This document shows, one piece after another, positions 1 to 64,000 of a stretch of DNA of 64,000 bases. Made by a program: the position numbers and the translations under genes. The notes beneath the pieces are model-generated. The model did not search any database. It saw nothing but the letters and a program-made list of their open reading frames with translations, and had not been told where the DNA came from. Position 1 is the first letter of the stretch. Every line of letters begins with the position of its first letter. This stretch comes from Kappaphycus alvarezii (lineage: Eukaryota > Rhodophyta > Florideophyceae > Gigartinales > Solieriaceae): positions 602,646-666,645 of the forward strand of contig NADL03000650.1 in the NCBI GenBank assembly GCA_002205965.3. Reading direction: 5' to 3'.

Positions 1-2280
1 CGAAAACAGCCCAAAAATAACGATTTTTAGATCTCCAAATAGCCCAAGAAGATCTTTGTCGAACCGATCGACCTCAAGCTTTTTTGGAATCCCCATACTT
101 GATGTGGAGCTTCCGCGGCTTTCTGTTCGCCCAATTTCGCAGGATCGGCGAATTTGGACGTTTCGAGATCTCCCTAGGGGTAGCCTACTTTCCTTATAAG
201 CCAATGAAGACGCTTTTTCTGGAGAGAGATGAGAGAAAAACGCAACCCGCACCCCAGAAGGCGTGTTATCTCGCCCGCGCTGCAACAGGGGAGAAGTTTG
301 ATCTTTTTCAACCGACACCCCGAGAACGGGATACTGTTGTACAGAGCCGGAGTGCAGTCGGCAGTGACCTAAGCGACGTTATCGGGAAGCACGACAAGAC
401 GGCTGCCCCGTCCGCAGTGGGAAAGTGAGAAACCCCTGTCCCATCCCGATTCCTACAAAACGCGTGTAAACTGCATCGCTCAGGCGCCGTGTTACCATGA
501 CAACCTGTCAGCAGCCGCCCTGCACATAAGCTCGTGCTTGTGCTAGTCTCTGGTTCGCTTTCCCTCTCTTTACTCAATAAAAGGGAACTGTATTACTCAA
601 TGCGCCCTTAGGCGCTAGTGAATTCATGAGGCCGTATTTTACAGAACACGTGCACTCTTTGGAACCATCTGATATGCCCTAAATTTGCACCCTCTAACAA
701 AATCTAGAAGAGGACCTATTTCGGATACAGTATCTGAATTTGCAAGATATTTTTTACAATATCTGAATTTGAGAAATTTTTTTGATTTAGATGAGTTTGG
801 CAAATTCGAGGGTTGATTTTTTACTTTATGACATGTTGGCATTAGCAGATGTCAGTACACGCCAACGTTCTGAGTGACACCACTAGTGATTCTGAGAAAT
901 CTATATAATAGCCGCTTCAATTCCCACCCCTGCTCGACACTTAGAAATTTATTTTAAATAAATATCTTCTACTTGTCCATCTCGTTCACACGATTCCCTC
1001 TAATGCATTTTATGGTACTTAGTATGATTTTTTGAGACTTTATGGTTAGCCAAAAAGTCTATATAAGTTGAGTAAACTGATTCCTCTTGGAGAGGTCAAG
1101 CAAGTTGGCAGACAACTTGAAGTCAAGTCCCAAATGGCTAGAAAGCTGAGAGTCAGCTCCAGACCCAAAAACTGTTTTCTTACGCTGAAAGCAGAGCATA
1201 GGTGGTAGATCCTGCTTCTTTCATACTATCTTGTAGCCTCTCGGTCCCCTTCTTTATTAATCTCTTCTCGTCCCCACAATCATACCTCCGTAGCACTCTT
1301 GTTGCTTTCAACGCCTCCGTCTGGAGAAAAATGGCTCTGAGGATATCATCCTTGGCAGATTTATTCCCATCACTAACTATGCAGGCCGTCGTGAAACTTC
1401 AGTACGCACAGATCTCTTCTCATAATTTGCTTAACTGACTCGGCCTATGCAAGCCAGGTTACTTACTACAGGTTGCGCCGCCATCGTTCAAAATACGAGC
1501 AGCAAATTACTTCGACAAAATGACCGAAAATGAATCCAGAGAGCTAGCAGGAGACTTCCATGAAATTTCAGTCTTTACAACGCTACAATTTCGTGGTTTG
1601 TGGGGTGCATAATAGTTAATCGATGGTTGAACTGTTGGTTGATGCTTCCGATAAACAAGCAGAAGCATCAGACCAGGGTTTATATAGAAAAAGTACTCAA
1701 CACCAGCTAAGATAAATTGTAAGCAAGCGGTATTGAATTCAGAGGTATTCTAGAAAAATCGACCATAGTGGTATCAAACTACAAGATCCTGAAGGCTCAG
1801 GTAGCAGACATCAGTGATACGGACAGCACTAAACATCATGGCAAAGTCTCATTAGTCCCATTGGCAAGGAGGCATTAAGTTGCTGATTGGTGGGGTACGA
1901 AATGTTTCTAGAACCACCCGAGATAGCCACGATGGCTCCATGTAATTGGCTTGGCACAAAGTGGTATGATCTTGTGTTTTACACTGGTGCGTGGGTCCAG
2001 TGCACAAGTTGCACTGATGTCTTCTTACAGTGTAATCCTTCGTACAGGTTACTGGAGGGATACTGTCAGGGTATTTGGGGTGATTTATGGGCATAATCGC
2101 TACATTCCCGCTCCAATGGATCAAGGACGAGAAGCTAACGCATGGAATCGGCCTTACATCAACCAGGGATATTGCTGCAAACGCCTGTACCGCTTCTAGC
2201 ACTCAAACGAAGAAGCTATGTGAGCGATGTCTACCGTTTGCAGAGACGGACTTGAAAAATACCACGAAGCCGAAACGTCA
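1..2280. other. AT-rich stretch without a recognisable gene
   Basis: No reading frame here gives a protein I recognise. Short open frames near 84-577 (both strands) overlap each other antisense and show no family motifs. TATA-like strings occur near 901 and 1,060, followed by a pyrimidine-rich tract (about 1,210-1,300), which would fit a decayed LTR, but I see no partner copy in the window. Nothing else can be supported. Confidence 0.4.
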
Positions 2281-2289
2281 CTCACCCTA

Positions 2290-3310
2290 CAGAAATCATC
2301 TTGCCACCCTGCCGACAGTCTTCCTTTAAGTATTTTCTGCTCTAACCACCCGTCGTAAAAGAAACTGACTGATGCAGTCCACGCCGCAGTATATGTAGAG
2401 CTTCCCTTGGGCAACTTCCGCACACAAGCCTTACGGCACACGCAAGCCCTATGGGTCTCAATGAACATCCAGGGAGCCAAGGAACGGGTCTACTGTCCAT
2501 TGGCCTAGAAGGATTTCCATTTAGCGTCTATCTACCGAGTATAGCGATTTGGATAGATGCAACTTGCCCGCCCGGATGAGGAAAAGGCCTTCGATGCAAT
2601 GCCAAAGGGGGATGAAGGGATAATGGCACTCCGAGCCACGCTGTTGCTATGGGTGCAAGGACTGTCTTTTATGTAAAATGGCTCTCGGCTTAGGTAGTTA
2701 CGTCTCAGACCGCAATGGAAAAACGTGATCCCAGTCTTACTGCTGAGTAAAACTGCTCCCTCCCGCTTTGAAATGCCATAAGGGGGTATGCAAGACATTT
2801 ATGGATCAGAATGGTAACCACGCGCTGTGCTGTGCCCATGGATCTACCCGTGGGTGGCGGCATGACTCGCGAACGGGGCTGTTTATCACAAACCTCTCCA
2901 AAGCCGCCCGGCACCCTGTCCTCTAGCCCCCAAATCGTGACCATGAAGTTCGCCTAGACATCAATGGGCTTGGAGATAGCGGGGAGTAACTGTCATCCAT
3001 CCCTTGACCACCGCCCGCCTCCTCTTCCTTGCACGACGCCTGCTCATGCCCGTTTACCATCCCCAACTTGAAAAGGATACTCGCTTTGCCGAACTAATCC
3101 GAGCAAAGGGTCCTGGGATCGCTTCATTGACCTTCCACTCTCCACATGGGGGGGCTCGCACCCAGCTGCTCGGGACTTCGCCAACCGGGTTGCGACTGGC
3201 ATTGTCGAACGTGCAGCTGTTACGATTGCTGAGGCGCATCAGACACTGTTCGCGCGTCAAGAGGCGACACTCGTCCAGAATAACGCCAGTTTTTGTTGGA
3301 AGGGGTTTTG
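2290..3310 (+). pseudogene. R2-type non-LTR retrotransposon remnant (RLE domain region)
   Basis: Fragment of the C-terminal half of a non-LTR retrotransposon polyprotein with a restriction-like endonuclease (RLE). Read across frames, it contains a block 'MPKGDEG' (about 2,600), then NHALCCAHGSTRGWRHDS (about 2,818-2,872), i.e. the His-Cys part of the zinc knuckle followed by the R-H-D/N endonuclease motif. The same order, with 'SKAARHPVL', occurs on the minus strand at 35,601-36,436, so the two are copies of one family in opposite orientation. The frame is broken by several stops and shifts (for example after 'SKAARHPVL' and near 2,990). It cannot encode a working protein. Assignment to RLE rests on motif order, not on a full-length match. 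Confidence 0.65.
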
Positions 3311-3663
3311 AGCGAATCTACATGCCACAGAAAGTATGCTCTAGAGAACCTCCGTTCTCATGGCGTATCAGTTGCTATGCAAATTATACCTCGTCTCCGT
3401 AAACTCTAGCTCTACCATATGTACTTGCCATTGATCCTTCACAGTAAACGATTCTATTTTCCTCTATGGGCCCTGGTGGGTTTACTATTTACTGAATACC
3501 TCCACAAGGGGCCTTTAGCGGGCCATGAGGTTGCACGGCCGCCGAATGAGCGAGGCACAGCTGAGGGAGTGTAAATACGGGGTTAAGGGGGTAGATTATA
3601 TGTTGAGCCGAAAGCCGCGGCGGGTATCCTTGTGAATTGCGGGATGTGTACAGTACTACAGTA

Positions 3664-5210
3664 CAGAGCGCGACAAAAACATAGCCCACCCCTACTTTTG
3701 GGGCATGTTTCCCTTAAAACTTCCATTTAAAAGAAAATCTGACCATTCTTATTTAATTTTGATGCTGGCTCACCCAGCCCTTAAACTGCTTTAAAGAAGG
3801 CAAGTTATTTCTTAATTTTTGTTAAAAAGGCTACCTTGGTTGCTGACAAAAAGATAGCACCTCAGTCCAGCCTACCTAGTTTAGAGCAAACAAAGATGCC
3901 TTTAGTAGTCTGTCTTCTTCCCTTCTTTTCTAAGACTTGCTTACACGGTTGGGCATACTTCTAGGCAAATTTTGAAGGTAGTCTGTCGAAATAATCTCCC
4001 ATTCCTCAAGGACGATATTTCTGAGTTCTCCAAGATCCGAAAACTGTCTGCCATTCGCGTAAACCTTCCGCGCGTGTAAGCCCCAAACGTTCTCCATCGG
4101 ATTGAGGTCTGGACTTTTAGCGGGCCATACCATAACCTTAATTTTCTTGTCTTTAAGCCACGGCTTCGTCAACTTCGCTGAGTGTATGGATGCGATATGT
4201 TTTTAAAACTGCCATATTAAACGGGTGCTTTGCGGCAGAAAAAAGGAGCAAATAGTCTTGCAACGTCTTTGTGTACATCACTGCGTTCTATTTACCCGAC
4301 ACAATAGCCAAATGTGACTTAACCGCCTCCGAAAAAGCACACACACCATCAAAGAACCCCTCCTCCATCTGCTGTTTCGATAAAACTGTTTCGTTGCCAC
4401 GTAAATCATGACAGTAGGACTGGGGACCGTCAAGACCGTTCATATTGAATTTCTTCTCGTCAGAAAAGACGACTCTTGCCCAGTCTTGAGGACGATAGGA
4501 AGCGTGCTCAATGGCCCAGTCCAAGCGTTTGGTAACCTGCTGAGATGTGAGTGGAGGATACAGCTTAACCTTATTGTAATTTCATAAAATGGGATCGGGA
4601 CAGTACGCGGAGATTGGTTTGCTTCGAAACGGTGAGTTCAAGGGACTTATGAACGTCTCCCGCCGTCATATTGGAATTCATTGCCTCCTTATGATTCAGC
4701 GTTCTGTCGCGGCCGTCAATTTTCGGGGCCTCCCTGGTAATTTCTTCTTTCCATAGCCGTCCTTGTCTTTCAGGAATGCTGCTACAACCTTTCGAGACCG
4801 CTTTAGCTTCACGGCAATCGACTTAACAGTCTATTTGGCGTCTGAGTATGCGGAAATCTCGGCACGTTTGATTTCATTCAACTGTCGGCCCTTGCCCATT
4901 GTGGGATTGCTGAAAAATTGATCCAGTCTCTCGAAGAGGGTCGCCAGGATGTCCTGCCAAAGATATGGGGCGACTGTGCCTTGTATTTTGGCGCAAACTT
5001 GGTGTTACGATCGAATGGGCTATCATTTTGTCAGCCATCGATGTAGCCTTTTTCAAAAAATATAGAAATAACAGCTTTGAGAAGGAATCCTTTCAAGGGC
5101 ATAGTCAACATCAAAAATAAATAAGACTGGTCGGTTTTTCTTTTTAAATGGAGGGTTTTTAAGGAAATATGCTCCAAAGTAGGGGTGGGCTATGTTTTTG
5201 TCGCGCACTG
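3664..5210 (-). mobile_element. Tc1/mariner-type DNA transposon, complete with inverted termini
   Basis: A 1,547-bp element. Left end: TA at 3,662-3,663, then CAGAGCGCGACAAAAACATA. Right end read on the minus strand: CAGTGCGCGACAAAAACATA, followed outside by TA at 5,211-5,212. The inverted termini match for about 35 bp with one substitution in the first ten bases. A TA target duplication and a CAG start are the hallmarks of Tc1/mariner insertion. The transposase is inside on the minus strand and is dead. The element sits next to a GTACA-rich tract that offers many TA targets. Confidence 0.9.
3930..4899 (-). pseudogene. mariner-family transposase, inactivated
   Basis: The start ATG at 4,899 gives MGKGRQLNEIKRAEI followed by an N-terminal helix-turn-helix region, then a basic GRPRK-like motif near 4,720 typical of Tc1/mariner linkers. 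Catalytic region: 'VVFSDEKKFN' (first Asp, about 4,465), then the region that should hold the second Asp reads as K-H-I-A-S-I-H in the best frame, so that Asp is lost, then 'WPAKSPDLNPMENVWG' (third acidic residue, about 4,090-4,140). There is an in-frame TAG 23 codons after the start, further stops, and at least one frameshift near 4,200. It is a DDE/D transposase of the group that cuts and pastes at TA. It is non-functional, and can serve only as a substrate if an active relative exists elsewhere. Confidence 0.88.
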
Positions 5211-5219
5211 TAATGGAGG

Positions 5220-5530
5220 TCAAAGCCGAAGCGCTGCCAATACTGAACGGTACTATACTGTACTGCACTGTACTGTACGCACTTCCCCAGGGCCCCTGGA
5301 GACCAGGGAGCAAGGGCGACCAGAGGGCACTGACCACTACTATTGATAGTATGTAGCTACCGTACAGTAGTAGCGGGCACTGGCGACCAGGGGGCCCTGG
5401 TAGTTCCAATACTGTATACAGTACAGTACAGTACTGTATGCACTACAAACATAGGGGCACTACGGTACACTACTGTACTGTACTGTATAATTGTGTGCAA
5501 CAAGTACAGTACAGTACAATGTACCTTTGA
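5220..5530. repeat. GTACA/CTGTA-rich simple-repeat tract
   Basis: Dense runs built from the 5-mer GTACA and its complement, for example at 5,249-5,280, 5,411-5,440, 5,473-5,490 and 5,503-5,521. Many are palindromic around GTAC. The same 5-mer is scattered over the whole window, with short runs near 22,993, 25,028, 25,123, 33,411 and 42,482. No coding potential. Confidence 0.75.
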
Positions 5531-5890
5531 AGGTATTACCAGTAACTACAATTTTTTCAAAATAGTGCTGGCTATCACTAACTGTAATGACAGGGCTTTC
5601 AGTGCGACAAAAAGACATGCAGTAATTTTACAGTAATTGATCCTCTTCGAATCGTTGATGTGGCTGCTTTGTGTTTGTCTTCCAAGCACGCTTTCGGGTA
5701 TTCATCAATTCAAGCAAAACTGACGATCTCCCCCGACCGGAATGATTTGCTAGTTCTCCTCAGCCACTTTTAGAAGATACTGAATGCATTAAACTTCTTC
5801 CTACTTTCAACGACTTCCTTAACAGGCCGACTCAATCCACCGAGGGGCAAGGGTATGATCATATGTGCTCCGAATCCAATCGTTTGTGAC

Positions 5891-6892
5891 ATGCCTCAAT
5901 CACAGTTGGACGGAGCTGTGGAGGCCACTGGCGTATCCCTTGCGGACATTCGTCAAGCTCGGAATCGAATTTCATCTCATATTCATCGAACTCCTGTAAT
6001 GACTTGTGTCTTGGCCGACAAATGGCTTAATGATTCCCAAGGGCTGACACGATTCCACTTCAAGGTAGAGTCTTTTCAGAAGACTGGGTCCTTTAAGTTT
6101 CGAGGTGCCTGTAACGCCCTGACTGCGCTCTCGGAAAACGGCGATATGCGCCCAGTAGTAACTCATTCATCTGGGAATCATGGGCAAGCATTAGCCAGCG
6201 CAGCGAAACTCTTGGACAGAACTGCATGGATAGTTGTACCGGAGACAGCGTCTCGTGCGAAAGTCGATGCATTAGACTCGTATGGCGCCAGGATTGTCCG
6301 TTGTAAAAGCACTTTCAAAGATCGCGCTCATGTCGCAGAGCGAGTTACATCTGATGTGGGTGGGATCCTTATACATTCATTCCTTGATAAGAGAGTTGTA
6401 TGTGGTCAGGGAACAGTGGGATTGGAGCTGCTTGAGCAAGTGCCATCGCTTGATGCCGTGATTGTGTCTATTGGTGGAGGTGGTCTGATTTCAGGAGTTT
6501 CAATCGCAATCAAATCGCAGTGCCCTCCGTTCGCATCATTGGCGCAGAACCAGAAAATGGAAATGCCGCCGCTAGGAGCATTGCTGCTGGTAAGTACTGT
6601 CCAATAGAAGGCAATGTTAACACAGTCGCAGATGGATTGAAGGCGAATGTTGGAAAGTTAGGGTGGCAAGTTGTACGGCGCTTGGTGGATGACGTGATCA
6701 GTGTCAGTGAACAAGACATTGTTGAAGCTACGAAATTTATCTGGCAGCGAATGAAATTGGTTATTGAACCTAGTGCCGGCGTCGCAGTGGCTGCGGCCAG
6801 AAGCGATCGCTTCAGGCAGTGTGGGTTTAAGAATGTTGGCGTGATACTATGGTGGAAACGTGGATGTGGAAAAACTTCCTTGGAATTCATAG
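5891..6892 (+). pseudogene. serine racemase / threonine dehydratase-like PLP enzyme, frameshifted
   Basis: Fold-type II PLP enzyme that deaminates or racemises L-serine/L-threonine. About 334 residues if read through, the usual length of eukaryotic serine racemase. Visible motifs: 'KTGSFKFRGA' with the Schiff-base lysine (about 6,080), 'SSGNHGQA' substrate loop (about 6,168), 'SIGGGGLISG' phosphate-binding glycine loop (about 6,470), and a C-terminal 'GGNVD' (6,851). The last motif is read only in a different frame. The frame changes twice: a missing base near 6,520-6,528 (a run of C) and a shift at about 6,850. The ATG at 5,891 is preferred over 5,855 because family homology begins shortly after it. 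Either a recent pseudogene or a real gene with consensus errors; no intron signal fits the breaks. Serine racemase and biosynthetic threonine deaminase cannot be separated here, but the lack of a regulatory C-terminal domain favours the racemase/short dehydratase group. Confidence 0.85.
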
Positions 6893-6999
6893 AGGTCAGG
6901 ATCAGGACTCTCATCTTTTCTATTATTGGTTCAAGTACTGAAACCCAAATTTTGTTGAAGCTACACTCTGCACTATCTGCTGGGGGCCTTGAGCCGGCT

Positions 7000-7650
7000 T
7001 TTTAGGGTAATTTCAGAGGTATTACTGCGCACCCTGTAGGATATTCCGGGCCACAACCGACCATATCTTTCAAATATTAAATCACCCCACATTTTCCCCC
7101 TCTGCACCGAGTCCGTTCCCAAGGCCTGAAAATAACGAGTGTGCTTCGATGTTCGCGGAATATCCAAGCTACCTAGCTTATATTTGATATTATGAAGAGG
7201 TGGCTGGCAGGCCATGGGGCGAATCTGGCAAGAGTTACACCTGGCAGCAGTGCAAGCATTTGGGGTCTCATTTCGTGCCGACAAATAAGGCGGTTCAGTC
7301 ACCATATCAAAGGCCGCAGTAGTCTCCGTTCGAGATTACAGACAGCAACAGGATGTCGGCGCACGAACCGGAACGCAGAGTGTTGGCGCAGTTCTCAATA
7401 ACATCTGGCGACCATTTGAAGGGAGCACTCTCGTCTTTTTGCGGGGCAGTACTCCGATGATTCGTTGTTTCTCTTGTAACGTGAGGGTTTGTGTCATGTT
7501 GCCGGTTCGGAGAGATAATGTGAAACTGACGCGTTTTCCTGCCATTAGACTCACGTTGTTGCCACTGAAAGCAGTGCAACAGAAGCACCCTTAGAGCAAA
7601 TACACATTGCCCAGAAAGGAACTGCCCCGAAACATCTGCTTTGGCAATCA
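7000..7650. other. intergenic, nothing recognised
   Basis: Open frames on both strands overlap and none carries a family motif that I can name. Confidence 0.4.
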
Positions 7651-7659
7651 CCCCCTGCA

Positions 7660-7872
7660 TTGCTTGCACGAAGCGGAAGGACGCTGCGTCACGACCGCCA
7701 GGTCATGCGATTTGGAATAGCAGCTCGACACCCAGTCGTGGGAACGCGAGAAGCGCTTCATCGCACAGACCCGACATCAGCAATTGGGCATCCGCAGCAC
7801 AACTTCTTTGACGTCACTTTCATGAACCCCTTTGCACCCTCCCGCCGGAGAGTGCGCACTTTAACCCGCTGA
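7660..7872 (+). pseudogene. R2-type retrotransposon endonuclease fragment
   Basis: A 70-codon scrap of the RLE domain: 'LRHDRQVMRFG' carries the R-H-D motif, and 'FFDVTFMNPFAPSRRR' carries the following endonuclease Asp block. The same block appears as 'DYVDVTLVNPLAPSHRR' on the minus strand near 36,800, which shows common origin. The fragment ends soon after the Asp block, and the flanks are not recognisable. Confidence 0.65.
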
Positions 7873-8730
7873 GCTCACTTAATGCAGCTCGAAACGCGAA
7901 ACTGAGGTGGGATTCCTTCATCGCGAATTCTGCCAAGCTTGTTCCATGTCCCCATCCCACCCTCAGCGGTTGGCATCCGGACGCCTATGCGCTGCTAAGC
8001 GACGTCGCACGCAATGTGCAGTAGGGACAATTGAGACATATGGAGCTTAAGGAGGTGTTCACTGTAAGGCAAAACACAGCGGCATCATGTCCAATGCTGC
8101 ATGCTTCATGTCTGGTCTCCAGCCTGTCCTCTACGGTGATCTGCGCACGCTTTTGAACTCTGAGTCTGTAAGCTTGCATCCACTACGCTTAATGCGTTAG
8201 GGAACAACTCGCGTCAGTTTAGGAAATGAACCTACAGACCAAATATTAAACAGCAAGCTTTTCCCCTCGCATACCGTGCAATCGCCACAACACCATTCGC
8301 AACGTCGTCACCAGACATGTTTTCAAGCCCGCCGGTCTTGCGTGCCAACAGGAGGTTCCTTTGCTCCTCCGTGGTACTGCCCATCGCCCTGCTGATATCC
8401 TTTTTCAACTCTGTCCCCAGTCTACGGAGCCCTCCCGACAAACCGACGACATATGACATTCGGTTCGATCCCGTTCGTCCCTGGCTCTCTGCACTATGCC
8501 GAGAGGAAGTTTGCTCGTGCTACAGAACTTGCCGACGGCGCCAAACTTCGGTCACATGGCCGCATGGTCCGTGACGCGCTCCTGTTGCCCTGCGATGTGG
8601 ATCCTGCCTCAAGTGTCTAATGGCATTTTGTCCCCTTAGCTTTTCATAAACGCGGTGCCCTGTCCACCCGTTCGCGACAAGTTGTTGAAGATCGCGCCAA
8701 ACATATCACGTTTCGGTCTGCGCCGGTTCA

Positions 8731-9514
8731 ATGATGTCAAGGGACAAATTCTGCAGGGCCTCTGCTGCGCCATCTGATCCAGTGTTGCTACCACCATTCA
8801 GCGGCACGTCTTATGCAATGTGGTCCGTCATGATGCGCCGCCACCTGGGAGTTCGCGTCTTCGACGACACCACGCCCCTGCGATGCGCAGAATGCAGTAG
8901 GCTCATGGACGACCTGGGGGACCACGCATCCGACCTTTGCAACAAAGGCCTTGCTTGGGACAACCGGCACAAGGCTGTGTACCGTCTGCTAAGCAGGGAA
9001 CTATTTTCGGCCGCGAAACTCGGCGTGCAATACGAGGTTCCACACCTCCTACCCGGACTGCACATACGCCCAGCTGACGTCCTTGTTACGAGGCCCCGGC
9101 GACGACGGACACCATTCCGCTCCCCTTTCGGTAGCGTACGACATTACGGTCATCTCCCCCTTCCAGAAGACAACTATGCACGTGGGAAGGCTGCGGGGGG
9201 TGGCCCTTGCAGCAGAAAAACGGAAGATGACTGACCTCGTAAGGAAAGTGGCAGCTGTCCCCAGAGAGGCACTCCCAGGACACTCACGACTCGGCTGGAC
9301 AATTGTACCCCTAGGGTTCGATTCACGGGGATCCCCATCTGATGCTTCATCAAGAATCATCGATGTGCACGCCGCAATTATCGGGACGCGCAGCGACAAT
9401 TACCCCGGAACGGCGAAATGCCGCCTTTCCCAAAACTTACATGTAAGTTACGCTATTTGGTCCACATGTGTCAATATAACAATGGTGTGGCGCCATGTTG
9501 GCGCACACGTGTAA
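8731..9514 (+). pseudogene. R2-type retrotransposon C-terminus (zinc knuckle + RLE)
   Basis: The clearest plus-strand RLE copy in the left half. In order: 'CAECSRLMDDLGDHASDLC' (zinc knuckle C-x2-C...H-x4-C, about 8,884-8,940), 'WDNRHKAVY' (R-H motif), 'QYEVPHLLPGLHIRPADVL' (Glu and the P-A-D endonuclease motif, about 9,028-9,084), then after a frame change near 9,090 'VAYDITVISPF' (Asp). It continues to a C-terminal 'SYAIWSTC' block near 9,455. The same order is seen on the minus strand at 28,080-28,616, a close relative. This domain nicks the target DNA in site-specific non-LTR elements. The reverse transcriptase part upstream is not readable, so the copy is 5'-truncated or decayed. Confidence 0.75.
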
Positions 9515-9819
9515 GTCGTGTAGAAGCGGTGCTGACAGTGCTTTCTGTCAGCAATCGAGAAAAAGCTGTGGCTTTAACACGCCGACTCTCCCGCCTTGCC
9601 CATCGGGAGAAAAGGGAGAAGGAAAAAGGATTTGTATAACGACATTATCGTAGTGCTAGCCGCATGATCTTCGCTCTGGGCGCCTTCTCCTCCCAATAAA
9701 GCTTCCCCCCATTTTAACTTACCCTCAACAACCACTATCGCGAATGTGCGTTGTAACTCCCTTGTGAATATTGGTAAGTTCTACGACAATCCGGATTCGG
9801 GGCTTAATAAATAGTCACT

Positions 9820-10188
9820 ATGCCGTTGTCTAGGAACCTGTTCAGGTCAAAAGCCGATCGGCTGAAAAAGAAAATTGAAACAACGTCATATACCGATGAG
9901 ACCTCGCTAGCACTACTGGATACTACACGAACAGTGTTCGCTATCTTCATGGATTCAGACACTATTACTGGGTCATCTACGGAAGGCGTCGCATTGTCTG
10001 TCACCTTACCGGATCCCCAGGATGTAAAAGATCTGGATAGCAGTATGCCTGCATCCCCAAATGAGATATTTACTGAGAGTTTCTTTAGCAGACCTCCATT
10101 TGCACTGGACACACTCTACGAGACCGTTGATCTCTTTGGTAGTGCCGATGTGCCGGAAGACTACCACAATGCTCTTAACCTCGCGTAA
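9820..10188 (+). CDS. 122-residue open frame upstream of the copia gag region, function unknown
   Basis: Uninterrupted frame from ATG at 9,820, lysine-rich near the start, then acidic and Ser/Thr-rich. No motif recognised. It lies directly upstream of the gag-like frames of the copia element and on the same strand, so it may be an element leader protein or the N-terminal part of gag. It could equally be chance, since the rest of the element is decayed. Confidence 0.3.
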   Translation: MPLSRNLFRSKADRLKKKIETTSYTDETSLALLDTTRTVFAIFMDSDTITGSSTEGVALSVTLPDPQDVKDLDSSMPASPNEIFTESFFSRPPFALDTLYETVDLFGSADVPEDYHNALNLA

Positions 10189-11939
10189 GTGGACCGCAAG
10201 AACCGTAGAATTACTCTACATATATGGTTATGCTATACTATTGAGGTTTAAACCTCCTTTTGTATCTCAATTATACAAGCCTTCAAGCGTTCAAGGGGAT
10301 CAACAAATCCAATTGTATCCGGTGTCAACACGCATGGTGAAAATCGTTTCGGTGATACCCAGGGACTGCATTTAAACATGTCAACTGTAACCCCAGGCGC
10401 AAGAAATAAAAAAGTACCGTCAATTGGTCCCCTATGGTCACTAAATATATAAAAAAACAATAACCATGCCGTATTTGCGCAAAAAGAAGCTGAAATTTAG
10501 TTCAACGCTCAAAAATGGCCGGACCAAGTAACAATATTGCTGGATATCCATCTGTGCCGACTCAGCTCCTCTCTTTACCGCAGTCAATTACGCCTTTTAA
10601 CCATCAAAAAACACAATCGCTGACCTTGATGGATAATGTTCAGTCCAGTTATGGGTTTGATGACCCTAAAAGGGCTAATTATGCGATGCAAATTGATGAG
10701 ACACTCAAAGTTCAATGGCTACATTAAGCAAGATATTAAGGAGACGATCAAGCTCTATGACATCTGCTCTCGTCAATACTCCCTTTCAGAACACCAAAAA
10801 GCGACTTCTTCATACACGCTTTGAAGGTTCTGCTCGCCGTTTCTTTATGGAAAGGACATTCCCAACGTTACGTTCCGCACTATGTGCGAAATAATGAAAA
10901 AAGAGTATAAAAGTAATTCAAGAAAACTTCAACTAAAGCCTACGCTCGAGATGATCAGGCTCCGTACGTTCATGCAACAGCATGACATTCAGGATATGAC
11001 TCAAGGCCTTGCAAAAATTATTGAAACACATCAACGAGCTTGCTCCGCAGTGCTCTGAAGGTTTCCAATCTGATGCGAGCTAGGTCGACTATCTTCGCCG
11101 TGCAGTTGCCGAGTATCAAGAGTGGTCTAAGATACCAATCTCGAATATCACCTCCCAAAATTACACGTTCAATGTTTTCGCAACGCCGTTGCACGAATCA
11201 ATACAGGACGTAAAGCAGATTTCCCAGCTGTCCAGCACTTCTTTTCCCAACATAGGCCATATACAGGACGAAGCGGGAGCGTGTGATACACATCCCATGC
11301 GCTAAGGACGCACGACAAAGAAGGTACATTGGAGAGATGGTAAGGGCTACAAGGGCACTAAAGGACCCACTCAGGGAAAAAATATACTCAGCGAAGTCCT
11401 TTCACGAGGCACGACGTCGCGGGGAGTGTGTACGTTGTAGAGAGCCATGGAGCAAGACGCATAAGTGTAAAGCTAACGCAACGCTTCTTCACACACAGAG
11501 TCGGCTCCTACAAGGCATCTCACCTATACAAATTATCGCAGATCTCATCAGTGAGCATGAAAAGGGTATGGAGCAGCCAGATGAAACCCAACCTATGAAT
11601 CGATTGACTCCAGGGCGAAGACAGCTCGCCCATTCATGTCCATATTGACTAAAGATTCAGAAGATTCAGATTCTGATAATGACTTGCTGGTTACAGCCGG
11701 ACATGCTGAGGCGGTGGACGAAAACGAATAAAGTATGTATATACATACGCTGAATGCATTGATGCAAGGCCCGGAGGATTTTCGATATGGCGACAAGAGC
11801 AGTAAATGCTGGTTCTAACCGCCGAAAAAAAACGAAACGAAAGCAAAGCCAGGAAGGTATGGCAATGGATGACATATGTGCTGCCGATCTTCAACGAGAG
11901 GTGCAAAATCTTCGATCCCAACGCATAAAAGGGTTCTGA

Positions 11940-13280
11940 GTTGATACTGGCGCACTTCACTCTGTTGTTGGACGTCAGAAACTAATTAGAATCCTTAATC
12001 AACATGGAATACATCATCGTAAGATCCTCAAGTCACAAAATCAATTCAGATTTGCAGATACTGTCTTCCCGCCCCTAGGAAGATGCACATCGAACTCAAC
12101 ACATCCCCGGGAGCATCAAATATCACAATCCCCTAGAAATTGTACAGACAGATATAAACGCTCTGCTAGTTATGAATGTTATGGATTCTGAGGAGCTAAC
12201 TCCATGTTTGATCTCCAATCGCCTTGTCAAACGACGTATGGCGCACCTGAACGATGGATAAGAAGTTTTTTGGATGACTGGTACTGTCCAATTGTACGCT
12301 CACGAAGCAATCACTTGTATGCTGGATGCGTTTCCCAACGCATACACGCTTCACGAGAACACAGCTCGCCAAGTTATATCGCAACTTTTTTCATCCAAGC
12401 GTCTCAAAGCTGTCCAACCTCATCAAGAGGGCTCGACCTGAGCATGCAAAAAAAAGAGACCCGTCGTAAACTAGAAGATACCACAAGGCGTTGTGATCCG
12501 TGTCAGCCCATTAAGCTAGCTTTGTATCGATTTCGGGTAACCATGGGGGCAGAAAATTTGCGTTTTAATGAGCGAGTCATGATTGATATCATGTACCTTG
12601 GAAGTGAATCCGTCCTACACATTATTAACGAAGCGACTCAGTTCAGTACAGCATGCTTTCTTGAGAAAGTTAGTACCGATTCTATTCGGAACGCATTTAT
12701 CCGTGGTTGATCCTCGATATATACAGGACTACCGAATCGTATTCTCACCGACAAAGGTTCCAACTTCGGAGAGCAGTTCATTCATTTAACAAGGCGGGAG
12801 ACGTGCAGGTTGACCGAACTGCATTGAAGCGAATTCGAGCTTAGGACTCGCTGAACGTTACCATGGACCCCTTCGAAATCCTTACCGTAAACTACGAATA
12901 TCCAGACCGAACGCCGCAAAGGAAACAGCATCGCATGTGCCGGAAAAGCCATGAAAGATACTCTCGGACCAGAGGGTTTAGTGCCGTCGGCTTTGGTCTT
13001 TGGAGAATTTCCAAAGGTGTATACAAAATCTAAAATACCCCTAGCCAAATTACGTTCAGCGAAAGAGCCGAGCTAGCTGAGGTGGCCGGTCAGGAAATGG
13101 AGCAACAGATGGCATGTCTAAAACTCAAAAGAGCTCTACACCATGCGGTGACTCCACCAAGTGATCGCATATATGAACCTGGAGATAAGGTGTTTTTATG
13201 GCGTGAAAAGATGGTGAATAGTAGAATCGGTGAGTGGTTGGGCCCTTTTACTGTTCAATATGTGGACATTGACAAAACTT
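11940..13280 (+). pseudogene. copia protease-integrase region
   Basis: The protease starts with the D-T-G-A active-site motif (11,943-11,954). The integrase zinc-binding part ends in 'RRCDPCQPIKLALYRFRV' (about 12,490-12,540), followed by the catalytic core: 'NERVMIDIMYL' with the first Asp (about 12,571-12,600), 'ATQFSTACFL', and 'LPNRILTDKGSNFG' with the second Asp in another frame (about 12,728-12,770). A C-terminal 'EPGDKVFLWREKMV' SH3-like piece (about 13,175-13,215) matches copia integrase tails. Several frameshifts and stops separate the pieces. Confidence 0.82.
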
Positions 13281-13547
13281 AATTATATTACGTACAAGAG
13301 GATCCTACTGCCCCTTCAAACCATTCAAATTAGTACAGGTCAAACCTTACTACACGCCGGATATACTATCCACTCCTTCTTAGTGAATCTTGAAGAAGAT
13401 ATGGCTTCCTTTCAAACGCCGAAGGAGGAAACTGTCTTGGTCACAGAGGTTTTGGAACTCAGCGATTACAGAGCAATGAATGACCAGATGGAAGATGCCA
13501 AAATGGCTGAGATACTTAACCTCCTAGATTGAGGGACATTCAAAGTT

Positions 13548-13950
13548 GTGCTCATGGAAGATGTGCCCCCCGGTGCTAACAAACTTTCTTGCCGCTTTGT
13601 GCTGGCGATGAAGTCAACGCTGGACGGCCAGGTCAATTATAGAGCGCGGTACGTGATCGGGGGCCATCGAGACAAGTGGAAGGACATGATGGTGCATACA
13701 AGTAACATCCTGAGTCCACCTTCCGCGCGCATTCTACTTGCTATGACTGCTATATTTGGGTTTGAAGTGTGGTCAGCTGATATCCGAGCTGCATACCTGC
13801 AGATGTCCGAGCCTCTGGGAGGAGACATATACCTCACAAACCCGGGGAAATGGTTCGAACTACAACCAAATGAATGCATCAAACTCCTACGCCCCTGTAC
13901 TGACTGTGCGATGCAGGAGACATACGGCAAAAAACGTTAGATCTACATGA
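13548..13950 (+). pseudogene. copia reverse transcriptase fragment
   Basis: About 130 residues with clear copia RT features: 'YRARYVIGGHRDKWKDMMVH' (K/R-A-R-x-V-x-G), 'SARILLAMTAIFGFEVWSAD' (catalytic Asp in the W-S-x-D motif, where the family has a D-V/I-R-A-Y-L-Q block), and 'RAAYLQMSEPL'. It ends at a stop after the frame shifts at 13,938. The Y-x-D-D box lies in the damaged stretch that follows (about 14,040), where 'VDDIL' can still be read. Confidence 0.85.
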
Positions 13951-14470
13951 CTGGAATGACCTTGGGATGATCCCAAGCAAATTAAACCCGACACTGTACT
14001 ATTTAACAGAGAATAAGGTACTTGTTGGACTAAGTGGGACATAAGTGGATGACATACTACGCACCGGTGATTCTGCCTTTAGAGAGCGTTGCAAACTGAC
14101 GAAGGACAAGTTTGACATGACAGAACAGTCACCACTCCCTTTTGAGTATACGGGATTCTCCTTATCATGAGATAACGATGAAGATGTGACACTATCACAC
14201 CCATCGATGCATCTCTCAAGCGTTTACGGTCTTTACGCATGAAGTTAGCTTGGCTAGCTAACTCAAGGCCCGATTGCTTATTCGAAATAGCACAGTTGCC
14301 ACAAGTGACGGAAGAAATGTTCACAGAACAACCAGCAGTCAACATTAAAGGCTCAAAAAGGTCATCAAGTACGCTACAGACAACTGTGTTGGGCTAATGG
14401 TGAGCAGATTGGATGCAAGCTCGCTCAAAATCGTGTCTTTCGGTGATTCATCCTTTGCGAATACCAACAG

Positions 14471-14935
14471 TTGTCATCGCAGCTAGGATACATCATCTTC
14501 CTTGGTGATCGAAGTGATACTGTCGTACCACTAGCGTCTCGATCCTACAAAGCAAGGAGGATAAGGCAGTCAGCCATTTCCGGCGAGTTCATAGCCTTCA
14601 GCGACATGTTTGACTACGCTATCGTATTATTGCAATATCTAGCAAAGCTTATGGGACGCACTATACCCGTTAAGCTGTTGACTGATAGAAAATCTCTATT
14701 CCAAATTATCTCGAAAGGGTCTCGAACATCAGAGAAACGCATGACGTTAGATATAGCGACTGCCCGTGAGTGTTTCAGGGATAAGATTATCTCAGATATT
14801 GGCTTCATTAGAAGTTCGAAAAATGTAGCCGATAGACTCACAAAAATGATGTCTCAAGCGGGTCTACGTACGGCCATTGCCACAAGAAAATTAAATATTT
14901 ATCCGGAACTGTCGATTTTACGCACAGAATAAAGC
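14471..14935 (+). pseudogene. copia RNase H fragment
   Basis: The frame holds the copia RNase H pattern: 'ASRSYKARRIRQSAISGEF', with the conserved Ser-Ile/Lys and Glu positions, 'LLTDRKSLFQIIS' (catalytic Asp), and 'KNVADRLTK' near the C-terminus (N-x-A-D-x-L-T-K is a hallmark). It ends at 14,932 and probably marks the end of pol. Confidence 0.85.
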
Positions 14936-15208
14936 TGAGAAAAAAAAGGCTGGTGATTAATAGCAGGATTATTGGGAAATGAGATTTTTAAAAGCACTAG
15001 CGCTTGTAGAGTTCAAGTACTTCAGCAAGCTAAAGATTCGCAACATCTGGTACAGCACATGCGCGGATGCTCTCGACAGTAGCTTTGATTGCGTGGTTCC
15101 CTGCCGAATACAAGATGACACCCCTCTTAGCGTCTAATATGATCACGTGGTCCACCTCATTACCGACATCTGAGTACAACCTCAACAACCATATACCGTA
15201 CTGGTAAC

Positions 15209-15986
15209 TCAGAATTCGTCTAATGCGGCACTTGTTCTGAATTTGTGAATGAACGCCAGATATCGAGGCCTGCGCAACCCCAGATGGAGTTGCAAGCGGC
15301 TTACAATAGGATTCAACTGTTTAAGACTTCCAATGTGAACATCTGTTTTCAGCATTTTCTCAAATGTAACCTTTGCGTGATCAACACCTCTTAGAATAAG
15401 AATCCAATTCAAGATACACGCCAAGGAACAATCAAGCTCATTACTACGAGCTATTGGAACTTCTCATGACTCAAGTTGATACTTCTCCAATACGAAATTA
15501 TACCCACGGGCCTCCGGGCCAGATGTTACTACAGCCACACCGGGATGTTGTGCGCAGTACTGCATGATTCCTTCTATCAACCGTTTTAACTGGTCTACAG
15601 TACGTCCATCATCACCGTAAATCCTACAGCGAATTGTTGATCCAAGACTCCGTCCTACTCCTTCATTGACAGTGAGAAAACTCACAGCTCGAGTACCCAA
15701 ACTAGGCCTTGTCATGCTGTGGGGTTGATCTGGTAATACCTGATATATCCCTTGGCGAAGCCGCTATGCCATACCACCGTCCATGATGCAGAACGAATCT
15801 CCCTCCCTGATTCCCATCACCGCAACACACAGCGCAAATCACCCACTCATCATCACAGTCACCCCTGTCCTTTTCTTCATCTTTTTTCATTCTTTCATCG
15901 ACATTAATCGTCTTTCTGCTTACATCTTGGTTCGACTTTTCGCTCGGAATGGCTCCCACGAAGTCAACATCTGCTGACGCCCTCAA
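15209..15986 (-). pseudogene. broken open frame of unknown function
   Basis: Two minus-strand frames follow each other. The first (15,986-15,702) has a charged N-terminus and a Cys-containing stretch 'EWVICAVCCGDGNQGG'. The second (15,715-15,209) reads through with a single TGA at about 15,464-15,466 and is rich in ordinary globular composition ('DDGRTVDQLKRLIEGIMQYC'). The two overlap by a few bases in different frames, as expected from one frameshift. I recognise no family. It could be a host gene fragment or part of the copia-type element whose integrase lies farther right on the same strand. Confidence 0.35.
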
Positions 15987-15999
15987 TCAAAACGCATAG

Positions 16000-17600
16000 T
16001 CACCGTGGTTCCAGCTTTACAACCATTGAAGACGTGGCTATAGCCAGATCTTAGGTAGTAGATTTTGAAGATCCTATCGTCGGCACTGAACAGAAAGGCA
16101 ACAACTTCTTTGGAAAACTTCAGACGGTGTATAATGATAAGTTTAAACCGAAAAAGAGAAGACAGAGCATGCTGTCTATCAAGAAGAGGTAAAAGGCTAT
16201 CCATAAGGAGTGCATGGTGTGCTGTCGTTGTCATACCGGATCACCAGAGCACATCCGGCTGGTGTATCACCTGCAGATATATTACTATGTCAGCTACTCT
16301 GAACAATGGTGTAGAGATTAATAACGTAGAATATGATTGTGGAAAACAGTTCAAGTATCTACGAACATGGAACATTCCTCGACAGCATTACAAGTTTACT
16401 GTAGCTGTTGAGAAGCCTACGTACTCGAAATGAGGCATCTCTTCGAGTGAACAAAAGGAGGTTAAAGATCAATCAGTAAAGGGCAGTTTTGTTACAGAAA
16501 AAGAGATTTTTTGCTCCTGTTCACATGAAAGGCGACCGGTTGGACGAAAAATGGCAAAACATCAGAAAGCCGGAGACGCGGAGACAGCCAAAAAATTGTG
16601 TAGCGTCACAGAATGTCGCAATCCAACGGGAAAGAAACGAAGCTCTGAAAAAAGCACTAAAAATCATGCTGTTTACGAACGCCCCTTCCGGTTGCGACAA
16701 CAACGAGGCGGTGGAGCACTTTGAGATCATGAAAAAAGGGCTTTGAAGGAGCTTATACGCGAAGAAATGCCACAAAGCGATCAAAACGCGACGGATACGA
16801 ATGAAACTGGAGAAAGAATAGAAGGTGTTGGGTAGTGCGACTTGTGGTGCCCTCATCGTTCGGTTCGCTCGGCAAGGGCAACGTCCGCGGGTTCGATGAC
16901 TGGCCGATTAACCAGGCTACCGCCGTAAAAAGTTCATTTAGCGCGCGTTAGCTCGCGTAGAGGGCGATATATGTTGGCCTGACGCACCCAAACATGATAA
17001 ATGACGAGCTCGCGAGCTTTTGAATATTATTCTTTGTTATTAACGAACTTTGAAAGCGCACAGAGCGCGTACAATAATCCCGGTAGTGATAATGTAGCTC
17101 CATGTTCAGAATTAGCGCACTACATAGGTGCCACACTCTCACCAATCGTAGTATATATGTCTAAAAACGGTGGCATCCTCTTCTTTGCTGTTTTCAATGC
17201 CTTACTCTACCATTATATTTTGCAGTATCACACAATATTACATGACTTCGACATCGTCCTCATATACCATAACCTAGGAGGTCGCTGCATAATATACCAT
17301 ATACCTTTTAGTACTCCAAACACTTTCTCCGCATCTTTCTGAAGGCCCCCTACTTGCTAGCAAAGAGCTGCTCTTTCTTCGTTAGAGGTTCGCTGATAGT
17401 TTAAAGAAAGAACGGATATCTCGCCTACACACTGTCCGCTAACCAGTATGGAACGTTGCGCTTCGTCCTACAAGGTGTATACTCTATCAGAGGTGGTTAT
17501 GCTCCGCCTGCAACCATTTTTAGAAGCAGTGAGAGGTCCATAACGTTAATTTTGTGAGCAAAGCCAGCAATTACAAGAAATCAGTACCATTTCCAGGTAA
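16000..17600. other. intergenic, decayed sequence
   Basis: Short frames on both strands, none with a recognisable motif. A plus-strand lysine/arginine-rich frame at 16,489-16,746 may be a gag scrap but cannot be assigned. Confidence 0.35.
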
Positions 17601-17634
17601 TATCTATCTGGGACTCCAAGTGAGTTATAAATCT

Positions 17635-18030
17635 CTATTTCAGCTTCTGTGAGCTTTGTCCCCGCTTCCATGAGTGGAATTTTACTTTCCTCAGACATAA
17701 ACTGTGGCCCTGATCGATATAAATGTTCTCGGAATAGCAGAAATATAGATTAGCCCAGATTCTATTGTAGGCTTCCCGATCATCTCTGGAAGATTCTTCA
17801 GCACGAAAGCATGCAGCATTAAGTAGGGTATCGTTATAAACGATGTTAAGGCATGTCTTTGATGATAGTCTCACTAGGTCCATGGCTACAGTCCAGTCGA
17901 ACACAATGTCTTCCGAGTGTACAGACACTCTGAAACGTCTAAGGTTACGATCTCGCACAGGGCTCTTGTCACACCCCTCGACTTCTTTGTGTTGCGCAAC
18001 GCCCATTCGACTAAATTGTCGGGTCCCCAC
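17635..18030 (-). pseudogene. antisense copia integrase fragment
   Basis: This minus-strand frame resembles the integrase of the copia element at 12.5 kb. Here 'RFRVSVHSEDIVFDWTVAMD' parallels 'RFRVTMGAENLRFNERVMID' there, followed by the same spacing to 'NAACFRAEE' (versus 'STACFLEKV') and to a second Asp in 'IDQG' (versus 'TDKG'). It is therefore a remnant of a second, diverged copia copy in opposite orientation. No other domain of that copy is readable downstream. Confidence 0.55.
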
Positions 18031-18339
18031 TTAAGAGACTCTATAGGCCAATCCTAACCAATGATGCCAACAGGTCACTCTTTTCGTCTCGGGAAAAGAA
18101 GTGCTCCTGCCGCTATCTGGAGAACTTCCCGTGCTTTACGTATATCACACGAATAGTGACAACTTTACGTGACAAGGAGTGACAGACAGCGATAAATTTG
18201 CCGCTTACTCCTAGAAGTGCCGTAGAAGTGAAGGTGGGTCTGATACGGACCAGGAATTGTTACTGGTAATTCTGAACGAGGAACCGCACGAAACCGATCT
18301 CAAGCCACTAGCATAGGGAGAAAAAAGTTATAAAGGGGC

Positions 18340-18744
18340 GTGGAAGCGGATTTTGTCGCGTTTCTCGCTTGTGAGATAAGAAATCTCGAGAGAAAGGACC
18401 AGGAGGCCCTGGAGAAGGCACTTAGGGACACTGACGTCATCAAGTGGGATATTCACGACTTTAAGCAAGTTTATGTTCTTATGGACGATCACCACTCACT
18501 TATCACAACAAAAGAGGATCTAGCAGTTAACTTAACCCGTATTCGCAGCACTGTGTGCGACCTACAAGTCCCACTGACCCCGGATGTGGCATCACCTATC
18601 TCCTCTCGAACTCCAAACCCTCTCCTAGGATCCAGTCCTCCCCTTCCTACCAAATCTGGACCATGTCCATCATACCTAGTATGTCCCAATTACACCAAGT
18701 GTAAATATCTACCGGACCTAGCCCACCAGCCACCCTGTAACTAA
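18340..18744 (+). pseudogene. N-terminal frame of the gypsy element (gag-like?)
   Basis: A 134-residue frame, acidic and helical at first ('RNLERKDQEALEKALRDTDV'), then Pro/Ser-rich and ending with several Cys residues. Position and strand fit a gag or gag-pol linker, but no canonical zinc knuckle is present. It is joined too closely to the RT, which suggests an internal deletion. Confidence 0.4.
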
Positions 18745-18758
18745 TTGCAGTCGATAAC

Positions 18759-19512
18759 ATGCCTGTCGTACACTCTTTAGAGGTGAATGAAGAGAGCCTT
18801 ATACATCCGAGGTCCCGCGGATGGCGCCAAGGAATAATTCTGTCGTCAAGAAGGAAGTTGACAAGCCACTTCAACCGGGAGTCATTACCCACGCAAGTTC
18901 AGCTCGGTCTTTCCCTGTGGTCATTGAGACCAATAATAATGGAGGGCCTCGCTTTTGCATTGTCTTCCGTCAGCTCAAATGGGTTATAAAGCCTGACCGA
19001 TGGCCGCTACCAAAGATCAAGGAACTCTTTGATGATCTTTCGGGCCCAAGGTCTTCACGACGCTTGAACTTTGTACAGGATACTGTCAGGTACAAATGTC
19101 TGAGGAATGCAAGGAAATAATGAAGTTCATATGCCGTTACTGGACGAAAAAGTTCAAATTGATTCCCTTCGGACTAATGCGCGCTCATTCGAAGTTTCAG
19201 AAAATGATGGAAAGTGTTTTGTAATGATTACCCTTCCCGATGGTGTACGTGAATGATGTGATCATATCTTCCAAGAACATGGAAGACCACGTCTTTCATT
19301 GCAAGCACGTTTTCGAGAGGATTAAGAGGGCAAACCTTAGAATCAAGATGACGAAGTGCAGCTTCGGTCACTCGGAAATCATATTACTTGGTCACGTTGT
19401 AATCCAGACGGGACTTAAGGTTGGCACGGGCAACATTAGGGATATAATTGAGGCCCCTTCCCCAGAGAATGTGACGGAGTTGAGAATCTTTCTTGGACAG
19501 AAAGGCTACTAA
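18759..19512 (+). pseudogene. gypsy reverse transcriptase
   Basis: Pieces in three frames give a typical gypsy RT: 'KKEVDKPLQPGVI' and 'PRFCIVFRQLKWV' (family R-F-C-V-D-Y-R-x-L-N), 'DRWPLPKIKELFDDLSG', 'KLIPFGLMRAHSKFQKMM' (family P-F-G-L-x-N-A-P-x-T-F-Q) and 'MVYVNDVIISSKNMEDHV' (19,240-). The catalytic Y-x-D-D box reads Y-V-N-D, so one catalytic Asp is lost besides the frameshifts. It ends with 'LLGHVV' and 'LRIFLGQKGY', as in the connection region. Confidence 0.9.
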
Positions 19513-20063
19513 CGGCGCTTCATTAATAGCTGCGCGGAAATCTCTGCGGTGTTGCATCGTACTACATAGGTTAAGAGGGATTTAGAATGTACGGAAGCTA
19601 TGCAGGAGGTTTTCGAGGACCTTAAGAATAAGCTGATGACGCCTCCAGTTCTCGCATACACGTAATTTAGGACCCCTCATATAGTCGGGACCGATCCTTC
19701 TTCTGTCGCGCTTGGAGTCTTTCTAACGTAGAAGAAAGAAGATGGTAAGTTTCATACGATTTAGTACGCTTCTCGTACAATGACGGAAGAGGAACGCCGT
19801 AATTCCACCAACGAACGGGATTCGCCCGCGGTGGAACTCGCATTGAAGAGATTTTGAGTGTTTTGGCTCTCAAACAAGCCTTTTATCGGTTACTAAGACC
19901 ATCAAGCGCTATGGATTTGATGGCGCAATAAAACTTCGGGTGAGGTATATCTTGGATTTTGGTAGCAGAGCGGCGGAATATTTATCGAGAAACCCCAATG
20001 CATTTAAAGAAAGAAGTAAGTATGAACGAAGGACGTTTGGCCATTATTTGATGGTCCGATCCG

Positions 20064-21332
20064 ATGTTGGACGAATTGGAACCGCACTTTCTGGAAGTGC
20101 CTAGATTTTTAACTGGTGAACAGGTACAGAAGACCGAGCCGAGGATGAAAACCGCGTTTCTGCGCAACAAGAAGAAGTTAATGCTGTGGAACAACACTTT
20201 GTTCCGCCGTGAAAAGGATATATTATGGGTCGTCCCGCCCCTTGGACAACGTGCAGAAATATTAGCTACATTTCACAATGATATAGGCCACTGGGACGTT
20301 CGATCAGCGAGAAAGTTTGAAATGGAGAGTCTTTGGGTGGCCAGGGTTTATTTATGTGATGTTCTACGTCAAAGGGTGCGAAGGTTGCTAGCACGCTCGA
20401 CGAGTACCGACGTACCACAAGAACCTCATGGCCCCTATCATGAGGTTGTTCCAGACTTTCTCGATCGACCCAGTGGGACCTTTCAAGATATCAAAGACAG
20501 TGCAAAGGTCTGGTGTATATGAGGTGGAACAAATGACGGGTTGGCTAATTGCGTGGGCCACCAAGGATGCTACATCGGATATTGTCATCAAGTTCGTGGA
20601 ATAGGATATCATTATCCTTCCGGACCGCCAAGAAGGATAGTGTCTGGCGGCACGACCGCCTTCATGGCAGCCTCCGGCCAATAGTGTTCATGGGCAGACT
20701 CTGGATGGGTTGGAAATCTGTCATAGCCTACGCGCCGATAGTGAATGGGAGGGCCAAGAGGATGGTAGGGAGCATAATTCAAGCAAAGCTCCGTGGCTCA
20801 GAACAATAGTGCCTGTGCGGAGGCATGACCACGGGTCTTGAATGGTTACCGCATGCGGAAAAACGGCACCATTTCTTCACCATTCCGCCTAATGTACGGG
20901 GTGAATCCGGGATGCTTGATGGCGACGCGATGGCTTTGATCATCGAGGTGCAACTCCAGCCCCTCTGGAGTTCAGAGACGAGGCCTCGTAGAAAAGCTGG
21001 GTGATTCCAGTGTTCGCAAGGAGAAGATAGAGAAGTCAAGAGGACCAAAGAAGGATAAGGGAATAGTGGAAACCTTTGTAATAGGGGAAGACGTTTTGGT
21101 TGCTCACGGCGCAGCGTTCAGTAGGAACAGTAGTTTGCCTGTTTTTGAGTCGTTTTACTATGGGCCTTGCATGGTAGTTCAGGCCGACCGACGACATCCA
21201 AGCTACAAGCTCGTTTCGTACAGCGGCAGGAGCACCCTTAAGGCTATTCAAGAGAGTAGAATAGTGCGTTATCACGTGCGAGTCAACTTCCGTTCCACGG
21301 GCACGGGCAACGGTACTCACCGCACGAACTGA
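20064..21332 (+). pseudogene. gypsy integrase region
   Basis: Zinc-binding part: 'RREKDILWVVPP' and 'FHNDIGHWDVRSARKF' (about 20,205-20,320), followed by a degraded Cys pair. Core: 'EQMTGWLIAWATKDATSDIV' in another frame (about 20,525-20,590) and 'SVIAYAPIVNGRAKRMVGS' (about 20,718-20,775; the family has Y-x-P-x-x-N-G-x-x-E-R). Tail: 'GEDVLVAHG', 'YYGPCMVV', 'YKLVSYSGR' (21,084-21,230), matching the C-terminal DNA-binding part of gypsy integrases. Inactivated by stops. Confidence 0.85.
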
Positions 21333-21508
21333 TAGCTTGTTTCCCTTGTGTACACCAGCTAACTAGACTGCACAACGGCGCTTCACTGGGGTCACTTGCT
21401 GATGTTCAAGCGCGTGTACTATTTCCACACAGGACGGAGTTGGCAAGCCGGTGTAGTGCGATGTCTAGTTAGTGAGCCGACAGGGGCACCGCAGGACGAA
21501 CTTAGCAA

Positions 21509-21580
21509 GCAGGCGGAGGCCGGCATTATAGGCAAGGCTCGATGCAGGCGGAGGCCGGTACTGTAGGCGAGGCCATAGTC
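21509..21580. repeat. short tandem duplication right of the gypsy element
   Basis: A 34-bp unit starting with GCAGGCGGAGGCCGG occurs at about 21,509 and 21,543, each ending in a GGC-AGGC/GAGGC variant. A looser third variant may follow near 21,590-21,615. No function can be read. Confidence 0.6.
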
Positions 21581-21954
21581 AAGAAAAGACCGATGCAGTG
21601 GGCAAGGCTAGGTGCAGGAAGAGGTGGATGCAGCAGGGAAGGTGAAGTTGCCGGGAAATAAGGAGGATGGAAGTTGTTTTTCATGACAAAAGTCTTTGCA
21701 ATCTTGTACGAACGGGGCCGGGGCCTAAGCTCAGCGGGAGGGGTGTGGCATACAGAGATTACTGTATGTCTGGTACAGTACTGTTCACCTTACAGTACTG
21801 CGCAGCCCCAGAATCTGAGATATGCGTCTGGAAACTTCCACTCGCATCTCATATTTTGCACAGCGTAGTAAATATACAGTGTGGCAGTGCTGTGCCACAC
21901 TAGTGAAAATAGAGGAAGAGGTTCCGCTGGCCCAGGACAGGAAAATAAGGTGTC

Positions 21955-22110
21955 CTTATAGTCACTTTCAGTATGCATTAAGGAAACCGTCACCGCCGTT
22001 GTGGAAGATCTGGTTCCGTTGGCGCCGGTAAAAATTGCGACGCTGGGTCCCCGTGCCGCCCTCCTTGGGCAAAAAGAGTTTATTGTTCCACGTACTTGTA
22101 GTGCAATGCG
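21955..22110 (+). repeat. dispersed repeat, copy 1
   Basis: The stretch runs from GTCACTTTCAGTATGCATTA through CGCCGCCGTTGTGG-like sequence and AAAAATTGCGACGCTGGGTC to TTTATTGTTCCA. It matches the reverse complement of 23,450-23,610 over about 140 bp with small gaps. No protein motif. The shared AATAAA (as TTTATT here) suggests an element's end or a solo LTR fragment. Confidence 0.7.
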
Positions 22111-22376
22111 CGGTACGCAGTTCTTCTCGTCTAGGAACAGAACTCCGTCAGACAATGAGAAAACCAACACACGCACACCAAGAACCACAGGGTGTTCGCT
22201 GTCTCTCTTTCTTTTTAAGCACCACGACATGCAGTAGCACAGCTCGCCGATGGCGATGAGAAGTGGGGCTGGAAGAGCTGGGGTGATTCCTTGGACGGCT
22301 TGACGGTATACTTGTCCTCCGGGTTGCAAGGCCGGACCGTGGTCCGCGGAATGCTAGAAACCTGATAAGAATCGAT

Positions 22377-22990
22377 TCAAAAGAACCTTAGACACCAAGA
22401 GTGTAATAGTGGACAAAGAAGATGTAGCATTGGGTCAGCAGTGCTGAATATCTCCTTTGGAGATAAGGATGTTGTCACCAACGACAAACTTGAAGTTCCT
22501 ATTTCTATATAGACGCCGAAGTCGGGGCTCCAAGTGTGAGTAAGTATCACAAAAAAAAACACAAGGGGTATTATAATATTGGGTAGAGAGGGCGGGAAAT
22601 AAAAAGGGGTACCCGGCGGACAAACGTGGCTATAGCCAAAGTTGGTGTTGGCAAGGTTTCTGTGAAGGCGGAAGTTGGGAGTCAAGTTCAGAGCCAGCAC
22701 CGGGATGGCTGTTTAATCTGGGGCCCTAGTGGTCAGGTAGGTATAAATACTAGTTAGCTAGATTGGAGTTATCTACGACGGCGGGGTACGTAAAATTAAG
22801 GTCAGCCAAGCAATGGAGATCCAAATTGGAGATAAGTAAAGTAGATAATTGATCCAATAGGTGCCTTTCACCTGCGAAAATATCAGGGCCAGTTTGGGGC
22901 CGAGTGGTCCAGATTGCAAGCCCTCAAACACTCTCGGGTGGTTATACGGTACCAATAGTAATAGTGGGCAACAAGCGAAAATTTCACTTA
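22377..22990. other. intergenic, nothing recognised
   Basis: Open frames on the minus strand here have no family features. A leucine/serine-tRNA-like A-box string at about 22,896-22,912 lacks the rest of a tRNA. Confidence 0.35.
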
Positions 22991-23090
22991 CTGTACAGTA
23001 CAGGGCCTGCTGGTTAGCAGTGAATCAGACCTAAAAAAATCACCGAAATCACCTCTGCCGATGGCAGTACAGTTTGAGTGCCAATAGTAC

Positions 23091-23225
23091 TACAGTACTT
23101 CAAGTAAATTAGATGGAACTCCCTGTCGTTCGCCCAGTCGGCCGCTCTGTCATCTTCCTTTCGTTCAGTGGCCCCTCCCTGCATTCAACCTTCATTTCGC
23201 GCAAATCTACCGTTCTCTTCTTTGC
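23091..23225 (+). repeat. dispersed repeat, copy 2 (left arm of an inverted pair)
   Basis: The stretch from TTCAAGTAAATTAGATGGAA to TTTCGCGCAAAT matches the reverse complement of 23,345-23,455 with substitutions and one ~10-bp gap. With copy 3 it forms an inverted repeat with a spacer of roughly 110 bp. Confidence 0.7.
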
Positions 23226-23334
23226 TCGCACTACTTAAGTGAAGCAAACCGACGTGTTGATTGTACAACTAGTTTTTCGTGTGTGCGTTTTGGGAAACAA
23301 CCGACAATACGGATTGTCACAAGCACGCGAAAAT

Positions 23335-23610
23335 ACTGATTGTCGCATGCAGTAATTTTGCGCGAAGGGAAGGGCTAATGCAGGAGGCAGGGCGACTGAA
23401 CGAACGGCGGCTGAGCGAATGACGGGAAGTTCCAGCTACTTTACTTGTAGTACTTAGAACAATAAACCTCTGTGGGCCCAAGGAGGGTGGCAAGGGGACC
23501 CAGCGACGCAATTTTTATCCGCGTCAATGGGAACGGAGCTTTCACAACGGCGGCGAAGGTTTTTTTGTAATGCCTACTGTAAGTCACCGTAACGACAAAA
23601 GATGACCGTT
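23335..23610 (-). repeat. dispersed repeat, copy 3 (right arm; longest copy)
   Basis: Read on the minus strand, the first half (23,610-23,450) matches copy 1 at 21,955-22,110 and the second half (23,455-23,335) matches copy 2 at 23,091-23,225. It is therefore the most complete of three copies of one repeat, about 275 bp long. It contains AATAAA on the plus strand at 23,461. No coding capacity. Confidence 0.7.
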
Positions 23611-23619
23611 AAAAACGTA

Positions 23620-25300
23620 AAAATTCTGTGGCCACTTACATATGGCTGGGGTGCGGTCTCTACTTGCAGTCCACACTGGACCTAAGTAAAGGTTGGAGGA
23701 CCTACCCTTTTCCTCACACTTTGAGGCGAACTTACTTGAGGACTGGGGCCCAGACTCTTCCAACTTCTGGACCCAATTCCTTCACATGACCACCTACGCT
23801 GGGTTATCACACGCTCACGAATATTCAAGTAGTCCTGAAGTACCTGGAAACGATAGCTGACTCATAAAAAATGTAGCTTACTCAATGACTCATTCACTCT
23901 CCATTGCAGCTCTCACCTTATGCTGCTCGCTGATTACCTGCCACCGCTTGCCTCTCTTACTCACTCATGGTGCTGCAGATGCTCTGCTTATATACGCGTC
24001 ACTGCCCTACTATTACCTTTCCATCCTTCCCCTTAACGATCTGTCACTTTTCTCGATTGGACCCTGATCCTTACTCCAATTAGTCGCGAAAATCATACGG
24101 ATGTCCACTGTTCAATCGGTCTCCCTTTTTCCGTCTGACAACGTGTTAAAGATTTCGTGCCCTTAAGGCTAGAGTATTGTACATATCTTGAATCCAAGTA
24201 GTATGAGGAACCATTTCCCTCGAGAAAGTTTCAATATGCAAAAATTGTACGTATCGTTGTTAATGTAGGTAGCATGCCTTTTGTATTGTAACTGGAGTAC
24301 TGCGTAATGTATCTGTGTACGTTCAAGCAGTTGAATTTATTTTCGGTTGATATAGAACCGGGGAATGTAGCCGTTTTTGATGACTGGTCGCCGAAACCGG
24401 AATGCAGTAAGCTTACGACTACGATTTGTATGTAGCCCCTCCAAGAGTTTAGAAAGGAAATGAGCCGCTATACTACGCGATAAGGGATACGTGCTGAGTT
24501 GGCTAGAGCCCAGACATCCCGGTAGAGAATAGAGATGAATGCAGCTACGCTCCCGGAGATGCTCGGTTGCTGAGTGGGATAGCTAAGCCTGCATTACTCG
24601 CTATCCATGGGGCGTAGCTGCACTATACTGGAAGTGGTAGTGCTGTGCTAGTAACGGTCGCCGATAGGGTAGCTATTCATGGGACATACTGCTACACTAC
24701 ACTGAGGGTGGTAGTGCTGAGCTGAGGGTCGCGAACGGTGAATCCAGGGGTCCATTTTAAGAGCAGTGGCTTGACCTTAGACCTGCATGCGTCGCCAACA
24801 GTTGATGCTAGCATTAGAACATGCCAAGACCGGGAAATTTTGCTGAAACTCCTGCCGCAGAGGGTTTGGAGTCAAAGTATTAATAAAGCGTTGGGCTTTG
24901 AATCCGGGGAGGACCCAATACAGCAATTTGTGCTGACTGGTGAATATTTTCTGGTAGCTAACCACAGTCCGTGAACCTGCGTTTATCTTATCGTCTTCAT
25001 ATCAGCTATCCAGACTGCTCTTGCAACAGTACAGTACATATTACAGTTCTGTATTCCTTCGCATTTTTGAATTGCATCTTCATTACAGCTAATAGTCTGT
25101 GATGTAAAGTACAACATGTGTACTGTACTGTAGGATATATATAAAACGTAATACTTTACTGCATTAGTATCGGGGGTCCAGTGCAGGAAACGACTTTGCT
25201 GCTACAATAAGTAACTGCAATTAATGAAGGCCACGATAAATTTTGTAAGCAGCCTTTCTAGTCCAACTACATACATCAATTGAAGTGGGCAACAATAACC
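23620..25300. other. intergenic with a local tandem duplication
   Basis: No gene recognised. About 24,600-24,730 holds an imperfect tandem duplication of roughly 65 bp: the order CTAT(C/T)CATGGG, then CTGC-ACTA, then GTGGTAGTGCTG, then GGTCGC occurs twice. GTACA-type short runs occur near 25,028 and 25,123. Confidence 0.5.
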
Positions 25301-25361
25301 CATGTCCAATCTTTTTACAGTACAAGATCATTTAACGTGGGCTACTATAAGTCCATTGCCT

Positions 25362-26807
25362 TCAATTATTGTGGCCAAAATAAACGATATAACTGGCTCC
25401 AGAATTCACCGACAAAACTTCAAAGTGGTTCCTAGGTCTCTTGATGATCTCTTGAAGAAGAGGAAACTGTTGTATTTCCTCCCACAACAAATTCAGGTTC
25501 AGCGCCATCCAAGTACGTATCGTCGCTTTTATTGCGTACGACGATTCATCTGCATCACGTCGACGGTTAACATCACCTATTACGAGTACGAAAAGCTTCA
25601 AAAAGCACAGTTTTCCTGGATTCAACAGCTTTTCCGAATTTGCCCACTTTCCTTTCAATATCATCTCCATCTTGAACTTCTCCCAACGCGAACTACATGC
25701 CTTCTTAAATTTTTTTATATGACAGAAGAATCCGCCGGTTGCACCATATGAGTTGCGTTCTTTGGAAAGTATCTGAGAGAAGTATTGATCTTTTCCAACC
25801 CTTGAATCAACTCGGGAGTTTTATTGTGTGCGCTACAGTTGTCCATGGACGAGATACTTCCCCTTCCGTTCGGTAATGCTCGTCTAATCTTCGGTTCACA
25901 CAACCATAGAGCATTACTTTTATATCTATCCAAACTTTCAGTCCAGTGCGATATGAGACACCTTCTACGTTGTCAGGAACCCCGTGAATTGGATAGCTCC
26001 TCAAATCGTTCTTGAAAACCATAGACGCTGGCTGGATTTTTGCATCTCGTCCTTCACTGATGCGAACAGCAATTTTTATTCCCTCTTCAGCTGAAACAAA
26101 ACCAGCCCATTTCACTACTTCATCTCCAGAGAGTCCAAGTGTCTTGCCATTGTCCAGGTTAATGATAAGGTGCGTTTCACCTGCATTTTCGACATCATGT
26201 TCATCGAGCTCTCCGCAGCGGAATGCTCTGGCCGGCAATCTCAAGTGAAAAGCAACCTATTTGTGAATGAGTTATTATTTTTTTGGAGATAACCGGAGAT
26301 TTTCTGTGACAGATCTGCTCATAATGCAATGTCTATCTGCAAAGTTCTGCACCTATCTCCGCGTGATACACTCTTATATCATTAAACTTCGCAGCATGTC
26401 TACAGTTTTTTGGTTGTAAACTGGATTGGCTCCGTTTTAAATGAGCGTAATCGCTAATACATGGAGCGTTCCAGTTTAACTTGACTTATAATTCCAGAAG
26501 ATGATCGCAATTCCCCTTGAAGATCTGCGTGTAGCGCCTTAACGAAGGACTTAATTTTACGACCTCATCCTGAACTTGACTACAAATAAAATCTCTTAAG
26601 TCTGTAACTGGTTGTTCGTGTAATGGACGTACAGCTGCAGTGGTGTTTTGCAGCACCATCTTCATTTAGATGCATGTGCTTCGAACGCCAAATGCGACTG
26701 TATTTCTGGAGATTGGCTTTGTTGCTGCTTCTAAACAACTGCGGAAACTTGCGGACCGTCTTTGATATTAGGTTCTTTGAACTACTACGATTGCTCACTA
26801 ACTGCAT
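25362..26807 (-). pseudogene. pogo/Tigger-like (DDE_1) transposase, inactivated
   Basis: Minus-strand frames join into a DDE_1-type transposase. An upstream part (26,807-26,580) holds a basic helical stretch 'FRSSNKANLQKYSRIWRSK'. The core starts with 'THLIINLDNGKTLGLSGDEV' carrying a first Asp (about 26,180), then 'IQPASMVFKNDLRSYPIHGV' and 'GVSYRTGLKVWID', then in the next frame 'SSMDNCSAHNKTPELI' (second Asp, about 25,850), then 'RYFPKNATHMVQPADSSVI' (third acidic position). M-D-N-C-x-A-H and L-x-P-N-x-T-x-x-x-Q-P-x-D are signatures of the pogo/jerky group. At least two frameshifts (near 25,850 and 25,700) kill it. No inverted termini recognised. Confidence 0.8.
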
Positions 26808-26849
26808 TCATTCAGCAATTTTCATTCGATCCGCAATACGAAGAACGTG

Positions 26850-28070
26850 ATACTTGCGGCGCAGCTGTGGGCAAAAAATAAGTTGGGTGTTGGAATTGGA
26901 GTTGAAACTGCATTACGATGGGCTACTGCGATTTGTTTTGCCGCACTGGTTGTCGGAGCGAGTAATGAGTCTTAGGAAGACGCATTAATTCGTTGTTAGG
27001 CACCGATAATTGGAGAGGCACTGGGAATCATCAGTGCGGTTGTGTGATGAAGGAGATATTAAAAGCAAACCGCAGCGGTGCTGGCGAAATAGTGCCTAAA
27101 GTGCTTATGTATCGCAAAGGAATTCGCGGAAGCAATTGCTGTAGAGCAGTTCCTGTTCTGGTTTGCAAATGTTCGCACCATCTGTTTCGGTTACGGTTAT
27201 TTTAATAACGATCAGAAGGTGGGAGACAAAGGCCACATTATTTACTAACACCTGGGCAAAGAACGTAAGAGACATTGATGTGGGACACTTTTAAATATCT
27301 GTACCCACGTTAAAATCACACCCACGCTATTTGCAGTCACTGGTGTAGCTAAGTGCTAACCAGGTGCATGTTCGTCTTTTATCATTGGTGTACAGTCCAA
27401 ATGTGCAACGTTGCAAAGTACTTAAAATTACACAGTAGTTTTTCATAGGAGCTTGTTTTCAGCGTTCATCTCATCTCGACTGACAACACCCAACCTTCGC
27501 TTCATCTCGCTCGGCGCCCGCGCACGGCGTGGGCGCCGGACCTTCATCCGTCTCTTCCCTGAGGAGATTGCCCGCCACGGCTGCAGAGCTCTCGCTGCAA
27601 CGTTCTTGTCGATGGCCACATCGAGTGGATTGCCTCTCCGCGCCCCAGCGCACGTGGGACGAACTTGGAAAGGTGTATAAGGATGGCTCTACTACTCGAA
27701 CAAGGTTTGCGAAGTCCTCCGTACCCTGCCGCACTCAAATCTTCCGTCATTTTGACGGACTTCGAGGGGTTGTGGTCTTCACAGCCTTGCGGGCTTGTCG
27801 TCAAGCTCTCTCGTCCGGAGTTCTCGCCGTTGTCGTCGCCATCTCTATCTGTAAGCCCATGTGCTTACAGCGGGAGTTTTTTAAGCCTTCTGAATCCCCG
27901 GTTCAGGTGGTGGAGTTTTTCTTCCGGTCCCTTTTTCGCTTGAGTGGGCAATCGGTTCAGCCATTGCCTTGAGTCGTCCGTCTAGCAGAACCCGAGGTCC
28001 TGTGTAGTGCGGACTTGTCTTCAAACAATAAAGCGTCATTCTTCCTTCATCCTCTTAAAATTAAGTTGGA
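26850..28070. other. intergenic; GC-rich patch of unknown nature
   Basis: 26,850-27,440 shows nothing. 27,450-27,990 is more GC-rich, with overlapping open frames on both strands (the longest is 147 codons at 27,529-27,972), but no family motif. An AATAAA at 28,027 lies just beyond the 3' end of the minus-strand retroelement. I cannot assign it. Confidence 0.3.
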
Positions 28071-28079
28071 ATTGGGTGA

Positions 28080-28616
28080 CTAAGCTCTGCGTGTTGCGGT
28101 GCGCGACAAATTACGGATGGCTGCACATGTTGACCAGATTGAGTAGCTAAGCTTCTGATACAGGCCAGTCTTCACTCCCCCAGTCGAGCATCCGCTACGA
28201 GACGCTACTGCTGCCGCGTATGTCTCTATAACCTTGGATGTTTCTAAAGAGGGTGTTCCTAACGAGTCGAAGGCTAGTGGTACAAAATCCCATCCTAGCC
28301 TTGATCGTCCCGGCATTGCCTCGCCTGGAATCGCTGCCACTTTCGTAGCTAAGTCTCTCTTCTTCCGCTTTCCTGCTGCGTTTGCAACAGCTCGCGATTC
28401 TCGTGCTGCCATTGACTTATAGCTCTCTTGGAACGGGGATGATGCAGTCACGTCATACGCCACTGGGAGAGGGGACTGGGTGTTTGTTGCATCAGACCTT
28501 GGGTACACCAGAATGTCCGCAGGTCGCGCGTTCAGTCCAGGAAGTAGGTACTTCACTTCGTATTGAACGCTGACTCCTGCTGCCTTGAACAGCTCTCGGC
28601 CAAGTACCTTTACCAC
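28080..28616 (-). pseudogene. R2-type retrotransposon RLE and C-terminus
   Basis: A continuous 178-codon frame with 'VQYEVKYLLPGLNARPADIL' (Glu and P-A-D motifs), 'PVAYDVTASSPFQE' (Asp), 'KKRDLATKVAAIPGEAMPGR', and the C-terminal 'LYQKLSYSIWSTCAAI'. It is nearly collinear with the plus-strand copy at 9,000-9,514, so both belong to one subfamily. The zinc knuckle is lost, because the frame begins just after it at the junction with the next fragment. No upstream RT. Confidence 0.75.
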
Positions 28617-28629
28617 CGCTGTGTGACGG

Positions 28630-28955
28630 TTGGTCCAGGTGGTCCACGTCGGCCACGTTCAGAGGTGTGCGGTACACGATAGCGTTCGCCAGAGACGACC
28701 AGATCGTGTAACTAATGCGTCGATAAATTCTCTTTCTAATGACTCCAACAGATGTATTCAATTTTCCCGCGATGCGCAGGAGGAGGTCATCTACGAAGCG
28801 GATACCAGCGGGGGAAGGCGAACCCAGGAAATCGAAAGCCAGCGGTTGGAAATCGAAATTGGGGGCTTGTGTGGGCTTATCGGAGGGCGGGGGGAGTCGA
28901 CGCGACAGTTTGCGTTCCAGGTCACTGACCTGGTACTGTAGGATACCACACTAGT
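28630..28955 (-). pseudogene. C-terminal tail of another R2-type retrotransposon copy
   Basis: Reading on the minus strand from 28,955 gives 'PPSDKPTQAPNFDFQPLAFD', then 'FLGSPSP', 'RKRIYRRISYTIWSSLANAI' and 'YRTPLNVADVDHLDQ'. This tail is also found at 31,226-31,600 and 33,000-33,342 on the plus strand. It lies directly upstream of, and head-to-tail with, the copy at 28,080-28,616, so one element seems to have inserted into or next to the 3' end of another. Confidence 0.7.
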
Positions 28956-29487
28956 TTTGAATTTGCGTAATTTTATGTCACACTGTACTGTATTCTGAAC
29001 AAGGGGCTGTTTCAGAATATAATGAATATAAATAATTTACTCATCTGTCATTTCTGAGTGTACTTCTTCTCGTAATTCTTATTTGGGCTACACTCAATTC
29101 GTCCACTTGGCTCCAACCGGAGGCGTCCATTGCTCCAATAGATCCGTTCCTTCCCACTCAACTTCTTTTCGCGACATTTGAAATTTGCTGCCAGAGTTGG
29201 AAGCTGCCACTACCGTTCCTGAAACTTCCGCAGTCCAATTGCATGCACCCCTTGGATCGCGCCGTCACTGGGACTTTTCATCAGATCGTCGATCAACCAC
29301 CATTGGCGGTATTATATCCCACCGTCACCTGTTTTGCCGACCTCATAGTGTGGAATCTATCGAACAGCTCTACGCCTGGAACTGCTACTTAAACCTTTTC
29401 CTTCGAGCACTGCGGGACTGTTGCTGACGAGAAAAACCCACTTGTAAACTTCAATTGCTGCAATTTCCTTTCGATATCAACGCGAAG

Positions 29488-30825
29488 ATGCCCGCAACTT
29501 CAGAGAAAGACGTGGATGTTACTATGATAACTGAGACAGAGGCGGAGGAGGGGCCGCTCACTCAGAAGCTGCATCGAGCCGAGGCTAGCGTAGATTCTTC
29601 CGAATCAGAATCCCTATATCGCGAAATTATCGACGCTAAGCAGGAGACCACGACAATGGATCCAGCCATATCTGTGGCGGAAGATGTGAGCAAAATCAAG
29701 GAAGTGGCCATCCTCAACCTTGCCGCACTTTACGTCAAGACGGGAGTTCCAGATAAGGTGTCAAACTTGTTGAAGACACTGCGCCCGTTCTTCGCGACTA
29801 TTGCAAAAGCCAAGACTGCAAAGATTGTTCGCGGGCTTCTGGACGCTGTATCCAAAGCCGAAAATGCGGCAGATCTGCAAGTCAGTTTATGTAATGAGAC
29901 ATACAGTGGTGCAGGGAGGAGAAGAGGACATTTCTTCGCCAACGTGTCGAGGGTCGATTAGCGTCATTATATTTGTGGCAATCACGATTTGCGGAAGCCT
30001 TGACTATCATTACCGAGCTTTTGAGGGAAGTCAACGTTTGGATGACAAAGCGCACTTGTTGGAAATTCAGCTGGTTGAGTCACGCATCCATCATGCCTTG
30101 CGCAATATTCCAAAGGCGAGGGCAGCCCTTACTTCTGCTCGAACTACAGCGAATGCCATATATGTGCCCTTATCTTTGCAGGCAGAGATAGATATGCAGG
30201 CTGGAATCATCGCCGCCGAGGAGAAGGATTACAAGACTGCTTACTCCTATTTCTATGAGGGATTTGAAGGCTTCATGAGCCTTGAGGACGACCGTGCTGT
30301 GAGTAACCTCAAGTATATGTTGCTGTGCAAAATAATGACTGGGAACGCAGCGGACGTACCTGCCATTGTCAACGGGAGTGTTGCACTGAAGTACTCGGAA
30401 GGAACGTGGATGCTATGATGGCCGTCGCAAAGGCTCACTCAGAACGCAGCTTGGAGTCGTTTGAGAAAACCCTAAAGGATTTCAAGGTAGAATTGTCAGA
30501 TGATCCCATTGTTCATGCTCACTTGAGCTCCCTCTATGACACACTCAAGGAGCAAAACTTGCTTCGGCTGATAGAGCCCTTTTCGAGAGTTGAGATTGAC
30601 CATGTTGCACGTTTGATTAACTTAGACTTGCACGACGTCGAGTCAAAACTGTCTCAAATGATCCTAGATAAGAAGCTGAATGGTATTTTGGACCAAGGAG
30701 CAGGTTGTCTTGTTGTGTACGATGATATGCCGCTGTCTAGGACGTACAAGACAAGCCTTGATACATTGGTTAACATGGATAACGTTGTTCATTCGCTGTT
30801 CGACAAAGCTGCCACGTTACGATGA
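29488..30825 (+). CDS. RPN6: 26S proteasome lid subunit RPN6 (PSMD11), frameshifted in this sequence
   Basis: A subunit of the 19S regulatory lid that braces the 20S core and base. The start ATG at 29,488 gives about 445 residues, the family's usual size. N-terminal helical repeats: '[18 protein letters not shown]' and '[20 protein letters not shown]'. Middle: '[19 protein letters not shown]' and 'LLREV'. Then '[20 protein letters not shown]' and '[20 protein letters not shown]'. The PCI domain (about 30,430-30,760) is very well conserved: '[20 protein letters not shown]', '[20 protein letters not shown]'. The frame changes three times, at about 29,900, 30,030 and 30,392, each explicable by one missing base, with conserved protein on both sides. 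No intron is needed. An essential single-copy gene should not be a pseudogene, so consensus errors are likely; otherwise this is a decayed second copy. Confidence 0.93.
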
Positions 30826-30829
30826 ACTA

Positions 30830-31220
30830 AATTAAACGCGACGACTCCCTCAACGTCTGTTTATCAGGTGTTCAGCCCAGGTCTAGTCGTAGAAAACCTC
30901 AACCCGCCAATTGCTCTCTGGTATTTGAATTGCAGTTTCTCGTCAGAAGGCGGGCGTGATTATGAACGTGGAATAGGTCGCCTTCTGCGTTCAATTCTTT
31001 GAGATTGATCCCAACCCCCTATGCCATGAATTGATCCGAGGCAGTTCCCAAACAATTCCCTCGTCCGTAAAGAGCATTGTCCCATTCGACGATTATTAAG
31101 CCTCGCGCTATCGTGTTATTTCCAAAATTACAGTTCAGCACAGTACAATTGTGCTTACCTGGTACTGTCCAGGAAGTATGATACTGTACATGTTGCTGAA
31201 TGAGTAAACGCAACACCACC
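30830..31220. other. intergenic between RPN6 and retroelement remnants
   Basis: No gene. Short GTACA-type strings near 31,140-31,190. Confidence 0.5.
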
Positions 31221-31225
31221 GCTTC

Positions 31226-31600
31226 CATCCAAATAGCAAGTCGCCGCAAGGCGCCGCCACTCAAGCTTACCGCAACAAGGTCCAGGACATTGAGCATAAG
31301 CTCCAGCCGCCTTGTACCACCATCTGACAACCCGTCTCGCCAGCCGAATTTCTGCTTCCAACCACTTGCTCTCGACTCCCTTGGAGCGGCATCCCCGGCC
31401 ACTGTTCTGTTTCTTGAAACGTTCATTTCGCGGATTGCGACCAGATATCACACCTCTGACGCCATTATTCGCACGCGAATCTATCAGCGCCTCAGCTGTG
31501 TTCTGTGGTCCTCGGTGGCCATGGCCATCATTTCCCGTGCCCCACTGCACGTGACCGATGCTGACCATCCAGTAAAGAATATTGAGTCGCAACTTGTCGT
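31226..31600 (+). pseudogene. C-terminal tail of an R2-type retrotransposon
   Basis: The frame contains 'VPPSDNPSRQPNFCFQPLAL', 'DSLGAASPATVLFLETFISR', 'IRTRIYQRLSCVLWSSVAMA' and 'SRAPLHVTDADH', the same tail as at 28,630-28,955 (minus) and 33,000-33,342 (plus). Only the tail is present; its element is 5'-truncated. The next element starts within about 50 bp. Confidence 0.72.
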
Positions 31601-31639
31601 TCCCGCCGCGCAGAGGCACTCTGCCCGACGCGCGGACAG

Positions 31640-33342
31640 GTAAGGCGATGCGGTCTTTCCACAACGCCACGATCGCTGACGTCAACGACCGGCGTACGAT
31701 CCAGCAGCTACGCAACCTGCACCCGCTGCCCCACGTCCCATCAACACCTCCCCGAAGACAGCCTCCCCCCCCCCCCGCATCATGGAGACCGCTGTCGAAC
31801 GGGCGACGCGCGGCATCTCCCCGATGCTACAGCGCCCCGACTGACGCCATCGAGATGGTTTTACCTCCTCGTCAAAACCTCGGTCAGCCCCGAAGCCGGT
31901 TTCACTGGGCTCAGCGTCCGCACGAGGCTGGTCAATCGCATTGCCTGTGGAGATCTCCCAGACTTCATCCTCCCACTCATCGCTGCTGTGACACTCTTGC
32001 CTTCCAGCCCAAACCGGATAGGATCCGCCCAATAGCCGTCGGGTCGGTTCTCCGTCGGATCGTCACCAAGACTTTACTCCCATCCGCGATTGACGATCCC
32101 GGAAATACCTTGCCCCCTCTAGAGAGCTAATGGCATGAAGGCCAGTATGGACGCCATAGTCTACGAAACACGGACCCCGCTACGACGTCTCAACCGGATG
32201 CCACACGTTGCGACCAGCCTCGTCGGTGCCCAAAATGCCTTCAACCGCGTTAATCGGCAGTCAATGCTGCGTCTCCTCCCCTCTCACGCCTCTACGCTCG
32301 CCCGTTTCATCAACATGATTTACGGGCGAACGCAGCGACCTCTACTGGTCCCGAACCGCACTGGCATGACTATTATCAGCGCGCATGGCAAACGACAGGG
32401 CGACTCCGCCAGCATACTCCTGTTTTCCGTCACAACACATTCGCTAATACGGAAAATCGCTGAGGAAAATGTATACTTCTCAACTAGTCGTATGCTGAGA
32501 CAGGACGGTCGTAGGGACCCTCGACGGTCTCCGCCGCGCCCTCCGCCTTCTCGTCAGCGACGCCGCCTTCCGTTGGCCTCCATACGGACATCCAAAGACC
32601 CGAGTGTTCTTGCCAACTGCACCTCTCCCGACCGAGCGACTTTCCTTCATGAGTCCCGCTCTCCCAGTGCTCGGACCACTGCTTAAAACTGCTCGGCGCA
32701 CCTATTGGCAACCTCGGCGACCACGCCGCCAACCTTTGCCGTCTGGCTCCGGCCGCATCCACTGCCACAATCCTTACGCAACGCCCTGGCATACCCCGTC
32801 ATCCGTGCTGCAAGACTGGATTGCCAGTTCGAGGTCCACTCGTCCAGGGTGCGGAACTAAGCCCGCGGACATACTGGTCCACCATTCGACCCTCCCCGCC
32901 GATCCCCCCGCCTTCGATATCACGGTGATCTCGCCATTCATGGGTACCACTACGCAAAGGCCACCCAGGCTGCCGGTGGAGCCGTCAGCCTCGCCCATCG
33001 GGATAAGCTCAGGGACCTTGAACGCAAGCTCATAAATCGCCTGACGCCCCCCTCCGACGGCCCTGACCGCGACACTGGTTTCGATTTCCCCTATAACCTT
33101 CGACTCCCTGGGTGCACCCGCTCCCGGACAATCCAACTGCTGGAGGAATTTATCCCTCGTATAGCTCACGATACCTCACTTCCGACCGGCTTGACCGTCG
33201 ACGCATTTACCAGCGCCTCAGCAGTGTCATGTGGTCGTCCATTGCGATGTCCATTCTATCTCGCACCCCACTTCAGGTGACCGACGAGGAACATCTGGTT
33301 AGATCTCAGCTGAATAGTCCGACCAGCCAGTGTGCCGCATAG
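31640..33342 (+). pseudogene. R2-type non-LTR retrotransposon with RT, RLE and tail
   Basis: The most complete non-LTR copy in the window. RT fragments: 'KPDRIRPIAVGSVLRRIVTK' (about 32,000-32,070), 'LVGAQNAFNRVNRQSMLRLL' (32,220-; the family has D-x-x-N-A-F-N), 'GKRQGDSASILLFSVTTHSL' (32,388-). Past a Pro/Arg-rich damaged stretch comes 'NLGDHAANLC' of the zinc knuckle (about 32,710-32,745), 'GTKPADILVH' and 'PAFDITVISPF' (endonuclease, about 32,853-32,940), then the tail 'RIYQRLSSVMWSSIAMSILS' to 'DEEHLV'. Multiple shifts make it dead. The Y-A-D-D box is not readable. It lies head-to-tail after the tail fragment at 31,226. Confidence 0.78.
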
Positions 33343-33410
33343 ACACGGTTTAAACGACAGTCAAAATAAAATGAAAGTTTGGCGCCATTGGCAAAGGCAC
33401 GAGGTAATTT

Positions 33411-33430
33411 GCAGTACTGTACAGTACTGC
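33411..33430. repeat. perfect 20-bp palindrome of GTAC type
   Basis: GCAGTACTGTACAGTACTGC is identical to its reverse complement. It lies between the retroelement tail and the ARMC6 gene, about 165 bp before the ARMC6 ATG. Confidence 0.9.
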
Positions 33431-33596
33431 ACCAGCTTTTTTGTTTTTTGGAAATTCCCGCTTTTTCGTCGCCAGAGAAAAATACCAGTACGGTATAGAA
33501 TTGGAATTGTCTGTACTGTGCAAACTGTACGTATGGGCTTTGCAAGGTATTGATGTCACGGGATCCTCTAGTTACATTGGCCTCGGCACTCTAAGC

Positions 33597-35182
33597 ATGT
33601 CATCAGATCTCGAAAATTTCATCACGAGTGGTTTGAACGAAATGTCAGGGAACCAAGTCAGCCAGGCGACTTTTGATGCAATTGTACGTGAGGCTATAAG
33701 TGACTTTGGTCTCTCGCCCCCGAAGCTGTTGCTGATGCCCGAGAGCAACTTGCAAAAGTTGGCGTGACAGACTTTTCGAATCTAGTGAACCCGACTTCAT
33801 CCGACTCGACTCATCTGCGTTCGAAATGTGTCCATATCAACCATGCTGGAGACCGCCCTCGGAGGCAATGACTCTGACCAAGTAATCGCGGCTTTGATCA
33901 ATATTACCGAACTTAATGAGAAGGCTGCTGCCGTTGCAGGTGGAAGCGGGGCCATAGAGGCTGTTATCAAGGTGCTAGCTAGTTTTGTCGGACGAGGCTC
34001 CGTTAGATCCAAAGCTAGCTATTTTGACCTGCCGCGCCATTGCAAAGCTCTGCGCATGCAATGAAGCTAATCGCATGCGATTGTACAGCACAGGTATCCA
34101 TCTGGGGTAAAATCACTTACCTATCTACTGCAGGCCCTCTCAAGAGATGGTGAAAGAGATGCCAAGACTGTTGATGCAGTTTTCACGGCTGTTGCTAGCA
34201 TTCAACGGCGATGTGAAAGTGTTAAACGCCAGTTTGCGGCTGGAGGGACGCCAGACGCAGTTTTGACCTTGTTGCTTTGGAGTGCTACGCAGGTATGCAA
34301 GGAAGAAGCGAGGACTGATCTTTTCAGAAACGGATCACTTGTTGTTCGACAATGGATGGCTATGGACGATGTCTCGGCGACTGTCGCTGAGACATTTGTG
34401 CGCGCACGATTGTTATCTGGAGCAAAGGTTGTAACCGAGAGCGGTCTGCGGCCTCTTGAAGAAGCCAAAACCCTCACATGTGTCTTGGAGGAGGTCATTG
34501 CGATGGGTCAACATGCTTCCAAAGAGGTGAGAGATGAGCTTCTGCGCGAGAGTCTTCTAATGGCAAAGGTCTTTGCGGTATCGGATGAAATTTGCAAAGA
34601 AATTGCGAGACTCGGGTTCACCAGGCTGTCGATATGCATGCTAGACGAAAAAAGGGACGATGAGAAGTTTGTCTACGCTTGCTTAGGTATGCTCAGAAGT
34701 CTTGCAGGGCGGGACGACTGCAAGGGGGGAATATTTGAGGGAATAGGAGCTGTAAAACTGGCAGTTGAGTGCCATGTCAAGACCAATGAGAGAATTGCGA
34801 GGTGTTCTGTGCGCTTATAGCCGGTCTCTGTCTTCGAAGGCCGGATATAGGGCGGCTGATTGTTTTGAACGGTTCTATCAGCTTGGTCTTGGATGCAATG
34901 GAGGACCACAAGGATTCCGCGAAGGTTCTCAAAAGTGGATGTCTTGCGATTCGCAATGCAGCGTCGCGGGACGAGAAAAGCCGCTCAATCCTTGTCTCAG
35001 AAAGGCGTGCGGAAATCGCAGTTCGGCGTGCCTGGAAAATGTTTCCACATCTTTGCTCCGATGCAGCTTACTCTGCTCTAGAGGAGTTGGACGTACTTGT
35101 TGAAAATGAAATGCGAAGAGATAATCGCTACTCCATGCCTGCCGGTTTCTACCAACGCCCTATTTCCAGAAAAGGGCGCTGA
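33597..35182 (+). CDS. ARMC6: ARMC6-like armadillo-repeat protein, frameshifted in this sequence
   Basis: The start ATG at 33,597 yields 'VSQATFDAIVREAISDFGLS', then in the next frame 'EAVADAREQLAKVGVTDFSN', the N-terminal signature of ARMC6 (F-D-x-V-V-R-E-N ... P-E-E-A-V ... Q-G-V-D-L-S-N). Armadillo repeats follow: 'AIAKLCACNEANRMRLYSTG', 'VKSLTYLLQALSRDGERDAK', 'FVYACLGMLRSLAGRDDCKG', 'FCALIAGLCLRRPDIGRLIV', 'LKSGCLAIRNAA'. About 528 residues when read through, near the family length of about 500. Frame changes at about 33,721 (a C run), 33,800, 33,980, 34,094 and 34,800. No splice sites explain them. ARMC6 is a conserved eukaryotic protein of poorly known function. Either consensus errors or a pseudogene. 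Confidence 0.85.
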
Positions 35183-35189
35183 CATATGA

Positions 35190-35600
35190 TTAAAAGTCAT
35201 TTCTCCCGAAAGAATTGCCCAGAGCGTTCGTCAGCACCATGCAGGTTTCGCATTGGATAGCAGAAAAACTCCAGTTGAGTCTAATCTGAAGGGGAATGCT
35301 TGGGTTCAATCTGGTGGTTTATTACATTTTCCTGATAACAGGAATGTTTGAGTTCAATGGGGTGGTTTACTTGATTTTCCTGATAGCAGCAATCGCAGAC
35401 GAGGCCCAATTTGGGTAGCCATTTACTGCACATACTGTACTGTAGAGAGAGAAGTTTAATGCATTCAGTAACTGTACCCTGAGAACAGAGGTTCTTTGGA
35501 ATATAAACCTCGATTCGGTCCATCCGGTTAGTTCTTAACTGAATAGTCGGTCAGTCGGTGCTCACTCAAGATAAGTAATGAGCAAAGACCCTTCCCTCTC
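35190..35600. other. intergenic after ARMC6
   Basis: No gene. A roughly 47-bp direct near-duplication is visible near 35,290-35,390, where 'TTGGGTTCAATCTGGTGGTT'-like sequence and 'ATTTTCCTGATA' recur. Confidence 0.5.
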
Positions 35601-36436
35601 TTAAGTGTCGCTCAAAACCCCTTCCAACAAACAACTGGCGTTTATCTGGACGACTCCCACCGCGTGGCGAGCGAACAATGTTTGCTGCGCATCAGCAATC
35701 GGAACGCCTACCCGTGCGGCAATGCCAGTCGCATCCCGGTTGGCGAAGTCCAGAGCGGTCGGGTACCAGACCCCAAACGTGGAGAGTGAAAGGGCAATGA
35801 AGCGTTGCCCAGGACCCTTTGAACGAATCAACTCGACAGAGCCGGTGTCCTTTTCAAGGCGAGCATGGTTAAGGGGCTTGAGTGGGCATCGCGCCAGGGA
35901 GGGGAGGCGGGCGGGGATCGAGGGGTGGATGACGGTTACGTCATAATAGTCCGTGCCCCCGTTCTCTCCAAGCGCCTTGATGCCCGGGCGAACTGAATGG
36001 CCGGGTTGTGGGGGCTCGAGGACAGGGTGTCGGGCGGCTTTGGAGAGGTCTGCGACAAACAACCGTGTTTGCGAGTTGTGCCGCCACCCACGGGTGGATC
36101 CATAGCCAAAGCACAGCGCGTGGTCACCGTACTGATCCATGAGTGCCGTGCATCACCCTTGTGGCATTTCGAAGCGCGAGGAAACAGTGGTACCCGGCAA
36201 TAGAACTGCAACCACGTCTTGTAATTGCGGTCAGAGATGTAGGTGCCCAGGCCTGGAGCCGGTTGGCATAAAAGCCAGTCTTTGCAACCATCCACTGACA
36301 ACGAGGATCGGAATGCCACGGTCCTCTCATCCCCCTTTGGCATGCCGTCAAAGCCCTTTTCCTCAACTGGGCGAGCGAGTTGCCCTTGCCCAGACCGAGA
36401 GTGTGGGCTGGTTTACTGCGAGTTGAACATAGGGTG
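35601..36436 (-). pseudogene. R2-type retrotransposon RLE region, copy in tandem
   Basis: Minus-strand pieces: 'GMPKGDERTVAFRSSL', 'CKDWLLCQPAPGLGTYISDR', then in the main frame 'MDQYGDHALCFGYGSTRGWR' followed by HNS (zinc knuckle plus R-H-N), 'SKAARHPVLEPP', 'TDYYDVTVIHP' (endonuclease Asp, about 35,935) and a long C-terminal helix region. It is a close relative of the plus-strand copy at 2,290-3,310. Its upstream side is cut off at about 36,436, where the 3' end of the next element begins. Confidence 0.75.
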
Positions 36437-36445
36437 AAATTCCCA

Positions 36446-38172
36446 TTAACCTGTGCAGTATGGCGGCGGCGGAGAAAACCCTACGGTGAAAATGGGCGTG
36501 CTATGGAATGGCGACGAAAAAGTAGCTGCGAACCATGTCAGCAGATATGCCGCGTTCGAAGCAACCATTAACGCAGAATGCTGCTGTAAGAGTGTGTCCC
36601 TGACCTTGGGGAATTGGTTCTTGGCACCTTTGGCGACCGAGCGTGCCACTTGCGTCACGAAGGAAAAGGCCGCTGAGTGCGAGCCGCCGAGGGTGGAGAT
36701 TGTGACGGGAAGCAGCCGATTCCTGCCCGGCAATCCAGCAATGAACTCCCGGTATTTCCGGAGCTTTTCCGCGTAGGCGACGTTCAAGCTGGTGACGGGG
36801 TTGAAGATCCTCATCCTCCGATGAGAAGGTGCCAAAGGATTGACTAATGTGACATCGACGTAATCGGTGACCTGGTTGCACCAACTGCCCTGATGTCTTT
36901 TTGTCCCCCTGGTGGTCTTCGCTCGGGGGCGGGGTGCCATGCGGCGAGGGCGAGGTCGCCGCTCAGTAACGATACTTGGTCGTCGTGGCGGGCGATTCTT
37001 TGTCTGCCGTACTTGCAACGGATAAGGTGGCCTCCATGGACATCCATTGTTTCTGGGCAAGCTCTCGGGCAGGGGGTTCCTGTTGCGATCAAGGGTACCT
37101 GCCAAAAGTGCTAGAGTCAAATTAATAAGTTCTGCGTGCTGATAGCGGTTTTGAGACCTGAGCTTGAAATGCAGTGGACCCAGACTTTAGCACAAAGTAG
37201 TCTCATAGATGGCCGAAAAGCGATTGTGCGGGTGTCGCCCTGAGGCAGCTCCTCGTAGAGTGTCCTGTAGACTTCATCGGTCGGCTGCTTTGTGAGGGTG
37301 GGTAGCTGGAACAAAAGATGCTGAAAGGCAGTAAGTCGTGTTGGCGGCAGGAGGAAGACCACGCATTAAATGCGTCGTTGGCCTGGTCGTATGTGGCCAA
37401 CTCGGTAATAGGCCGGATTAGGAACCGTCCGCAGAGCCTTTCTCTCGGCACTGGATGCGAGAAAGGCGGCTGATGCTATGTTTCCCGCTTATGTGAGACC
37501 GGATCCTAGTGTGGGGGAAATTTCGGGTGTTTTTAATCCATGAAAAATATGGTCAGCTGTTCCCTGTGTGGGGGAAATTTTTGGGTTATTTTAATGCATG
37601 GAAGATGTGGTCGGTTATATCCACGCGGCTAATGCGTTATGCGGGATAAGTCGTCGCTGATGGGTAACACTACAGTACATGACCTTCCTTACAGAGCCGG
37701 CTCAGTGTACCTGTGTGGGGTGCTTGTCTGCGATTGGTTTGAGGTAGCTGCAAATTTTTAAATTTAAAATTCTGCTGTGTAGGACATTACCTGCCAGCGT
37801 GCGAATAGATTCTTGTAAGCTGTGGAGGTACTTTGCCCTTTTCGCCGTGCATGGGGGCGGGATGACTCCAAGAAGGTAATCGAGTTTGCAGACGCCGACG
37901 CTTTTTCTGAGGATCTGAAAGGAGGCCTGGGCGTTTTGACCATCTAGAACGACGTGCAAGTACGGCTCAGGAGAGTGAATGAGGTCGGTGGAGTGTTTCT
38001 CCATCAAGCTGGATTTTTCCATCAAGCTGGAGAAGCCTAAGGGGGCGTTCAAAATCATGGTCCCTTCGCTGCAATTCCTGATTGATTTTTTGGTATGCAG
38101 CTCTGACGGAGTCCTGTGGATCTGGGGGCCATCAGGCCTCGCATTTAGGGAGAGAAAGGTACAGCAAACCAA
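36446..38172 (-). pseudogene. R2-type retrotransposon, RT end plus RLE region
   Basis: Starting upstream on the minus strand: 'VVLDGQNAQASFQILRKSVG' and 'CKLDYLLGVIPPP' (about 37,980-37,850) look like the thumb side of a non-LTR RT. Next 'ELPQGDTRTIAFRPSM' (about 37,250), then 'MDVHGGHLIRCKYGRQRIAR' followed by HDD (zinc knuckle plus R-H-D, about 37,050-36,985), then 'DYVDVTLVNPLAPSHRRMR' (endonuclease Asp) and 'VASNAAYLLTWFAA' at the end. The same Asp block is at 7,800 on the plus strand. Broken by shifts near 37,200 and 36,900. It stands head-to-tail with the copy at 35,601. Confidence 0.68.
37509..37622. repeat. 57-bp tandem duplication
   Basis: Two units, starting at 37,509 and 37,566, both begin GTGTGGGGGAAATTT and contain TTTTAAT(C/G)CATG and ATGGTC/GTGGTC. 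About four-fifths of positions agree by eye. The repeat lies inside the minus-strand retroelement remnant and has no clear role. Confidence 0.75.
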
Positions 38173-38204
38173 TGCTTATGGCCTTCAGGGTTTTACGAAG
38201 TTCT

Positions 38205-39069
38205 CATTGATAACTAATCTTGCTTCATTTTCATTTCCAAGTAGTTCGTTGTCTCCTTTCGTTAGAAAAGCTGTAAATTCGCTTTCTCTTTGTCCATTAG
38301 GTGAAGAACGTAGGTTTGAGGGTCAGAATTAATGGGGTGCCATTTTCAGTCTCTGGAAACCCAACATATAAGCGAGTAAATCCAGAAATACCCGGAAACA
38401 CTTGGACGAAATCTATTGTTTCCACTGTTTCCTTTTCTAGTATTTCCCTTAACCAAGTTTGCAAAACACGAGGCTTGGATAGAGGCCACCACACGAGGAA
38501 CAGGTTAGTAATGCTTTTGTCTGAGGATGTTGCAATGGCGGGGGCGTTTGCTGTCCGCAGATCTTTCTTTCCCCTCACGATGTCCATGTATCTCGCGGTG
38601 ATATCGTATAGTGTAACGATAAGTGCCCCAATCCACTCTTTCACAAACAATCTCGAGGCCATATTCTTCTGGATACCTGAAATGATAGGATTCTTCATTT
38701 TAAACAAACCTTCTTCATAAATTGGAACGTAAGCCAGAACCCCTTTCCTTTTCCCGCTCTCCTCAATAGATTTGTTGATTTTTTCAGAAGTAAATGCCAG
38801 TTCATACACCTCACCACTTGTAGAGTGAAATCTAACCGTTCTACCGTCCTTTTTCCCCACACAGGTTCCATGTTTAATTTTTCCATTTCATTGCTTGAAA
38901 AAATGACAAGAGTCATTCTTTGGAGAATGACTTTACTACATGTTTTGTGCACATAGCGCCTCCAACGAATAAGGGGGATCTCGAACTCATTCCCCTCATT
39001 TGACGGATTGTCATAGCAGAATATCGCCGCAGCGTACACATTACCTTCAATTCTGGCTTCGACAATCAT
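38205..39069 (-). pseudogene. family C gene, copy 1 (stand-alone relative of the helicase N-domain), 3'-truncated
   Basis: A minus-strand frame from ATG at 39,069: 'YAAAIFCYDNPSNEGNEFEI', 'RRYVHKTCSKVILQRMTLVI', then after one frame change near 38,865 'FHSTSGEVYELAF', 'GKRKGVLAYVPIYEEGLFKM', 'VKEWIGALIVTLYDITARYM', 'ITNLFLVWWPLSKPRVLQTW' and 'FPGISGFTRLYVG'. No named family. The motif order W-[IL]-G-A-L-[IV]-V, then [ST]-N-[FL]-L-[LV]-[FVW]-x-P-x-[AS]-K-P, then [FL]-P-x-x-x-G-[FY] matches the N-terminal domain of the family B helicase. Homology to the second copy (48,911-49,950) continues to about 38,205 and stops, so the 3' end is lost. It points away from the telomere. Confidence 0.65.
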
Positions 39070-39421
39070 TCTGGAAACGGGAGATATTCTTAAAATGAAA
39101 CGGAGAGTCTAGATTAAAAGCAGAATGACAAAAGGGGTTTCGCTTTATGTTAAAACAGATCAGGAGAAGGTGCTTTAGGAAGTCTTTAGGGATGAAATGC
39201 GTTTGGCTAATGGTAGATCCGAAGTGAAGGTTTGCTCGCAGTAGGTATGTACCGCCACGGTTAATCAAAAGTAGACGCCTAGAAAATTTAGTTGAGAATT
39301 GAGTGGCGCAGCTCTTTTCGATACTGTACATTGTTGACATAATTAAGGACAACACGAGTTCCACCCTCTCAAGTTTTCACACAGGATGTATTAAGGAATC
39401 TACCACCAACCACACGTCTAT

Positions 39422-39476
39422 CCACGAACGACACGTGTTTGTCACCCACTTGGATGCAGTACACGAAAGACACGTT
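39422..39476. repeat. 39-bp array module 0 (two units)
   Basis: Cores CCACGAACGACACGTG (39,422) and ACACGAAAGACACGTT (39,461) are spaced exactly 39 bp. Same core and spacing as at the five other modules. Here the CCGGGAG lead of the unit is weak, and the order of the GACACGTG and GACACGTT endings is reversed. It separates family C copy 1 from family A copy 1. Confidence 0.7.
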
Positions 39477-39749
39477 TTCCAAACTCATGGAAATTTTACT
39501 CTAAAACATATTCATTATGTGCTACTGCCGCAGGAGGAGGCTAAATCATTTGAATAGAGCTTAACACTGAACGACAAGCATTTTTTTTCCACCCGGGAGA
39601 CCAAAACGATTCACTATTTTCATCGATTTGGTCAAATCTTGTACGCGGGAACCTCTGCGAATGAAATTTTATTGTATCCTACCGGGAGAAATCCATGAAC
39701 GAAAGAACCCAGAACTTGCCTGCGACTGAGACCATACAATATCCAAGCG

Positions 39750-41627
39750 AAACAAAAATTCTGAGCGTAGTACAGATGCTAGTGCCGAATCGAATTGCCA
39801 CATTATGCCTGAGACGGTTCCTAAGCTTCTTGTACCTAAGGGCGAGGTCTCAACACAAGATGATGACTTAGACAGATATCATCTTCCTTCAGGAAAAAAC
39901 CGCAAAAAGCCCTCTCAGTCACTTCTCCCAGGCCATGCAACTGAACCAGAAACTGAAAAAGGAACAGAAAATGCAGATCACGGTCACCAGAGACAGCAAC
40001 TATACATCGATCAGATGAAATCACTGGTACCTATGAAGAGGCTCAGTCTCGCTCTCATATCAATATCCCTGATGACGAAATCTTCTAAACTTACCTGAAA
40101 CTCGATACAATCTACGAAAACCCTCAGAAAGAGCTCCAACTGAAAAGAAATCAAAGCGGCATAAAGCGTAAACGCAAAAGTTCCCAGCACAAGGAGTACA
40201 TCAATTGCAGAAGAAAGCGAAGGAGAGTGAAGGATATATCCACTCAGGAACATCAGGAATTATGTAGGAAGAAAGCGAATGCGCCCGTAGGAGTGTTTTG
40301 GCCTCCCATGGAGAACTTGAAAAGTTCTCATCCCGTCGGCTCCTAGCGATAGACACGCTATTGAGAATTTACAGGATGCAGAAGACCATTGCCATGCAGC
40401 ATTTTTTGTTGATGAGCAGAACTTACCGGATCTAGAGGCAGCTTTAAAGATTTTGAAAGAGAAACGGTACGAGATATTCTCGCTCACGATTGTCGCCGAC
40501 AAATTATCAAATGATTACCCAATCCCGAGGAAATACTCTTTAAAAGAGAAGTTTTCTTACACGTTACACAACGGAAAAAAGATTGTTCGTCGTGAGACTC
40601 TGTTTCTGAAGGAAGGAGAACATTGTCTACTCGCGAATAGAGAAGATTACCTTTCCAGAAATCCAACGCTAGCAGACATAGAAGCATTTTCGTTGGATCT
40701 ACCCTGGAAGTTATCTCTTCATTTATCAAAATGTGTCGTTATATTCGATTTTACTGAGTTTATGCCTGGTCTCCTCCTTCGGAAAACGTTTCAGCGCAGC
40801 AATGACATGATAAGTCATTTTCTGCGAATCTATGCAGGAAACGATGAGAACAAGGACGAAATGAACTATCTAAATGTCATACGAGAGAAAATACTATCCA
40901 AATGTACCTGTGGTGGGCACGAGATAATTTCCGCAGAGAACGAAAGTACAGTGAATGAATCAGAGTATCCAAATCTGAACAAAGGGCACGATGGACCACC
41001 ATTTCTCTTGAGGCAAGCGCATGATGATAAACTGGAGATGAATGTTTTCACTCACAACAGCATCCTCATCTCGAAAAATTTGAGAAACGAAACTCCTAGT
41101 TTCGTCAATGATAGGGTTAAAATGTGCAAAGTTTCGTATACAGAGTGTGGAACTCGTTTACATGGTGGATTGTTTATGAAAAGATCAGAATATGCCAAGA
41201 TCATGAATCATCCAGGTCAAGAACCGCTTCCTTTGGTGTATCCTGGATCATTTCTCGTGGACCACGGAACTAAGGTTAATTACTTGGAGAACGAGATATC
41301 CCCTTTTGAAATGCGCGATCTGTACATCTCTGGACTAACACATCGAAAGCTCTACTTCTATTGGAATGCCAATAGTGTGGCTTCCATGATCAATGAAGAT
41401 CCCGAAGTCGATATTACTTTTCACCCAGCGTACACAGATGAGCAGTTCCTGGTCAGGTTATACGAAAGGGCGCTGGAGAACTGAAAAAGGACAAAATGGC
41501 TTTGATTTGCGTCCATATCGAACCCGCAAAAATGTCTCTTCTACACAAGAACGGGAAGGAATGCAAGAATTGCGAATCTGTCGAGCTCTTTGGAGATTAC
41601 GGAAATGAATACTCTCATCAATACTAG
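39750..41627 (+). pseudogene. family A gene, copy 1, 5'-truncated
   Basis: Collinear with the C-terminal two thirds of family A copy 2 (from its residue about 570 on). N-terminal part in broken frames: 'GEVSTQDDDLDRYHL', a lysine-rich segment near 40,140-40,230. The main frame (40,453-41,484) holds 'IFSLTIVADKLSNDYPIPRK', 'LKEGEHCLLANREDYLSRNP', 'VIFDFTEFMPGLLLRKTF', 'LSKCTCGGHEIISAENES', 'YPNLNKGHDGPPFLLRQA', 'TECGTRLHGGLFMKRSEYAK' and 'PLPLVYPGSFLVDHGTKVNY'. After a frameshift near 41,470 it ends 'HIEPAKMSLLHKNG', 'CKNCESVELFGDYG' and a TAG at 41,625. The ParB-like N-terminus of copy 2 is missing. Function unknown. The Cys pairs (C-T-C-G-G-H and C-K-N-C) suggest metal binding. Confidence 0.75.
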
Positions 41628-42257
41628 AAGTCTACAGATATGTGGATACCCATATGTGAGACATGTGTAGTGTGGGAGGCTTCTGCTTGCGTTTCTAAAT
41701 GTGCCTGACGGAGGCTTCTTCGCCGAAGGGTATTTAGGGGATTTAGTAAGAAGACGCAGACGACACAATAAGCGAAGACTTTTGACGAAACTTATTCGTT
41801 AAGAATAACTCAGAAATGAAATTTAATTAAACTTAGACCACATCCAGAGTTTAAAGAACGGTAGCTGGGATAATTATTTTGGCTCTTTCCGTCTCCCAAA
41901 ACAATGTATCATCTTTATTTGGACAAAAAACTGTGCACCTTTTTCTTAATAGCCAGCCGTAGTTCACAATAGAATACATTAAACAACCTTTGCTATCCAT
42001 TTCCATTTCTGTAATGAGACAGCCCATCCTCTCTGCAGTTAGCGGCAAACCTGTACGGGTTTTGAGGGATACTATCGATTCAGGGTATGGTACGAGCCTC
42101 CACTATTTCTGCCCGAGACCACTGGCGCACCTTGGCCTTGATGCTATTATCCATCCCAGTAACGATATCGTGGATATGTGGGAGCTGTTAGAAGATAAGT
42201 AAAAGGATAAGAAGACTATGGAGAGGAAGAAGAAAATCTTCTGTTAAATTAAGCTAG

Positions 42258-42377
42258 CACCGGGAGGTAGACACGACTGACACGTTTTAGCCGCCCACCC
42301 GGGAGGTAGACACGACTGACACGTGTATATGTTCCAACCGGGAGGCAAAGCACAGATGACATGTTTTCGAAGGCGGA
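42258..42377. repeat. 39-bp array module 1 (three units)
   Basis: CCGGGAG leads at 42,260, 42,299 and 42,338 (39-bp spacing twice). Units 1 and 2 carry TAGACACGACTGACACGT; unit 1 ends in GTTTT, unit 2 in GTGT; unit 3 is degenerate (CACAGATGACATGT). It is followed by CGAAGGCGGAGGATGCC, shared with module 2. It lies about 630 bp after the family A copy 1 stop. Confidence 0.92.
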
Positions 42378-42399
42378 GGATGCCGATATAGTATCCTTT

Positions 42400-42989
42400 T
42401 CAGCAGCCAGGTTAGGAAAATCTCAGGTAGTATTGAGTTGACCCTCTTCGTTTACGCATAAGTTTTACCAGGAATACATCGTACAGTACTGTAGCCACCA
42501 TTAAAATTAATAAATCAAGTGATTGCTACTGTAACATTCAGTATTATAGAGTTACACACCCGTCCAGCCCTGTGGACATCGATCTCGCCACACACCAGTC
42601 ACACTCAGCGGCCACTTCCCGCGTTACACGCCCGACCAGTTAAGCAGCTATTCCAAAAATTTAATCAGTCGACCAGTCTTGAAAGGGTCGATATTCTACG
42701 CAATTCAGACACCCATCCAGCTCAAAAGCCGCTGCATCAAGATGTCACAGATCCATTATTGAATTTCTCATTTTTTCTGGATCTGTTGCCTCAATAATTT
42801 GTACATTCGTCATCCAGCCCCTGACAGACCGGGATATTTCACGCAATCTTCAGTATTGGTCAGCTGCCTACAATATCAGACAAATCATCGGCTCATTAGT
42901 ATTTCTAATACTCTGAAATTCTGCTATCTCTGTCAATAAATAGATTTTTGGAAGAAACAAACTCCAAGTACAGGCTTCAACCTCTTGAA
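42400..42989 (+). promoter_or_regulatory. 5' leader of family B copy 1, shared with copy 3
   Basis: About 42,590-42,740 resembles 59,770-59,890 in front of family B copy 3: both have CCCG(A/T)CCAG, (T/C)GAGCAA or AAGCAGC, TCAATCCTGAA or AGTCTTGAAA, and CATCC(A/G)(T/G)CCAGCTCAAAA-like strings in the same order. It therefore belongs to the B cassette and probably holds its promoter and 5'-UTR. No specific element can be named. Confidence 0.5.
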
Positions 42990-45900
42990 ATGTTTTTTAT
43001 TCGCACAACAGGTCAAGGGCGAGGACAGGCATGTTTTGTTCTCTGGTACAAGGACCCAGTTCACCTTCAGGAAGAGAGACGCCCTCCCTCTGTAAATGCG
43101 CTTGATGAACTTCGCAACATGGGAAATGGATTACAAGCTGTGGAAATGATGCTAATGTGGCAGGAGCAAGGCAAAATCAAATTAAATCGTGGCATTGTTC
43201 AGTACGATTGTGAAAAACTTTATTTTGATGACGAGGACGGCTCCAGAAGCTCACTCGAATACCCGGAGTCATTTGTCTCTCAGAATAAGATACTTTTGTC
43301 TCTGAATGAACAGAAGCACGAATACTTTACCAAATTTCGAGTGCCTGTGCTTTCTACCACCGAAATCCATTTCAAAGAAATCAGCGAATTAGATATCTTG
43401 AGTGATGTGTGGCTCGGGGCTTTAGTTGTTTCTCGAGCGAAGATAACTTTATTCATGATATGGAATATTGTGAAAGACTACCCCTACAATCAAAATCCGT
43501 TTACCATGGAGTTTCAGGAGCATCCTCAAAGGGCTACAGAGTCTCGTGAAATTTCAACCAATTTCCTTCTTTTCGTTCCCACAGCAAAACCAATATCGCT
43601 GCAGGAATTCCTTGATAGGGCATCTGAGTCACAGATCAGTGAAAAGGAATCCATGGACATGTTAGAACGATCGTTTCCATTATATGAGGGATACTATGGC
43701 GTGCACGTCCATCGAATTCGACCAAATGTTGAAGATAATTTCCATCACGCAGCTATTCGTTTTGATGACTATGGAGGCACTAAAACAAACGAACTGTGGC
43801 ATGGGCGTATAGATTTCGGTCGCGCGGATACAACTATCGAAAAAATTGGAGTGTCGGAAGAAACGGACCGCGGATATCTATCGTTAGACATGCCCACTTT
43901 ACTGAACTCCGAACACTCTAAGACATCTTCGACTGGGTACGGGGATTGGGGGTTCACTGGATGCATTGAAAACACTGAGGTCTTTATGGTTCCCTATTTG
44001 ATGAGAGATGTGGAGCTCTTTGAGGAAAATAGAAGTAAGATGGCTTTGAAAAATATTAGGCGAAGGATTTTCTCTAGAAACAAACACGTTTACTCATCTC
44101 TTATGCTATCCTCGGTGGACAACAAATACAAGCTCATCTTTAGTGCTCCTGATTGCGAGCATATTCTTAACAGCCTTAAGAATGGTACTGCCCTCAACCC
44201 ATCTAAGATTCAACGAGATTCGTGGTCTCCTTCTAAGTCGGCTCCTAGCTCACAGAAGAAGAGACTGAGGAGTTCTGCATCTAGTCCTGAGGATTTTACT
44301 TTATTGGACGACCCTGGCCTCAGGACCGAAAATGCGAAATGCTCGCTGCCCAAGATTGGCTCTCCGCGGAGAAAAAAGATAAAACATTCAATTGCAGAAG
44401 GTTTATCTCGAAAGACAGATTCACAAACTGGAAAAATTTCCTCTGAAAATGAGCGGATGGAAAATTCATCTCCAAAGCATACATCTTCGCTTGAATCTCA
44501 AGTTCCAGATCGAGATCAGCAATGTGAGATTGAGGAAGATGCCATCTCTCCCCAAATCGATCAGGATTCCTGCTTGAAAGCTGCTGAGAATCAGGAACGT
44601 TCCGCAGAAGCACCTAGAACTCCCCCTCACTTTGCGGAGCAACCCGACATCAATGCCTTTGTGCAGAATCTACAAGTGGAAGAGAGTCGGGCTGCGATGC
44701 CGTTCTCTGTAAAGCTGAGATTACGTCTACACACTCCAAGTCATGAACCAGCTCCAGCAAAAGAAGAGGAAAGTTATATTAATGTCGGAAAAGAGAAAAT
44801 GGATGCCATCATAACCGAAGATCCTCCAAATGATCATGATACTCTCGGTAACTCGTCATTGATTCCTCGCCATGACCAGCAACCTTCTGCTTCTGCTCGA
44901 TCTCTAGAGCCTTATTCACCTTCTTTCCCACAATATCCCAGACTCCAGCACGAGCACTCTGCTCTTGAACAGCAATCTGCTCCCGCTTCAACCCCACAGT
45001 TATCTGCGTCGGTCTCCGTGTTATCACCTCAGGATCCAAGCACCTCCCATGATAACTTTGGCTCCTTGATGTATTCAATACCTGAGCAACAAGCTGAATA
45101 TTCGGCTGGATTTCCGATTTCTCCATCAGCTGATCAATTTGAGGATCAGACGGGAGTCCAATCCTCCTCTCGCGGTGAACCATCACCAGCTGCAAATATC
45201 AAAGACAAGGACGATTATGACAAGGAGAGCAATGATGAATCGGTTTGGATCAATACCACGGACGATTTGAATATTGAAACAATCTCTGCTGCGGAGTTTC
45301 AATCCAGCTTAGAATCCTTTACGCAACGAAATTATAGTTACCAAACAACGTCAACATCTATTGCGCTGATCAAGAGGGCAGTGGAATTGACATCGAACTC
45401 TAACCGCAGCATCATGAAACCAGAGACACTTCCAGCAGCGGTAGAGGGCTTTGATTTACTAGAATTCCCAGTGAGGGGGATTTCTTCGGAGCGTGGTCAG
45501 ATCGCGGCGAATTTCGCGAGGGCTCCCGAGTGAAAATTCAATGGTGGCTCGAAAAGAAGATCTTCACTCCCCAAACCACCAGAAGGGATGAAATGGATGC
45601 ATCATTCGACTGTTGGAATGACTACAGACGATACTGCATGTTCATGGCTCTATATCTTACTTTTGTCGAATTGCTCGATCTGAGCTCCAGGGACCGCACT
45701 TGGTCATTTGACGCGAAAAATGCGCCCCGAGAAGTTTCCGGTGATTATATGAGCTCTGCATTACTAAAAAGTCTCGATAGAGATCCTCACACAAAATGCC
45801 AGACAATTACGATTGAAAAAACCCTACCAAGACTTTCGTCAAGCGAGCACTGCAGAATTCACGATGTCGTCTGCGTAGATATCCTTGTCCCCGACATACA

Positions 45901-47896
45901 TGGTGCTCGGCTGATGTTTTCCGCATTTGGAGTTGTTACATCTCAAGATGTTTCGCCCATAAAACCGCTAAAGGAAGAAGAAACATGTGAATCCTATATT
46001 TCGGTGTTGGGGTGGTCGCGAGAATACTATAAAACATCAACCGAGGTTGTCAGCAGATCAAAATTTGCCTCAGTGCGACGAATTGGGTATGTCGGATCTA
46101 CAATGAGAGCATTTGAGGCGGTGAGAAGTATGATAGATTTCCCTACCGATGTTCGAACGCTGCTCTTGGGGAAAGAAAGAATGAAGGAACCGTCGAAAAT
46201 AGGAAATCAAATAAGAAGTGCTGCCAGAAATGGTCGTGGGGAATATGAAGCCGCAGTACTTCGAAGCTTATGGTTTTTGCGTGATGGACCTCCAGATTAT
46301 ATCTCAAGAATGACTGTCCTTCAAGACGAGTCGCTATCCTCAGAAAACGAAGAGTTTGGATGTTTAAATGCTGGACAAGGAGCAGCAATCGCCGAAACTG
46401 TATCAGCACTTCCATTTCTAGAGAAAAGCCATCTTTCTTCTCGAACAGTTTGTGTTGTCGGACCAGCCGGTACTGGGAAGACGAACACATTAGTTCATTG
46501 TATAGCGGCGATCGGGTCTGTCGCTAAAATTCGAAAGAAATTACTGCAAGGGGAGATGCTCAGAGCTCACGTCCAGAGTCAAAATGCGATGGACGATGTG
46601 GTCTTGAAGAAAGAATTTATTCCTTTGAGAGATGAAGGGGCAATCCTTTGCGTCTGTCCGACCAATTCTGCTGTTGATGTCATTGAGCATAAACTGCAAT
46701 CTGGTATCCCAGTCCGAGCTGAAGACGGAAGTTTGAAGCGCGTTTATCCACTCTATGAACGTGTTACACCAAGTTACTCCATAGGAGACAATTCAGTGAA
46801 TGCTCAGCGCGGAAGGAAACTGAAAAGAAATTTCAAGCGTCTCTTCTCCGGTATGGGACACGAAAACAGAAGTGGCTGGATTGTGTTAACTACGTTTGGG
46901 TCCCTCTACCGAGTTTTCACAAGCAAAAAGAACAGACCAGTTTTTTCTGCAATTTTCGTCGACGAGGCATCACAAGTGAGCGATTTGGACTACATCATTT
47001 TGTTTGAAAATCTTTCCAGGCCATCATCTGACATTCCGCACAATTATGTTCTTTCAATATACGGAGACCCACTCCAACAACCCCCGGTAGTGAAAGGAAG
47101 GCCAACACGATACTCAAATTTGTACAGTCTCTCACTACTAGAAAGAATGATTCCCAGGATGTCTGGAGCCAATATCAGGGGCGAAGACCAGGTATCAAAC
47201 GTAACGTTGGGAATGCAGTACCGCATGAACCCTGTAATAAGCGCCCTTTCGAATAGGATCGCAAATAGGGAGGTCCAATCCGATCCGTGTACGAGCGGTC
47301 GATCTGTCATCGAGCCTCAAGGAGCCACATCTGTGTATTACACGGCTCTGACAGCTAAGGACAGAACGAACCTCCGAAGACAGCTTTTGGCTCATCCCTT
47401 TGTTTTTCTAGATCCATACAGGGAGCAGGGGTTGTCATATCAGGAGCCTTTCTCTCGAGAACAGTCGCATCGGGAAGCAATCATTGTTTCTCGCATCATC
47501 AAAACAGTCTCAATGGAGCCTACTCTGAGAGATGACGATATAATTGTGCTGAGTGTATACGCCAAACAATTGAAGTGTTTGAAAGAGGTGGTAGGAAGGG
47601 AGCTACAGCAGAGTAGGGGCGAGATTGAAATATCTAACAATATCAAATTCTCGACAATTGCTGGGGTACAAGGGGCAGAAGCAAAAGTAGTCATCTTCTC
47701 AGCAACGAGAAGGAGAAGGAATCTTTCAACAGGGGTGCGATGCGGTGATGGAATCGGACTTGTCGGTGATTTGAAGACAATCTATGTGATGGTAACTAGA
47801 GCAAGTTGTCATTTATATATTGTCGGCGATGCAGAGTTGCTTTCGGTGTGCAGTAACCATTGGAAGAAGATCTTGGATTTTGCAAGATCCAATTGA
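42990..47896 (+). CDS. family B gene, copy 1: UPF1-like superfamily 1 helicase with unique N-domain (one frameshift)
   Basis: About 1,635 residues once one missing base near 45,460 is allowed for. The ATG at 42,990 is chosen because copy 3 has its ATG (60,296) at the same place. N-domain, residues about 1-390: 'CFVLWYKDP', 'LSDVWLGALVVS', 'TNFLLFVPTAKP', 'FPLYEGYYGVHV', 'FDDYGGTKTNELWHGRIDFG', 'GYLSLDMPTLLNS', 'GYGDWGFTGCIENTEVFMVP'. Low-complexity Ser/Pro/Glu segment, about 400-760. Middle domain, about 800-1,100: 'KIQWWL', 'WNDYRRYCMFMALYL', 'HDVVCVDILVPD'. Helicase: 'GPAGTGKT' (Walker A, 46,460), 'IFVDEASQ' (Walker B, about 46,957), 'GDPLQQPP' (47,063), 'GMQYRMNP', 'GVQGAEAKVVIFSATR', 'VMVTRA' (about 47,791). 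This motif set is SF1B, nearest UPF1/SMUBP2/Senataxin. All ATPase residues are intact. Likely ATP-driven 5'-3' unwinding; the N-domain has no known counterpart that I recognise. Confidence 0.88.
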
Positions 47897-48344
47897 CTAG
47901 CATGACATGTAGAGCAGTGGTGTACAATATTTATTGTAAGATTCATTTCGTAACTGAAAATCACAAAATTTGAAGCAATATTCCCGTAGAGCCCATACTA
48001 CTGAGTAGGGTTGGAATATGATGGATGCCAAGAATATGCGATGAATGTGTTTGCTAGCGATACGTATGAGAGATAAACACGCAAACTTTTGCTTTGAGAT
48101 GGGTATCTCAAAATTTGGGATTTTGTTTGCAATTGAGAAATATTTTACGGAGGCCTACATGTGTTTTAGCCGAAGGTTGGTTCAGAGCTTTCCGACGTGT
48201 GTTCGAAAAAGAGAGCACACCTTTGCCTTGATGCTATTAAGGCCCGCTGTGTACTTGAAACCTTATGAAGACTGTAAGAAGAGAAGAAGAGGAGAAGAAG
48301 ACGATGGAAAAGAAGAAGAAAACCCTCTGTTAAAGTCTAGCTCG

Positions 48345-48468
48345 CACCGGGAGCTAGACACGACTGACACGTTTTAGCTGCCTAGGCGGGAGATAGACAC
48401 GACTGACACGTGTGGACCTCCAACCGGTAGACAAAGCACAGACGACATGTTTTCGAAGGCGGAGGATG
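48345..48468. repeat. 39-bp array module 2 (three units)
   Basis: Leads at 48,347 (CCGGGAG), 48,386 (GCGGGAG) and 48,424 (CCGGTAG), spacing 39 and 38. Cores are TAGACACGACTGACACGT in units 1 and 2. It ends in the same CGAAGGCGGAGGATGCC as module 1, although module 1 follows an A gene and this one follows a B gene. It lies about 450 bp after the B copy 1 stop. Confidence 0.92.
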
Positions 48469-48910
48469 CCAATGTTATATTCTTATAAGCAACCAGATTT
48501 TTAAGACTGGGAGATATTGGGTTGAGCTGCCTATTTTTCACATAGATCTGTACTAACCCCTTCCAACTTGGCTCTTATTCACTACACACATCGTCATTCT
48601 TTACAATGCTCCCGTACCTCGCACTTTATTTCGCTGCTGTTCCTGAGTTAGGATTGCAATTATTACTCCTTATCCTCTGATCTGTTAATGTAGGGAATAA
48701 GTTTAAATCATAGGACTTTAAATAAATCGTCATGCACGCTTTGCATTCTAAAACCCTCAAATCTGAAAATCAAGAAACTAATTCTACTTAGTAAGTGACT
48801 GCCTCCATCGCGACATTCAACTTCCGATGGAGCTTTATAACAATAATAGTTAACAAGGGAAGTTATCTGTATATTGAAGCTACGGCAAAAAGTAATCATC
48901 GGGGCCTGCT

Positions 48911-49950
48911 TTAATTCCTGAAGTAATCCTCGGTATCACACCCAATTTCAGAAGATATTTTTTTTAAAAGGGCATAGTTCTGAGCAGACTTTCGTTGAAT
49001 AGCCGCGAGATCATTCTTTGCATATGAAAAGGACGCACTGATCTTCAAGTTTTCATCCGCTCTTTCGAAAAAAATTCCACTCCACTGTTCTGGAGAACGA
49101 TAAGGGTAGAACGGTAGCTCTTCAGCCTTAAACGGTAGGAGATTGATATAGACATACGAATCACGCAAGTAGCAACCGTAATTGCTGGAACCAGCGTATC
49201 CAGAGGCCTCGCGCTTGCTTGAGAGTACAAAATGCTCATTGATGACAATCCTTGACTGATTTTGGTTTCCTAGTAGCTCGTTTTCTCCTTTCGTTAGAAA
49301 AGACTGTAAATTAGCTTTTCTCTTTGTCCATTAGATGTAGAACTTAGGTTTGTGGGTCATACTCCACTGGATTACCCTTTTCGCACACTGCAAAACCCAC
49401 GTATAAGAGAGTAAACCCAGAAACTCCCGGGAACACTCTGACGAAATCTATGGTTTCCACCGTTTCCTGTCTAGTATTTGCGCTAACCAAGTTTGCAATA
49501 CTCGAGGCTTGGATAGAGGCCACCACACTAAGAATAAGTTACTAAGGCTTCTGTCAGAGGATTCTGTATCGGCGGGCACATTGACCCTTTTCAGCTTTTC
49601 CTCCCTGTTACAATGTCCATGTATCTGGAAGTTGTATCGTATAATGTAACAATAAGAGCACCAATCCACTCTTTAACAAGCAATCTCGACGCGATATTCT
49701 TCTGGATGCTTGAAGTTACAGGATTCTTCATTTTAAACGAACCTTCTTCATAAATTGGAACGTAAGCCAGAACCCCTTTTCTTTTCCCGCTCTCCTCAAT
49801 AGATTTGTTGATTTTGTCATGATTAAATACCAGTTCATAGACCTCACCACTTGTAGAGTGGAAGCTAACTGCATCATCAACCTTAGTCCTTACACAGGTT
49901 CCGTGTTTAATTTTTTGGTGAGAGGTATTGCTTAACCTTCTCGGAATCAT
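48911..49950 (-). pseudogene. family C gene, copy 2, 5'-truncated
   Basis: Collinear with copy 1: 'FHSTSGEVYELVF', 'GKRKGVLAYVPIYEEGSFKM', 'VKEWIGALIVTLYDTTSRYM', 'LSNLFLVWWPLSKPRVLQTW', 'VETIDFVRVFPGVSGF', then beyond the point where copy 1 ends: 'LTKGENELLGNQNQSRIVIN', 'REASGYAGSSNYGCYLRDSY', 'FYPYRSPEQWSGIFFERADE' and a stop at 48,911. The block G-Y-x(5)-Y/F-x-G-C parallels 'GYGDWGFTGC' in family B, which extends the link between the families. Frame changes at about 49,600, 49,500 and 49,330. The N-terminal ~90 residues are missing; at about 49,940 the sequence switches head-to-head into family B copy 2. Confidence 0.65.
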
Positions 49951-52900
49951 TCGTTCCGCACAATAAGACCCTCATATCCCTCGATGAACAGATGCATATT
50001 AAAGTGCCCATCTATCGAGTGCCCCTGCTGTCCTCCACCGACATTACATTCGAAACAATTGGTGGAGTACATAATTTGAGCGATGCATGGATTGGTGCTT
50101 TAGTTGTCTCGAGGGTGAAAGTTACTGTTTTCATGATTTGGAACATTTTGAACAATGCTCCATTCATCCATAATCCCTTCACTTTGGAGTTTGAAGAAAA
50201 CTTACACCGAGCAAGAGAGTCAGGTAATACCTCAGCAAACTTCCTTGTCTTCATTCCGACGGCCAAGCCCAAATCCCTCCAAGAGTTTCTCGACAAAGCC
50301 TCTGGGACTGGAGTAGATGATGAGAAGGTAATGGAAATGCTTGAGACCTCCCTCCCATTATTCGAGGGATACTGCAAAGTTCATATTGGTCAAATTCGGA
50401 AGGATAAAGAAGAGCCCTTCCACCATGTCAATGTTCGCTTTGATGACTATGGGGGTACAAAGAAGAATGAGAAATGGATGGGGCGTGTCGACTTTGGGCG
50501 TGAAGATGAAACATTGCAGGGAATTGGTGTTCCTAAAGAAGCGGAGCGGGGGTATCTCTCTCTGGATATGCCCACTTTGATAAATTCTGTTCATTGCGAG
50601 ACATCTTCCGTTGGGCATGGAGACTGGGGATTTACAGGCTGTATTGAAAACACTGAAGTCTTTATGATTCCTCACTCCATAAAAAATGAAGATGTCTTCG
50701 AGCAAAATAGGAGCAGGAATGTGCTGAAAACCTCGAAGTACAGATCAAACCCCCGAACCCGGGACGTTTACAAGGGGCTAATGATGTCTTCGGTTGACAA
50801 CAAGTACAAGCTTGTAAATAACATTCCTAACTTCGACGACATTATTCATGATCTCATGAGGGGTGAAGTTTCTGCAGTGGCAGGAAAAAGGGAACGAGAT
50901 AGGAATCCCACACAGTGCGATGATGAGGCCAGAAACTACGAAGAAAGACCTTCAAAGAGGCCTCGTACCTCGCTCGTTGCAACTGAGCAAGAGAACTCGG
51001 ACTTCGATGAATTGGCTCGCAAACCTCCACCGATTCCGCAGTTTCAACTTCTTCACGAACACGATATCACTGAGGGTATTCGAGACGTCCAGAACCCGAA
51101 CCCTGTGGATGTATCCATTCCAAACAACTCTGAGGCTGCAGAACGAGACCAGGCAGAGCCTCTGAACCAGGTCCAAGAAGAAGTATTGTCAATCCCACCT
51201 TCACCGGATACCTCACCATTAAATGCTGCAACGCCCTCAGCTCCCCCAGAAAATCAATCACAGCGTCGAAATGGGGCCAATGCTCAAATTGGAACTCACT
51301 CTCTTCCCCACTCTCCACTATCTCCAGGAGCTATGCAATATCAAAACATTTCTCAAGGGCCGGAAAACCAATCGCTGCCTCAAAATGAATTCAATGCTCA
51401 AACTGGAACTCGCTCCCTTACCCACTCCATTATCTCCAGGAGCTATGCAATATCAAAACATTTCTCAGGGGCCGGAAAATCAATCGCTGCCTCAAAATGA
51501 ATCCAATGCTCAAACTGGAACTCGCTCCCTTACCCACTCTCCACTATCTCCAGGAGCTATGCAAAATCAAAATATTTCTCAGGGGCCTCATCTTAGTCCA
51601 TCTTTAGAAAACCTGCCATCATTGAAGAATGACACAGATGCTCAAGAAAGACTCATCCCCTCGGGAAACGGATTCTCATCCAATTCTTTCTCGAGAAGGA
51701 AGAACACTGTCCGCAGCTGTCATGGAAAACCCGCCTTCATCCAAGAATAATGTTGATTCTGGCTCAAATCAGAACCATGGGCAAGGTAATGAGGTCGATA
51801 AGAATGCAGAAGAAAAATCTGATGAGTCTCTATCGACGATACCCAGTGGCGATTTGAGCGTTACTGAAGTACCTGAAACACAGTTCAGAACAATTCTAGA
51901 TTCTTTCACAAGGCCGGGATCCTGCAGAGGGGGCAGCTCACTCTCTGGAGAGCTTCTCAAGAAGAGCGATGAGCTGTATGCTAGCTCAAAACGAAGGATA
52001 ATGAGGTCAGACGAAATTCCTGCTAGAGTGGAGGGCACAGATATACTCAGCATATATGAAGATGTTGCCTTCCTCGGAGAATGGTGTCGCCGTAACGAAT
52101 TCCGGGAAAGTGCTCGCAACAAAGTTCAGTGGTGGCTACGAGACAGGATCGAACTAACTCGGAATCCAAGATTTGATGTTACACCCGTGGCATTTAATTC
52201 GTGGGGAGACTATCGCAGATATTGCATATTTATGGCAATATATCTGATCTATGTCGAGTTGTATGACATAAGCTCTCTAGAGAAGACTTGGGCCTTTGAT
52301 ACGCAGAATGCGCCTATGGGAGTTTCTCCTAATTCCCTGAGCTCGGCAATGGTGAAACATTTCTATACGGATCAAAGTGGATGCGATACCCTCATTATTG
52401 AGAGGACTGGAAGACGTCAGTCTTCTGGTCTCCACTGCCTTTACGATGTGGTCTGCGTGGATTTCTTAGTGCCACGAGACTATACCGTAGAACGAAAGCG
52501 ATCTGGCTTTGGGTATGTATTTCAACAAACCGTTACTCCCATAAAGCCGTATAAGGTGGAGGAGTTCTGCGAGTCGCAAATCGTGATCATGGGATGGTCC
52601 AGAGGCTCGCCACAAGGGCCACAGCAGCAAATCAATGGGGAATTTGTTTCTGTGCGAAAAGTTGGATATATAGGGTCCTCTATCAGAGCTTTCGAGGCAG
52701 CCCTACGACTGGAAAACTTACCTTCTGAAGTAAGAGGTCTCTTAATGGGACATGATGCTATCAGAGATACGCGCAGGATTGGAGAGCACGTTAGAAAGGC
52801 TGGGGAGCTTGGACGCCTTGAATATAACGTAGCTCTGCTTCAGAGCTTGTGGTTTTTGCGAGATGGACCCGCAGATTACATCTCAAGAATCACTGTCTTT

Positions 52901-54470
52901 CCCGACGAGCCATTGTCTCTCGAAAACAATGAATTCGGGTGCCTCAATACCGGACAAGGTGCAGCGATTGCCGAAGTTGTCTCCGCACTTCCGTTTAAGG
53001 AACGGAGTTCTATTTTTACCAGAACAACATGTGTCGTTGGACCAGCTGGGACCGGTAAAACAAACACATTAGTCCATTGCATTTCGGCAATTGCAAACCT
53101 ACTGAAGATTCGCCATCGACTGCTGTATGGAGAGAATATTAGAAGGTCATTGCAGGGGCCAAGAGGAGCTAGGACCGGTATTTTGAAAGAGGCATTCCTT
53201 CCCTTGAAACAGGAAGCTGGAATCCTTTGCATCTGTCCTACAAACTCTGCTGTTGATGTTATTGAGGAAAAATTGCAGTCTGGAATCGCAGTTTCGCTGG
53301 AAGAAGGAGGGTTGAAGCGCGTGTACCCCCTGTATGAGCGTGTTACACCATCGCTTTATGATGAAGACAGGGTTATGAGCTCTAAGCGATCTAAAGATCT
53401 CCACGGGAATTTTAAGCGACTCTTTTCAGGTCTAGGGTACGAGAACAAGTCCGGTGGATTACACTTACTACTTTCGGATCACTTCATCGCCTGTTTGAAA
53501 GGAAAAAGCACAACCCCCGTTTCTCGGCTGTATTTATCGACGAAGCATCTCAGGTGGGTCGTTTGGATCTCAACATGATGTTTGACACACTTCCCGGTCC
53601 GAATTACGATATTCCGCAAAATTTCATCCTGGCTTTTTTCGGTGACCCGCTTCAGCAAGGAACCGTTGTGAAGGGAGATCGAACGCCTTTTTCAACTTTG
53701 TACACCGTTAGCCTTCTGGAGACAATGGTCCCGAGGATGGCCGGATATTACATCGATGGTGAGGACCAAGTTTCAAATGTTATGCTCGGAGTCCAATATA
53801 GAATGAATCCATGCATAAGCGCCCTATCAAATAAGGTGGCAAGAAGGGAGGTACAGTCCGCTCCATGCACAATTGACAGAGCGGTCATTCGTACCCGCGG
53901 CTCTCAGACCTTATTCTATCCTGAGCTGACGGCCTCTGAAGATTCGCCGATTGATAGAAGCTTGTTGGCTCACCCAGTGGTGTTTTTTGATCCGTACCAC
54001 CAGCATGGTCTGTCCTTTCAGGAGCATTACTCTCGTGAGACATCAAATAGAGAGGCAATTGTTGTTTCTCGGATAATCAAAACTCTTTCTGCGGAGCCGG
54101 GATTCAGAGATGAAGATGTCTTTGTACTGAGTGTGTATGGAAGGCAATTGGCCTCTTTGAAAAGGGTGGTAGGCGAGCAGCTGCAGCGGTATAGGGGTGA
54201 TCTGTCTGTAAGCAACAAGATCAGGTTCTCGACAATCGCTGGGGTGCAAGGGGGAGAGGCTAAGGTAGTGATATTTTCTGCCACAAGAAGCAGAAAGAAT
54301 CTCCTACAGGGAGTAAGACGGGATGACAGCATCGGACTTGTTGGAGATGTGAGGGAATCTATGTCATGCTGACAAGAGCAAGCTGTCATTTGTACATAGT
54401 CGGAGATAGCGAAATTTTATCAGCCTGCAGTCGCGAGTGGAATTCCATTATAAATTTTATCGCTGCATAG
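49942..54470 (+). pseudogene. family B gene, copy 2: helicase, 5'-truncated and frameshifted
   Basis: Homology to copy 1 starts inside the N-domain at 'SESFVPHNKTLISLDEQM' (about 49,942), so the first ~90 residues and the start codon are gone. N-domain follows: 'LSDAWIGALVVS', 'SANFLVFIPTAKP', 'LPLFEGYCKVHI', 'GRVDFGREDET', 'GHGDWGFTGCIENTEVFMIP'. Low-complexity segment with a 114-bp repeat (51,282-51,590). Middle domain: 'NKVQWWLRD', 'WGDYRRYCIFMAIYL', 'YDVVCVDFLVPR'. Helicase: 'GPAGTGKT' (about 53,039), 'VFIDEASQ' (read in the frame after a missing base near 53,453), 'FFGDPLQQG', 'GVQYRMNP', 'GVQGGEAKVVIFSATR', and in a last frame 'VMLTRASCHLYIVGDSEI', ending at TAG 54,468. ATPase motifs are intact in sequence, but the gene has three or more frame changes (51,420, 53,453, 54,360). 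Confidence 0.82.
51282..51590 (+). repeat. 114-bp coding minisatellite in the linker of family B copy 2
   Basis: Units start at 51,282, 51,396 and 51,508 with GCTCAAA(T/C)TGGAACTC. Each encodes a 38-residue block beginning 'AQTGTRSLTHSPLSPGAMQY'. The second unit is 112 bp because two bases are missing in CACTC(TC)CA near 51,421, and that shifts the frame. The third unit is partial. Copies 1 and 3 of family B lack this repeat. Confidence 0.9.
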
Positions 54471-54536
54471 AAAGCAGCACAACATGAACTCCAGGTTGGA
54501 ACACTTATAGTAATGAGTACCAGATAGTGGATGTAA

Positions 54537-54830
54537 ATGAAGTGTTTAAAAGAGGGTGCAGGGATGGAGCTACAGCAAAGTAGGGATGAGAATGAAATTT
54601 CTATCAATATCAAATTCTCGGCAATGGGCGCGATACAGGGGCAGCAGCTAAAGTTTCATATTCACCGCAACGAGAAGGAGAAGTAATCCTTCAACAGTGC
54701 TGAAACGCGGTGATTTCAATGATTGATGAACACAATCTATGTGACTAGAATATTTGAGCGCCAATTGACTAACAAGACATGTGGAGTTGTGGTTAGCCAC
54801 TCTTACTTTAAGAATTATGTCGTAAATCCA
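54537..54830 (+). pseudogene. extra copy of the family B 3' end
   Basis: From AGTGTTTAAAAGAGG to the ...CTAACAAGACATGTGGAG string, this stretch parallels 47,570-47,915 of family B copy 1 (C-terminal helicase motifs V to VI and the bases just after the stop) but with many changes and a deletion near motif VI. It lies immediately after the real end of copy 2. So copy 2's 3' end seems to have been joined to a second, older B 3' end. Confidence 0.75.
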
Positions 54831-55130
54831 ATAAAATTTCGTTCAATATTCTCCTATAGACTATAATACCGCGTAGAGTTCTGTGGCCGTTGCTCCGAGA
54901 AGGGGGAAGAGTAAAATTACATTGACATAACTGTATCCGGGCGCAGGATCTAGTAATATTGTTTCATTTCCAACCGGAGAGTGTGTCGGCAATACGTATA
55001 CAGGATAAGCACTCAGACGCGACTTGGCCTTGACGTTGGTATTAAGGGTGGCGGCGAAGTTTGAAAGGTGTGAAGGTTTTTAGAAGAGAAGAAAGGGGGA
55101 AGAAGAGGAGACTCTTCCGTCAAAGTCAAG

Positions 55131-55210
55131 TTCGCACCGGGATTTAAACACGAATGACACGTTTTTATCTCCCACCCGGGAGCTAGCCACGGATCATACG
55201 TGTCATTTTT
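55131..55210. repeat. 39-bp array module 3 (two units)
   Basis: CCGGGA leads at 55,137 and 55,176 (39-bp spacing). Unit 1 core AAACACGAATGACACGT; unit 2 core is worn (GCCACGGATCATACGTGT). About 110 bp before it is the GACTTGGCCTTGACG string also found before modules 1 and 5. Confidence 0.85.
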
Positions 55211-55582
55211 TCAAATTTTTTTTTGGCGGCTCGCAAACTGTTCAGATTGGAGTGTGTAAGAATATGTACACATTTTCTAGCATTGACGTAGGTGGCTAAC
55301 TCTGCAGCCACTTTTTTCTCTTTGTAGCAGAGCCGTATTCGAGCATATCTTTATATTCTGGCGTTGTGCTCGGAGCAAAAAACACACTTTGTGACTGTGG
55401 CATTGCATCATCTCTCGGTTTTCGCGGGATTACTTATCAGGTCACTGCACGGGAAATTTGTCAGAGAGCTCTTGCTAAAACTACCTCAGCTGTATTCGGT
55501 CACCGATTTCAGCACCCTTGAGATCCACGTCGTACTTCTAGATCACTCACGCATCAAGTTTCTCCCACCTCTATCAGTAACA

Positions 55583-58500
55583 ATGAACTTGAACCCATCA
55601 ACTAAACCGTTTTTTGTCCTCGTACAATTTGAAAAGTTGGTTCAGTTGGCACAGCGATCTACTCCTGGTCTTCTTCGTGGTGTTTCATCGAATCAATCGA
55701 AGTGATCAAGGAGTCTATGGAAAACAGTTTCTCATCAGAAAAGTTTGGAAGGCCCACCCTCAATTTCAGAAGTGATGTGAGAGAATTCAAAGGTTTGTTG
55801 GTGACATGCGAAGGAAACGAAGGAAACGAGTTCATTTTGCAGGGCTCTATTCCAGGAACAGACATCTTGCCTCGTATGGCATTCAACAACAAAACTTTAC
55901 TTGAGAAGATTGACTTTATTGATGGAAGGCATAGAACACTTGCGGCCAAAGAAGCATTTCCTGATTTTTCGACTGCAAATTGCCTGGTCATCTGTGAGAT
56001 TACTAATATGTATTCGTACGAAGAAATGAAGCAATATGGTTATCAACATTCGCAAGGGGCGGCGACTGTCGAGAACTGCTTTATAGATGTTTTTGGCTCG
56101 GTACGAAAAGACCTGACAAATGGTGAATTTTCCAACATTTGTAAGAGGAAATACGGCATCAAGTCATCTTCAGCGCTAGAAAACCTGACTAAGTTGCGAA
56201 AAGTTCTCTTTGAGAGCTCTTGTCATATTATTAGCATGAAAAGGTCATCCCGTTTGTTTTCCACAGAGGTTGTTGCTAAAAAAGTGTGCGGAAGTTTGTG
56301 TCATTGATGACAGAGTTTGGGACCCTCCAGTTTAGGAATACTCGCTATTCCTATCGTGATTTGTTGACATACAAGCAATTGGAAGTTAAGGAACATGTGC
56401 AGAATATGTTGGTGTGTGTGTCCAGTTGTTTGATGGAAAGTGTAGAGGATTTTGCGCCTGCTCGTTTGCTTAACCTTGTCGCTTCTTCTGCATTCGAAGC
56501 GCTAAATGAAAAAAATCATCCAGTAATCAGGGGTCAAGTGGGTATTTCTGTATTCCGAATGATACAGAAGGTATCCGCTGAGCTGAATGTTGACCTTCGA
56601 AAGATTAGCGATATTCTTCGTGACTCGAAGGATTTCTGTGTGGCTGAGAGCCCTATCTTCAAAATTGGTAACGAAATCACATCTGGACTAATTGAAGGTA
56701 TTGAATATTCCACTTCTAGCTCCTCGGCTGAATCTTTTCACTCTAATGGTTTATTAAGTTCGAAAGGTCGGATCCAGTCCTGAATGAACCCGCGGTCGTT
56801 CCTATAGAAAATCACACCCTCCCCGAGACAAAAAGTAGAAACGACTCTGCGAAATGCATGAAGATCCAGCTTCAGGAGCGGACTCGTTTCACATCGAGAG
56901 GAGAGAAGGTGATGGAGGCAAAAAGAAGAAAGATGTAGGTTTTGTGGTATTTGTGAGAGTGAGGTAGAAAAAAGCCAACCTCACCGGAGCCGAAGCTGTG
57001 ACGAAAGCTCAGCTTTAAAAGGGACAGAAAAGACCACAGTGGAAGCTGGCCCTCAGAGTACTATCGTAGGTACAGCCGAACCTCCGAAACTGTTTGGAAT
57101 CTCCGAGAATGGTTTGAAAATCTCCAAGTCTAATTCGAACATGGACGAAATTATGCTTGAGGGAAATTGCAGGGGTAGAGATCGATATTTGTGTGGACAA
57201 AGAAAGGATCCAACGAGACACGCGGATCTTGTCTCCGAACATGAACCTGGAAAATCCAGGAGAAGCAACATTTCCGGGTCTAGTAGGGATGCAATTATTG
57301 AATCAGATGACCAGAGTATAGATCAGAAGGTTCCTAAGCATCACGTTTCTGGGGCTGAAGTATCAACAGATGATGATGCATGCCAGTACTATCTTCAGTT
57401 ACAAAAGAACCGCAAAAATCCACCACTGATCATCCTCCCCGGATATGCACCTGACCCTGAAGTCGCAAAGAATAGCAATGAGATTTTGGATCAAAGATCA
57501 TCAAAGATAACTACTACTCAGAGCTCAATTGAAATCAATTTTAATGATGAAGATGATCTAGGAACTTTTTCTGAGCCTAGCTCTCAAATTAATATCTGTG
57601 ATGATGAAACCCCTCAAGACGTTTCTGAAGCCCGATATAACCTTCGGAAAAGCTCGGAAAGGATTTCAACCGAAAAGGAATCAAAAAACCGTGTGAATCG
57701 TAAGCGCAAAAATTCCAAGGATACTGGGGATATCGATTGCAGCAGCAAACGAAGGAAGCTGTCGAAGAAATCTAGTCATGAACTACAGGAGGTATACACG
57801 AGGAGAGCGAAATGCGCCAGGAGGTGTGTATTAGCTTCGCATTATGAGCTGGAAAAGTTTTCATCTCGTCGGTTCTTAGCAGATAGAAACTTGGTCGAAA
57901 ATTTACAGGAAGCACAAGACCATCGTCAGGTAGCATTTTTCGTTGATGAGCCGAACCTATGGGGTCTGGAGAATGCATTGGAAAATTTGAAAGAGAAAGG
58001 ATACAAAGTCTTCTCACTGACGATCGTCTCCGACAAATTATCAAATGATTTCGTGGTCCCGAAGAAAATCTCGTTACGAAAAAAATTTGTATACACGTTA
58101 CGCAAGGGAAGAAGGGTTATTCGTCGTGAGACTGTGTTTTTGAAGGAGGGGGAAAAATGTTTGCTAGCGAACAGAGAAGATATCCTCCGACGAAATCCAA
58201 CCTTAGCAGATGTAGAAGATTATTCTTTCGTATCTACCCTGAGCGTTATCTCATCGTTGGCAAAAAGGAATATTGTTATAATTGACTTCACTCAGTGTAT
58301 GCCTGGACTTCTCCTTAGAAAACGATTCAGCTCAGTAATGACCTAGTAGGTCAGTTTCTAAGAATATATGCTGGAAACGATGAGAACAAAGACGAAATAC
58401 AGTATTTGGATGTCATTAGGGAGAAAATACTATCGAAATGTAACTGTGGTGGACACGCGATAATTACCGAAGAGAACGAAGATTCCTTGAATGAATCAGA

Positions 58501-59163
58501 GTACCCAAACGTGAACAAAGGGCACGATGGACCCACATTTCTCTTGAGACAGGCGGGCGAAGATCAGCTTGAAATGAATGTGTTTGTTCACAACAGCATC
58601 CTAATCTCTAAGAATTTGAAGAACGAAACCCCTAGCTTCGTGAATGATGGGGAGAAAATGTGCAGAGTTTCGCATACAGAGTGCGGAACTCGTTTGCATG
58701 GTGGATTGTTCATGAAATGCTCGGAATATTCTAGGATTATAAATCATCCTGATCAAGAGCCGCTTCCTCTGGTGTATCCTGGGTCTTTCCTTGTCGACTA
58801 CGGAACCAAGGTTAACTATTTGGAAAACGAGATATCCCCATTTGAGATGAGCGATCTTTACATCTCTGGACTGACACATCGGAAGCTCTACTTCTACTGG
58901 AATACTAACAGTGTAGCTTCAATGGTCAATGAAGATCCAGAAACTGAATTACCTTCCATCCTGCATATACTGACGAACAGTTTCTGATCAGGTTGTATGA
59001 GAAGGGTGCGGGAGAATTGAAAAAGGAAAAAATGGCTTTGGTCTGCCTCCATATCGAACCCGCAAAAATGTCTCTTCTGAACAAGAAAGGAAGGAAATGC
59101 GAGAATTGTGATTCAGTGGAGCTATTTGGTCACTACGGAGGCGAATATTCTCATCGATACTAG
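55583..59163 (+). CDS. family A gene, copy 2: ParB-like/HTH N-terminus, zinc knuckle, conserved C-domain (frameshifted)
   Basis: About 1,190 residues if the frame changes near 55,690, 56,280, 56,770, 56,925, 58,340 and 58,960 are allowed for. Start ATG 55,583 ('MNLNPSTKPFFVLVQFEKL'). N-terminal domain: 'LLEKIDFIDGRHRTLAAKEA' (55,890-), the G-x-x-R/H-R-x-x-A pattern of ParB/DGQHR-type domains, then 'TNGEFSNICKRKYGIKSSSA' and 'ENLTKLRKVLFES', which fits the helix-turn-helix that follows in ParB. A zinc knuckle C-x2-C-x9-H-x4-C at 56,943-57,002 ('CGICESEVE'). A lysine-rich nuclear-localisation-like patch 'RKRKN' / 'SSKRRKLSKKSS' (about 57,700-57,770). C-domain: 'VAFFVDEPNLWGLENALENL', 'NIVIIDFTQCMPGLL', 'CNCGGHAI', 'GTRLHGGLFMKCSEY', and terminal 'HIEPAKMSLLNKKG', 'CENCDSVELFG'. 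No named family for the C-domain. DNA binding is inferred. Confidence 0.72.
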
Positions 59164-59440
59164 AAAATTATAGGTATTGGGATACTGGGATTGTAATATG
59201 ATAAAAGCTCCTGGACGTAGGAGGGAAACGCTGTTTTTAGGGAAAACCTTAGTTTAGAGACTGGTACCACATATGCAACGCTAGAAGGCATGTGCTGTAA
59301 CTATCGCCCATCGGAGCTGATGAGTAAAGGCAAGCCAGCAATGACCTGTGCCATTGTTCGTGGATTTTTTATGAGTAATGTTAGAGGAGAAGGATTAGGG
59401 AAGGAAATGAAAGTGCAAGAAGAAGAACTAGCATCGAATT

Positions 59441-59575
59441 CAGGCTCGCACCGGGAGCTGTACACGAATGACACGTTTTTAGCGCCCACCCGGGAGCTTG
59501 CCACGAAAGACACGTGTAAGTCACCGAGCTGGGAGCCTTACACGACGGGCTTGATCGCGAAGGTGAGGCGGAACA
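59441..59575. repeat. 39-bp array module 4 (three units)
   Basis: Leads at 59,451 (CCGGGAG), 59,490 (CCGGGAG) and 59,529 (CTGGGAG), spacing 39 and 39. Cores TACACGAATGACACGT, GCCACGAAAGACACGTGT and a worn third. It lies about 290 bp after the family A copy 2 stop and is followed by GCGAAGGTGAGGCGG, a variant of the string that follows modules 1 and 2. Confidence 0.92.
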
Positions 59576-59744
59576 TAAATTAGTGTCCTTTTCTAAAACT
59601 GACCTGGCAGTTTTGCATGCAAGATTGATTTGCCTCCCATCCATCGAAAGATTTTATAGGACTAAGTGCATCATTGTAGTCCTTTCAAACAAATCTGATC
59701 ACCTGGGTTCTACTGTAGTACTGTGCTAAGTATTCTACTGCTAC

Positions 59745-60295
59745 ACACAGGTCGACCCCTGCAATTATTTCCCTCAACACACGGCCCGTCCAGCTGAGCA
59801 ACCAGTTTTAAAGTTTTATCACACAACCAATCCTGAAAAAATCGAAAATCGCCACATGTTTGCACATCCGTCCAGGTCAAAAAACGTTCTCCCCCATTTT
59901 TCCACAATTTTGAAAGGGAAGTTCTCACTCTATTTTGGAAATTTGATTACGAAAAGAATCACATCTCATCAAGAGGGGAAGAAACTTAGTTGTTTCACAT
60001 AAATACCATTACTTGTGAATTGCAAACCCTACCAGTCCGGCCAGTTTCGGAACCCGACTGCTGCAGTAACCCCGGTCACTATATTTTGCTTATCTGGCTG
60101 ACTCCTTATTTGCATTAGATGATCGCATCTCAATCACGCTTTCAACCTATCAATCAATATTCAGCTAATTTATCTTCTCCAATTTTAACATTCTCGCTTG
60201 ATTAGTCTCATCAGTAACTTGGCATTCTGTTACTGTTCTCAAGAAAGACTTTCCGACAAGAAACGAACTTCGAATTCCACACATAACATTTTGCA
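59745..60295 (+). promoter_or_regulatory. 5' leader of family B copy 3, shared with copy 1
   Basis: Resembles the leader of copy 1 (42,590-42,740) in order and spacing of short blocks around CCCGTCCAGCTGAGCAACCA and CATCCGTCCAGGTCAAAAAA. No other copy is seen in front of copy 2, whose 5' end is lost. Confidence 0.5.
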
Positions 60296-62169
60296 ATGTT
60301 TTGTAACCGCCAAAATGATCAAGGAAGTTGGGAGCCATGTTTTGTTATCTGGTATAAGGACCCAATCATGTTCAGGAAGAAAGACGCCCTCCCTCTGTAA
60401 ATGCGCTCGATGAACTTCGTAACTTGGGAAATGGTGTCCAGGCTGTAGAGATGATGGCATTTTGGAGGGAAGAAAGCAGAATCAAAGTATCTCATGGTCT
60501 TCTGCAGTACGAATACGGAAAACTACATTTTGATGATAATTGCGGATTGAGGCACTCACTAGGGTACCCGGACTTATTTGTTCCCCAGAATAAGTTCATT
60601 TTATCTCTAAATGACCAGAAACACATTGACTGCACCAAGTTCCGAGTTCCTGTGCTATCTGCCAAAGAAATTCGTTTCAAAGAAATCGAGGACTTAGGAA
60701 TCTGAGCGACGCATGGCTTGGGGCTCTAGTTGTTTCTCGGGCGAAAATAACTCTTTTCATGATTATGAATATTGTGAAAAATTGGCCATACACTGAAAAT
60801 CCATTTACAATGGAGTCTTGCGAACATCCTCAAAGGGTTACAGAGTCCAGTGAAATGTCAACCCATTTCCTTCTTTTTGTTCCAACGGCGAAGCCAAAAT
60901 TACTGCAGGAATTCCTTGACAGTGCATCTGTGTCACGAATTAATGAAAAGGAATCCTTGGACATGCTACAACGCTCCTTTCCGTTGCATGAGGGCTACTA
61001 CGGAGTTCATGTCCACCGAATTAGACGAGATATTGAAGAGAAATGTTATGAAGCAACTGTTCGGTTTGATGACTACGGAGGCTCAAAAGAAAAAGAACTT
61101 TGGCATGGGCGTATAGACTTTGGTCGTACGGATGGGACAATCCAAAAACTTGGCGTGCCAGAAGAAAAAGAACGTGGATATCTATCTCTGGACATGCCAA
61201 CTTTGCTCAATTCCAAACACTCCAAGACATCATGTATTGGGTTCGGAGATTGGGGATTCACCGGTTGCATTGAAAATACCGAGGTTTTTATGGTTCCTTA
61301 CAAGATGAAAAATGAAGAGCTTTTGGAGCAAAATCGCAGTAGGGGTACCATGAAATATAGAAGAAGAAGGATTTTGTCCAGACACGAACCAGTTTACGCA
61401 TCTCTCAATCTTTCGTCGGTGGATAACAAGTACAAACTCATCAAAGAATATCCGGATTTCGAGGAAATACTTCAAAATATAAAATATGATAATCAGCACA
61501 GTCCGAGAAGAGTCATAGAGATACAGGGTCTATTAGCTCACTTGATACGAGAATGGATCAGGTAGCAACAATTGATCAGGTTGCATCTAATCCTACACCC
61601 CAGCTTTCCGTGAAGCTAAGATTGCCTCTTCATTCCCCGAAAAAGAGCAGGTGGGTCAAGAAACAGCACAAAAGAGCTTTGGGAAAATTGAAAAAAACAA
61701 GATTGGTCACTTAACAACGGAGCAACATCAAAATAACCAAGATGGCATTCCTGAAACTCTAGCGCCTCCTCAAACTAGCGAAAAACCTGCTTGCGACTGT
61801 GATGCCATCCTTCCCAGGGCGTCGCCTCTTGAAACTAACGCGCATTCTTTCTCTGCTTCTCGGCTTCAAGTAATGGAGTCCAATCCTTCTCTTGCCGCAC
61901 TTCCCGAAGGTCACGCCATCCAGCATTGTACTATTGCAGGTTCTACTGGACAAGAACTACGACCTTCCTCTACACCTCACTCACCACCACCTACCCTCAA
62001 TTTATCGATATCCCCACCACCAGTGAGCTCTATTCATAACCAAACTGGTGCTTCAGTGTCCCTACCGCCCCTTCACCTGGCAATATCTTATACTGACAGA
62101 AATTATTGGGAGAAAGTCTGGTGCTTTGCAGTAGAAGCCGAAAAATCTGTATGGAGGAAAGGAAATTGA
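60296..62169 (+). pseudogene. family B gene, copy 3: N-domain and linker only, helicase deleted
   Basis: The ATG at 60,296 opens 'MFCNRQNDQG' and 'CFVIWYKDP', as in copy 1. N-domain: 'VNALDELRNLGNGVQAVEMM', 'FRVPVLSAKEI', 'LSDAWLGALVVS' (after a shift near 60,700), 'THFLLFVPTAKP', 'FPLHEGYYGVHV', 'HGRIDFGRTDGT', 'GFGDWGFTGCIENTEVFMVP'. Linker: 'SVKLRLPLHSP' as in copy 1, then a Ser/Pro-rich segment ending at 62,169. Middle and helicase domains are absent; about 110 bp later the sequence resumes at the very last codons of a B gene (62,285). Frame changes at about 60,370, 60,700 and 61,570. The product, if any, would be an N-domain-linker protein. Confidence 0.8.
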
Positions 62170-62284
62170 GGAAAACGATAAGACACATAACACAAATTAT
62201 GATTCTCCAATCTCAAGAAATGAAAATACCCGGATAGCAGGTGCATAAATTGTAAAACAGCAATCAGAAAAAAATTCCCGAATC

Positions 62285-62345
62285 CGTAACCATTGGAAGA
62301 ATGTCCTGTAGACAATACATGTAGACTAGTGGTTGCCACCTCTTA
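62285..62345 (+). pseudogene. remnant of a family B 3' end after the deletion
   Basis: CGTAACCATTGGAAGAATGT corresponds to AGTAACCATTGGAAGAAGAT at the end of copy 1 (47,854-47,873). The following ACATGTAGACTAGTGGTTG matches the bases after the copy 1 stop. This marks the right side of the internal deletion in copy 3. Confidence 0.75.
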
Positions 62346-62647
62346 TTTTACGAAACTGTATCGAACTAAAAAAACGCAATTCCTCGAGGCAAATTCGCTA
62401 TTAGATTCTGTAGTAGTGCATAGATTTGGAGTAAGAGTTCCAGAGGAAGGGGAGGTACTGGCAATTTCTAGGATTATTGTGTCATTTCCAACTAGAGAAG
62501 ATTTTTCGGCGATATACATGAAGGATACGCACTTAAATGCGACTTGGCCTTGACGATGATACTAATGACGGCGACGAGGTGGAAACATTTCAGGGTTGTT
62601 GGAAGCGAAGGAAGGGGGAAGAATAGGAAATATACCATTAAACACAA

Positions 62648-62725
62648 GTTGCACCGGGAAGTAAACACGAATGACACGTTTTTTATCCCCAACCGGGAGC
62701 TTGCCACATGACACGTGTAATGAAA
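62648..62725. repeat. 39-bp array module 5 (two units), last before the telomere
   Basis: Leads at 62,654 (CCGGGAA) and 62,693 (CCGGGAG), spacing 39. Cores AAACACGAATGACACGT and GCCACATGACACGTGT. It is preceded by GACTTGGCCTTGACG (about 62,540-62,555), as in module 3. About 145 bp of unique sequence lie between it and the telomere array. Confidence 0.9.
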
Positions 62726-62867
62726 CATCCAGGGAACATTTTGAGAAATATGCAATAATGGTAGTTCTGAAGCAAATGTGCTGATAGATCCTGTGATACT
62801 GCCGTAAGGTATGAGTATAGGTGCCAGAAGTAAATGATGTGTAAGTATAGTACTATCTAGAATGTTG

Positions 62868-64000
62868 TATTTAGGGTTTTAGGGGATTAGGGTTTTAGGG
62901 GTTTTAGGGGTTTTTAGGAATTTAGGGGATTTAGGTTTTTAGGGGATTTAGGGGATTTAGAGGGGATTAGAATATTAGGGGATTTAGGGGTTTTAAGGGG
63001 TTTTTAGGGGATTTAGGGGATTAGGGATTTAGGGGGTTTTAGGGGATTAGGGGTTTTTAGGGATTAGGGGTTTAGGGGATTTTAGGGGAATTAGGGGTTT
63101 AGGGGTTTTAGTTTTAAGGGTTTAGGGTTTTAGGGATTAGGGGATTAAGGATTAGAGGGATTTAGGGATTTAGGGGATTTAGGGGTTTTTAGGGATTTAG
63201 GGATTTAGGTTTAGGGGATTTAGGGATTAGGGGATTTAGGGATTAGGGGTTTTAGGGGATTTAGGGGATTAGGGGTTTTTAGGATTTAGGGGTTTTTAGG
63301 GGATTAGGGGTTTTAGGGTTTTTTAGGGTTTTAGGTTTTTTAGGGGTTTTTAGGGGTTTATTAGGGTTTTAGGTTTTTAGGGTTAGGGGATTTGGGATTA
63401 GGGGTTTTAGGGGGATTTAGGGTTTTTAGGGGATTTGGGGTTTTTTAGGGGATTTAGGGTTTTTAGGGGATTAGGTTTTTAGGGGATTTAGGGGATTAGG
63501 GGTTTTTTTAGGGTTTAGGGGATTAGGGGTTTTAGGGGTTTTAGGTTTTAGGGGTTTTTTAGGGATTAGGGAATTTAGGGGGTTAGGATTTAGGGGATTA
63601 GGGGATTTAGGGGTTTTTAGGGATTAGGGTTTTTTAGGGGTTTTTAGGGATTTAGGGGTTTAGGGGTTTAGGATTTAGGGGTTTTTTTAGGGTTTTAGGG
63701 TTTTAGGATTTTAGGGGTTTTTTAGGGGTTTTAGGGTTTTAGGGGTTTAGGGGATTAGGGGATTTAGGGGTTTTTAGGGTTTAGGGATTTAGGGGTTTTT
63801 AGGGTTTAGGGTTTTAGGGGTTTTTAGGGATTTGGGGTTTTAGGTTTTTAGGGGTTTTAGGGGATTAGGGGTTTTAGGGGTTTAGGGGATTTAGGGATTA
63901 GGGTTTAGGGGATTTAGGGATTTAGGGGATTTAGGGATTTAGAGGGATTTTAGGGGTTTAGGGGATTAGGGGATTAGGGATTTAGGGGTTTTAGGGGTTT
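62868..64000 (+). repeat. telomere-like array of degenerate T(2-4)AG(3-4) repeats
   Basis: More than 1.1 kb made almost only of TTAGGG/TTTTAGGGG/GGGGATTTAGGGG variants, with the G-rich strand 5'-3' toward the window end, as at a right-hand chromosome end. Unit length varies from 6 to about 10, many units carry an extra A after the G run, and no exact unit persists. Variation rises in homopolymer length, which is also what long-read consensus error would produce. It reaches the last base of the window, so the true end is not seen. Confidence 0.92.

Follow-up and report, generated by a model that had tools for sequence, protein, structure and literature searches.

In the chromosome-end VSG arrays of Trypanosoma brucei, short runs of a conserved 70-bp repeat lie beside silent VSG genes, copying is duplicative, and the repeat has been tested as a recombination element (PMC4858185). 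In Plasmodium falciparum the SPE2 motif precedes upsB var genes and also occurs in TARE2/3; it is bound by PfSIP2, in vivo at the chromosome-end domains only (PMC2829057). Within the red algae, near-telomere regions of 20–30 kb that are conserved between chromosomes of one species and carry duplicated genes are described for Cyanidiophyceae (PMC9812998). Among known systems, the locus of Kappaphycus alvarezii analyzed here comes closest in design to the VSG and SPE2 arrays. The initial annotation, which knew of no described system with this combination, was too strong in this respect, since both share its main features.

Like the VSG arrays, the locus is a chromosome-end array with short runs of a conserved repeat beside the genes and duplicative copying. 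Unlike them, most copy junctions avoid the repeat instead of lying in it, tail-to-tail gaps contain one, and the genes are unrelated and gave no sign of being variant surface antigen genes: B is an SF1 helicase, A and C match no Pfam family. As with SPE2, conserved short motifs in tandem, all in one orientation, stand beside chromosome-end genes, whereas here the module occupies every gap of the best array whichever way the genes point; the element is not confined to gene starts, as two tail-to-tail gaps carry it. The integron-like combination of a recombinase gene and folded sites at the exchange points was not found among the A, B and C proteins and the modules folded. Near-telomere regions common to several chromosomes and duplicated genes also occur in Cyanidiophyceae; the gene families differ, and the part of that account at hand describes no conserved intergenic module (PMC9812998).

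The window, that is the whole analyzed stretch of 64,000 nucleotides, ends at the contig end (666,645), and its last 25 kb form a block of unfamiliar genes running into telomere repeats. A repeat finder placed six modules of 39-bp units at 39,418, 42,267, 48,354, 55,144, 59,458 and ~62,660, with start-to-start spacings of 2849, 6087, 6790, 4314 and 3203. Between them lie, in order, A; B; antisense C and B; A; and B without its helicase part. Modules and spacings, on the evidence of repeat finder, profile and leave-one-out searches, are as initially annotated, and so is the gene content before the telomere. The start of the array had to be moved: the shared block does not begin at module 1 but at 38,194, inside an extra antisense C gene proximal to it. 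The conserved stretch also exceeds 39 bp, modules 2, 3, 4 and 6 having in common, on their upstream side, an AG-rich tract and a string resembling 'CTTGGCCTTGATG'. The features are as follows:

38194..39075, minus strand: C1 gene, 3' end truncated at 38,194, where chromosome-specific sequence joins the shared block
39413..39480, plus strand: module 1, the most diverged, in the head-to-head C1/A1 gap (profile matches 39419-39455 and 39460-39478)
39564-39599: degenerate extra unit by module 1
39730..41649, plus strand: A1 gene, short form, corresponding to the second half of A2; small indels break the frame in the window
41731..41748, plus strand: short interstitial telomere-like stretch downstream of A1
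42251..42345, plus strand: module 2, tandem A1/B1 gap (repeat finder, profile, leave-one-out)
42990..47896, plus strand: B1 gene, orphan N-terminal domain, low-complexity linker and SF1 helicase, in two overlapping frames in the window
48340..48432, plus strand: module 3, tail-to-tail B1/C2 gap (repeat finder, profile, leave-one-out)
48911..49916, minus strand: C2 gene without its 5' end, which was removed, in comparison with contig C686, by a 1.7-kb deletion at 49,916
49916..54468, plus strand: B2 gene, 5' end lost by the same 1.7-kb deletion that truncates C2; the C686 frame has 1681 codons
55130..55205, plus strand: module 4, tandem B2/A2 gap (repeat finder, profile, leave-one-out)
55590..59161, plus strand: A2 gene, long form, a 1298-codon open frame (stop-to-stop) in C686
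59440..59536, plus strand: module 5, tandem A2/B3 gap (repeat finder, profile, leave-one-out)
60296..62169, plus strand: B3 gene, N-terminal part alone
62646..62722, plus strand: module 6, with B3 on one side and B4 (in C686) on the other
62869..62870, no strand: telomere-addition junction, from the junction alignment; C686 runs on for 18 kb of further sequence instead
62870..64000, plus strand: irregular telomere repeat, mostly (A)TTTAGGGG / ATTAGGGG / TTTTAGGGG, up to the contig end

On six other contigs (C686, C467, C782, C846, C721 and C165) the C1 region extends 337 bp more through the C gene. A1 shows 75% DNA identity to 57251-59185 and is a 635-codon open frame in C846. The telomere-like stretch behind it recurs on seven contigs besides the window's, and also in L025 of C94. 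A helicase part of B3 was looked for and none was found.

Unbroken stop-to-stop frames in C686 comprise 1298 (A), 1681 (B, SF1 helicase) and 432 codons (C, the open frame of C2). Synonymous sites of the array genes have diverged to a dS of 0.6–2.4, and dN/dS between paralogues is 0.23 for A (633 codons), 0.19 for C (410) and 0.15 for the B helicase (810): all three gene families are under purifying selection. B is an SF1 helicase, B1 matching AAA_12 (E=3.5e-25) and AAA_11 (E=6e-9). B also matched an IGHMBP2-type model at E=1.6e-18, under that model's cut-off score, and four helicase chains among solved structures (best E 8.6e-7); relatives of the helicase were P0006 (E=1e-6, among 7991 scored candidates) and, in a further search, P0020 (E=1.2e-44). 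C and the N-terminal part of B are probably distantly related. For A (residues 140-1298) no relative was found among 5185 protein candidates. Among solved structures none matched A and one matched C at E 0.21; Pfam gave no family match for either protein, and viral contigs contained no relatives of them. Structure prediction yielded unusable models for the B N-terminal/C domain (six-row alignment, mean pLDDT 33.7) and for part of A2 (one sequence, mean pLDDT 35.0). A DGRHR-containing motif was spotted by eye in the N-terminal part of A2, with no Pfam match up to E 10; the idea of a ParB-like A protein acting on CACGTG palindromes had no profile support and was dropped.

Farther out, beyond the window, the distal gene is a telomere-linked RecQ-type gene with RecQ and OrsD domains: OrsD matched in P0009 (E=3.2e-7) and RecQ in P0010 (E=1.2e-7, covering 76 of 470 profile positions), the two frames coming from two contigs that are 98.8% identical across 4.7 kb. 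The telomere-linked RecQ genes of fungi are likewise chromosome-end helicase families. An OrsD/RecQ-type gene sits distally in C686 and C493 in a similar manner, whereas B is not RecQ: its helicase part is of SF1 type and its N-terminal domain is an orphan.

Relatives of A were found on at least 17 contigs (49 rows) of the alga's own 336-Mb genome, a lower bound as 36 of 150 candidates were scored. All 15 of these contigs longer than 90 kb have them within 45 kb of an end and pointing at that end; the two under 40 kb are uninformative for end position, and telomere repeats were seen at five of the 17. A search of the genome for the module gave 19 matches, all in nine contigs that every one carry A relatives; this again is a lower bound, profile scans adding modules in C494, C586 and C94. 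Across 24.8 kb, 35 substitutions (~0.14%) separate the window from C686. The stretch 38,194-49,916 recurs whole or in part on seven other contigs, with long matches at 95.8–99.8%, and 49,916-62,871 is found at 99.1% in C686 and at ~90% in C493. Samples taken further inward on four of the sharing contigs had no common sequence. Near-identical blocks thus sit on non-allelic ends, small inward samples being able to miss a shifted allele. Cassette order varies as well, C493 being without B1 and C2.

The most complete picture of the gaps comes from C686, where nine modules alternate with nine genes (order from coordinates). Each of the eight intergenic gaps holds a module, whether head-to-head (C1/A1, C2/B2), tail-to-tail (B0/C1, B1/C2) or tandem, and the ninth module lies inward of B0. 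A palindromic variant, barely detected by the 39-bp profile, accounts for two of the nine; the other seven have a single polarity despite the reversed C genes. The tail-to-tail gaps hold module 3 and, at C686:45373-45489, a palindromic module. Distal to B4 the profile found no module in C686, and the C711 sample contained one half-module only. Taken together, these data bear out the initial annotation in regarding the array as subtelomeric and the module as a property of the array, not of one gene's UTR; cassette order, which it proposed to compare, does differ between ends. That modules occur at this single locus only is excluded by the array blocks on other contigs, and genome-wide scattering is opposed by the module search.

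The profile was built from seven units of modules 1–5. With it the highest-scoring unit of every one of the six modules reached 27–39 bits, module 6 from outside the training set included; the best score in 200 first-order random sequences of the array's dinucleotide make-up was 12.7 bits. Leave-one-out profiles recovered every omitted module, module 1 at E 3e-4 and the rest at 3e-7 to 1e-10. Among the matches listed outside the modules (up to three per profile) were a stretch at 39,564 weakly resembling a unit (E 0.002-0.04) and others at E 0.04 or worse. Modules 2–6 show 75–90% mutual identity; module 1 is just 63–69% like the other modules. The 75-bp cores of modules 2 and 5, which follow A1 and A2, are 86% alike at a dS of 0.87 for A1/A2, and those of modules 3 and 4, which follow B1 and B2, are 78% alike at a dS of 2.4 for the helicase part; modules 1 and 4, which precede A1 and A2, are only 67% alike. 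The A1-A2 blastn alignment ends shortly beyond the stop codons, and the remaining spacer is mostly unalignable. The module is therefore better conserved than its surroundings, and a similar element stands in every gap of the best array.

Folded as single strands, three of the six modules were better than shuffles (z -2.7, -3.6 and -3.0; the others -1.2, 0.2 and 1.2). An RNA-structure reading of the module was nevertheless rejected, as a consensus fold of five window modules (module 1 omitted) and two from C493 had two-sided changes in none of its 11 pairs. Rfam gave no match on the window at gathering scores.

Ten junctions were considered: 38,194, 49,916 and 62,869; the A1/B2 junction of C493 and another near its position 6712; and, on other contigs, a deletion shared by C467 and C165 (counted once), the left and right junctions of C375, B2/module 4 in C711, and a telomere-like insertion in C686 and C165 (counted once). 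Seven are clear of modules, lying 150 bp or more from any profile match on the sides examined. Two lie inside a module: in C711, as read by eye, a deletion ending in module 4 joins B2 to the last unit of that module, and a palindromic module of C686 and C165 is split by a telomere-like stretch of 17 bp, accompanied by an 8-bp duplication (GTACACGT). The matching module of C94 is without this stretch, and we infer that it was gained in C686/C165. The tenth junction, the start of the C467/C165 deletion, is in the degenerate unit beside module 1, and for us this tips the balance slightly towards the recombination and break-and-cap readings discussed below and away from the boundary and promoter ones. 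Profile matches cover 1.2–2% of the array length and the share of junctions in modules is larger, in a biased sample for which we claim no significance, the C711 junction and the insertion having been met while inspecting modules and telomere-like stretches. Blocks of several genes plus modules recur at different contig ends, some of which are cut back and telomere-capped: in the window the telomere starts ~150 bp past module 6, and in C493 the frame with the RecQ match runs into the repeats.

A module acting as a site of recombination, breakage or insertion, at which cassettes are exchanged, gained and lost as at trypanosome 70-bp repeats or integron attC, would fit the gene-module-gene periodicity, the three junctions in module or degenerate units and the single-strand folding of half the modules. 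We nevertheless hold this to be unlikely: most junctions lie away from profile matches, copies are collinear multi-gene blocks, the consensus fold has no pair with two-sided changes, and no recombinase match was obtained among the A, B and C proteins. Block copying and the seven clear junctions likewise speak against most of the initial proposal that the module is a unit of duplication, exchange or insertion; the two junctions inside a module and the one in a degenerate unit agree with it. Growth of the array by duplication and block copying is itself clear, and modules might simply be neutral intergenic remnants travelling with duplicated genes. This is improbable given that modules 2–6 remain so similar at the synonymous divergence observed while other spacer is mostly unalignable. 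Still less can be said for an end-targeting transposable element or endogenous virus made up of the genes and modules together, with modules as termini. The families are multi-copy and end-specific and include helicase genes, with OrsD/RecQ-type and unassigned genes farther out; yet recombinase, reverse transcriptase, transposase and capsid families had no match among the proteins scanned, A and C lack relatives in viral contigs and the alignments show no fixed-end unit, so that we consider this very improbable.

Seven of the nine C686 modules adjoin at least one gene start, which would suit a promoter element of each gene comparable to SPE2 upstream of var genes. With two tail-to-tail gaps that have a module and no gene starting there, such a role is rather unlikely. 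Modules could also be preferred break-and-cap sites, where cutting or fork stalling at the ACACGTGT palindrome is followed by telomere-repeat addition and by trimming or rejoining of arrays at that point, with ciliate chromosome-breakage sequences as a parallel. The C686/C165 insertion, the C711 and C467/C165 deletions and the closeness of the telomere to module 6 led us to this distinctly improbable reading; if it were true, chromosome ends would own built-in release points between genes.

Our preferred reading, held tentatively and at slightly less than even chances, is that the module is a conserved boundary or regulatory element within blocks that spread from end to end by copying and are shortened when ends break and receive new telomeres. 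Multi-gene blocks would be copied ectopically between ends by conversion or break-induced replication. A sequence-specific, perhaps dimeric, protein may bind the ACACG / ACACGTGT and CCCGGG-like motifs of the module, which when bound could serve the genes at chromosome ends as a chromatin boundary or a common regulatory element. Each new copy would contain a module because of block copying, not because of mobility of its own. Since every gap of the best array holds a module whichever way the genes point, it is probably a boundary or control element and not a mobile unit. The STAR and core X elements of yeast are short protein-binding elements that partition subtelomeric chromatin; to our knowledge they do not occur once per gene gap.

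Several observations count against a boundary element. Similarity among modules could stem from conversion between them, module 1 is divergent (63–69%; 67% to module 4), no module was found distal to B4 in C686 and just one half-module in the C711 sample, and three of ten junctions in a module or degenerate unit exceed the share of module length.

The array adds a subtelomeric system in which an uncharacterised SF1-helicase family and orphan families are accompanied by an element in every gap of the best array. It provides a clear test case for the need for boundary elements between genes of chromosome-end arrays, and for how such arrays spread and get trimmed.

Contig C646, whose final 64 kb form the window, measures 666,645 bases, and irregular telomere repeats run from 62,869 up to its end. 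Six modules of 39-bp units lie proximal to these repeats, at the places and spacings described in the initial annotation. Each module was recovered with a profile made from the remaining five, and the best random score was 12.7 bits (200 sequences of matched dinucleotide make-up), confirming the six-module array before the telomere.

The contig belongs to a eukaryotic genome of 336 Mb in 884 contigs, in which parts of the array recur. The block 38,194–49,916 has a whole copy on C686 and partial copies on C782, C846, C721, C467, C375 and C165; the block 49,916–62,871 matches C686 at 99.1% and C493 at about 90%. Relatives of gene family A were found on at least 17 contigs (49 rows), a lower bound, as scoring covered 36 of the 150 first-look candidates. 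In all 15 contigs longer than 90 kb with A relatives, these are no more than 45 kb from an end and are oriented towards it; C375 and C563 are not long enough for end position to be judged. C646, C493, C711, C94 and C210 carry telomere repeats at the relevant end, none were seen at the examined ends of C686, C846, C782, C721, C467, C165, C483 and C644, and C586 begins in Ns. Contigs lacking visible telomere repeats may end within the array. About 10 and 50 kb further inward, C686, C467, C782 and C846 showed no mutual similarity in one 0.8–2.5-kb sample per contig and depth, which a shifted allele could escape.

The C686 array reads, from inside outwards, module-B0-module-C1-module-A1-module-B1-module-C2-module-B2-module-A2-module-B3-module-B4. 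Because its C genes are reversed, two of the eight gaps are head-to-head and two are tail-to-tail; none of the eight is empty. The two innermost modules are a palindromic variant built of TAGACACGTGTCTA and TCCCGnnCGGGA, weak in the 39-bp profile, and the module between C2 and B2 consists of one unit (E 1.6e-5) plus weaker pieces. Distal to B4 the profile scan found no module. Modules also adjoin A genes in samples of C494, C586 and C94, with a single half-module in that of C711; C644, C563, C210 and C483 were left out of this sampling beside A genes.

Module cores 2–6 are 75–90% alike among themselves, and module 1 is 63–69% like the others. Modules downstream of A1 and A2 are 86% alike against a synonymous divergence of 0.87 between these genes, and those downstream of B1 and B2 are 78% alike against 2.4. 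Upstream of A1 and A2 the likeness is 67%, and other spacer sequence is mostly unalignable. The likeness of the modules is maintained by either selection or conversion. Taken together, the folding and consensus-fold tests do not support RNA structure in the module.

The B product is large and combines an orphan N-terminal domain with an SF1 helicase; for the latter, each of two protein searches found one relative (P0006, 25% identity; P0020, 31%). C is similar to the N-terminal portion of B when profiles are compared (E=1.7e-4, identity 30% across 163 columns, HHalign probability only 50%), and A matched nothing in any library searched. Values of dN/dS between paralogues were 0.23 for A, 0.19 for C and 0.15 for the helicase part of B, where a dS of 2.4 is close to saturation. 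Stop-to-stop open frames in C686 span 1298 (A2), 1681 (B2) and 432 (C2) codons, and several frames are broken in the window. Over 24.8 kb the two differ by 35 mismatches and 110 gap characters, including 54 single-base indels (31 in homopolymers of at least 2), a pattern suggesting that assembly error may be the source of part of the frame breakage. The B2 linker holds a three-copy tandem repeat (window 51249–51587, consensus period 112), which is a 38-residue repeat in the C686 open frame.

Other genes were noted distal to the array and in the chromosome-specific part of the window:
L009:3-2630 (-) and L014:975-4454 (-), gene combining OrsD and RecQ-type helicase parts
L010:3442-4905 (+), 488-codon frame in C686, within its distal 18 kb
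Window 5774-7005, PLP-enzyme gene in two overlapping frames
Window 29428-29961, RPN6 N-terminal match
The OrsD/RecQ-type gene, similar to fungal telomere-linked helicases, continues its frame into telomere repeats on C493. By eye the 488-codon frame resembles a ubiquitin-type cysteine peptidase; a Pfam search found nothing up to E 1. The PLP-enzyme frames correspond to neighbouring segments of a single profile, with no gap of intron size between them.

Ten junctions, partly picked while inspecting modules, were placed relative to the profile hits. Seven lie at least 150 bp from every hit, so most do not bear out the earlier proposal that modules are points of exchange or insertion. Two fall within modules, namely a C711 deletion joining B2 to the final unit of module 4 (read by eye) and, in C686 and C165, a 17-bp telomere-like insertion with an 8-bp duplication in a palindromic module that is uninterrupted in C94:
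L013:9645-9665 (-), telomere-like 17-bp stretch, 8-bp duplication
L022:859-880 and about 466-485 (+), telomere-like 17-bp stretch, 8-bp duplication
L034:1511, uninterrupted site in C94
One more, the left end of a deletion common to C467 and C165, falls within a degenerate unit adjoining module 1 (profile E 4.8). As profile hits cover 1.2–2.0% of the array in C686 and 1.4–1.8% in the window, modules may be struck above their length share in this small sample. A role of modules as break sites is a less probable reading. Telomere-like stretches also occur outside modules: one follows A1 in each of the eight A1 copies listed, and one, reversed, sits at the C493 deletion junction A1|B2 (L015:8149-8170). 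In mammals, telomere-like insertions have been described at sites of break repair (PMC2246262).

Block copying between chromosome ends, breakage and telomere addition, through which the arrays would arise, explain their make-up. Known designs of the same kind are the trypanosome VSG 70-bp repeats (PMC4858185), SPE2/PfSIP2 of Plasmodium (PMC2829057) and red-algal subtelomeric duplication in Cyanidiophyceae (PMC9812998). For the module, the best reading is that of a conserved DNA element with a putative boundary or regulatory task.
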